From Candidatus Paraburkholderia calva (GTDB lineage Bacteria; Pseudomonadota; Gammaproteobacteria; Burkholderiales; Burkholderiaceae), in the NCBI GenBank assembly GCA_001184395.1, contig LFLF01000022.1, positions 1 through 40,354 on the forward strand: a stretch of 40,354 bases of DNA, given 5' to 3'. This document shows, piece by piece, positions 1 to 40,354 of this stretch. Position 1 is the first letter of the stretch. Every line of letters starts with the position of its first letter. The notes beneath the pieces were generated by a model. It searched no databases. It had not been told where the DNA came from and was given only the letters and a program-made list of their open reading frames with translations. A program made the translations under genes and the position numbers.

Positions 1-79
1 CAACGCCGCCTGACCAAAGAAAACCATACGCAAAATCCTAGATGTAAGTCGCGCTTCCCACGCCAGCAGATTTGCAGCG

Positions 80-385
80 CTAGGCAACATTCATGCGCAT
101 GCCTGTGCGCTCAAATTGGCGCTTACCGATGACCAGCAGCGCACCGTTTGCCACTTGGAAGATTCCGGCCAGTATCGTGTCGCTGCCGGCGGCGCCCCCG
201 GTCGCAAGTGGATTGTTGACGACGTTTCCGTAGATGGTGACGAGCGCTTGGCGCGACTTGGCGCCCGAGCGCTGCGCTGCCTGCGTGATCTCGCCGAGCG
301 TCGTACCGTCGGCGAACGTCGGCATGGACATCGAGCAACCGGCGATAAGCAGCAGAAGGGCGCGCGTAGTCTTCATGCGGTTCAT
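80..385 (-). pseudogene. N-terminal fragment of a DotA/TraY-like conjugation membrane protein
   Basis: 101 codons beginning MNRMKTTRALLLLIAG, with a GGAGGA ribosome site just upstream of the ATG. The first 25 residues look like a signal peptide ending near TFADG. A segment follows (TLGEITQAAQ, then ILAGIFQVANGALLVIG) that resembles the start of DotA/TraY integral membrane proteins of type IVB-like conjugation systems. Those proteins are several hundred residues long, whereas here the frame changes character after LLVIG and stops. I therefore read it as a truncated gene. It lies beside a plasmid replication gene, which fits a conjugative-plasmid origin. The family call is from memory of the motif and is tentative. 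Confidence 0.42.
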
Positions 386-450
386 CGCTGTTCCTCCCGT
401 TGATCGCTCTTGGTCCACCAGAATCGAACCTCGTGGTCGAAGATGTGGGC

Positions 451-708
451 TCACCAAAACCGCCGTCGGTAGTAGTCGATACACGGCGGCTGGTCGGGAT
501 GGCGTGTGCGCCACAGCAGTTCGTCGGAGAACCAGGCGAGGACGATCGTGACGACCACCAATAGGATCGACCAAACAAGTAGCTGAAAAAGTCGCTCGGT
601 GAAGAGGCTGAAGAGCGACCAGAGGGCAAGAAAGAGGAACGCCCGCTTCAGCGCCAGTTGCTTGGCGACTTCTTTTTCATCAGGGTTTGGCATTTTTGTT
701 ACTTGCAT
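451..708 (-). CDS. small two-helix membrane protein of plasmid-derived segment
   Basis: 85 residues, start ATG at 708 (a second in-frame ATG lies five codons later, before PNPDEKE). The N-terminus is charged, followed by a long hydrophobic stretch (roughly residues 27-61) that can form two transmembrane helices, then a polar tail with RTRHPDQPP. I do not recognise the family. It lies between the broken trfA and the DotA/TraY-like fragment, on the same strand, so it is probably part of the same mobile-element transcription unit. A 19-bp palindrome sits 11-29 bp upstream of the start and could be its operator. It has no visible lesion. Confidence 0.5.
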   Translation of the reverse strand: MQVTKMPNPDEKEVAKQLALKRAFLFLALWSLFSLFTERLFQLLVWSILLVVVTIVLAWFSDELLWRTRHPDQPPCIDYYRRRFW

Positions 709-718
709 TTACACGTTT

Positions 719-737
719 GCGTATGTAGTACATACGC
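719..737. promoter_or_regulatory. 19-bp perfect palindrome, candidate operator
   Basis: Arms gcgtatgta and tacatacgc surround a single central base. The symmetry extends imperfectly to acgt on both sides (713-716 and about 738-741). It lies in the short gap between the end of trfA and the start of the small membrane gene, just upstream of that start. Such a compact palindrome in a plasmid intergenic gap is typical of a dimeric repressor site. I see no match to the KorA or KorB operators of IncP plasmids. Confidence 0.45.
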
Positions 738-793
738 ACGTACTCAACTGTGGCGGATCGGCGAACCGCGCGGAAGAGGGTGGCTCGCATGGC

Positions 794-1718
794 TTACAAC
801 TTGGTCCACACCGCTTGCTCTGAACCGCGTGTACTGGTTCCGATGTGCGCGGCGGCGATGACTTCAACACGCTCCAGCTCCACAAGTGCGGCGCGCAAAG
901 CACTTCGGAATTTCCGCAGGAGGCTGGTGTATTGAAGCTTGTCTTTGAGCCAATCGAGGCCGTATCGCTGCACCTTGTCGGCAGAGGTAGCGACGAGGCG
1001 CTGCAACGTTTTGGCCATGTCTTGGCTTCGCTTGATTGCTAGGCGCTTCTCCCAATCGATACGCGCGAACTCCTGATACGCGCGAACTCCTGGTTGCTGT
1101 ACATGGCACCCATCGAGGGTCGATTACCAGCGTGTACTGCTTACGCGATGCGTCGTATCTGAATCGATCGATCATTCGTATTCCGTCGCCATCGGAGTCG
1201 CCGTCGCCAATGCGGTACTTGTTGACGACGTCGATGATCAATGTGGCCTTGTAGATTGCCTCCACGGCTCGTCGAAGCCACCGATACTCGGCCCCGCGGA
1301 TCTGCCGGCCCATCGCTTCGAGTATCGATGCGCTGCGCACATCGAACGGCTCGCCTATCAGGGAGGCCGACGCGACATGCATGAGCTGCATCAAGACGTC
1401 GGCCTGACTTTCGTCGAGTTGAATACCGGTGAATCTGATCACCACGTCGCGGCAGCTGATTAGGAGGTGATCGTTAAGGAAGCGTCGCTAGTGGGTCTTG
1501 GACAGAGGGGCAAACAGGCTGCTTCGAGCGATGTGATTCGGCATTGTCCGCATTGTCGGCTCTAGCCCGGGCAGGAACATTTGGCGAGGCCGTGCGAGCT
1601 CGCGTGCCGCCCGCTCTTGTATTCGCGACCACATTTCGGTGCTTAGGACGTTTCGAGGCTGCAGCGGTTCGAGGGGCTTTTGCGAGCGGAGCGCATCTTT
1701 GCTTTGCGAAGCATTCAT
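794..1718 (-). pseudogene. trfA: TrfA-type plasmid replication initiator, disrupted
   Basis: TrfA binds iterons at a plasmid origin and starts replication. The protein can be followed across three pieces. The N-terminus from ATG 1718 contains FLPGLEPTMRTMPNHIARSS. The core (from about 1487) contains VIRFTGIQLDESQADVLMQL, typical of the family, plus ATLIIDV and DRFRYD. The C-terminus contains FARIDWEKRLAI, up to stop 794-796. Three lesions separate them: TAG at 1488-1490 in the same frame as the core, an apparent 1-nt loss near 1112 after DPRW, and a 17-bp tandem duplication at 1058-1092 that shifts the frame. The small upstream gene overlaps the start by ATGA, implying translational coupling originally. 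It is clearly non-functional unless frames are rescued. Confidence 0.8.
1058..1092. repeat. 17-bp perfect tandem duplication inside trfA
   Basis: The unit gatacgcgcgaactcct occurs at 1058-1074 and 1075-1091, followed by g, so the repeat can be phased one base either way. Seventeen bases is not a multiple of three, so the duplication shifts the trfA frame between the core and the FARIDWEKR segment. Confidence 0.9.
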
Positions 1719-1894
1719 CGCTCGGCCCCCGCGCTGTATTCGTAACCTTGCCGCTTGGCGTCACCCTAGATCCAGCCGGAAAAGTAAGAGAAGGCGTCAA
1801 GACTGGCAGGGCATGGCGTTATGGCTCGACCGGTTTCGCCGGCCTCAAAGCCAGCGCGCCAAGCATCGGGATCAATCCGCGGACCGATCTTCAT
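1715..1894 (-). pseudogene. small conserved gene upstream of trfA, amber-interrupted
   Basis: Reading from ATG 1894 gives MKIGPRIDPDAWRAGFEAG, then PASLDAFSYFSGWI, a TAG at 1766-1768, then GDAKRQGYEYSAG and a TGA at 1715-1717. That TGA overlaps the trfA ATG (ATGA). The phrase DAWRAGFEAG...SYFSG.I.GDAKRQG resembles small proteins I recall beside trfA in broad-host-range-like plasmids. Removing the amber would give about 59 residues. Continuation of the same pattern after the TAG, without a frame change, argues for a nonsense mutation in a real small gene. Function unknown. Confidence 0.5.
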
Positions 1895-2239
1895 CGCGCC
1901 CCCCCTGGGTTGGCGACCGCGATTCGATCGCTTGGCGCTGCCAGGCTGCTTGCTGCGCTTTTATCGGCCGGCCGCGCGGGCGTCGGGCTGTAGGGGGCGG
2001 TGGTTCCCGACTTGCGTTAATCTACACGCAAGAACGTCACTTTCCCACCAGCACAGCTGCCGGCTGTTGGGCATCTTGAAAGGGCGAGGTATCAGGCGGA
2101 GGTACTTAGCGTTCGTCGCGCAACTACGAATGGTGGTCGGTGCTTTACCGATCAGCCTGGAGAGTTCTTCGATCAAATAAGACACGTACTGGCAGACGCG
2201 TACTGGCGCGTCTGCCTTGGCGTGGAACGGGACAGACAT
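1872..2239 (-). pseudogene. AlpA-like helix-turn-helix DNA-binding protein, frameshifted
   Basis: Start ATG 2239 is preceded by a GAGGTG ribosome site. The N-terminal part contains a helix-turn-helix-like SRLIGKAPTTIRSC, then PRPFKMPNSRQLCWWESDVLA, a pattern typical of AlpA/excisionase-type regulators (substrate-specific residues, then W..SDV.AW). After SDVLA the frame is lost near 2010-2020. A second frame then carries a plausible tail (KAQQAAWQRQAIESR) to TGA at 1872-1874, overlapping the next gene. It probably regulated the mobile element. The direction and overlap suggest an operon of this gene, the small gene and trfA. Confidence 0.5.
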
Positions 2240-2283
2240 GACACCTCACACGGGCTCGAAAGCGCGGTGAGGGGTAGGTGTCA
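2239..2283. promoter_or_regulatory. spaced inverted repeat upstream of the plasmid operon
   Basis: The arms tgacacct (2239-2246) and aggtgtca (2276-2283) are perfect inverted copies. Inside them, cctcac/gtgagg (2244-2249 and 2267-2272) also pair. The element touches the start codon of the AlpA-like gene. It could be an autoregulatory operator, or half-sites related to TrfA iterons, which share the TGACA core. This is inference only. Confidence 0.3.
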
Positions 2284-2363
2284 ACAGTCCTCACGTGTGT
2301 AGGCCCCGTGCGGGTGTTTGGCGGACATCGGGCAGGACTGCAATGAACGTTGCACTTCGTACA

Positions 2364-2383
2364 TTACTGTCTTTTACTGTCTT
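2364..2383. repeat. 10-bp tandem duplication
   Basis: Unit ttactgtctt occurs at 2364-2373 and 2374-2383, in non-coding DNA. It belongs to the series of short two-copy duplications seen across the window. Confidence 0.8.
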
Positions 2384-2559
2384 TGCCCCCGACGCCTTCG
2401 TTGTTCAAAGGTGCAGCGTTTCGTGTCGAGCTATCCCATACACTTACTTTGCTCGACCCTCCAGCGTCATCGTCAACAGCGCAGAGCGCGTGCCTCGAAT
2501 CCAGCATTCCGACTACAAGCTTTAGTCATGGATACCGACATGGGGAAAGTAGTACAAAA

Positions 2560-2593
2560 GAAATGTCCGGTCGACTGACAGAAATGTCCGGTC
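2560..2593. repeat. direct repeats with 21-bp period, possible insertion-sequence end
   Basis: gaaatgtccggtc occurs at 2560-2572 and 2581-2593, exactly 21 bp apart. A related inverted motif (gggacattc) follows at about 2600. Regularly spaced transposase-binding repeats of about 20 bp are found at the ends of IS21-type elements, so this may be the relic of one terminus. No transposase gene or second end is visible. Confidence 0.3.
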
Positions 2594-2699
2594 AACTACG
2601 GGACATTCTTGGGACAACCAGATGTAGGGTTTACTCTAACTCAACATGAACAGTGAGTTGGAAAAGGATCGATAACTCCTTGATCCCTTTGAAGAACTC

Positions 2700-2776
2700 T
2701 GGTCGGGGTGAGAGGATTCGAACCTCCGGCCTCTACGTCCCGAACGTAGCGCTCTACCAGGCTAAGCTACACCCCG
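2700..2776 (-). tRNA. tRNA-Pro, anticodon CGG
   Basis: The reverse strand begins CGGGGTGTAGC and ends CACCCCGACCA. The acceptor stem CGGGGTG/CACCCCG is perfect. The anticodon stem-loop CTACG-TTCGGGA-CGTAG gives anticodon CGG (codon CCG), and the T-loop GTTCGAATC is canonical. CCA is encoded at 2700-2702. Its 3' end faces the plasmid-derived segment at lower coordinates, the usual polarity for an integrative element inserted at a tRNA gene. Confidence 0.95.
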
Positions 2777-2834
2777 AATTTTCCAACTAATCTACTCTAC
2801 AAAACTCTGGACTCTTACGCCGTTCCAGGCTTTT

Positions 2835-3827
2835 TTAAGACTGCCTCAAAATCGAGTAAATATGCAATCTTAGCAGACTCTCTTTGAAAATGGAATCGGG
2901 AAATGAAGAAATTGCATTTGCCGCTGCCTGAGCCTCTTTGCGCGCGCATTCCAGCGTGTGATCCAGCGCGCCGGATGTCGTGATCGCGTGGAAGATCGTG
3001 TCGAAGCGGTCCGTGCCGCCTTGCTCGATCACCTCGCGCACGAGGGCCGCCTGTTCTTCCGTGCCGTGTTTCATCAGATAGATGAGCGGCAAAGTGGGCT
3101 TGCCTTCGCGCAGGTCGTCGCCGGCGTTCTTGCCCATCGATTCCGGCGTGCCGGTGTAGTCGAGCCAGTCGTCCATGATCTGAAACGCGGTGCCGATGCG
3201 CCGGCCGAATTCCGCCGCCGCCGCTTCGGTGCACGCATCGGAACCCGCGAGGACCGCGCCGAGTTGCGCCGCCGCTTCGAACAGCTTTGCCGTCTTGTAG
3301 CGGATCACTTGCATGTAGCGGGCTTCGTCCACATTCGGGTCGTGCATGTTGAGTAACTGCAGCACTTCGCCTTCGGAAATGATGTTGGTCGCAAAGGAGA
3401 GAATCTCCATCACGCGCATCTTCCCGACGCTCACCATCATCTCGAACGAGCGCGAGTACAGGAAGTCGCCGACCAGCACGCTCGCCGCATTGCCGAACAG
3501 CGCATTGGCGGTCTTACGGCCGCGACGCAGATCGGATTCGTCGACGACGTCGTCGTGCAGGAGCGTCGCCGTGTGAATGAACTCCACCACCGCCGCCAGT
3601 TCATGGCGATGTCCGGTCGCGTCGCCCAGCGCGCCCGAAACCAGCAGCAGCAGCGCCGGACGCAGCCGCTTCCCGCCCGCGCCGATGATGTACTCCGAAA
3701 TCTGGTTGATCAGCATCACTTCTGATGCCAGGCGCTGCCGGATGACGCGATTGACCTGCTGCATGTCCTCGGCGATCGGGGCGAGCAGCGCGGCGGCATT
3801 GGGAGAGGAAGTGGCGGTGGACGACAT
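2835..3827 (-). CDS. ispB: octaprenyl-diphosphate synthase
   Basis: 330 residues, the usual length for the trans-isoprenyl synthase that builds the C40 side chain of ubiquinone from IPP and FPP. The first aspartate-rich motif is HDDVVDESD (D92, D93, D96), followed by the RRGRKTAN arginines. The second is MDDWLDYTG (D219, D220, D223). GGKRLRP near residue 51 is the substrate-binding lysine/arginine segment. It is divergent from rplU-rpmA-obgE, the standard Burkholderiales arrangement. The assigned start, ATG 3827, precedes SSTATSSPNAAALL. No lesion is visible. Confidence 0.93.
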   Translation of the reverse strand: MSSTATSSPNAAALLAPIAEDMQQVNRVIRQRLASEVMLINQISEYIIGAGGKRLRPALLLLVSGALGDATGHRHELAAVVEFIHTATLLHDDVVDESDLRRGRKTANALFGNAASVLVGDFLYSRSFEMMVSVGKMRVMEILSFATNIISEGEVLQLLNMHDPNVDEARYMQVIRYKTAKLFEAAAQLGAVLAGSDACTEAAAAEFGRRIGTAFQIMDDWLDYTGTPESMGKNAGDDLREGKPTLPLIYLMKHGTEEQAALVREVIEQGGTDRFDTIFHAITTSGALDHTLECARKEAQAAANAISSFPDSIFKESLLRLHIYSILRQS

Positions 3828-4040
3828 GATCGGCGAATAGGGTAATGCGGCGGATTATAAGTCGAATCCGACTCGCGCCGGGACTCAGCGCGCCGGGAAC
3901 GGCCGCGCCGCGTGAATTCACGGGAAAATCAGGCGCTTTTCGCCGAGGATCGAGTGGCTACTGCGCACAAGCGGAGACACAAGCGGCATGTTGACTGCAT
4001 CGGCGCACCTGCGCGCTAAGAGCTGCCGCCGAGGCGAAAT

Positions 4041-4072
4041 ACGGAAACGTTAACGTACGGAAACGTTAACGT
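4041..4072. repeat. 16-bp tandem duplication upstream of the rplU promoter
   Basis: acggaaacgttaacgt occurs at 4041-4056 and 4057-4072. Each copy contains the perfect palindrome acgttaacgt. The second copy ends four bases before the -35 hexamer, so the duplication places two identical palindromes directly upstream of a ribosomal-protein promoter. Confidence 0.9.
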
Positions 4073-4075
4073 CTT

Positions 4076-4104
4076 TTGACGTCGCACGTAACTCTATGTA
4101 TAAT
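4076..4104 (+). promoter_or_regulatory. sigma70 promoter for rplU-rpmA
   Basis: TTGACG at 4076-4081 and TATAAT at 4099-4104 are separated by 17 bp, a near-consensus housekeeping promoter. The rplU start lies at 4169, giving a leader of about 60 nt. Confidence 0.85.
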
Positions 4105-4168
4105 AGTGAATTTTCCCGCGGCAACGCAAGTTGAAAACGGGAAAAATGAATTCAGAGTGAGGTTCTCA

Positions 4169-4480
4169 ATGTATGCTGTCATAAAAACCGGCGGCAAGCA
4201 GTACGAGGTTGCCGTTGGCGAAAAATTGAAAGTAGAACAGATACCCGCAGACATTGACGCAGAAATCACGCTCGACCAGGTTCTCGCCGTAGGCGAAGGC
4301 GAATCGATTAAGTTCGGTACGCCGCTGGTCAGTGGGGCTTCCGTCAAGGCTACCGTGGTGTCCCAAGGTCGTCATGCCAAAGTGACCATCTTCAAGATGC
4401 GTCGCAGGAAGCACTACCAAAAGCACGCTGGCCATCGCCAGAACTACACTGAACTGCGCATCGACGCGATCAACGCGTAA
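4169..4480 (+). CDS. rplU: 50S ribosomal protein L21
   Basis: 103 residues starting [18 protein letters not shown], the universal L21 N-terminus. The C-terminal [16 protein letters not shown] is the rRNA-binding signature. I chose ATG 4169 because GAGTGAGG lies about 6 nt upstream and longer in-frame starts fall in the promoter region. It is followed 33 nt later by rpmA, as in most bacteria. Intact. Confidence 0.97.
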
Positions 4481-4513
4481 GCGCATCGCATCGGTTGTTA
4501 AGGAGCTAAGCAA

Positions 4514-4774
4514 ATGGCACACAAAAAAGCAGGCGGGTCTTCCCGCAACGGCCGCGACTCCGAGTCGAAACGCCTCGGCGTGAAGGTGTACGGCGGCCAG
4601 GCAATCAACGCAGGCGGCATCATCGTTCGCCAGCGCGGCACGCGTATGCATCCGGGTGAGAATGTCGGCATCAGCAAGGATCACACCCTGTTCGCGCTGA
4701 CCGACGGCCACGTCAAGTTCGTGACCAAGGGCACCGCACGCAAGCACACGGTCGTCGTCGTCCCGGCAGCGTAA
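4514..4774 (+). CDS. rpmA: 50S ribosomal protein L27
   Basis: 86 residues, [19 protein letters not shown]..., the classical L27 start that reaches the peptidyl-transferase centre. The [16 protein letters not shown] core is complete. AAGGAG lies 9 nt upstream. It is co-transcribed with rplU and ends before a strong terminator. Intact. Confidence 0.97.
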
Positions 4775-4803
4775 GTTTCTTACGCACGGGCTTCAGGACC
4801 GGA

Positions 4804-4834
4804 AAGGCCCCGCGAAGTTCATGGGGCCTTTTTC
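4804..4834 (+). terminator. rho-independent terminator after rpmA
   Basis: The stem aaggcccc / ggggcctt (4804-4811 and 4823-4830) is followed by a T run. It separates the ribosomal-protein unit from obgE. Confidence 0.85.
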
Positions 4835-4932
4835 ATTGGTGCGCGGAAAACGCGCATCCAAAGAATTCAAGGTTATCGGTGATCGGCACTGACGGTCACG
4901 GCAAAATAGCAGCACGACACGGGACGGAGTAA

Positions 4933-6060
<1,128 letters not shown>

Positions 6061-6089
6061 ACGACATATCGATGAGGAGAAAGCGCACG

Positions 6090-7208
6090 ATGCGTTCGAT
6101 CATCGCCGCTGCGAAGCGAATCGTAGTGAAGGTAGGGTCCAGCCTCGTCACCAACGACGGGTGCGGGCTCGATCATGCAGCCATCGGCCGCTGGGCGTCG
6201 CAGATCGCGGCGTTGCGGGAGCAGGGCAAGGAAGTCGTGCTGGTGAGTTCGGGCGCGATCGCCGAAGGTATCCACCGGCTCGGCTGGAGCAAGCGGCCGC
6301 GTGAGATCGACGAATTGCAGGCGGCCGCGGCGGTCGGCCAGATGGGGCTGGCGCAGGTGTACGAGAGCAGCTTCGGCGCGCATAATATCCGCATCGCGCA
6401 GATCCTGCTTACGCACGCCGATCTCGCCGACCGCGAGCGTTATCTCAATGCGCGTTCCACCTTGCTCACGTTGTTGCGTTTCGGCGCGTTGCCGATCATC
6501 AACGAGAACGACACGGTCATCACCGACGAAATCAAGTTCGGCGACAACGACACGCTCGGCGCGCTCGTGGCCAATCTGATCGAAGGCGATGCGCTCGTCA
6601 TCCTCACCGATCAGCGCGGTCTCTTCACCGCCGATCCGCGCAAGGACCCGGGCGCGACGCTGGTCGAGCAGGCCTACGCCGGCACGCCCGAACTCGAGGC
6701 GATGGCCGGCGGCGCGGGCTCGAGCCTCGGACGCGGCGGCATGCTGACCAAGATTCTCGCGGCCAAGCGCGTGGCGCACAGCGGCACGAACACGGTGATC
6801 GCGAACGGCCGTGAAGCCGATGTCCTTACGCGCCTCGCATCGGGCGAAGCGATCGGTACGCAGTTGATCGCGCGCACGGCCCGCATGGCGGCGCGCAAGC
6901 AGTGGATGGCCGATCATCTGCAGGTGCGCGGGCACGTGGTCATCGACAATGGCGCGGTGCAAAAGCTCACCGACGACGGCAAAAGCCTCTTGCCCATCGG
7001 CGTGATCGACGTGAAGGGCGCGTTCGATCGGGGCGAAGTGATCGCGTGCGTGAACGGCGAAGGGCAGGAAGTGGCGCGCGGCATCACCAATTACAGCAGT
7101 TCGGAGGCGCGGCTGATCCATCGCCGGCCGAGCGGCGAGATCGAATCGGTGCTCAGCTATATGCTCGAGCCGGAACTGATCCATCGCGACAATCTGGTGC
7201 TGGTCTGA
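6090..7208 (+). CDS. proB: glutamate 5-kinase
   Basis: 372 residues from ATG 6090 ([24 protein letters not shown]). It phosphorylates glutamate in the first step of proline synthesis. The amino-acid-kinase domain shows [33 protein letters not shown] and GGMLTKI. A C-terminal PUA domain begins near residue 270 ([11 protein letters not shown]). An alternative in-frame ATG at 6072 exists, but it overlaps the ATGAGGAG that serves as the ribosome site. Probably co-transcribed with obgE. Intact. Confidence 0.95.
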
Positions 7209-7226
7209 AGTCCGCGGACGCGCACG

Positions 7227-7264
7227 AAAAAGCCCGCTGAGCCGAAAGGCCAGCGGGCTTTTGC
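7227..7264. terminator. bidirectional terminator between proB and the CNP1-like gene
   Basis: The stem aagcccgctg / cagcgggctt (7230-7239 and 7251-7260) is flanked by A-rich and T-rich sides, so it can terminate transcripts from both convergent genes. Confidence 0.85.
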
Positions 7265-7291
7265 ATGTTCAGCCGGAACGCGAAAACGCGA

Positions 7292-7873
7292 TCAGCGCGT
7301 GTTGATCGACGTCTGCGTGCGCTTGTAGCGGATATTGTTGACGATCACTTTCGCCGTCCCGACGGGCAGCTTATTCGCGCAGAAGTAGTCCTGATAGAGC
7401 GCCGCCTGATACCCGTTCAGCTCACCGTTTTCGATGCGCCGGAAGCCGAATGCCGTGTCGCGATCCCAACCGTTGCCGTCTTCGTTGATGCTCGCGTAAC
7501 TGCGCCACTCGTACGTGTCGCAGCGGATGCCTTCGTAGTTCACGTTGCGCGCGCCGCTCGTACTCGACGCGACGACCGCGTAACGTACCACGCCGTCGCT
7601 GCCGACGTCGATCGATTTCTGACCGACCGAGAACGTCAACGGCGTATTCTGCGACACGGTGAACTGAAGCAGGTCGGCCGCCTGCGGCAGCGCCGGCAGC
7701 GTGTCCACCTTGTTTTCGACCCAGTTCAATTTTTGATCGAGCAGATAGGCGAACGCGCTGTCGTCCTTGTTGCTCGGCTGCTTCGAACTGGAACAGCCGG
7801 CGAGCGCGGCGAACATGGCCGCGGATGCCGCGATTACCACGAATGAGGTTTTGAATTTCGCTTCGAATTTCAA
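7292..7873 (-). CDS. CNP1-like family lipoprotein
   Basis: 193 residues if started at TTG 7873 (then KFEAKFKTSFVVIAASAAM). A lipoprotein signal ends in LAGC with Cys at 27. The mature part (NWVENKVDTLPALP..., YEGIRCDTYEWRSYAS, NKLPVGTAK) matches a beta-proteobacterial CNP1-like periplasmic family of unknown function that I recall next to rppH. An ATG at 7981 would extend it by 36 residues, but that stretch contains the hairpin at 7934-7960 and has no signal-peptide character. I therefore prefer the inner start, though no good ribosome site is visible. Intact. Confidence 0.7.
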   Translation of the reverse strand: MKFEAKFKTSFVVIAASAAMFAALAGCSSSKQPSNKDDSAFAYLLDQKLNWVENKVDTLPALPQAADLLQFTVSQNTPLTFSVGQKSIDVGSDGVVRYAVVASSTSGARNVNYEGIRCDTYEWRSYASINEDGNGWDRDTAFGFRRIENGELNGYQAALYQDYFCANKLPVGTAKVIVNNIRYKRTQTSINTR

Positions 7874-7933
7874 TTGGGTAATCCCGAAAACGTGCGCGCG
7901 AACCGAGTGGATCGCCGCGCGGAACAAGCAGAA

Positions 7934-7960
7934 CGGCACGGCGAGAATGTCGCCGTGCCG
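7934..7960 (-). terminator. hairpin downstream of rppH
   Basis: The perfect 11-bp stem cggcacggcga / tcgccgtgccg (7934-7944 and 7950-7960) lies about 50 nt past the rppH stop. It lacks a clear T run, so termination is only probable. Its presence argues against translation through this region. Confidence 0.5.
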
Positions 7961-8008
7961 CCGCTCAACCGTCTCTGACAAAGAGTTTTGGACCAGAAAG
8001 CGCGACGA

Positions 8009-8659
8009 TCATTCGCACGGCGACTGCCGCACGATGATGCGCACTTCCTCGCTGACCGAGCATTCTGCCTCAACTGCATTACCGCCGGCAGTGACAGACG
8101 CGGTCTCGATCGTCATCGACTGGACGATGCGTGGATAGCGCGGCCCATTATGCGCGGCGCGCTCGCCGCGATCTCCGCGGGAGTTGGTACGCCGCAAGAA
8201 GCGAGATAGCTCGGTGAGAGCCATTTGATAAACGTCGCGCTTGAACTCGATGACCGCGTCCAGCGGCACCCAATATTCGTTCCAGCGCCAGGCATCGAAC
8301 TCCGGATGGTCCGTCGCACGCAGGCAGATGTCGCAATCGCGTCCCACCATGCGCAGCAGAAACCAGATCTGTTTCTGACCGCGATAATGGCCGCGCACCT
8401 CGCGCTTGATGAACTTGTCCGGTACCTCATAACGCAGCCAGTCGCGCGTGCGACCGACAACTTTCACATGCTCAGGCAGCAAGCCGGTTTCTTCGTGTAA
8501 CTCCCGATACATCGCTTGCACTGGGGTCTCACCGTATTTGATGCCCCCTTGCGGAAACTGCCAGGAATGTTCACGCAGCCGCTTGCCCCAAAACACTTCG
8601 TTGCGCGCGTTCAAGAGGATGATGCCGACGTTCGGGCGAAAGCCTTCACGATCCAGCAT
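8009..8659 (-). CDS. rppH: RNA pyrophosphohydrolase (Nudix)
   Basis: 216 residues. RppH removes pyrophosphate from the 5' end of mRNA and triggers RNase E decay. It begins [20 protein letters not shown], the family start, and the Nudix box (residues about 38-60, GGIKYGETP...REL.EETGL) is complete. The C-terminus has a low-complexity extension beyond the roughly 160-residue E. coli protein, as in other Burkholderia. A TATAAT-like -10 on this strand (8693-8698) lies about 35 nt upstream of the start. It is divergent from proS. Intact. Confidence 0.93.
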
Positions 8660-8896
8660 ACAGTCACCTTCAAATCCTTTAAAATTGCTTTGATTATAAA
8701 CAGTTATTGGTCCCGGCGCACTAGCACGAACCCAATTCGGGGCTCGATTTCACGAGCTTGTCAGACAAGCTTTGCCAGCCGAATCGGAAGACGGCAAAAT
8801 CTTCCATTCGCTGAACCGTTCCGTTTGTTCACCTTCGTATCGCCTGCTTCCGCGCTTGTTCAGCACGAAGCCGCGCGCCGCTGTTGGAAAATTTGA

Positions 8897-10630
8897 ATGA
8901 AAGCATCCCGTTTCTTCATCGGCACTCTCAAAGAAGCTCCTGCTGACGCCGAGATCGTCAGCCACAAGCTGATGATGCGCGCCGGCATGATCCGCCGCGT
9001 CGCGGGCGGTATCTACGATTACCTGCCAATCGGTCTGCGCTCTGTGCGCAAGGTCGAAGCCATCGTGCGTGAAGAGATGAACCGCGAGGGCGCGCTCGAA
9101 TTGCTGATGCCCGCTGTGCAGCCTGCTGAACTCTGGCAGGAAAGCGGCCGCTGGGAGCAGTACGGCCCGGAACTGCTGCGCTTCAAGGATCGCCACGAGC
9201 GCGACTTCGTGATGGGCCCAACGCACGAGGAAGTCGTGACGGACATCGCGCGGCGCGAGATCAAGAGCTATCGCCAGTTGCCGGTGAACTTCTATCAGAT
9301 TCAAACCAAGTTCCGCGACGAGATTCGTCCGCGTTTCGGCGTGATGCGCTGCCGCGAGTTCATCATGAAGGACGCGTACTCGTTCGATAAGGACAAGGAC
9401 GGTCTTGCCGAGTCGTACCGCAAGATGTACGAAGCGTACGTGCGCATTTTCACGCGCATCGGGCTGGAATTCCGCGCCGTGGCGGCGGACAACGGTTCGA
9501 TCGGCGGCAGCGGTTCGTACGAGTTCCACGTGATCGCCGACACGGGCGAGGACGACATTGCTTATTGCCCGAGTTCGGACTTCGCGGCCAACGTCGAAGC
9601 GGCCGAAGGGCTGCCGCTCATCGCGCAGCGCGCAGCGCCCGCGCAGGAACTCAAAAAGACACCGACGCCCGGCAAGGCGAAGTGCGAGGTGGTGGCCGAA
9701 TATCTGAATATCCTGCTCGAAAGCACCATCAAGTCGATCATTCTCGCGACCGACAACGAAGGCGCGGAACCGACCATCTGGCTGCTGATGCTGCGCGGCG
9801 ATCACTCGCTCAACGACATCAAGACCGGCAAGCTGCCGGGCCTCGCGGGCTACCGGTTCGCGACGGAAGCGGAGATCGTCGAATGGTTCGGCACGCCGGG
9901 CTATCTCGGTCCGATTGGCACGAAGAAGCCAGTGCGTGTGATCGCGGACCGCACAGTCGCGAACATGAGCGATTTCGTGGTCGGTTCGAACGAAGTCGAT
10001 TTCCACACGACCGGCGTGAACTGGGGCCGCGATCTGCCCGAGCCGGAGGTGGCGGATATCCGCAATGTCGTCGCGGGCGATCCGTCGCCGGACGGCAAGG
10101 GCATGCTCGAAATTTGCCGCGGCATCGAAGTGGGCCACGTGTTCCAGTTAGGCACCAAATACTCCGATTTGATGGGAGCGACTTATCTCGACGAGGACGG
10201 CAAGCCCGCGCCGATGCAGATGGGCTGCTACGGTATCGGCGTGACGCGCGTGCTGGGCGCGGCGATCGAACAGAACTTCGACGATCGCGGCATCATCTGG
10301 CCGGAAGCCATTGCGCCGTTCGAAGTCGTGATCTGCCCGATGGGCTATGATCGCAGCGACGCCGTGCGCGAGCAGGCCGACAAGCTGTACGCGACGCTGC
10401 AGGAAGCAGGCATCGACGCGATCCTCGACGATCGCGGCAAGCGTTTCGGCGTGATGTTCGCGGACTGGGAACTGATTGGCGTGCCGCATCGCATCGTGAT
10501 CAGCGATCGCGGGCTGAAAGAGGGCAAGCTCGAATATCAGAATCGCCGCGATACCGAAGCCACGCTGCTGCCGGTGGACGATGCCGCGAATGTCGTGATC
10601 GGAAAGGTCCGGGCTGCGCTCAGGAAGTAA
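8897..10630 (+). CDS. proS: prolyl-tRNA synthetase
   Basis: 577 residues, class II bacterial-type enzyme. The N-terminus [19 protein letters not shown] is followed by motif 2 ([14 protein letters not shown]). An inserted editing domain spans about residues 225-410 ([15 protein letters not shown] ... [10 protein letters not shown]). Motif 3 is [13 protein letters not shown], and a C-terminal anticodon-binding domain ends in [11 protein letters not shown]. Being essential, it serves as a control, since the broken marC begins directly after its TAA stop. Intact. Confidence 0.96.
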
Positions 10631-11226
10631 ATGCAGTACAACTTCTTGTCGGCGACGATCCTTCTGCTGCTGATCACGGATCCGCTCGGTAACATTCCGA
10701 TCTTCATCAACGCGTTGCGCGGCGTCGCGACCGAGCGGCGCCGCATCGTGATTTTGCGTGAAGTGGCAATCGCTTTCGTCATCTTGCTGGTGTTCATGAT
10801 GGCGGGCGATCGCTTTCTGCGCGCGATGAATCTCACCGATGTGTCGTTGCGCATCGCTGGCGGGTCGTGCTGTTTTTGATCGCGCTGCGCATGATTTTCC
10901 CGCATCCGGATGGCCCGATGGGCGCGATTCGCGCGGCGGCGAACCGCTCATCGTGCCGCTAGCAATTCCTGCGCTGCGGGCCTTCGGCATTGGTGACGGT
11001 GATGCTACTGACGTCGCAGGTGCCGGGCAAGATGTTCGAGTGGATCGGCGCGCTGACGGTGACGATGGTCGTCTGCGCGATCGTGCTGATCCTCGCGGAG
11101 AAGATTCAGCAGTGGCTGGGCGAGCGCGCCGTGACGGCGTTCGAGCGTTTGATGGGATTGGTGCTGGTCGCCATTTCAGTCGAAATGATCCTGACCGGCA
11201 TAAAGACCTTCGTGTATCAGCTATGA
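10631..11226 (+). pseudogene. marC: MarC/YhgN-family membrane protein, frameshifted
   Basis: Starts directly after the proS stop (MQYNFLSATILLLLITDPLGNIP), the hallmark of MarC-family integral membrane proteins. The frame breaks after RIAGG: one missing base gives SCCF and a stop, whereas the neighbouring frame reads VVLFLIALRMIFPHPDG. It breaks again before SRGGEPLIVPLAIPAL and near 10978, then resumes as LVTVMLLTSQVPGKMFEW to ISVEMILTGIKTF. About 197 residues would be normal. At least three indels make this a pseudogene. Its original function is poorly defined. Confidence 0.85.
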
Positions 11227-11256
11227 AAAAAGCGGCCTTCGAGGCCGCTTTTGTTT
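11226..11256. terminator. terminator between marC and hpt
   Basis: The stem aagcggcc / ggccgctt with loop ttcga (about 11230-11250) has A-rich upstream and T-rich downstream sides, so it is usable in both directions by these convergent genes. Confidence 0.85.
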
Positions 11257-11272
11257 TGGAGCGGTGGCAAGT

Positions 11273-11828
11273 TCAGGCGCCTTCAGTCAGCGCACGGATC
11301 GTCGACAGGTTGCGCCGTAGCCCTTCGCATCAATCCCGCAGCCGAACACATAGCGGTCTGGCACTTCGAAACCGCAAAAATCCGGACGCAACGGTTTCGC
11401 CTTCGGGATGATCTTCTCGCACAGCACCACCGACAGAAAATGCTTCGCGCCCATTGCCATGATGCGGTCGCGGATAGCGGCCATCGTTTCGCCTTCGTCG
11501 AGGATGTCGTCGAGCACGAGCACCACGCGATCCTTCACCGATTCCGCTGGCGCCGCGCGCCACTGCATCTCGCTGCCGCCCTTGATCGCGTTACGGTAAC
11601 GCGTCAGGTGGATGTATCGAACTCCATCGGGAAATCCAGATGCGGCAGCAGCATGCCGGTGAACACGGCCGCGCCGCCCATGACCGGCAGCAGCAACGGG
11701 AAGTCGTCTTTCGTCGCGGTCTTGATGTCCGCAGCTATGCGTGATCGACGCGTTAACTTCGTCAGCCGTGACGATCTCTTCGGAGTGGCTGAAAATGTGG
11801 AGATGTGGAGAGCTTCTTCGCGGTTCAT
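11273..11828 (-). pseudogene. hpt: hypoxanthine-type phosphoribosyltransferase, multiply frameshifted
   Basis: From ATG 11828: MNREEALHI, then scrambled sequence, then RIAADI, DDFPLLLPVMGGAAVFTGMLLPHLDFP. The frame is lost by one base near 11617 (GAT ACA instead of GAT TAC). The PRPP loop VLVLDDILDEGETM is in another frame (from about 11590), and a further 1-nt loss near 11318 precedes the tail TIRALTEGA to stop 11273. The first scramble is an 8-bp tandem duplication (11795-11810) compensated by a 2-nt loss. The intact enzyme would salvage hypoxanthine/guanine using PRPP. Four lesions make it dead. Confidence 0.85.
11795..11810. repeat. 8-bp tandem duplication in hpt
   Basis: atgtggag occurs at 11795-11802 and 11803-11810 and shifts the frame just after codon 9 of hpt. 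Removing one copy restores the expected HIFSHSEEIVTADEVNASIT reading. Confidence 0.88.
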
Positions 11829-11945
11829 AGGAAAGCGGGAAAGGCTGACTTCTAGTGTGGAAAAAACGACGGCGTGCGCCATATGATAAGCCCGCGTTTC
11901 CTTCGCCATGAACGACGAAAAAACGCGGGTCCGATTGAGTGCGAT

Positions 11946-13316
11946 TTAACGCATGCCGTGCAGCAGCACGCCCTTCATGCCGCGCATCATCTTTTGCAGG
12001 TTGCCGCTTTTGAGCTTTTTCATCATGCCGCGCATCTGCTCGTATTGATTCAGCATGCGGTTCACTTCCTGCACGTGAACGCCCGCGCCGGCCGCGATAC
12101 GACGCTTGCGCGCCGCCTTGATGAGTTCCGGCTTGGCGCGCTCCTGCACCGTCATCGAATTGATGATGCCTTCCATGCGGCGCATCTGCTTTTCCGCGTT
12201 GTTCATGTCCGCGCCTTGCGCGGCTTGCTGGAACTGCGCGGGCAGCTTGTCCATGAGCGACGAGAGGCCGCCCATGTTCTTCATCTGCGCGAGTTGCGCC
12301 TTGAAGTCGTTGAGGTCGAAGTCGCCGCCCTTCTTGACCTTATCAGCGAGCTTCTGCGCGGCGGCCGTGTCGACGCCGCGTTGCGCTTCCTCGACCAGCG
12401 CGAGGATGTCGCCCATGCCGAGAATCCGGTTCGCCATGCGGCCCGGATGAAACACTTCGAGGCCGTCGAGCTTTTCCGCGACGCCGACGAACTTGATCGG
12501 CTTGCCGGTGATGTTGCGCACCGAGAGCGTCGCGCCGCCGCGCGAATCGCCGTCGAGCTTGGTGAGCACGACGCCGGTGAGCGGCAGCGCGTCGTTGAAC
12601 GCCTTCGCGATGTTGACCGCGTCTTGACCGAGCATGGCGTCGACAACGAACAGCGTTTCGGCGGGTTTCAGCAGCGTGTGGAGCTCGCTGATCTCCTTCA
12701 TCATCGCTTCGTCGATACCGAGACGGCCGGCCGTGTCGACGATCACCACATCGTGGTAATGACGCTTGGCCCAGTCGATCGCGGCGCGCGCGATATCGGC
12801 GGGTTTCTGGTCCGGCTGCGACGGGAAGAAGTCCGCGCCGACCTGTTCCGTCACCGTCTGCAACTGACAGATAGCGGCGGGGCGATACACGTCGACGGAT
12901 ACGGTAAGGACCTTCTTCTTGTTCTTCTCGCGCAGCAGCTTGGCGAGCTTACCGGTGGTGGTCGTCTTACCCGCGCCCTGCAAACCGGCCATCAGGATGA
13001 CGGCGGGCGGCGTGACAGCGAGGTTGAGTTCGGCGGCTTTGCCTTCGTAATCGCCGCCGATCACGGCTGTCAGTTCTTTCTGCGCCATGCCGACGAGCGC
13101 CTGACCCGGCGACAGGCTCAACAGCACTTCTTCGCCGAGCGCCTTTTCCTTCATTTTCGCGATGAACTCGCGCACGACGGGCAGGGCCACATCGGCTTCG
13201 AGCAGCGCGAGACGTACTTCACGCAGCATTTCCTGCGTGTTGGCCTCGGTGAGCCGCGCCTCGCCGCGCAGCGTCTTGACGACGTGGGCCATCCGTTGAG
13301 TGAGGTTATCGAGCAT
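11946..13316 (-). CDS. ffh: signal recognition particle protein Ffh
   Basis: 456 residues from ATG 13316 (MLDNLTQRMAHVVKTLRGEARL). The N domain is followed by the G domain with P-loop GLQGAGKT (111-118), DVYRPAA, DTAGR and TKLDGDSRGG. The methionine-rich M domain (MKNMGGLSSLMDKLP, MNNAEKQMRRMEGIINSM, MMKKLKSGNLQKMMRG) binds 4.5S RNA and signal peptides. It targets nascent inner-membrane proteins. It is divergent from the CcsA-like gene. A longer in-frame ORF to 13451 is unsupported upstream sequence. Intact. Confidence 0.96.
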   Translation of the reverse strand: MLDNLTQRMAHVVKTLRGEARLTEANTQEMLREVRLALLEADVALPVVREFIAKMKEKALGEEVLLSLSPGQALVGMAQKELTAVIGGDYEGKAAELNLAVTPPAVILMAGLQGAGKTTTTGKLAKLLREKNKKKVLTVSVDVYRPAAICQLQTVTEQVGADFFPSQPDQKPADIARAAIDWAKRHYHDVVIVDTAGRLGIDEAMMKEISELHTLLKPAETLFVVDAMLGQDAVNIAKAFNDALPLTGVVLTKLDGDSRGGATLSVRNITGKPIKFVGVAEKLDGLEVFHPGRMANRILGMGDILALVEEAQRGVDTAAAQKLADKVKKGGDFDLNDFKAQLAQMKNMGGLSSLMDKLPAQFQQAAQGADMNNAEKQMRRMEGIINSMTVQERAKPELIKAARKRRIAAGAGVHVQEVNRMLNQYEQMRGMMKKLKSGNLQKMMRGMKGVLLHGMR

Positions 13317-13425
13317 GGGAAACGATAGAGGATACGACCCTGAGCCGTGCCGCGATGGTGCCGTGTTCCGCGTTGGCGCAAGGGGAAAGACGTCGCGAGT
13401 CTGGGGCCTAGTGTAAACTTCGAAT

Positions 13426-14337
13426 ATGGATATTGTACTATATGCTTTCACTGCGCTTCTCTACGGCGGACTGGCCGTAGCGGGCTGGCGCGCGCATCGC
13501 CATACGGCCGTGGAGCTGGCGCTGGCTGGCGTGCCCGCGGACATCTCGCCGGTGGAATCGAAGCCGAAGACGCCGGGTATGGGCGCCATGACACGTGCGC
13601 TATTATTATTAGCGTTGCTCGTCCATGGTGTGCTGCTGCACACCACGATTTTTCCCCAGAACGCGATGATCTTCGGCTTCGCGTTCGTGCTCTCCGCCAT
13701 GTTCTGGCTCGGTGCGGGCATTTACTGGATAGAAAGCTTTTTCTTCCCGCTCGATGGCTTGCGTCTACTCGTGCTGCCACTCGCGTGCATCGCGTCGCTG
13801 ATGCCGCTCGTGTTCGGCGGCGTGCGCGTGCTATCGTACTCCGCCGCGCCGATGTTCAAGCTGCACTTCCTGATCGCGAACATCGCGTATGGCTTGTTTG
13901 CGATCGCCGCGCTGCACGCCATCCTCATGCTTATGCTCGAGCGCCGCCTGCAGCGCATGCGCGGCCTGGCGACACGTCACACAGGCAACGACGGTTGGCT
14001 CTCGAGCTGGCTCGACGCGCTGCCGCCGTTGCTCACGCTCGAAAAGCTGCTGTTTCGCCTGATCAGTGCGGGCTTCGTGTTGCTGACGCTCACGCTCGTG
14101 TCGGGCATCGCGTTCAATGAACAACTGGTCGATCGCGCGCTGCGCTTCGATCACAAAACCGTCTTCGCGTTTCTCTCATGGCTGATGTTCGGCGCGCTGC
14201 TCACCGCGCGCCGCATTTCCGGCTGGCGCGGCCGCGCCGCGCTGCGCTGGGTGCTCGCTTCGTTCGTCGCGTTGCTGCTGGCTTATGTCGGCAGCCGCTT
14301 CGTGTTCGAAGTGCTGCTGCACCGCGCGGTCGTCTGA
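13426..14337 (+). CDS. CcsA/YpjD-like cytochrome c assembly membrane protein
   Basis: 303 residues with about eight hydrophobic segments. Family features are ALLVHGVLLHTTIF, FWLGAGIYWIESFFFPLDGLR and SYSAAPMFKLHFLIANIAYGLFAIAALHA, with conserved histidines that bind haem in CcsA relatives. YpjD-type proteins divergent from ffh are usual in proteobacteria. The precise role is unproven and may be haem handling or quality control. It ends 26 nt before the PP0621-like gene, so these are likely co-transcribed. Intact. Confidence 0.82.
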   Translation: MDIVLYAFTALLYGGLAVAGWRAHRHTAVELALAGVPADISPVESKPKTPGMGAMTRALLLLALLVHGVLLHTTIFPQNAMIFGFAFVLSAMFWLGAGIYWIESFFFPLDGLRLLVLPLACIASLMPLVFGGVRVLSYSAAPMFKLHFLIANIAYGLFAIAALHAILMLMLERRLQRMRGLATRHTGNDGWLSSWLDALPPLLTLEKLLFRLISAGFVLLTLTLVSGIAFNEQLVDRALRFDHKTVFAFLSWLMFGALLTARRISGWRGRAALRWVLASFVALLLAYVGSRFVFEVLLHRAVV

Positions 14338-14363
14338 GCGAGCGCACTGAATCCGCCGAACCG

Positions 14364-14684
14364 ATGCGAAACTTCATCCTTCTGATCGTCATCTTCCTCG
14401 CGACGCAATGGCTTCTCAAGAAGCTGCGTCGCGCCAACGCGCGGGCTCAGGCCGACGCGCGTGGCCCGGGCGGCGCTTCCGCGCGCACACGTCACGGCGC
14501 GGGTGCGAACGCTAACGCCGCGCCGAGCGCACCGCCGCAACTCGCCGATCCACTGGTCCGCTGCGCGCAATGCGGCGTGCACATGCCGAGCAGCGACGCC
14601 ATCGTCGCCGCCGGTCAGCGCTTCTGCTGCGCCGATCACGCACGCCGTTACGCCGCTCATCCCACGGGCCGCGACGCGCGATGA
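14364..14684 (+). CDS. PP0621-like small membrane protein with Cys cluster
   Basis: 106 residues. One N-terminal transmembrane helix (MRNFILLIVIFLATQWLLKKL) is followed by a low-complexity linker and a C-terminal CAQCGVHMPSSDAIVAAG..FCCADHARRY. The C..C / CC..H pattern suggests a small zinc-binding module. Similar PP0621-family proteins precede ampD in Burkholderia and Pseudomonas. Its stop overlaps the ampD ATG (ATGA at 14681), so translational coupling is likely. Intact. Confidence 0.75.
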   Translation: MRNFILLIVIFLATQWLLKKLRRANARAQADARGPGGASARTRHGAGANANAAPSAPPQLADPLVRCAQCGVHMPSSDAIVAAGQRFCCADHARRYAAHPTGRDAR

Positions 14685-15286
14685 ACGCGTCGCGTGTGCC
14701 CGGCCGCCGTGATCCTTATATCGACGGTGAAGGCTGGCTCACGAGCGCGACGCGTCTGCCGTCGCCGAACTTCGAGGCGCGCACCCGCGACACTGTGCCG
14801 ACGCTTATCGTCGTGCACAACATTAGCCTGCCGCCCGACGACTTCAGCACCGACTCGGTGACGAAGTTCTTCCGCAACGAACTCGATCACGACGCGCATC
14901 CGTACTTCGATCGTCTGCGCGGCATGCGCGTGTCGGTGCACTTCGTGATCCGGCGCGATGGAGCCGTCGAGCAGTTCGTCTCGTGCGACGAACGCGCGTG
15001 GCACGCGGGCGTGTCGTCGTTCTTCGAGCGCGAGCGCTGCAACGACTTCTCCATCGGCATCGAACTCGAAGGCAGCGATCACGTGCCTTCCGAGGACGCG
15101 CAATACGAAGCGCTCGCGGCACTGGTGCGCATCAATCATGAAGTGCTATCCGATCGATGCGCTCGCCGGTCACTCGGACATCGCACCAGGTCGCAAGACC
15201 GATCCCGGTCCGCACTTAGACTGGCCAAGGCTGCGTCTGAGAGCGCGTTGCCGACATCCTTTTTCCCATTTCAGTCACACGACTGA
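14681..15286 (+). pseudogene. ampD: 1,6-anhydro-N-acetylmuramyl-L-alanine amidase, C-terminus lost by frameshift
   Basis: From ATG 14681: GWLTSATRLPSPNFEAR, TLIVVHNISLPP (with the first zinc histidine), FFRNELDHDAHPYFD, VSVHFVIRRDG, AWHAGVS and GIELEG are all AmpD-like. Near 15130 the frame shifts, and the real C-terminus appears in the +1 frame as YPIDALAGHSDIAPGRKTDPGPH, which holds the second zinc histidine and the aspartate ligand. The translated product therefore ends in unrelated residues and lacks two of three metal ligands. Loss would block cytosolic muropeptide recycling. The coupled upstream gene is intact. Confidence 0.85.
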
Positions 15287-15413
15287 GTCATCATCCGGCG
15301 CGGCGTAAGGTCATTCTCGCTGCGGCGCAGCAGCTTCGCGCGCGAAGCCTTGTCGCGCTTGGGCAGGACGAAAGTCAACCCCGTCGAGGCAGAAAAGAGG
15401 CAAATAAAACTTT

Positions 15414-15441
15414 TTGAGACTGTGCTGATGTCCACTATACT
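15414..15441 (+). promoter_or_regulatory. putative nrdA promoter
   Basis: TTGAGA at 15414-15419 and TATACT at 15436-15441 are separated by 16 bp. The -10 lies inside NrdR box 1, so repressor binding would occlude RNA polymerase. The leader to the nrdA start would be about 410 nt. Confidence 0.65.
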
Positions 15442-15447
15442 TAGTGC
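15432..15447. promoter_or_regulatory. NrdR box 1
   Basis: ccactatacttagtgc matches the NrdR-box pattern (acaCwAtATaTwGtgt) at most conserved positions and overlaps the predicted -10. Confidence 0.75.
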
Positions 15448-15462
15448 TAACAGACGTATTTT

Positions 15463-15478
15463 GCACTAGATCTTGTGT
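15463..15478. promoter_or_regulatory. NrdR box 2
   Basis: gcactagatcttgtgt is a strong match to the same 16-bp palindromic consensus. Its centre is 31 bp from that of box 1, close to three helical turns, the spacing typical of paired NrdR boxes. Confidence 0.8.
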
Positions 15479-15860
15479 TGTTGTGGCGGCGCCCGCTCCC
15501 ATGAGCCGGCGCCGTCGGCTTTCCGGCAGTAAGCGGTTTGGCTGGCCCGGGGGTGGTGCGTACTGCGGTTTCGATCCACTTGGAACGAGGCTTACGGGCG
15601 CATCGAGCGCCAGCGAGCAGCATCGTAAAGAACGCATGCAAGTGAACGTGAATTGCGTCGACCGACACCGCGCGCCAACGCGGGCACCGCATGAGTAGCC
15701 AATGACAATGCGGGCCGACAGCGCCGCGATTTGCGTTTCTGGCCTGCTGCCCCAGCCAAATCATCGCGTGACCACCGTGAGGCGGCTCGCGAGCACGCGG
15801 CATTATTAACTGATAAATCCGCGGACCATCCGCATCATTTCGAACATTGGAGTTTTGCAC
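15479..15860. other. long gene-free leader before nrdA
   Basis: About 380 nt between NrdR box 2 and the nrdA start. It contains a GC-rich hairpin-forming stretch near 15487-15525 but no ORF with recognisable content and no riboswitch I can identify. GGAG at 15849-15852 is the nrdA ribosome site. Confidence 0.45.
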
Positions 15861-18800
15861 ATGAAAACTACCGAGAACACCACGACTTCCTACGAAGGCG
15901 CATCCGTGCAGCCGCTGGGCGGTGCGCAGGCTGCAGGCGCTGCACAAGCGCTCGTGCCGAACACGACGTTTGCCGACTACAAGGTGATTCGTCGCAACGG
16001 AAGCGTGGTGTCGTTCGAGCCGACCAAGATCGCGATCGCCGTGACGAAGGCGTTCATCGCCGTGAACGGCGGACAGGGCGCGGCTTCGGCGCGCGTGCGC
16101 GAGCTCGTCGAGCAACTGACGCAAGCCGTCGTCCGCGCGCTGGTGCGCAGCCGTCCGCACGGCGGCACGTTCCATATCGAGGACATTCAGGATCAGGTGG
16201 AACTCGCGCTGATGCGCGGCGGCGAGCACAACGTCGCGCGCGCTTACGTGCTGTATCGCGAAAAGCGCACGCAGCAGCGTACGCAAGAACGCGCGCTGGC
16301 ACAGAATGCGCATTCGCATGAAGGCGTGATCAACGTGACGGACCAGGGCATCACGCGTCCGCTCGACATGGAAGCGCTCAAGGCACTGATCGTCTCCGCC
16401 TGCGCGAACCTCGGCGACGCCGTGAGCGCCGAGCCGATCGTTGCCGAAACGGTGAAGAACCTGTACGACGGCGTGCCGATGTCGCAGGTGTACGACTCGG
16501 CCATTCTCGCTGCGCGCACGATGATCGAAAAGGATCCAGCGTACAGCCAGGTCACCTCGCGCATACTGCTGCACACGATCCGCCGTGAGATTCTCGAAGG
16601 CGAAGTTACGCAGGCCGAAATGGGCGAGCGCTACGCCGAATACTTCCCGCTGTTTATCAAGCGCGGCGTGAAAGCCGATCTGCTCGACGACAAGCTGCAA
16701 CAGTTCGACCTCAAGCATCTGGGCGCGGCGCTCGACGCCGACCGCGATCTACAATTTGGCTACCTCGGCCTGCAGACGCTGTACGACCGCTACTTCCTGC
16801 ACGTCGACGGCACGCGCATCGAGCTGCCGCAGGCATTCTTCATGCGCGTCGCGATGGGCCTGTCGCTCAACGAAATCGATCGCGAAGCGCGCGCCATCGA
16901 GTTCTACAACGTGCTGTCGTCGTTCGACTTCATGTCGTCCACGCCGACGCTGTTCAACTCGGGGACACATCGCTCGCAATTGTCGTCGTGCTATCTGACG
17001 ACAGTCGCCGACGACCTCGACGACATCTACGAAGCGCTGAAGGAAAACGCGCTGCTCTCGAAGTTCGCGGGCGGTCTGGGCAATGACTGGACGCGCGTGC
17101 GTGCGCTCGGCTCCCATATCAAGGGTACCAACGGCAAGTCGCAAGGCGTGGTGCCGTTTCTGAAGGTCGTGAACGACACGGCCGTCGCGGTGAATCAGGG
17201 CGGCAAGCGCAAGGGTGCGGTGTGCGCGTACCTCGAGTCGTGGCACCTGGATATCGAAGAATTCCTGGAACTGCGCAAGAACACCGGCGATGACCGCCGC
17301 CGCACGCACGACATGAACACGGCGAATTGGATTCCCGACCTGTTCATGAAGCGCGTCGTGGAAGGCGGCGACTGGACGCTGTTCTCGCCCTCGACCTGCC
17401 CGGACCTGCACGATCTGTTCGGCGCTGACTTCGAGAAGGCCTATGTCGCTTACGAAGAGAAAACTGCACGCGGCGAGATCAAGCTGTTCAAGAAGCTGCC
17501 GGCGGCGCAACTGTGGCACAAGATGCTGGGCATGCTGTTCGAGACGGGCCATCCGTGGATCACGTTCAAGGATCCGTGCAACGTGCGCTCGCCGCAGCAG
17601 CACGTGGGCGGCGTGCATTCGTCGAACCTTTGCACGGAAATCACGCTGAACACTAGCGAGACGGAAATCGCCGTGTGCAACCTCGGTTCGGTGAATCTGG
17701 TCGCACACATGGTGAAGCAGGCCGACGGCTCGTACGCGCTGGATCACGACAAGCTGAAGTGCACCATCAGCGTCGCGATGCGCATGCTCGACAACGTGAT
17801 CGACATCAACTACTACGCGGTGCCGAAGGCGCGTAACTCGAACCTGAAGCATCGTCCGGTGGGCATGGGCATCATGGGCTTCCAGGACTGTCTGCACCTG
17901 CTGCGCACGCCGTACGCGTCGGGTGAGGCGGTCGAGTTCGCGGATCGTTCGATGGAAGCGGTGTGCTACTACGCGTACTACGCATCGACGGAGCTGGCGG
18001 AAGAGCGCGGCCATTACGCGACGTATCGCGGTTCGCTGTGGGATCGCGGCATTCTCCCGCAGGATTCGCTGAAGTTGCTGGCCGAAGCGCGCGGCGGTTA
18101 TGTCGAAGTGGATTCGTCGGAATCGATGGACTGGGCAACGCTGCGCTCCCGCATCTCGACGTACGGTATGCGCAATTCGAACTGCGTGGCGATCGCGCCG
18201 ACGGCGACGATTTCGAACATCATCGGCGTGTCGGCGTGTATCGAGCCGATGTTCCAGAATCTGTATGTGAAGTCGAATCTGTCGGGCGAGTTCACGGTCG
18301 TCAACGACTACCTCGTGCGCGATCTGAAGGCGCGCGGCCTATGGGACGAGGTGATGGTGTCGGATCTGAAGTACTTCGACGGCACACTGTTGCGCATCGA
18401 CCGCATCCCGGCCGATCTGTGCGCGATCTATGCGACGGCGTTTGAAGTCGATCCGAAGTGGCTGGTGGAAGCGGCATCGCGTCGTCAGAAGTGGATCGAT
18501 CAGGCGCAATCGCTCAATATCTACATGGCTGGCGCGTCGGGCAAGAAGCTCGATGAGGTGTACAAGCTCGCGTGGGTTCGCGGTCTCAAGACGACCTACT
18601 ATCTCCGCACGATGGCGGCTACGCACGTCGAGAAATCGACGGTTGCGCATGGCGCGCTCAATGCAGTGTCTTCTTCCTCCGGTGATGGTGGGGCGGGGAA
18701 CGGGTTCGGCGGTGGCGCGAATGGCGGTGCTGGTTCGAGTGCTTCCTCCTCGGGGTTCAATGCTGCGGCCGCTGCTGCTCCGGCCGTCGAGGCCGTGCCC

Positions 18801-18872
18801 GAAGCCGATGGCCCTGTCTGCATGATGCGTCCCGGTGATCCGGGGTTTGATGAATGTGAAGCATGTCAGTGA
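15861..18872 (+). CDS. nrdA: ribonucleoside-diphosphate reductase class Ia, alpha subunit
   Basis: 1003 residues from ATG 15861. It reduces ribonucleotides to deoxyribonucleotides. An ATP-cone (about residues 35-125, VIRRNGSVVSFEPTKI) gives allosteric control. Catalytic-barrel motifs include FNSGTHRSQLSSCYL, NLCTEITLN, AVCNLGSVNL and PTATISNIIG. The C-terminal CEACQ carries the redox cysteine pair reached by thioredoxin. A low-complexity Gly/Ala/Ser linker (about 18665-18790) precedes the tail, longer than in E. coli. Regulation by NrdR is supported by two boxes upstream. No nrdB follows, although the two are usually adjacent. Intact. Confidence 0.95.
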   Translation: MKTTENTTTSYEGASVQPLGGAQAAGAAQALVPNTTFADYKVIRRNGSVVSFEPTKIAIAVTKAFIAVNGGQGAASARVRELVEQLTQAVVRALVRSRPHGGTFHIEDIQDQVELALMRGGEHNVARAYVLYREKRTQQRTQERALAQNAHSHEGVINVTDQGITRPLDMEALKALIVSACANLGDAVSAEPIVAETVKNLYDGVPMSQVYDSAILAARTMIEKDPAYSQVTSRILLHTIRREILEGEVTQAEMGERYAEYFPLFIKRGVKADLLDDKLQQFDLKHLGAALDADRDLQFGYLGLQTLYDRYFLHVDGTRIELPQAFFMRVAMGLSLNEIDREARAIEFYNVLSSFDFMSSTPTLFNSGTHRSQLSSCYLTTVADDLDDIYEALKENALLSKFAGGLGNDWTRVRALGSHIKGTNGKSQGVVPFLKVVNDTAVAVNQGGKRKGAVCAYLESWHLDIEEFLELRKNTGDDRRRTHDMNTANWIPDLFMKRVVEGGDWTLFSPSTCPDLHDLFGADFEKAYVAYEEKTARGEIKLFKKLPAAQLWHKMLGMLFETGHPWITFKDPCNVRSPQQHVGGVHSSNLCTEITLNTSETEIAVCNLGSVNLVAHMVKQADGSYALDHDKLKCTISVAMRMLDNVIDINYYAVPKARNSNLKHRPVGMGIMGFQDCLHLLRTPYASGEAVEFADRSMEAVCYYAYYASTELAEERGHYATYRGSLWDRGILPQDSLKLLAEARGGYVEVDSSESMDWATLRSRISTYGMRNSNCVAIAPTATISNIIGVSACIEPMFQNLYVKSNLSGEFTVVNDYLVRDLKARGLWDEVMVSDLKYFDGTLLRIDRIPADLCAIYATAFEVDPKWLVEAASRRQKWIDQAQSLNIYMAGASGKKLDEVYKLAWVRGLKTTYYLRTMAATHVEKSTVAHGALNAVSSSSGDGGAGNGFGGGANGGAGSSASSSGFNAAAAAAPAVEAVPEADGPVCMMRPGDPGFDECEACQ

Positions 18873-18941
18873 GGGACTCCTCGCTTCGTTTCTTCTTCGA
18901 CTAGTCGCTTTTGGCTGTTGAGAGTCAGGCCGGCATTGTTT

Positions 18942-18968
18942 AAAGCACGCTTTTTGGGGTGCTTTTTT
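18942..18968 (+). terminator. terminator after nrdA
   Basis: The stem aaagcac / gtgcttt is followed by a T run, nested inside a further ccggcat / atgccgg pair (18930-18936 and 18969-18975). This closes the nrdA transcript without nrdB. Confidence 0.8.
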
Positions 18969-19026
18969 ATGCCGGTCTTGTTTTGTGACGATTGTGTGAT
19001 GGGTGGTTCTTGGCTTTCGCTGTAGG

Positions 19027-19089
19027 TTTGCAGTAGCCGCCTCCCCGGCGGAGGGGTAACCCCTCCGCCGGGGAGGCGGCTACTGCAAA
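19027..19089. repeat. perfect 30-bp inverted repeat with 3-nt loop
   Basis: Arms 19027-19056 and 19060-19089 are exact reverse complements (starting tttgcagtagccgcctcc) around taa. The stem is followed by only short A runs, so it does not look like a standard terminator. It lies between nrdA and the flavin reductase gene, about 35 bp before the latter's start. It may be a member of a dispersed intergenic palindrome family. Confidence 0.92.
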
Positions 19090-19124
19090 AAGCGCGACAA
19101 GGGACGCCATTTGCCATTAGCCCG

Positions 19125-19826
19125 ATGACACGCGCCAAAGCCAAAGCCCTGAACTTCGATCCGACCACCTTCCTCGCCGCGCTGGGACAGTTCGCGACCG
19201 GCGTGACCATCATTACGACGCGCACGGATTCCGGCCAGTTGATCGGCATCACCGCGAGTTCGTTCAATTCCGTCTCACTCGATCCGCTCGTGCTATGGAG
19301 CCTCGCCACCAAATCGGCGTCGATGCCGGTGTTCCGTACCAACAGTCACTACGTGGTGAACGTGCTGGCGGCACCGCAACTCGAGCTGTGCCGGCGTTTC
19401 GGGACGCTCAAGGGCGATCGCTTCGCGGGGGTGTCGCACTCCGCGGGCGACTCCAGCATGCCCGTGCTCGACGGCGCGATTGCATGGTTCGAATGCCACA
19501 ACCGCAGCCGCTACGATGAAGGCGATCACGTGATCTTCGTCGGCGAAGTGGAACGCTGCGGCGTGCGCGGCCAATCCGAACGCGTGCCGCCGCTCGTGTT
19601 CCATTCGGGCGACTTCCATACGCTGGGACCGCTGGAATCCTCACTGGCATCAATTCGCGTTGTCAGTTCGCGTGTCAGGTGGCTTTGGCCAGCGCCGCCG
19701 CGCCATTGCGCTCCGGCTGCTCGATCAATGCGACCAGCACGCCCGCGTCGTCCTTCATGGTCTGAAGCACGATGTTCGAGCAGATGTCAATCACGCCCGG
19801 CGCCTTGTACAGCTTGGAAAGAATGA
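19125..19826 (+). CDS. flavin reductase-like protein with read-through tail
   Basis: About the first 167 residues form a flavin-reductase/FMN-binding domain: FLAALGQFATGVTIITTRT, GITASSFNSVSLDPLVLWSL, FVGEVERCG and FHSGDFHTLGPL. Such enzymes supply reduced flavin to monooxygenases. After this the ORF continues for about 65 arginine/proline/serine-rich residues that are simply the antisense of kynR. The native stop therefore seems lost, probably near 19640-19680, where an imperfect duplication (ttcgcgttgtcag / ttcgcgtgtcag, 19654-19678) is visible. The enzyme may still fold. I count it as a doubtful gene. Confidence 0.7.
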   Translation: MTRAKAKALNFDPTTFLAALGQFATGVTIITTRTDSGQLIGITASSFNSVSLDPLVLWSLATKSASMPVFRTNSHYVVNVLAAPQLELCRRFGTLKGDRFAGVSHSAGDSSMPVLDGAIAWFECHNRSRYDEGDHVIFVGEVERCGVRGQSERVPPLVFHSGDFHTLGPLESSLASIRVVSSRVRWLWPAPPRHCAPAARSMRPARPRRPSWSEARCSSRCQSRPAPCTAWKE

Positions 19827-20196
19827 AATCCGAGTAGTGCTTGAGGTTGTGCGCCAACACGCGCAGCACGTAATGCGTGTCGCCGGTGACAACGAATGCG
19901 CCGACCACTTCCGGCCATTCCTTGACCGCGGCGGCAAACTTCTCGTGCCAGTTTTCTTCGTCGTTGCGCATGGAGACGTGCACGAACGCCTCCAGTTCTA
20001 TGCCTAGCCGCTCGCGGTCCAGACACGCGTGGTAGCTCACGATCATCCCTTCCTCCTCGAGCAACCGCATTCGGCGCAGGCACGCCGACGGCGAGAGCGA
20101 AATGCGCTCCGCCAGGTCCAGGTTGCTGATCCGTCCATCTTTCTGCAGCACCGCTAGAATTCGGCAATCCGTTGCATCGAGCGTGAAACCAGTCAT
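19675..20196 (-). CDS. kynR: Lrp/AsnC-family regulator, probable KynR
   Basis: 173 residues. The N-terminal winged helix-turn-helix (TDCRILAVLQKDGRISNLDLAERISLSPSACLRRMRLLEEEG) is followed by a RAM ligand-binding domain (AFVHVSMRN, AFVVTGDTHYVLRV, IVLQTMKDD). Divergent placement from kynB identifies it as the likely activator of the kynurenine operon, as described for KynR in Pseudomonas and Burkholderia. The ORF is intact although all three target genes are broken, so it may be relaxed or have other targets. Confidence 0.82.
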   Translation of the reverse strand: MTGFTLDATDCRILAVLQKDGRISNLDLAERISLSPSACLRRMRLLEEEGMIVSYHACLDRERLGIELEAFVHVSMRNDEENWHEKFAAAVKEWPEVVGAFVVTGDTHYVLRVLAHNLKHYSDFILSKLYKAPGVIDICSNIVLQTMKDDAGVLVALIEQPERNGAAALAKAT

Positions 20197-20326
20197 TTTT
20201 TAGTCTCCCTAGCCCATTTCATCGAATTATGTTCTAAGCCAACGTTTTTGGGTAGTTAATTTGCAAGCACCTTTCAAAGCAAGGCGACTATGATTTGACG
20301 CATCTCCAGACTTTCTGCTGGGCGTC

Positions 20327-20944
20327 GTGAAGCTTTTGGACATCCCGCCGGCCATCGATGCGGGCATGCGGGTCTGGCCGAGCGACACGGCAGTGGGCAT
20401 CGAGCGGGCGCATGGAAACCGGATCGCCTGTCAACGTCGCGCGGCTGACGCTTTCGCCGCACACCGGCGCGCACGCCGACGCTCCGCTTCACTACGACCG
20501 CGACGGCGTCGCGATCGGCGCGGTCCCGCTTGCGATCTACATCGGGCCGTGCCGGATCGTGCATTGCATCAGTGCGGCGCCGCTGCTGCCGCAGCACGTC
20601 GCCGCCTTTCTCGACGACGTTCCGCCGCGCGTCCTGTTCCGCACGTACCGCTACGCGCCGCTCGACGCCTGGGATGCCGCGTTCTGCGCCGTCGCGCCCA
20701 ACACCATCGACCCGCTGGCGAGCCGCGGCGTCGAGCTGATTGGCATCGATACGCCTTCGCTCGATCCGCAAGACTCCAAGACGATGGACGCGCACGGCCG
20801 TATCCGGGTCACGACATGGCGATCCTCGAGGGCCTCGTGCTCGACGAGGCCGCGCCCGGCGACTATGAACTGATCGCCATGCCGCTCAAATTCACGACGC
20901 TCGATGCAAGCCCGGTTCGCGCCGTCCTGCGTCCGCTCGCCTGA
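20327..20944 (+). pseudogene. kynB: kynurenine formamidase, two compensating frameshifts
   Basis: From GTG 20327, [19 protein letters not shown] is KynB-like. The frame changes near 20410, and the true sequence continues in the next frame as [28 protein letters not shown] (metal-binding HTGAHAD..H) through [18 protein letters not shown] second shift near 20815 restores the first frame for [42 protein letters not shown]. The middle two-thirds, including the active site, is out of frame in any translated product. The intact enzyme hydrolyses N-formylkynurenine. Confidence 0.88.
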
Positions 20945-20971
20945 TTCCGTACCGAATATAGGAACTTTTCG

Positions 20972-22239
20972 ATGAAATTTCGTGACGATACCGTGTCACT
21001 CGATCGCGACGATCCGCTCGGCGCGCTGCGCGCCCAGTTCGCGCTCGACGACCGCCTGATCTATCTCGACGGCAATTCGCTCGGCGTACCGCCGAAAGCC
21101 GCCGCGCGGGCCGCCGCCGTGATCGCCGGAGAATGGGGCGACGGCCTAATTCGTTGCTGGAACACGGCCAGCTGGTTCGACCTGCCCAAGCACCTCGGCA
21201 ACAAGCTCGTGCCTTTGATCGGCGCGGGTACGGACGAAGTCGTCGTCACCGATAAGATCTCGGCGAATCTGTTCAAGATTCTGTCGGCCGCGCTCAGGCT
21301 CGCAAATGAACGCGATCCGAAGCGCCGCGTCATCGTCTCCGAGCGTTCGAATTTCCCGACCGATCTGTACCGATCTGTATACTGTATTGCGTACTGTATT
21401 GCGCAGAGGCTGATCGAACAGCTCGATCGCGGCTACGAATTGCGGCTCATGGACGATCCGTCCGAGTTGCCGGCCGCCATCGACGGTCACACCGCGCTCG
21501 CGATGATCACGCACGTCAATTACCGCTCGGGGCTATATGCACGACATGGCCGTGCTCACGCAGACGATCCACCACGCGGGCGCGCTCGCCGTGTGGGATC
21601 TGGCGCATTCAGCGAGCGCGGTGCCGGTCGATCTGAACGGCGTCAGCGCGGATTACGCGGTCAGCTGCACCTATACAGTATCTGACGGCGGGCCAGGTTC
21701 GCCCGCTTTCGTATGGGTGCCGAAACGGCATCATAATGCGTTTTCGCGGCCGTTGTCCGGCTGGCGGGGCCACAAAAAAACATTCGAAATGGACACGGCC
21801 GGACAACGGCATCGCACGCTTCTTGTGCGGCACGCAGCCGATCGTGTCGATGTCGCTCGTCGAATGCGGACTCGACGTATTACTGCAGACGGACATGCAG
21901 GCGCTGCGCCGCAAATCGCTCGCGCTCAGCGATCTGTTCATCGCACTGGTGGAGGCGCGCTGCGGCGAGTTTCCGCTCACGCTCGCCACGCCGCGCGAGT
22001 ATGCGCGGCGCGGCTCGCAAGTGAGTTTCGAGCATCCGCACGGCTATGAAGTGATGCAGGCGCTGATCGCGTGCAGCGTAATCGGCGACTATCGCGAGCC
22101 GCGCATTCTGCGCTTCGGTTTTACGCCGCTGTACACGCGCTTCGCTGATGGCTGGGATGCCGTCGAAGTCCTGCGCGACGTGCTCGCGACCGAAAGCTGG
22201 CGCGCGCCGCAATTCGCCGAGCGCGCATCGGTGACCTGA
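20972..22239 (+). pseudogene. kynU: kynureninase, multiply disrupted
   Basis: From ATG 20972: [33 protein letters not shown] and [11 protein letters not shown] are normal. Nested tandem duplications (21359-21403) then add about nine residues, one extra G near 21530 shifts the frame at NYRSG, and another loss near 21800 moves to a third frame ([23 protein letters not shown] to the end). Around 21670, paired +1/-1 indels turn the expected Y-K-Y-L-N-GGPG into YTVSDGGPG, removing the lysine that binds PLP. No translation could give an active enzyme. Confidence 0.9.
21359..21403. repeat. adjacent 10-bp and 12-bp tandem duplications in kynU
   Basis: accgatctgt occurs at 21359-21368 and 21369-21378. 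tactgtattgcg occurs at 21380-21391 and 21392-21403. Together they convert the expected DLY-IAQ junction into [15 protein letters not shown], staying in frame. Confidence 0.88.
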
Positions 22240-22250
22240 GGGAATCGATC

Positions 22251-22979
22251 ATGAGCGACACGCAAGGCTGCCCGTTCGGGCACGGCGAAAGCGGGGCACG
22301 GCGCCGGCGAGAAAAAAGGCTGGCACGACGCCAAGCTCGATATTTCTCCGAGTCGATGAGTTACGGCGACTACCTCGCGCTCGATTCCATCCTCACCGCG
22401 CGACATCCACGCTTGCCGGAGCACGACGAGATGCTGTTCATCGTCCAGCATCAGACCAGTGAACTGTGGATGAAGCTCGCGCTGCACGAACTGCGTGCGG
22501 CGCTGACGGCCGTGAGCAGCGACGAATCGCAGATCGCGTTCAAGATGCTGGCACGCGTGTCGCGCATCCTCGAACAAATGGCGCAAGCTTGGAACGTGCT
22601 CGCGACCATGACGCCGTCCGAGTATGTGGCGATGCGACCGTACCTCGGCTCATCGTCCGGATTCCAGTCGCATCAGTACCGGTAGATCGAGTTCATGCTC
22701 GGCAACAAGAATGTGCACATGCTCAAGCCGCACGAGCATCGGCCGGAGATTCACGCGCAGGTGCGCGCGGCACTCGAAGCGCCGTCGTTCTACGACGAAG
22801 TGGTGCGCATGCTGGCGCGGCGCGGCTTCCCGATTCATCGCGACTGGCTGGAGCGCGACTGGACGCTGCCCACCACTTACGACGAATCCGTCGAGGCGGC
22901 ATGGCTCACGGTGTATCGCGACCCAAAGCAGCACTGGGAACTGTATGAGATTGCGGAGGAACTCGTCGATCTGGAGGAC
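22251..22979 (+). pseudogene. kynA: tryptophan 2,3-dioxygenase, 5' part, ends at an inversion breakpoint
   Basis: The start [13 protein letters not shown] is followed by a short scrambled stretch (residues about 15-33) from compensating shifts, then [30 protein letters not shown] and FQSHQYR with the haem-pocket histidine. A TAG at 22683-22685 interrupts. The frame continues as [22 protein letters not shown] and [20 protein letters not shown] to LVDLED. At ggac (22976-22979) the sequence switches abruptly to an IclR-type regulator. The missing 3' part lies inverted at 23387-23544. Confidence 0.92.
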
Positions 22980-23379
22980 ATGATCTATCTGGAGACGATC
23001 CGCAGCGAAACCGCGCTTACGCTGGGTCTCGCGCCCGGTTCGCGTTTGTCGATGCTGACGAGTTCGATGGGCAGCGCGTATCTCGCCGTGCTGGACGTGC
23101 CCGAGCGCGAGGTGTTGTTCGTGGAACTCGGGCAATCGGAGGGCGCGGCGTAGGTCGAATCGGCGCAGCGCGCCGTCGAGGATTTCGCGCGCGACAGCTG
23201 CTTCTATTCGTTTCGCGAGTGGCACGACGACGTCAACGCGATTGCCGCGCCGTTTCGCGACGCGCAACGGCCGCTGGCTCGTGCTGTCGAGCAGCGGGCC
23301 GGCGTCGTCGATGGGCGAGGCGTTTTTCCGCGAGACCATCGGCCCGAAGCTGAAGGCGCTCGCCGCGCGCCTCGCGTGA
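22980..23379 (+). pseudogene. IclR-family regulator, C-terminal fragment
   Basis: The segment beginning [31 protein letters not shown], with [40 protein letters not shown] and a final LKALAARLA, is the effector-binding domain of an IclR regulator. It lacks the N-terminal DNA-binding half. TAG 23151-23153 (probably from TGG) and a frameshift near 23262 further disrupt it. It is fused in frame to kynA purely by rearrangement. Restoring the inversion would place it divergent from gcdH, so it was probably the gcdH regulator. Confidence 0.85.
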
Positions 23380-23386
23380 TGCCTGG

Positions 23387-23544
23387 TCAGAGCACCGTCC
23401 GCACGTGCCATAGCTCGGGAAACAGCACCACATCGAGCATCTTGCGCAAATACGACGCCCGCCGTTCCGCCCGTGCCCTGTTTCATGCCGATGATGCGTT
23501 CCACCGTCGTCACATGCCGGAAGCGCCATTGACAGAACGCGTCC
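23387..23544 (-). pseudogene. kynA: tryptophan 2,3-dioxygenase, 3' part, inverted
   Basis: On the reverse strand, beginning at 23544, ggacgcgttc reads D-A-F, then [20 protein letters not shown] and TGGTAGV, the conserved TDO C-terminal motif. A small frameshift follows, then LRKMLDVV and ELWHVRTVL to TGA at 23387-23389. It continues exactly where the 5' part stops, sharing ggac at the breakpoint. Confidence 0.88.
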
Positions 23545-23995
23545 GTTCACGTGCCTCAACTCGGCGCGCTACGGCATTTCGTGGGGCGCGCTCGGCGCAG
23601 CGGAAGCGTGCTGGCATACGGCGCGGCAATACATGCTCGATCGCAAGCAATTCGGCCGGCCACTCGCCGCCAACCAGTTGATTCAAAAGAAACTCGCCGA
23701 CATGCAAACCGAAATTACCCTTGGTTTGCAAGGCGTACTGCGCCTGGGCCGCACGAAGGACGAAGGCACGGTGGCCATCGAAATCACCTCGACCATGAAG
23801 CGCAACTCGTGCGGCAAGGCGCTGGAGATCGCGCGGCTCACCCGCGACATGCTCGACGGCAACGGTATTTCCGACTAATTCGGCGTCGCGCGGCATCTGG
23901 TCAATCTCGAAGTGGTCAACACTTACGAGGGCACGCACGATATCCACGCGCTGATTTTCGGCCGCGCGCAAACGGGCATTCAGGCCTTTTTCTAA
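23543..23995 (+). pseudogene. gcdH: glutaryl-CoA dehydrogenase, C-terminal fragment
   Basis: From ccg 23543: [71 protein letters not shown], a TAA at 23876-23878 (expected GAA), then [18 protein letters not shown] (including the catalytic glutamate) and THDIHAL to stop 23993-23995. The N-terminal half is absent. The intact flavoprotein oxidises glutaryl-CoA in lysine/tryptophan breakdown. Truncation coincides with the kynA/iclR inversion breakpoint. Confidence 0.92.
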
Positions 23996-24046
23996 TCGTC
24001 CCCGAATTCGTTCGTCCGATTGTTTTCTGTGGCGGACAATGTGTGG

Positions 24047-24081
24047 AAGGGCCGGTTCGCTCGCGCGGGCCGGCCCTTTTA
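24047..24081 (+). terminator. terminator after gcdH
   Basis: The stem aagggccgg / ccggccctt (24047-24055 and 24070-24078) is followed by TTTT. The interval from here to 24365 holds no gene I can support. Confidence 0.8.
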
Positions 24082-24365
24082 CACTTGAGCAAGGCCGCAC
24101 GCACCGCTCAGACGCATTTGCGCATTTTGTAACTTTTGATCGGCGGCTGAAACTTTTACGGGTCGGATCGGCTCAACCTAGTTGCAGATGTCAATGGTTT
24201 GACGAAGATGTCGGCAAATCTGGGTCAACACAGCGCCGGGAACGAAACCTGCTTCCCAGCGCATCGGCCTGCGGCATCCTCGTCAGCGACCGCATCTTTG
24301 GCTACGATTTGTGTAGCCTCATCGATTGGAGCCCTTCAATGTCAGAAATCAATAAGGAGCGATTC

Positions 24366-24641
24366 ATGTCCGACATCAAAACCGTACTCGCTGACGCCGA
24401 AGATCTGTTGAAGCAAGCAGCGGCCACAACCGGCGAACGCGCTTCCGAATTGCGCGAAACGGCCATGACGCGCCTCAAGCAAGCCAAGGAAAAAGCCGCC
24501 GATGCGCAAGTCGTCGTGATCGAGCGCGGCAAGAAGGCTGCGCGCGCCACGGACGATTACGTGCACGAACATCCGTGGGCGTCGATCGGCATCGCGGCGG
24601 GCATCGGCATGGTCATTGGTCTGCTGATCAATCGCAAGTAA
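24366..24641 (+). CDS. DUF883 (ElaB/YqjD-like) ribosome-associated membrane protein
   Basis: 91 residues: MSDIKTVLADAEDLLKQAAATTGERASELRETAMTRL and so on, a helical region followed by a C-terminal membrane segment WASIGIAAGIGMVIGLLINRK, the YqjD/ElaB layout. These anchor inactive ribosomes to the membrane in stationary phase. ATG 24366 is chosen over 24339 because AAGGAG lies 7 nt upstream. It heads a cluster with the YqjE-like and YqjK-like genes. Intact. Confidence 0.85.
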   Translation: MSDIKTVLADAEDLLKQAAATTGERASELRETAMTRLKQAKEKAADAQVVVIERGKKAARATDDYVHEHPWASIGIAAGIGMVIGLLINRK

Positions 24642-24839
24642 AGGCCTCGCCGTCACCCAATGGCTCGCTGATTGCTAGTTCGTAGTTGATCGCGGTTCCA
24701 TTGGAGAACACCTTGAACCGAACCGCGAGCGCCTGCCCGGGCGCGCGGCTTCACTCTCGCGCCGGACGCCCCGCCCGCTACGCGCTGAGCGGCCGGAATC
24801 ATAAAAAAGCAGCACCAACGCGCTTCTCGCATCCAAACC

Positions 24840-25229
24840 ATGACGACAGAACGGCCACCGCAGCAAGCGTCCCCCGGACCATCGCGACGAATCCTGAGCT
24901 CCGCCTTCGCCATCTTCGAGACGCGCCTTGAAATCATCGGCATCGAGCTTCAGGAAGAGAAGGAGCGGCTCATCGGCGTGCTGTTTCTCGGCCTCGCCGC
25001 CATGATGCTCACGATGATGGCGTTGATCTCGCTCACCGTGCTGATCGCCATTTTCTTCTGGGATACGTATCGCTGGCAGACGCTGGGCAGTATCACGCTG
25101 CTGTATGCGCTGATCGCGCTCGGTTGCGGCCTGCGCGCGCGCAGCAATCTCCGCGATGCCCCGAACATGTTCGACGACACGCTGACCGAGTTCCGCAAGG
25201 ACCGCGCCACGTTCCGCTCGAATAGCTGA
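24840..25229 (+). CDS. YqjE-like phage-holin-family membrane protein
   Basis: 129 residues. A charged N-terminus and amphipathic FETRLEIIGIELQEEKERLIG precede two membrane helices (about residues 48-75 and 82-102), then a polar C-terminus. This is the usual YqjE/PF07332-type architecture and usually follows the yqjD-like gene. The role is unclear and probably membrane-associated in stress. About 200 nt separate it from the DUF883 gene, and I see nothing else there. Intact. Confidence 0.75.
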   Translation: MTTERPPQQASPGPSRRILSSAFAIFETRLEIIGIELQEEKERLIGVLFLGLAAMMLTMMALISLTVLIAIFFWDTYRWQTLGSITLLYALIALGCGLRARSNLRDAPNMFDDTLTEFRKDRATFRSNS

Positions 25230-25290
25230 GCGCGTCCGCGAAACAACCGTCACGACGACAAGCCGAATCACCCGAGCACGAGCCGATCAC

Positions 25291-25794
25291 ATGAGCAAAC
25301 CCGACGAAGCCTTCAAGGCGCCTCACCGCAACAAGATGCAGAAGCTGCGCACGCCGCACATGCGTGCGCTGCGAAAGGAACTGCTGATCGCGTGCGCCGA
25401 TGTCGAACGCATGGAACTGCAGCAGGCCACGGCGGAACTGCGTTCGTCCGTCACACACTTCAGCTTTCTGCGCTTTTTTCTCATGCCCAAGCGCAGCAAT
25501 CGTGGCTGGAACCGGCGCGGGTCGTCGGGCGGTGGCATAATGGAAACGCTCGGCGCGCTGCTCGGCAGTGGTGGGGGCATCGGCATGCTGTTCAAGCAGT
25601 ATCCGATCGTAGGCTCGCTGGCCTCGCTCATTCTCACCAAGCCGGTCCGCACGCGTGTGGTAAGCGGCGCCAAGCCGCTGCTCAAATGGGGCGGCCTGGG
25701 GCTTGCTGCGTGGGAAGGCTGGCGCATCTATCAGCAGATGAAAAACCCGGCCGCGGAAACATCTGAAAACGCGGCCGATCCCACGGTTTTCTGA
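25291..25794 (+). CDS. YqjK/DUF3318-like protein
   Basis: 167 residues. The N-terminal RTPHMRALRKELLIACADVERMELQQA is a predicted helix. It is followed by RSNRGWNRRG, a glycine-rich linker and a weakly hydrophobic C-terminal region (PIVGSLASLILTKPVRTRVV, LLKWGGLGLAAWEGWRIYQQM). Third gene of the yqjD-yqjE-yqjK-like cluster. Function unknown. Intact. Confidence 0.65.
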   Translation: MSKPDEAFKAPHRNKMQKLRTPHMRALRKELLIACADVERMELQQATAELRSSVTHFSFLRFFLMPKRSNRGWNRRGSSGGGIMETLGALLGSGGGIGMLFKQYPIVGSLASLILTKPVRTRVVSGAKPLLKWGGLGLAAWEGWRIYQQMKNPAAETSENAADPTVF

Positions 25795-25799
25795 CGCGC

Positions 25800-26246
25800 T
25801 CACCCCTTTCCAGTCCAGCAGGATGACGAACGTGCCGCTTCGTTTGCATTCGTGTGATTGGTTTTTGAGCCGGTCGCGTCGATAACGAAGATGCCGCAAG
25901 CGTCGTCCTGCATCGCCCCGGACGCGATGGGCGCGGCTTCGATCGTATAGCCACCGTTGCTGGCGGATTCGAGCAGCAGCGTTAGCGCATAAATCGCCGC
26001 GACGCCTCCGCCCGATGGCACGCGATCCATTCCCGCAGGCAGCGCGATGACATCACCGCCGGGCGTTTGCGACAGCCGCGACGTCTCCACGAACTGCACC
26101 GCGCGCATGAGCGCCGCCGCATCCAGTCGATGCGCCTTCGCGATATGCGTGCGATACGCGGGGATCGCGAACGTCGCGATGATTCCTGCGACGCCCAGCG
26201 CGATTATCAGTTCGAGCAGGCTAAAGCCTTTGCCGGTTGCTTTCAT
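25800..26246 (-). CDS. pilE: type IV pilin-like protein (PilE-type)
   Basis: 148 residues from ATG 26246. Prepilin leader MKATGKG, cleavage before FSLLELIIALGVAGIIATFAIPAYR (E5 present), then a globular domain with a late cysteine pair (DDACGIFVIDATG, SSSCW). It is the last gene of the minor-pilin operon fimT-pilV-pilW-pilX-pilE and the one with an intact frame and leader. Minor pilins prime pilus assembly. It could be retained for another secretion/pilus role, or not yet be mutated. Confidence 0.8.
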   Translation of the reverse strand: MKATGKGFSLLELIIALGVAGIIATFAIPAYRTHIAKAHRLDAAALMRAVQFVETSRLSQTPGGDVIALPAGMDRVPSGGGVAAIYALTLLLESASNGGYTIEAAPIASGAMQDDACGIFVIDATGSKTNHTNANEAARSSSCWTGKG

Positions 26247-26253
26247 CCTCACC

Positions 26254-26742
26254 TCAAAACGGTTTTGCGACGACGCGCCGCCAATACCGCGCGCCGCTTT
26301 CGTCCACGCGAAGTTGCAGCCACGCCTCGGAATCCGGCATCGCGCCGAAACCACGCGCGGTGATCAGATACGACGCCCGCCTCCGTTCGCATCCACGTTT
26401 CGATCAGGCATTGGGGCACGCGACGCGCCGCATATGGCCATTCCACGAACGGCTGCAAGGCGAGCGCCGAGACGCCTTCTCGAACGACGCTTTGCTGCGC
26501 CACTGCGCGGGTTCCTGCGTGAACGTGGAAGCGGCAGGCAATGCCGCGTCGAGCATGCGGCTGCATCGGATCGACGCACTGTCCGCCGCGTGAAACGCCT
26601 GAATGCGTTCGCGCGCCGCGACCGTCGCGCGCGTCGCCACGAGCGACGTTTGCAGCCACGCGCTCACGGTGACGAGCATCATCGCGGTGAGCAACAGGAC
26701 GATGGGCAACGCTGTTCCGCGTGAGGTCGAACACCGCTTCAT
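26254..26742 (-). pseudogene. pilX: PilX-type minor pilin, two frameshifts
   Basis: ATG 26742 overlaps the pilW stop (ATGA). RGTALPIVLLLTAMMLVTVSAW and TRATVAARERIQAFHAADSA are PilX-like. The frame shifts near 26500 to give AQSVVREGVSALALQPFVEWPYAARRVPQCLIE. It shifts again near 26370 to SYLITARGFGAMPDSEAWLQLRVDESGARYWRR, with stop at 26254-26256, 7 nt before the pilE start. Translation would end early at CPNA. Confidence 0.85.
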
Positions 26743-27523
26743 GCGCGCCCCGCTACGGAATTGCGGACCGCGACGCGCCGCCAGAATGCCTGGTGCGTGC
26801 AGCCGTCTTCGGCCACGGCCACCGCGCCGTTGCAGTCGATATACGACGCTTTGCGCTTCGCCTGATTCGCATAGCCGCGCACGAGCACGCACACGTCCGC
26901 CGCGTACACATCGCGCCAGCGCTCACGCGCCATCGCGGATGCATTCACCCGCTCGCCGCACCGCCAGCCAGTACATCATCACGCCGATGCGTTCGATGCC
27001 TTCCACCATCGGCTGCGCCTGCTTGCCGCTGCCTTCGCAGTACAAGTTCCGGCGCGCCACTCGACGTGCTCGGCTTCGCGTAGAAGCGGTTGACGACGAA
27101 CGCGTCCGACACCGCTTGCCCGAGGCAATCCGTCGGGGCGTCGGTCGTCGATGGCCATGTGGAAATGGTGTCGGCGACGTAGCGCATCTAAATGCCGTTG
27201 GATTGGCCCGACAGCGTTTCGCACGATGGGGAAGTGGGGAAGTGTCCGCGCCAATTACCCGCCCCTGCGAGCAGCCGAAGAGCGCCGCATCGACGGTTGC
27301 GTTGGTGGCGGCAAAGCCCTGCCATCCAGATCTGCTAGCCGAGCAGATCGAGCGCGACGACGCCTGCGTCGTGAATGCGCGCGGCGTCGGTCGCGCGATC
27401 GAACGCCGCCCGCTGCGCCCGATATAGCGACAAACACGCCGCGACGATCAGCAAGCCGAGCGCGAGCGCAATCGTCAGTTCGAGCAGCATATGGCCGTGC
27501 CGCTTGAAGAGTGACGTGTTCAT
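26739..27523 (-). pseudogene. pilW: PilW-type minor pilin, several lesions
   Basis: ATG 27523: leader ending in HG, then HMLLELTIALALGLLIVAACLSLYRAQRAAFDRA. TAG at 27335-27337 follows LDLLG. Later segments are in other frames, including QIWMAG, a frameshifting 8-bp duplication at 27227-27242, a TAG at 27188-27190 just before MRYVADTISTWPSTTDAPTDCLGQAVSDAFVVNRFYAKP, and the C-terminal WRDVYAADVCVLVRGYANQAKRK..SYIDCNGAVA to stop 26739. Its start overlaps pilV and its end overlaps pilX. Dead. Confidence 0.85.
27227..27242. repeat. 8-bp tandem duplication in pilW
   Basis: tggggaag occurs at 27227-27234 and 27235-27242. Eight bases shift the pilW frame. Confidence 0.85.
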
Positions 27524-27885
27524 CGCGCGAACGCCACGGAAAAGCAGGCGCTATGCGGCAACGCCTGCGGTTCGGGACACGGCTCGTCACTTTCGTTGGC
27601 GCATCCGCTCATCGTCGCGACGCGCACGCCATCGGCACGATCCATCACGTCGATCGCGGCCGAAGAAAGCATCGCTCCGGCCCGCATTCGCCATTGCGAA
27701 ACGACTTCCACGCGATCCGCATCGCTGCGAATCCCTTCGACGAGTGAATCCGCGATGAGCGCTGCCCGCTCGCGCGCGAACGCACTCTGCAAGGCGATGA
27801 AACCGAGTGCGGTGACCGCCGTGAGCGCGAGCGCGATCATCACTTCGATGAGCGAATCGCTGCACTGGATACGAGCGCGCATCAT
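27520..27885 (-). CDS. pilV: PilV-type minor pilin, intact frame but altered cleavage site
   Basis: 121 residues, MMRARIQCSDSLIEVMIALALTAVTALGFIALQSAFARERAALIADS. E5 of the pilin helix is present, but the residue before the cleavage point, nearly always glycine, is serine (codon AGC, one change from GGC). Prepilin peptidase strongly prefers Gly(-1), so processing is doubtful. The gene overlaps the fimT stop (ATGATG) and the pilW start. I call it a CDS by frame but probably non-functional. Confidence 0.65.
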   Translation of the reverse strand: MMRARIQCSDSLIEVMIALALTAVTALGFIALQSAFARERAALIADSLVEGIRSDADRVEVVSQWRMRAGAMLSSAAIDVMDRADGVRVATMSGCANESDEPCPEPQALPHSACFSVAFAR

Positions 27886-28413
27886 GCCGACGGCCCGCAA
27901 GCGCCCTGCGTGATGCGCGCGCGACCGCGCGCAGCCAGTTGCACACAACGCCGCACTGCGGCATTCGACGTGGCATCCGCGCCGCGCAGCAAGAAATCGA
28001 AGCTGCGGACCCACCGATTATCTGACCTGCCGGCGGCGTGAACGTCAGATCCATCGCGGTACCCGCGATGGCGACCGGCGTCATCGCGGGCTGCATGCGC
28101 AACAGCATCGACACGCCGTCTCGATCGACGAACACACCCCAATCGCAGGACCAGTCGGTCCCGCCGCCGTCGCACGCCCTACCCGTTGCGAGACAGTGGC
28201 CACGGCATCGATCCGGCACAGCGTCACGCGCGCCGCGCCGCATGGCTTCGACACGGGCAAGCGAAAGCGTGGAAAAGAGCGCGCGAGCCCGCGCATCGAC
28301 CTGATCGCGCCATACCACGCGCCGAACGACGGCGTGGCGAACACCGCGAGGATCGCCATCGTGGCAAGCACCACGCACAGTTCGCTCAAAGTGGAACCGC
28401 GATTCATCTGCAT
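27882..28413 (-). pseudogene. fimT: FimT/GspH-type minor pseudopilin, frameshifted
   Basis: The start MQMNRGSTLSELCVVLATMAILAVFATPSF is a normal leader with Gly(-1) and E5. The rest is spread over three frames: RDQVDARARALFSTLSLARVEAMRRG, GARVTLC, CDGGGTDWSC.WGVFVDRDGV, MTPVAIAGTAMDLTFTPPAGQI and finally FDFLLRGADATSNAAVRRCVQLAARGRARI to TGA 27882. At least three indels. First gene of the pilin operon. Confidence 0.85.
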
Positions 28414-28563
28414 GCCTTATCGATTCGTCGAGCTGAAGCACAATCTATCGATAATTTTCGCGCGCCGCCATTAGCCGAATGGCCGAGTGTTCAACATCCG
28501 CGCGACGCAGCAGACTCGCCGGGCGAAGGACTCAAACAGTCTGGGGAGATGATGCGAAAAGAT

Positions 28564-29046
28564 TCAGCGCTTGCGCGATGCGGCCTTTTTCGGTGCCGCG
28601 CGACGGAATTCGTCGAGTACGTCTTCGAACTCGGAGACATCCTCGAAACGCTTGTAGACAGATGCGAAACGCACGTAGGCGATGGTATCAAGCTGATGCA
28701 ACTCGCTCATCACGAGCTCGCCGAGACGCTCGCTCTGGATTTCACGCTCGCCGGTGCCGAGCAGTTGATATTCGATGCGGGACGCGGCAGCATCGATCGC
28801 GTCCGCCGCGACCGGGCGCTTGCGCAGCGCCAGCTTCATGCTCGCGACGATTTTGCGCCGGTCGAACTCGGCGCGCGTGCCGTCCTTCTTGACGACGGAC
28901 GGCAGCGCGAGTTCGACACGTTCATACGTGGTGAAGCGCTTGTCGCAGGAAGGACAGCGACGACGACGCCGGATGGCCACGCCATCCTCCGACACGCGAG
29001 AATCCACGACCTGGGTGTCTTCGTGTCGGCAGAATGGGCAGCGCAT
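28564..29046 (-). CDS. nrdR: transcriptional repressor NrdR
   Basis: 160 residues. A zinc ribbon with cysteines C3, C6, C31 and C34 (CPFC ... CPSC) precedes an ATP-cone ([20 protein letters not shown]). It senses ATP/dATP and represses ribonucleotide reductase genes through NrdR boxes, two of which precede nrdA in this window. It lies 21 nt after glyA on the same strand, so it is likely co-transcribed. Intact. Confidence 0.95.
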
Positions 29047-29067
29047 CGGGACTTGTCGGCTGAGAGA

Positions 29068-30315
29068 TTAACGATAGACCGGGAAACGCTTGGTCAACTC
29101 GGAGACTTGCGCACACACGCGTTCGAGGTTCGCCTGATCTTCCGGATTGTCGAGCACATCCGCGATCAGATTGCCGACGATCTTCGCTTCCTTCACGCCG
29201 AAACCGCGCGTGGTCATCGCGAGCGAACCCAGACGCACACCGCTCGTCACGAACAGCTTCTCCGGATCGTTCGGAATCGCGTTCTTGTTCACCGTGATGT
29301 GTGCGGCACCTAGCGCGGCTTCCGCCGCCTTGCCGGTGATCTTCTTCGCGCGCAGATCGACCAGCATGACGTGGCTTTCCGTACGTCCCGAGACGATACG
29401 CAGACCGCGCTTGACCAACGTTTCGGCCAGCACGCGCGCGTTTTCGACAACCGCCTTCTGATACGTCTTGAACTCCTGCGACAGCGCTTCCTTGAACGCG
29501 ACGGCCTTCGCGGCGATCACGTGCATGAGCGGGCCGCCCTGAATGCCCGGGAAGATGGCCGAGTTGATCGGCTTCTCGAACTCCGCCTTCATCAGGACGA
29601 CGCCGCCGCGTGGGCCGCGCAGGCTCTTGTGCGTGGTCGTCGTGACGAAAGCCGCGTGTGGCACCGGATTCGGGTACACGCCCGCCGCGACCAGACCCGC
29701 GTAGTGCGCCATGTCGACCATAAAATACGCGCCGACCGCCTTGGCGATCTTCGCCATGCGTTCGAAGTCGATCTTCAGCGCAAACGCCGAGGCGCCCGCG
29801 ACGATCAGTTTCGGCTTGTTCTCTTGCGCAAGCTTCTCGAGCTTGTCGTAGTCGATGTCCTCGACTTCGTTCAGGCCGTAGCTCACCACGTTGAACCACT
29901 TGCCCGACATGTTGACCGGCGAGCCGTGCGTGAGGTGGCCGCCTTCTGCGAGGCTCATGCCCATAATGGTGTCGCCCGGCTTGAGTATGGCGAAGAACAC
30001 GCCCTGATTAGCCTGCGAGCCGGAATTCGGCTGCACGTTGGCCGCTTCCGCGCCAAACAGTTGCTTCACGCGGTCGATCGCGAGTTGCTCGACGATATCC
30101 ACATATTCGCAGCCGCCGTAATAGCGCTTGCCGGGATAGCCTTCCGCGTATTTGTTGGTGAGTTGCGAGCCTTGCGCGGCCATCACGGCCGGCGAGGTGT
30201 AGTTTTCCGATGCGATCAGCTCGATGTGATCTTCCTGACGACGATTTTCCTGATCGATCGCCTTCAGCAGCTCGGGATCGACGTTGGCGAGGGTACTTTC
30301 GGCTCTGTCAAACAT
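29068..30315 (-). CDS. glyA: serine hydroxymethyltransferase
   Basis: 415 residues. PLP enzyme interconverting serine and glycine while charging tetrahydrofolate with one-carbon units. Signature motifs are [36 protein letters not shown]-type [13 protein letters not shown] and the PLP lysine K230 in [14 protein letters not shown]. Full length and intact, upstream of nrdR as in other beta-proteobacteria. Confidence 0.96.
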
Positions 30316-30802
30316 ACGCTTTCCGTTAGATCAAAACAGGTTGACTGGGTCGCGCGTACGCGAAAACTGCTGGAGGCCGATGGAGTCCAGACGCGGCGGA
30401 TGAGGGATGAATCCGGAATCGCGTAACGGACAGCCACCGGCGCAGCAACGACAGCGCACAGATTTTAGCTGCCCAGGCGAACGGCAAAACGAAAACGACG
30501 CTCCGCGCTTCCTGGTGGGTCGCTCCACCTTGGATCCGAAAATCCTATCTATCGCCAGTCACGCGGGGTTTGAGCTTTGTAGTGTAATGGGCAGCATGGC
30601 TTTAGGCAACCGTGCGCCAGGGCGGTTCGGCGGCGTGCCGAAGCCATCGTTTGCGACGTTTAAAACACGACCGTTCGCGCGAAGTTTCGCGCGGCCGGTA
30701 ACTTGCCGCAACGCATCAATGGAAGTACTCTGTGCGCCGTTGCTCGAAGCCCGTCCCCACACGGCCCGGGCTCGCTCACTCTCATGCCCCCAGAGCCCGC
30801 TC
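30316..30802. other. gene-free interval between glyA and the SDR relic
   Basis: About 490 nt that should hold the divergent promoters. I find no convincing ORF, RNA or repeat beyond the palindrome cgcgtacgcg (30353-30362) upstream of glyA. Confidence 0.4.
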
Positions 30803-31510
30803 ATGATCGTGTTCGTCACCAGCGCTGCCATCGCCCGTACTTTCGTCAAAGGCGGCCATCGCGTGATCGCCGCCGCGCGCCACAAGGAACGCCTCATCGC
30901 ACTATCCAAGGAACTCGACGACGCGCTGTTGCCGCTAGAACTCGACGTGCGTGACGAGAACGCCATCAACTCGCAGCCCGAAGCCTTTTGTGCTGGTGAA
31001 CAACGCGGGCCTCGCGCTCGGCCTCAAACCCGCACACAAGGCGAGCCTCGACGACTGGAAGAACATGATCGACACCAACTGCACGGGCATCGTCACGGTC
31101 ACGCGCGCGTTGCTGCCGGGCATGGTCGAACGCAATCGCGACCACGTCTTCAATCTCGGCTCGGTCGCGGCGAACTATCCATATCCCGGCGGCAACGTGT
31201 ATGGCGCGACCAAAGCGTTCTTGCGTCAGTTCAGTCTGAATCTGCGCGCGGACCTGATCAGCACCAACCTTCGCGTGACCGATATCGAACCCGGCCTGTG
31301 CAGCGGCACGGAATTTTCGAACGTGCGCTTCAAGGGCGACGACAGCAAGGCCGTGTCGGTCTAAAAGGAGGTTCAGGCGCTCTCTCTGCCGAAGACATCG
31401 CCGATGCGATCTACTGGATCGCGACGCGCCCGGCGCACGTCAACATCAACACCATCGAGTTGATGCCGATCGCCCAGACCTTCGGACCGTTGCAAATTCA
31501 CCGCGGCTGA
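30803..31510 (+). pseudogene. YdfG-like short-chain dehydrogenase, deleted and frameshifted
   Basis: ATG 30803: MIVFVTSAAIARTFVKGGHRVIAAAR. The dinucleotide-binding TG.S.GFG stretch expected after FVT is deleted. The frame then breaks after AINSQPE, and the middle region is short. It resumes as VLVNNAGLALGL, NMIDTNCTG, NLGSVAANYPYPGGNVYGATKA (catalytic S, Y, K) and TDIEPGL in another frame up to TAA near 31364. A further shift gives AEDIADAIYWIATRPAHVNINTIELMPIAQTF. The lost cofactor motif plus frameshifts make it inactive. The intact family reduces 3-hydroxy acids/serine-type substrates. Confidence 0.87.
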
Positions 31511-31648
31511 TTCCCTCAACGACTGAGGATTTCGCGACGCCGCTTGCGCTTCTAGTAAAATGCCGCAGATGAATATCTGTCAAAAAGCGAGCCGGAGCGG
31601 GTCGGGAAGCGGGCAAGCCCGCGGCCGCGCGGGCGAAGCGACGCAAAG

Positions 31649-32114
31649 GTGAACGATCCGTTGATTTTCGAGTGGCCGATTCGTGTGTATTACGAGGACA
31701 CCGACGCCAGCGGCATCGTCTTCTACGCGAACTACCTCAAGTTCTTCGAGCGCGCGCACCGAATGGCTATGCGCGTGCGGCATCGACCAGCAACGCCTGG
31801 CGGAGTCGGACGGCATCGTGTTCGTAGTCAGAAGGACCGCCGTCGATTATTCCGCGCTGGCGCGTCTGGACGACATGATCAGCGTCGTCAGCCGCATCGA
31901 GCAGCTCGGCCGCGCATCGGTGGATTTTCATCAGGAAGAGTGGCGCGGCGACGTGCTGCTCGCCACGGGCAATGTCCGGGTCGCGTCGGTGAATCGCGTC
32001 ACGATTCGTCCCGCCGCCGTTCCCGATTGCGTGCTCGACGGCTTGCGATGCGGCCCGCACGCGGCGTGCGGTACGGCGCAGGCCCCGGCCTCCCACGAGG
32101 CCAGCACAAATTGA
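31649..32114 (+). pseudogene. ybgC: YbgC-type acyl-CoA thioesterase, frameshifted
   Basis: GTG 31649: [35 protein letters not shown] contains the hot-dog catalytic aspartate. At about 31755 a run of alternating g and c appears to have lost two bases, and the sequence continues in the next frame as [40 protein letters not shown] to stop 32112-32114. It is the first gene of the tol-pal cluster and the only broken one in it. Confidence 0.87.
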
Positions 32115-32257
32115 GTACCACGATGGAAGCTGCGCATGCCCTCTTTCGACCGGAAAGAGCCGCCGCGCGGCTTTCGTTATTTTTAAAGCCGGATCACGAA
32201 CAACTGACGCGCCTTTGACCGGACGCCCGCATCAACCAGACGTACCAGCGGACCTTT

Positions 32258-32935
32258 ATGGAAAACACACAAGACTTGTCGATCGTTTCTCTCGTCATTC
32301 ACGCGAGCCTGCTCGCGCAGGCCGTGATGGCGCTGCTGTTGGTGCTGTCGCTTCTGTCGTGGACATTCATTTTCCGCAAGGCGTTCGCGATTCGTCGCGC
32401 GCGCGTGCAGACCGAGCGCTTCGAGCGCGATTTCTGGTCCGGCGGCGATTTGCAGGCGCTGTATCAGAGCGCTGCCAACAACCGTCACACCATCGGCGCG
32501 CTAGAGCGTATCTTCGAATCCGGCATGCGCGAATTCCTGAAGGGCAAGGAGCGCCGCATCACCGATCCGGGCGCGATCCTCGACGGTTCGCGCCGCGCCA
32601 TGCGCGCCGCCTTCCAGCGTGAAATGGATGTGCTCGAGGCGAATCTCGCGTTTCTCGCGTCAGTCGGTTCGGTCAGTCCGTACATCGGTCTGTTCGGCAC
32701 GGTGTGGGGCATCATGAACTCGTTCCGCGGTCTCGCCAACGTGCAGCAGGCAACCCTCGCGAACGTCGCGCCGGGCATCGCGGAAGCGCTGGTCGCCACC
32801 GCGATCGGCCTGTTCGCCGCGATTCCGGCGGTGGTCGCGTACAACCGCTACGCACACGATATCGACCGTCTGGCGATCCGCTTCGAGACCTTCATCGAAG
32901 AGTTCTCGAACATTCTGCAGCGCCAGGCGCACTAA
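32258..32935 (+). CDS. tolQ: Tol-Pal system protein TolQ
   Basis: 225 residues. Inner-membrane proton-channel subunit with three transmembrane helices: the first in SLVIHASLLAQAVMALLLVLSL, the others near 134-160 and 168-190, with SVSPYIGLFGTVWGIMNSF and VAPGIAEALVATAIGLFAAIPAVVAYN. It works with TolR to energise TolA during cell constriction. Located 17 nt upstream of tolR. Intact. Confidence 0.95.
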   Translation: MENTQDLSIVSLVIHASLLAQAVMALLLVLSLLSWTFIFRKAFAIRRARVQTERFERDFWSGGDLQALYQSAANNRHTIGALERIFESGMREFLKGKERRITDPGAILDGSRRAMRAAFQREMDVLEANLAFLASVGSVSPYIGLFGTVWGIMNSFRGLANVQQATLANVAPGIAEALVATAIGLFAAIPAVVAYNRYAHDIDRLAIRFETFIEEFSNILQRQAH

Positions 32936-32952
32936 GGAAAAAGGAGTTCACG

Positions 32953-33396
32953 ATGGCAGGCCCGATCCGTTCCAGCATGCGCGGCAGTTCGCGCCGCGCG
33001 ATGGCCGACATCAACGTCGTGCCGTACATCGACGTGATGCTCGTGCTGCTCGCCATCTTCATGGTGACGGCGCCGCTCGTGTCGCCGTCTATCATCAATC
33101 TGCCGACGGTCGGCAACGCGCAGCCGCAGGAACAGCAGCCGCCGCTCATGATCAATATCAAGACCGACGGCAGCATGAACATCCGCTACAAGGACGACAA
33201 CGGCTCGTCTCAAGAGCAGAAGATGACCAAGAGCGATCTCAACACGTTCGTGCTGAACCGCCAGGAGTCGCATCCTGATCAGCCGGTCGTCATCGCGGCG
33301 GACAAGACGGTGAAGTACGAGGCCGTCGTGAACGTGATGTCCGATATAAAGGCGCGTGGCGTGAAGCGCGTCGGATTGCTCGTCAAATCGCAATGA
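32953..33396 (+). CDS. tolR: Tol-Pal system protein TolR
   Basis: 147 residues from ATG 32953. One transmembrane helix with the essential aspartate in YIDVMLVLLAIFMVTAPLV (D27), then a periplasmic domain ending VKRVGLLVKSQ. AAGGAG lies upstream. Stop overlaps the tolA ATG (ATGA at 33393). Intact. Confidence 0.95.
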   Translation: MAGPIRSSMRGSSRRAMADINVVPYIDVMLVLLAIFMVTAPLVSPSIINLPTVGNAQPQEQQPPLMINIKTDGSMNIRYKDDNGSSQEQKMTKSDLNTFVLNRQESHPDQPVVIAADKTVKYEAVVNVMSDIKARGVKRVGLLVKSQ

Positions 33397-34430
33397 TCGG
33401 TTCGCGGAACACCCAGCCACGGCCAGCGGACGGACAGGCGTCCGCGCGACCCGTCCGTCCGCCACGCGAGCGTGGGACGTGGAAGGCATTCGTGCTCGCC
33501 GCGCTGATGCATCTGCTGTTGATCTGGCTGCTCTATCACGGCATCAACTGGCAGAACAACACGCCCGCGGGCGCCGAGGCGGAAATCTGGACCCAGATTC
33601 CGGACACGCCCGCGCCGACGCCGCGCCCCGCTCCCCCGCCGCCCGCGCCGGTGAAAGTGCAGCCCGCGCCGCCGCCGGCGAAGGACGAGGACGCGGACAT
33701 CGCGCTGCAAGAAAAGAAGCGTAAGCAGCAGGAAGCCGCGCAGCGCGAGGCCCAGCTCACCGAGCAGCGCCGTCAGCAGGAGCAGACGCGGCAGGAAGCG
33801 GAAGCCAAGCGTCAGCAGCAAAAGGCGATGCAGGACAAGCAGAGGCAGATCGAGCAGCAGCGTCAGGCCGATCTCCAAAAGCAGCAACAGTTGAAAGCGC
33901 AGCAGGACAAGCAGCGCCAGCAGCAGGCCGAAGCGCAGAAGCAGGAGCAGCTCAAGGAACAGCAGAAGGAACAGCAGGAAACCAAGGCCAAAGCCGATGC
34001 GCAAGCCAAGGCAAAGGCCGCGGCCGAAGCGAAAGCGAAGCTCGATGCGGAACGCAAGGCGCGCATGGCCCAGTTGCAGAATCAGCTCGGCGGCAGCACG
34101 GTAGTTAGCGGCGAAGGTCTTGCGAAGGGCGGCTCGGGCAAGGGCGCGGGCGGCAACGCGAAGTCGCCGGGCTATGCGGAGAAGGTCCAGCGTCGCGTGC
34201 GGCCGAATATCATCTGGAGCGGCGAAACCACCGGTCTCGAAACCGTGGTCTCGGTTCGTTGCTCGCCTTCGGGCACCTTGCTGTCCGCGAGCGTGACGAG
34301 ATCGAGCGGCAACGAGCAGTGGGATGCCGCGGCACTGCGCGCGGTCCGAAACTCCGATCCGATGCCTGTCGATATCGACGGCAAGGCACCGGATCACTTC
34401 ACGATCACGCTGCGTCCGGCGGGCGGTTGA
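33393..34430 (+). CDS. tolA: Tol-Pal system protein TolA
   Basis: 345 residues. A cytoplasmic arginine/proline-rich start leads to one transmembrane helix (AFVLAALMHLLLIWLLYHGINW) and a proline-rich stretch, then about 130 residues of Gln/Lys/Ala coiled-coil repeats spanning the periplasm. A C-terminal TonB-like domain follows (VQRRVRPNIIWSGETTGLETVVSVRCSPSGTLLSASVTRSSGNEQWDAAALRAV). It couples TolQR energy to TolB/Pal. Low-complexity repeats here have not suffered a frameshift. Intact. Confidence 0.93.
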   Translation: MIGSRNTQPRPADGQASARPVRPPRERGTWKAFVLAALMHLLLIWLLYHGINWQNNTPAGAEAEIWTQIPDTPAPTPRPAPPPPAPVKVQPAPPPAKDEDADIALQEKKRKQQEAAQREAQLTEQRRQQEQTRQEAEAKRQQQKAMQDKQRQIEQQRQADLQKQQQLKAQQDKQRQQQAEAQKQEQLKEQQKEQQETKAKADAQAKAKAAAEAKAKLDAERKARMAQLQNQLGGSTVVSGEGLAKGGSGKGAGGNAKSPGYAEKVQRRVRPNIIWSGETTGLETVVSVRCSPSGTLLSASVTRSSGNEQWDAAALRAVRNSDPMPVDIDGKAPDHFTITLRPAGG

Positions 34431-34535
34431 GCCCCGCCGGACGTCTTCTGTGGATTGGGAACGAATTGTGCTTCCGGGGATCTGTTCTGCAGTCTCCGAC
34501 ACCTGAAAAACGCTTTTTTTGGAACCTATAACAGC

Positions 34536-35828
34536 ATGAGTTTGATGACGAAGTTTAGCCTGAGAACGCTGGTCGCGCCCTGCCTGATCGCAGCCGGTAC
34601 CGCTGCGCACGCCCAGTTGAACGTACTCGTGACCGGCGTCGGCTCCACGCAATTCCCCATCGCGACGGCCAATTTCGCCAACGAAGCCAGTTCGCCGCAG
34701 CAAGTGAGCGCGATCGTCCGTCAAGACCTGCAGGGCAGCGGCAAGTTCACGAATATCGATGCGGGCAGCACGCCGCTATCGGACGCCAACTCGGTTGATC
34801 TCGGCGCATGGAAGGCAAAAGGCGCGAATGCGTTCGTGTCAGGCAGCGTCAACAAGCTGCCGAACGGCCAGTATGAAGTGCGCTTCCGCCTCTACGACAC
34901 GTTAAGCCAGCAGAATCTCGGCGGCCTGTCGCTCGTCTCCGGTGAAGGCGGCCTGCGCATGAGCGCGCACAAGATTGCGGATTACATCTACGCCAAGCTG
35001 CTCGGTTCGCGCGGCGTGTTCGCGACGCGTCTGTCTTATGTCATCCAGACGGGCGGACGCTATCAGTTGCAGATTTCCGACTCGGACGGCCAGGACGCGA
35101 AGATCGCCCTCTCCAGCCCCGAGCCGATCATCTCGCCGGCGTGGTCGCCGGACGGCACGAAGGTCGCGTACGTGTCGTTCGAGAAGAAAAAGCCGGTGGT
35201 GTATATCCACGATCTGCCGACGGGACGTCGCGTGGTCGTGTCGAATCAGAAGGGTAACAACAGTGCGCCGGCATGGTCGCCCGATGGTCGCAAGCTGGCG
35301 GTCGCCCTGTCGCGCACCGGCAATACACAAATATTCGAAGTCAACGCAGACGGCACCGGCCTGCGCCGTCTGACCCAAGGCAGTTCCATCGACACCGAGC
35401 CGTTCTTCTCTCCCGATGGCAACTGGATTTATTTCACGAGTGATCGCGGCGGCCAACCGCAGATCTACAAGATCCCGGCGGCGGGGGAAAGCGCCGGCGC
35501 GGCCCAGCGGGTCACGTTCACGGGTTCGTACAACACGAGTCCGCGCATGAGCCCTGACGGCAAGCAACTCGCGTACATTTCGCGCACTGGCGGCGGCTTC
35601 AAGCTGTACTTGCAGGACCTCGCGTCCGGCACGGCAACGGGGCTGACCGACACGACGCATGACGAATCGCCGAGTTTCGCGGCGAATGGTCAGTACATCC
35701 TTTACGCCACCCAAGTGAACGGACGTGGCGTTTTGGCGGCGGTGTCGACTGATGGTCGCACGCGGCAAGTCTTGTCAGTTCAGGGCGGTGTGGTACGCGA
35801 GCCGTCCTGGGGTCCGTTCATGCAATAA
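34536..35828 (+). CDS. tolB: Tol-Pal system protein TolB
   Basis: 430 residues from ATG 34536. Signal peptide ending in AHA before QLNVLVTG. An N-terminal domain precedes a beta-propeller with repeated motifs [48 protein letters not shown] and [15 protein letters not shown]. Periplasmic partner of Pal. A farther upstream in-frame start lacks support. Intact. Confidence 0.94.
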
Positions 35829-35883
35829 GTCCAGCAATAACGTTTCACATACAACGTTCAGCTACAACACAAGGAGAAGTACC

Positions 35884-36390
35884 ATGATGTCGAAACTTCG
35901 TATCGGCCTAGCAGTTGCGATGGTCGGCGCATTGGCAGCTTGTCATTCGGGCGTGAAGCTCGATGAAGGCGCGAACAAGGGTGGCGTCAGCACGCAGCCG
36001 AACCCGAACGACGTGAAGCAGGTCAACATCGACCCGCTGAACGATCCGAACAGCCCGCTCGCCAAGCGCAGCATCTATTTCGACTTCGACAGCTATGCCG
36101 TGAAGGACGACTATCAGCCGCTGCTGCAACAACACTCGTCGTACCTGAAGACCCATCCGGAGCGTCACGTCCTGATTCAGGGCAACACCGACGAACGCGG
36201 CACAAGTGAGTACAACCTGGCGCTCGGCCAAAAGCGTGCGGAAGCCGTGCATCGCGCCATGTCGCTGATGGGCGTGGCCGATTCGCAGATGGAAGCCGTG
36301 TCGCTCGGCAAGGAAAAACCGACGGCGACGGGTCACGACGAAGCATCGTGGGCACAGAACCGCCGCGCGGATCTCGTGTACCAGCAGTAA
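35884..36390 (+). CDS. pal: peptidoglycan-associated lipoprotein Pal
   Basis: 168 residues with two adjacent ATG codons (35884, 35887), preceded by AAGGAG. The lipoprotein signal ends LAAC (C20). The OmpA-like peptidoglycan-binding domain shows IYFDFDSYAV, IQGNTDERGTSEYNLALGQKRAEAV and NRRADLVY. Anchors the outer membrane to the wall. Intact. Confidence 0.95.
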   Translation: MMSKLRIGLAVAMVGALAACHSGVKLDEGANKGGVSTQPNPNDVKQVNIDPLNDPNSPLAKRSIYFDFDSYAVKDDYQPLLQQHSSYLKTHPERHVLIQGNTDERGTSEYNLALGQKRAEAVHRAMSLMGVADSQMEAVSLGKEKPTATGHDEASWAQNRRADLVYQQ

Positions 36391-36426
36391 TCCGAGTAAC
36401 GTAACCAGACACGGGTGAGTCGCTCT

Positions 36427-37170
36427 ATGTTGTATCGCTTCCCCTTGCTGCGCGTCGCCGCAGCCGCGTGCGTCGCCGGTTCGACGATGCTGAGCGTGCC
36501 CGCGCACGCTGGCGTTTTCGACGACAACGAAGCACGTAAAGCCGTCCTCGATCTGCGCACCAAGACCGATAGCCTGAGCAATCAGTTGTCGGCCGCGCAA
36601 CGCACGATCCTCGATCAGCAGAACCGCATCGACCAGTTGAATCAGCAGGTCGCGACGGTTCGTGGCCAGAATGAGGACCTCGCGAATCAGGTCACCACGC
36701 TGCAAAAACAGCAGAAGGACTATTACGCCGATCTCGACACGCGCCTGAAGAAATTCGAGCCGCAGCAAGAGACCATCGATGGCGTAACGGGCGCCGTGCA
36801 ACCCGGCGAGACGGAAGCCTTCAACGCAGCGTCGACTCAGTTCCGCAACGGTGACTACAAGGGCGCCTCGGCGGCCTTCAAGGCGTTCGTGGCAAAGTAC
36901 CCGCAGAGCCCGTATCAGCCGACGGCGCGCTACTGGCTCGGCAATGCGTTATATGCGCAGCGTGACTACAAGGCATCGACTGCGATCTGGCAGGATCTGG
37001 TGAAGCAGTATCCGCAACATCCGCGCGCGCCCGAGGCGCTGCTCGCGATTGCGAACAATCAGGTCGAACAAGGTCAGAAGGCGGCCGCCAAGCAGACGTT
37101 GCAGCAGGTCGTCTCACAGTACGCCGGTTCCGAGGCTGCGCAAACGGCGCAAAGCAAGTATCGCAGGTGA
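36427..37170 (+). CDS. cpoB: cell division coordinator CpoB (YbgF)
   Basis: 247 residues from ATG 36427 (a GTG at 36415 would add four residues, but GGTGAG there serves better as ribosome site). Signal peptide to VPAHA, N-terminal coiled coil (LRTKTDSLSNQLSAAQRTILDQQNRI), then tetratricopeptide repeats (FNAASTQFRNGDYKGASAAFKAFVAKYPQSPYQPTARYWLGNALYAQRDYKAS). Last gene of the tol-pal cluster, modulating TolA and PBP1B activity. Intact. Confidence 0.92.
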   Translation: MLYRFPLLRVAAAACVAGSTMLSVPAHAGVFDDNEARKAVLDLRTKTDSLSNQLSAAQRTILDQQNRIDQLNQQVATVRGQNEDLANQVTTLQKQQKDYYADLDTRLKKFEPQQETIDGVTGAVQPGETEAFNAASTQFRNGDYKGASAAFKAFVAKYPQSPYQPTARYWLGNALYAQRDYKASTAIWQDLVKQYPQHPRAPEALLAIANNQVEQGQKAAAKQTLQQVVSQYAGSEAAQTAQSKYRR

Positions 37171-37279
37171 AGTAAAGCGCGACGCCTTCGGGCGTCGTGC
37201 GAGTCGAGGGAAGTGTTCGCGGTCTGTGATCTCGCGTGCGTTTTCCTTCGACGTTTGAGGCAGGTGCCGCGGTTTTTGG

Positions 37280-37309
37280 TTGACAGTGCCGGACCTCCCC
37301 GCTTATAAT
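37280..37309 (+). promoter_or_regulatory. promoter of tRNA-Lys
   Basis: TTGACA (37280-37285) and TATAAT (37304-37309), 18 bp apart, both full consensus. The mature tRNA begins 12 bp after the -10. Confidence 0.88.
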
Positions 37310-37321
37310 TTTACGTCTTTC

Positions 37322-37397
37322 AGGTCGTTAGCTCAGCTGGTAGAGCAGCGGACTTTTAATCCGTTGGTCACAGGTTCGAATCCTGTACGGCCTACCA
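37322..37397 (+). tRNA. tRNA-Lys, anticodon TTT
   Basis: 76 nt with acceptor stem AGGTCGT/ACGGCCT, D-arm GCTCAGCTGGTAGAGC, anticodon loop CTTTTAA (anticodon TTT), T-loop GTTCGAATC and encoded CCA. Canonical and intact. Confidence 0.96.
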
Positions 37398-37400
37398 AAG

Positions 37401-37424
37401 ATCAAGCAAAAAATCAAGCAAAAA
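37401..37424. repeat. 12-bp tandem duplication after tRNA-Lys
   Basis: atcaagcaaaaa occurs at 37401-37412 and 37413-37424 between the tRNA and its terminator. Confidence 0.85.
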
Positions 37425-37451
37425 GCCCAGTCCTCAAGACTGGGCTTTTTG
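37420..37451. terminator. bidirectional terminator after tRNA-Lys
   Basis: The stem aagcccagtc / gactgggctt around ctcaa has A-rich and T-rich flanks. It serves the tRNA and could serve the convergent acyltransferase relic. Confidence 0.88.
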
Positions 37452-37531
37452 CTTTCTTGCGGGTGTTTTCGCGCACATTTTTGTGCGTACGCCGTCCGGA
37501 GAGCGGAAGCGGGAGATCAGAGCAGCTTCGC

Positions 37532-38694
37532 TTACGCCAGATCGCCCTCTTTCGCGAAGCTCGGCGTCTGCTGATGCGTCGCCGCGCGGCGCTCGAGCCA
37601 TCGCATCATGAGCTTGCGGCCGGGCACTTCGATCGGGTGATAGCACACACCGTCGCCAGCACGATCACCGAGCCGAGCGCGGACACGAACGACACCACGC
37701 CGCCGAGCGCGCCGAGATGCGCCTCGAAGACCGGCGTGACGCACTTCACCGCCGGCGCGAGCAGCATGTGCGTGAGATAGATCGAAAATGAGATCTTACC
37801 GAAGAAGAGAACACACCACGCGATTGCCGAACAGCGCGTTGGCAGCTTTGGAATCGCCATAGCACGCGATCACGATGAGAAACAGTCCCGCGTAGATGAC
37901 GAGATCGTGCGCGCCGGCCGCGTAGACCGCGAGCGTCGCCATCACTGCGAGCAGCGCGAATGCGTTGCCGGGGAAGCAAGCGCGCCCACGCGCATCCGGC
38001 TCACGAGCCGATACGCAAGCAAGCCGAACGTGAAGCCCGCGATGCATCGCATCAGCGGATGAAGTTCGTCGCCCTGGATCACGTTCAGGTATCCGCCGTA
38101 ACCACTGCAATCGTGGCCGCCGGTCGCCGCCGTCATCAGCAGAAAGATCATCAGCGCCGACACGCACCACGCCATCGCCGCACGGCTGCCGATCGCCAGC
38201 GCGACCAGCACAGGGAACAGCACATAGGCGGCGAATTCCGTGCGCAACGACCAAGCCGGCATTACGACGCTATGCGAAATGCCCCACGCCTGAACGAGGA
38301 ACATATTCGCGAGCATGGCTTTCAGGTTCCATGTCACGGGCATGAGCAAGCCGAGCAGAACGTGCTTGCTCAGGTCGTACAGCGTTTGAATGAACGTGAC
38401 GGCGATATACAGCGGAAACACCCGCGCAATGCGCTTCTTCACAAACGCGACATAAGACTCGCACCCCGCGCCGAGCGTCACCGACAACGCATAGTTGAGC
38501 GCCAGCACCAGCCCGCTCAGCATGAAGAACAGATCGACGACGAGATACGCATGCTGCCACGGCCGCAGCGCCACGCCCGCGTGATCGAAATAGTGATACG
38601 CGACCACCGCCAGCGCCGCGATGCCGTGCACGCCGGTCATCGGACGGATTTCGCCCGATACGGTGCGGGATGAAAGTACGCGCGAAGAATTCAT
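37532..38694 (-). pseudogene. acyltransferase-3-type membrane protein, frameshifted
   Basis: ATG 38694 with a GAGGCAGG-like ribosome site. GVHGIAALAVVAYHYFDHAG, YLVVDLFFMLSGLVLALNYA, RIARVFPLYIAV and MPAWSLRTEFAAYVLFPVL are typical of the multi-helix acyltransferase 3 family that O-acylates surface sugars. The frame is lost near 37980 (AFALLAVMATLAVYAAGAHDLVIYAG in another frame), near 37815 (LFFGKISFSIYLTHMLLAP in a third) and again near the end (EVPGRKLMMRWLERR). Adjacent to a broken glycosyltransferase, suggesting a lost polysaccharide locus. Confidence 0.85.
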
Positions 38695-38823
38695 GGCTAA
38701 CCTGCCTCTCAACTGGGCCGCTCAGGCTTTCCCGCCCAGCGAACTCCCTACTGCCGAATCCGCCTTGCGCAGCGAAGCGGGCGCGATAGGCCGGCCCACG
38801 CGATTCATCTCCGCGCGGAACTC

Positions 38824-39841
38824 TTAGGCGGCGAAACGTTCCACCTTGGCGGGGCATGCCGCCGACGTGAAGAGATGTTCGTTCGCTTCGAAATGCTTTA
38901 CCGCGTCACACAGCGACGCCTCGGTCTGCTCGGAGAAGAACATCCCGGTCGGCTACATCCCGGTCGGCTGCTCTTCGGTCAGGCTGACCACCGTCTCCAG
39001 CGCGCCGCCCTTTCCATATGCGATCACCGGCGTGCCGCAGGCCTGCGCCTCGACCACCGAAATGCCGAAGTCCTCCTCGGGCAGCGAACACGAACACGCG
39101 GGCGCGCTGCAGGTGATCGCGCAAGACCTTGAACGACTAATAGCCGAGAATCTCGACATTCGGCCCCGCGACTGCCTTGATCTTGCGCATCTCCGGGCCG
39201 TCGCCGATCACGACGAGACGCTTCTCCGGCATCGTCGAAAAGGCCTTCACGATCAGATCGATGCGCTTGTACGACACCATGCGCGACGCCGTCAGATAGA
39301 AATCGTCCTTGTCGTGACGCACCGATAGATCGCTTACATCGACCGGCGGATAGATCACCGTCGCGGCACGCCCGTAAAACTTCCGGATGCGCCGTGCGAC
39401 GAAATGCGAGTTCGAAATCAGATGATCGACAACGTTGTTCGAACGGACACCCATCCGCACATGTAATACAGCATGGCGCGTACGACCAGCAACTTCAGGC
39501 TAGAGCGAATGCACGTAACTCACGTGAAGCTGATTCGGGCCGGTCAGCACACCCTTCGCGACCGCATACGAACTGGAGATCACGAGTTCGTATTCCGACA
39601 GGTCGAGTTGCTCGATGGCGAGCGGCATCAACGCGAGATAGTGACGGTAGTGCGTGCGCGCGAACGGCAACTTCTGAATGAACGAAGTGCGCACCGGCCA
39701 GCCCCGCAGGCAGAATCGATCCTCGAGAAAATCCACGACCGTGAAGATGTCGGCATTCGGAAAACACTCGATCATCTGCTCGAGAACTTTCTCAGCGCCG
39801 CCGGACGCGGTCAACCAGTCGTGAACGATGGCAACTTTCAT
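38824..39841 (-). pseudogene. GT4-type glycosyltransferase, multiply disrupted
   Basis: ATG 39841: MKVAIVHDWLTASGGAEKVLEQMI, DIFTVVDFLE, ISSSYAVAKGVLTG and HVSYVHS, typical of WbaZ/WcaI-like GT4 enzymes. A deletion removes the segment after VHS (the frame meets TAG at 39500-39502). The protein resumes as DHLISNSHFVARRIRKFYGR, YPPVDV, VSYKRIDLIVKAF and [11 protein letters not shown] to ILGY and TAG 39137-39139. A 1-nt insertion follows before [29 protein letters not shown] (donor-binding E-x7-E). A 15-bp duplication at 38940-38969 then creates TAG 38953-38955. The tail runs to stop 38824. Confidence 0.9.
38940..38969. repeat. 15-bp tandem duplication creating a stop codon
   Basis: acatcccggtcggct occurs at 38940-38954 and 38955-38969. 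On the reverse strand the junction between copies reads ATG-TAG-CCG, so an in-frame repeat of P-T-G-M is split by an amber codon that exists only because of the duplication. Confidence 0.9.
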
Positions 39842-40286
39842 GCATTCCCTCGTGGTAGCAACGGGGTCGTCGAATGGGTGTAAAGGTCGTTATCGGTTTC
39901 GCGCCAGCAGCAGCGACCAGGCGAACACACCGCGCGCCGCATTCTGTGACGCGCGACTCGACCGAGCGCGGATCAGCACCGGGCACCGCTTGTGCGTAAC
40001 ACCGGCAGACATTCGGATGCTTATGAGCTGCTGCGGGACTGCTGCGAGCGACTTCGATACGGCAGATTTGCCATAACCGGATACTGCGGGCTAACCCGCG
40101 AATCAACCATGGGAGAACGCACACTGCCGTTTTTTTACACTCGTTTCTTAAGGCAAGGCTAAACCAGCCGGTTGTATTCATCGATTCAGGCACAAACAGC
40201 GGCAGATTCATCGTGAGTGAGGCTTTACGCCTGGATTTCCGGTCCACCAGGGTGTTGCGCCTGGGCCTGCGGCCCGCTTTCCCCCA
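39842..40286. other. gene-free interval upstream of the glycosyltransferase
   Basis: About 445 nt with a small hairpin (gcggg/cccgc near 40087-40099) and no ORF that resembles a protein. The long reverse-strand frame here has no recognisable content. Confidence 0.4.
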
Positions 40287-40354
40287 TTACGGGCGAACCT
40301 GTGCCATCAATCGCTTGCGCGAAAGATAGACGTTGGTCAACGCCAGCGCGACGA
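40287..40354 (-). CDS. C-terminus of an unidentified gene, cut by the window edge
   Basis: The reverse strand reads VALALTNVYLSRKRLMAQVRP followed by TAA at 40287-40289. The hydrophobic-then-basic ending could be a membrane protein tail. Too short to identify. It could be another polysaccharide-locus gene. Confidence 0.35.
   Translation of the reverse strand, partial: VALALTNVYLSRKRLMAQVRP

What the first reader, a model, noticed from the sequence alone, without database searches (positions are those of the whole stretch)
1058..38969. Recurrent short perfect tandem duplications as a mutational signature
Ten two-copy tandem duplications of 8-18 bp are visible: 1058 (17 bp), 2364 (10), 4041 (16), 5932 (18), 11795 (8), 21359 (10), 21380 (12), 27227 (8), 37401 (12), 38940 (15). 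They lie in trfA, hpt, kynU, pilW and a glycosyltransferase, in intergenic DNA, and once in frame inside the essential obgE. The copies are identical, so they are recent. This is more than I would expect in an ordinary genome and points to replication slippage or end-joining-like repair as a main driver of gene loss here.
Basis: partly seen in the sequence, partly recalled or inferred. Interest (0 to 1): 0.8.

Follow-up and report, generated by a model that had tools for sequence, protein, structure and literature searches.

The report
Short DNA duplications in decaying genome
A shrinking Caballeronia-like bacterial genome carries many fresh, exact 10-20-letter side-by-side DNA copies, probably scars of broken DNA that was filled in and rejoined; they look real and unusual, but they are a minor cause of its gene loss.

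Summary
In detail: all ten listed duplications are there, and nine perfect tandems of period >=10 stand where simulations give 0.12-0.18. In 760 kb of this genome there are 47 two-copy tandems of 13-30 bp (6.2/100 kb). The closest relative held, G015, has 0 in 173 kb; four free-living relatives have 3 in 426 kb; one reduced genus-mate, G018, has 10 in 208 kb. Where relatives align they lack the second copy. Slippage does not fit: junction microhomology equals chance (59 sites, P=0.63), lengths are level from 10 to 18 bp and fall sharply by 21, and units are poorer in GC than neighbouring DNA. One-mismatch copies exceed background (13 vs 5.0), against a pure assembly artefact. Ku and LigD are pseudogenes, ku holding a 19-bp duplication; PolA, MutS, MutL, RecA and RecB are open. 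Best reading: staggered breaks filled in and joined without Ku-LigD. Relaxed selection explains part of the excess: corrected for non-coding share it is only 2.4-fold over free-living genomes and not significant, though still significant against G015 and G034. 'Main driver of gene loss' is not supported: about 3 of 97 polarised indels in the window.

The parts
1058..1092 (.). 17-bp tandem duplication in a trfA-like pseudogene; the reading frame of the relative's protein changes here
   Evidence: G015 lacks 17 bases; frame change; TrfA domain of the G015 ORF
2180..2207 (.). 14-bp tandem pair with one mismatch (possible aged duplication)
   Evidence: no relative aligns across it
2364..2384 (.). 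10-bp tandem duplication, no gene found by homology here
   Evidence: no relative aligns across it
4040..4072 (.). 16-bp tandem duplication, intergenic, upstream of a conserved ORF pair (4157-4774) that I take to be rplU-rpmA (recalled)
   Evidence: relatives align only from 4075 on
5930..5967 (+). 18-bp in-frame duplication near the 3' end of obgE (4936-6060)
   Evidence: missing in G015, G017, G021, G018 and in 49 of 54 named loci; Obg domains
11795..11811 (-). 8-bp duplication in the start region of hpt; shifts the frame
   Evidence: missing in four relatives and in 50 of 52 named loci; phosphoribosyltransferase domain downstream
21359..21379 (+). 10-bp duplication in a kynU pseudogene, first part of a composite 27-bp insertion
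   Evidence: kynureninase domain of the relative's ORF
21380..21403 (+). 12-bp duplication abutting the former: more than one event at one place
27227..27244 (.). 8-bp duplication in degenerate sequence
   Evidence: G017, G021 and G018 lack 8 bases, G015 lacks 8 in two pieces; local identity only 69-74%
37401..37424 (.). 12-bp duplication four bases after tRNA-Lys (37322-37397)
   Evidence: G017 and G021 lack 12 bases, G015 lacks 11; tRNA
38940..38969 (.). 15-bp duplication, gene not identified
   Evidence: no relative aligns across it; no Pfam match in the ORFs tested

Best explanation
The duplications are scars of staggered double-strand breaks. Two nicks on opposite strands, up to about 20 bp apart, open into a break with 5' overhangs; the overhangs are filled in and the two blunt ends are joined, so that the stretch between the nicks is left twice. 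Shown here: the insertions are derived where testable, exact, without junction microhomology beyond chance, 10 to about 20 bp long with a sharp upper limit, poorer in GC than neighbouring DNA, and not gathered at contig ends. Inferred: the paired nicks, the fill-in, the joining enzyme, and that joining does not need the dead Ku-LigD pair. The upper limit and the AT-richness would follow if the stretch between the nicks must melt. Relaxed selection lets the scars accumulate; a raised rate in this lineage and in G018 is likely but less certain.
For: 81 two-copy perfect tandems of 10-21 bp in 760,070 bp, counts 15,7,12,7,6,8,7,7,6 for 10-18 bp, then 2,3,1 for 19-21 bp, and no two-copy one of 22-80 bp. 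Microhomology as at random places: extensions 0/1/2/3+ in 29/20/7/3 of 59 sites against 31/16/7/5 expected, P=0.63. Relatives lack one unit at every site that aligns across. Unit GC 0.561 against 0.602 nearby, P=0.0025. One-mismatch copies, non-multiples of three, 13 against 5.0 expected, P=0.002. Excess over G015 (P=2e-5) and over free-living relatives (P=1e-8). The same kind in G018, where no Ku and no full LigD was found. ku and ligD dead, ku with a perfect 19-bp duplication.
Against: No raw reads seen. GC does not fall with unit length (rho -0.01, P=0.93), which a simple melting limit would predict. G034, G035 and G003 also lack an intact Ku and have fewer tandems (1, 0, 2). Corrected for non-coding share, the excess over free-living genomes is 2.4-fold with P=0.07. 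One-mismatch copies of multiples of three are not in excess (5), nor are those of G018. In the G018, G015 and G017 loci aligned no perfect tandem insertion of >=8 bp appeared. The weak A at -3 is not explained. No joining enzyme is identified.
Confidence: 0.45

Rival explanations
1. Ordinary short insertions and relaxed selection only: tandem duplication is a usual form of short insertion, and this genome merely keeps more of them because much of it is pseudogene.
For: One in ten derived duplications of the window lies in a strongly conserved gene, in frame. After division by the share of random places without coding flank, free-living genomes hold 3 where 7.2 are expected, P=0.07. Single-base indels are also abundant.
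Against: By the same correction G015 holds 0 where 7.4, and G034 1 where 11.3 are expected (P=6e-4 and 2e-4). The level spectrum with a sharp limit is not a general decay curve.
Confidence: 0.22
2. Products of classical Ku-LigD end joining, made before ku and ligD decayed, now kept as fossils.
For: The intact pair is present in G015 and in the free-living genomes tested. In mammalian cells paired-nick duplications depend on Ku (PMC8355091, passages).
Against: Exact copies outnumber one-mismatch copies (29 against about 8 above background), so most are young; dead ku itself holds a perfect 19-bp duplication beside an 11-bp one with a mismatch; G018 has no Ku match and yet 10 exact tandems; genomes with intact Ku have few.
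Confidence: 0.13
3. Assembly artefact: short overlaps of neighbouring pieces not merged, read as tandem copies.
For: Draft of 301 contigs; exact copies; length limit near 20. By the looser definition, 4 of 10 derived duplications of the window lie in open genes that make up 58% of it, no depletion (P=0.20). Reads not seen.
Against: Excess of one-mismatch copies; a composite site with abutting duplications; 4 of 52 within 500 bp of the ends of 29 whole contigs, 3.6 expected; with a stricter definition, chosen afterwards, 1 of 10 in conserved genes making up 45% (P=0.02), and that one in frame; GC bias of units.
Confidence: 0.11
4. Replication slippage between short direct repeats.
For: The classical cause of small duplications (recalled).
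Against: No microhomology beyond chance at 59 sites; MutS, MutL and PolA open; lengths level, not decaying.
Confidence: 0.04
5. Target-site duplications left when a mobile element excised.
For: A weak junction bias exists (A at -3); recurring 20- and 21-bp tandem units in G018 look element-borne.
Against: Lengths spread evenly over 10-21 bp, whereas one element family makes a near-fixed length (recalled); no element remnant at the aligned sites; the counted units do not recur.
Confidence: 0.02

Closest known systems
Small tandem duplications from paired-nick breaks in mouse and human cells (PMC8355091; passages read)
   Same: Exact tandem copies arise when complementary overhangs are filled in and joined.
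   Different: There Ku80 loss cuts tandem duplications from 60.9% to 11.7% of outcomes, the overhangs are 3' and about 43-50 bases, and fill-in is by CST-Pol alpha-primase; here Ku-LigD is dead and units are at most about 21 bp.
Patch-repair tandem duplications in rice (PMC7971508; passages read; it cites Vaughn and Bennetzen 2014, not held)
   Same: Most insertions are tandem duplications judged not to be slippage but repair of adjacent nicks.
   Different: Their share stays high up to about 125 bp; here the limit is near 20 bp, and this is a bacterium.
Bacterial Ku-LigD non-homologous end joining (listings only)
   Same: Joins ends without long homology; the pair is present in the relatives.
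   Different: Both genes are pseudogenes here and no full pair was found in G018.
Spontaneous rearrangements in Salmonella (PMC3411829; abstract and passages)
   Same: Spontaneous duplications in a bacterium, studied by junctions.
   Different: The confirmed junctions there have long microhomology (22 confirmed with more than 10 bp); here there is none beyond chance.

Membership tests
Staggered-break / paired-nick tandem duplication | Derived exact tandem copy where relatives have one | tested here: met
   at each site that aligns across, relatives lack one unit (37401: 11 or 12 bases; 27227 at low identity); 2364, 4040 and 38940 could not be aligned
Staggered-break / paired-nick tandem duplication | No junction microhomology | tested here: met
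   59 sites, P=0.63 against random placement
Staggered-break / paired-nick tandem duplication | Unit length equals the distance between two nicks | not testable with these tools
   needs an induced-nick experiment
Classical Ku-LigD end joining | Intact Ku and LigD | tested here: not met
   both broken in this genome
Replication slippage | Short direct repeats at the junctions | tested here: not met
Mismatch-repair or polA defect | mutS, mutL or polA broken | tested here: not met
   open over the whole profile
Assembly artefact | Only exact copies, gathered at contig ends, placed without regard to function | tested here: inconclusive
   ends not enriched; one-mismatch copies in excess; placement test depends on the definition of intact gene (P=0.20 loose, 0.02 strict and post hoc); reads not available
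Mobile-element target-site duplication | Near-fixed unit length | tested here: not met
   spread over 10-21 bp

The most novel reading that the evidence does not exclude
Losing Ku-LigD early in host restriction unmasks a Ku-independent bacterial joining route that fills in staggered breaks of up to about 20 bp and seals them blunt, giving a young burst of exact 10-20-bp duplications, one of them inside ku itself. It would be a bacterial counterpart of the paired-nick duplications of plants and mammals, with its own length limit, and a readable record of break repair in symbionts that cannot be cultured.
Probability: 0.15. Interest if true: 0.75.

Novelty: new variant of a known kind. Interest (0 to 1): 0.45.

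Why it matters
Bacterial genome decay is usually told through single-base indels, large deletions and insertion sequences (recalled). A separate duplication signature without microhomology and with a hard length limit would give a readable trace of double-strand-break repair in uncultured bacteria, and would suggest that exact end joining goes on after Ku-LigD is lost. I saw no description of such a signature in bacteria in the listings of the nine answered paper searches; these listings were capped and the library is open-access only, so this is weak evidence of absence.

Tried and rejected
Replication slippage, loss of mismatch repair or polA, target-site scars and a contig-end artefact were tested and set aside. 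The link 'no Ku, therefore duplications' fits G000 and G018 against G015 and the free-living genomes, but G034, G035 and G003 also lack an intact Ku and have fewer tandems, so it is kept only as the novel case. A coding-frame classifier was too blunt to test constraint: even free-living DNA came out as continuous coding at only 39% of random places; duplications of 13-30 bp fell there in 4 of 41, random places of this genome in 18%. A junction motif (A at -3) reached P=0.002 by a maximum statistic in the pooled set, but G018 alone did not show it; left unexplained. Deletions of 5 bp or more in the same lineage (15 listed) show mixed microhomology (0 to 6 bases) and were too few to use.

Rows dropped before counts: tandems of 2.6 copies or more in this genome; in G018 eight 20- and 21-bp tandems of recurring units; in G034 a three-copy 16-bp repeat; in G017 a 34-bp three-copy repeat; in the named set a 36-bp one; in this genome a 45-bp three-copy repeat. 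Locus L295 (contig C200) reads N throughout; it is in the 673,060 bases but not in the 760,070. L285, used, was picked for being dense in duplications, so its indel counts are not a fair sample.
Full report
What the window is. The window is one whole contig (C133, 40,354 bp) of a genome of 4.2 Mb in 301 contigs, 99% complete by the tool's figure. Its nearest named relatives by ObgE are Caballeronia species; Candidatus Burkholderia crenata is also in that list of 80. Genus-mates include large and several reduced genomes. The nearest held relative is G015 (84-90% identity over matches of more than 1 kb), itself 6.2 Mb. I call G017, G001, G012 and G036 free-living from their size and, for G017, from a contig of the same length as in the Caballeronia zhejiangensis record; that is inference, as is the idea that this genome belongs to a host-bound symbiont.

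The observation. All ten listed duplications exist. The window has 9 tandems of period 10 or more where Markov simulations give 0.12-0.18; periods 7 and 8 are not in clear excess. Of two further tandems, 18223 is shared with the relatives and 33954 lies in repetitive coding sequence.

Density in this genome and in relatives. In 760,070 bp from 46 stretches of this genome there are 81 two-copy perfect tandems of 10-21 bp, 47 of 13 bp or more. Counts of 13-30 bp elsewhere, with the filters told under Tried and rejected: G018 10 in 207,952; G015 0 in 173,211; G034 1 in 95,162; G035 0 in 60,114; G003 2 in 83,508; G001, G012, G036 and G017 together 3 in 426,476; 80 named loci around obgE 4 in 1,494,192. 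At this genome's rate one expects 12.9 in G018 (P=0.26), 10.7 in G015 (2e-5), 5.9 in G034 (0.02), 3.7 in G035 (0.02), 5.2 in G003 (0.11), 26.4 in the free-living set (1e-8). The named loci surround an essential gene and are a biased control. Relaxed constraint explains part of the contrast: by the crude classifier the share of random places with no coding flank is 20% here, 19.5% in G018, 14% in G015, 39% in G034, 12.5% in G003 and 5.5% in the free-living set. With that correction the expected numbers are 12.4, 7.4, 11.3, 3.2 and 7.2, against 10, 0, 1, 2 and 3 seen (P=0.31, 6e-4, 2e-4, 0.38 and 0.07). So the lineages differ, but the excess over free-living genomes alone is not secure.

Direction and age. 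Where relatives align across a site they lack one unit: 1058 (G015), 5930 in obgE (four relatives, 49 of 54 named loci), 11795 in hpt (four relatives, 50 of 52 named loci), the composite 21359-21403 (four relatives), 37401 (12 bases in G017 and G021, 11 in G015) and, at low identity, 27227. 2364, 4040 and 38940 could not be tested. Tandem pairs of 13-24 bp, not multiples of three, with one mismatch number 13 in 675,292 bp, where G015, free-living and named loci predict 5.0 (P=0.002); multiples of three (5) and G018 (2 and 2) show no such excess. Two polarised examples are a 16-bp and an 11-bp insertion with one mismatch each. Exact copies (29) outnumber aged ones, so most are young.

Anatomy. 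Lengths are level from 10 to 18 bp (15, 7, 12, 7, 6, 8, 7, 7, 6), then 2, 3 and 1 at 19, 20 and 21; no two-copy tandem of 22-80 bp was found. The extension beyond two units matches random placement at 59 sites of 12 bp or more. Units are poorer in GC than nearby stretches (0.561 against 0.602, P=0.0025), but GC does not change with length. An A three bases outside the unit is over-represented (0.36 in this genome, 112 junctions; pooled P=0.002). Counts per 5-kb bin are close to Poisson (132 bins, mean 0.61, variance 0.77), and contig ends are not enriched (4 of 52, 3.6 expected).

Where they fall. Of ten derived or probably derived duplications of the window, one (obgE, in frame) lies in the strongly conserved genes (85% identity or more), which make up 45% of the window (P=0.02, on intervals); that cut was chosen afterwards. 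By the script's own looser cut 4 of 10 lie in open genes making up 58% (P=0.20). The duplications at 1058 and 11795 change the frame of trfA and hpt; those at 21359-21403 lie in kynU, which has further frameshifts.

Repair genes. PolA, MutS, MutL, RecB and RecA match over nearly their whole profiles without stops. Ku is open in G015, G017, G021, G012, G001 and G036; here it is split over two frames with stops, in G034 split and partial, and no match was found in G018, G035 and G003 (G003 is 60% complete). LigD is open in G015 and G034 and in the free-living genomes; here it holds 3 TGA. Own ku carries a perfect 19-bp tandem duplication (L258:1619-1658), an 11-bp tandem insertion with one mismatch and single-base lesions; ligD beside it has a 16-bp deletion.

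Reading. Exact duplication without microhomology and with a length limit is what fill-in of a staggered break followed by blunt joining would leave. Such products are described from paired nicks in mammalian cells, where they need Ku (PMC8355091, passages), and are inferred for rice (PMC7971508, passages). Confirmed spontaneous junctions in Salmonella have long microhomology instead (PMC3411829, abstract and passages). Here the Ku route is dead, so either joining is Ku-independent or the scars predate its loss; the youth of the copies, the perfect duplication inside dead ku and the case of G018 favour the former. Which enzyme joins is unknown. The claim that duplications drive gene loss is not borne out: of 97 polarised indels of the window 48 are single-base and about 3 are tandem duplications of 8 bp or more; as controls, the G015, G018 and G017 loci of that call showed no perfect tandem insertion of 8 bp or more.

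Noticed in passing
L258:1471-3423 (contig C278 of this genome): Adjacent ku and ligD are both pseudogenes here, while the pair is open in G015; in G034 Ku is broken but LigD is open.
   Followed up: partly
window 19019-19112: A short stretch matches both strands at dozens of places in G015, like a dispersed palindromic repeat.
   Followed up: no
G035 (2.8-Mb genus-mate): No RecA match over the cut-off (best E 2.5e-4), although the genome is listed as 100% complete.
   Followed up: no
G018 loci L133-L136, L138-L141: Tandem units of 20 and 21 bp recur unchanged in several loci, probably part of a repeated mobile element.
   Followed up: no
junctions of the duplications, genome-wide: An A three bases outside the unit is over-represented (0.36, pooled P=0.002); a possible preference of the nicking activity, unexplained.
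   Followed up: partly
window 21359-21403: Two abutting duplications and extra bases (27 bp net, so in frame) at one place in kynU suggest repeated events at one site.
   Followed up: partly
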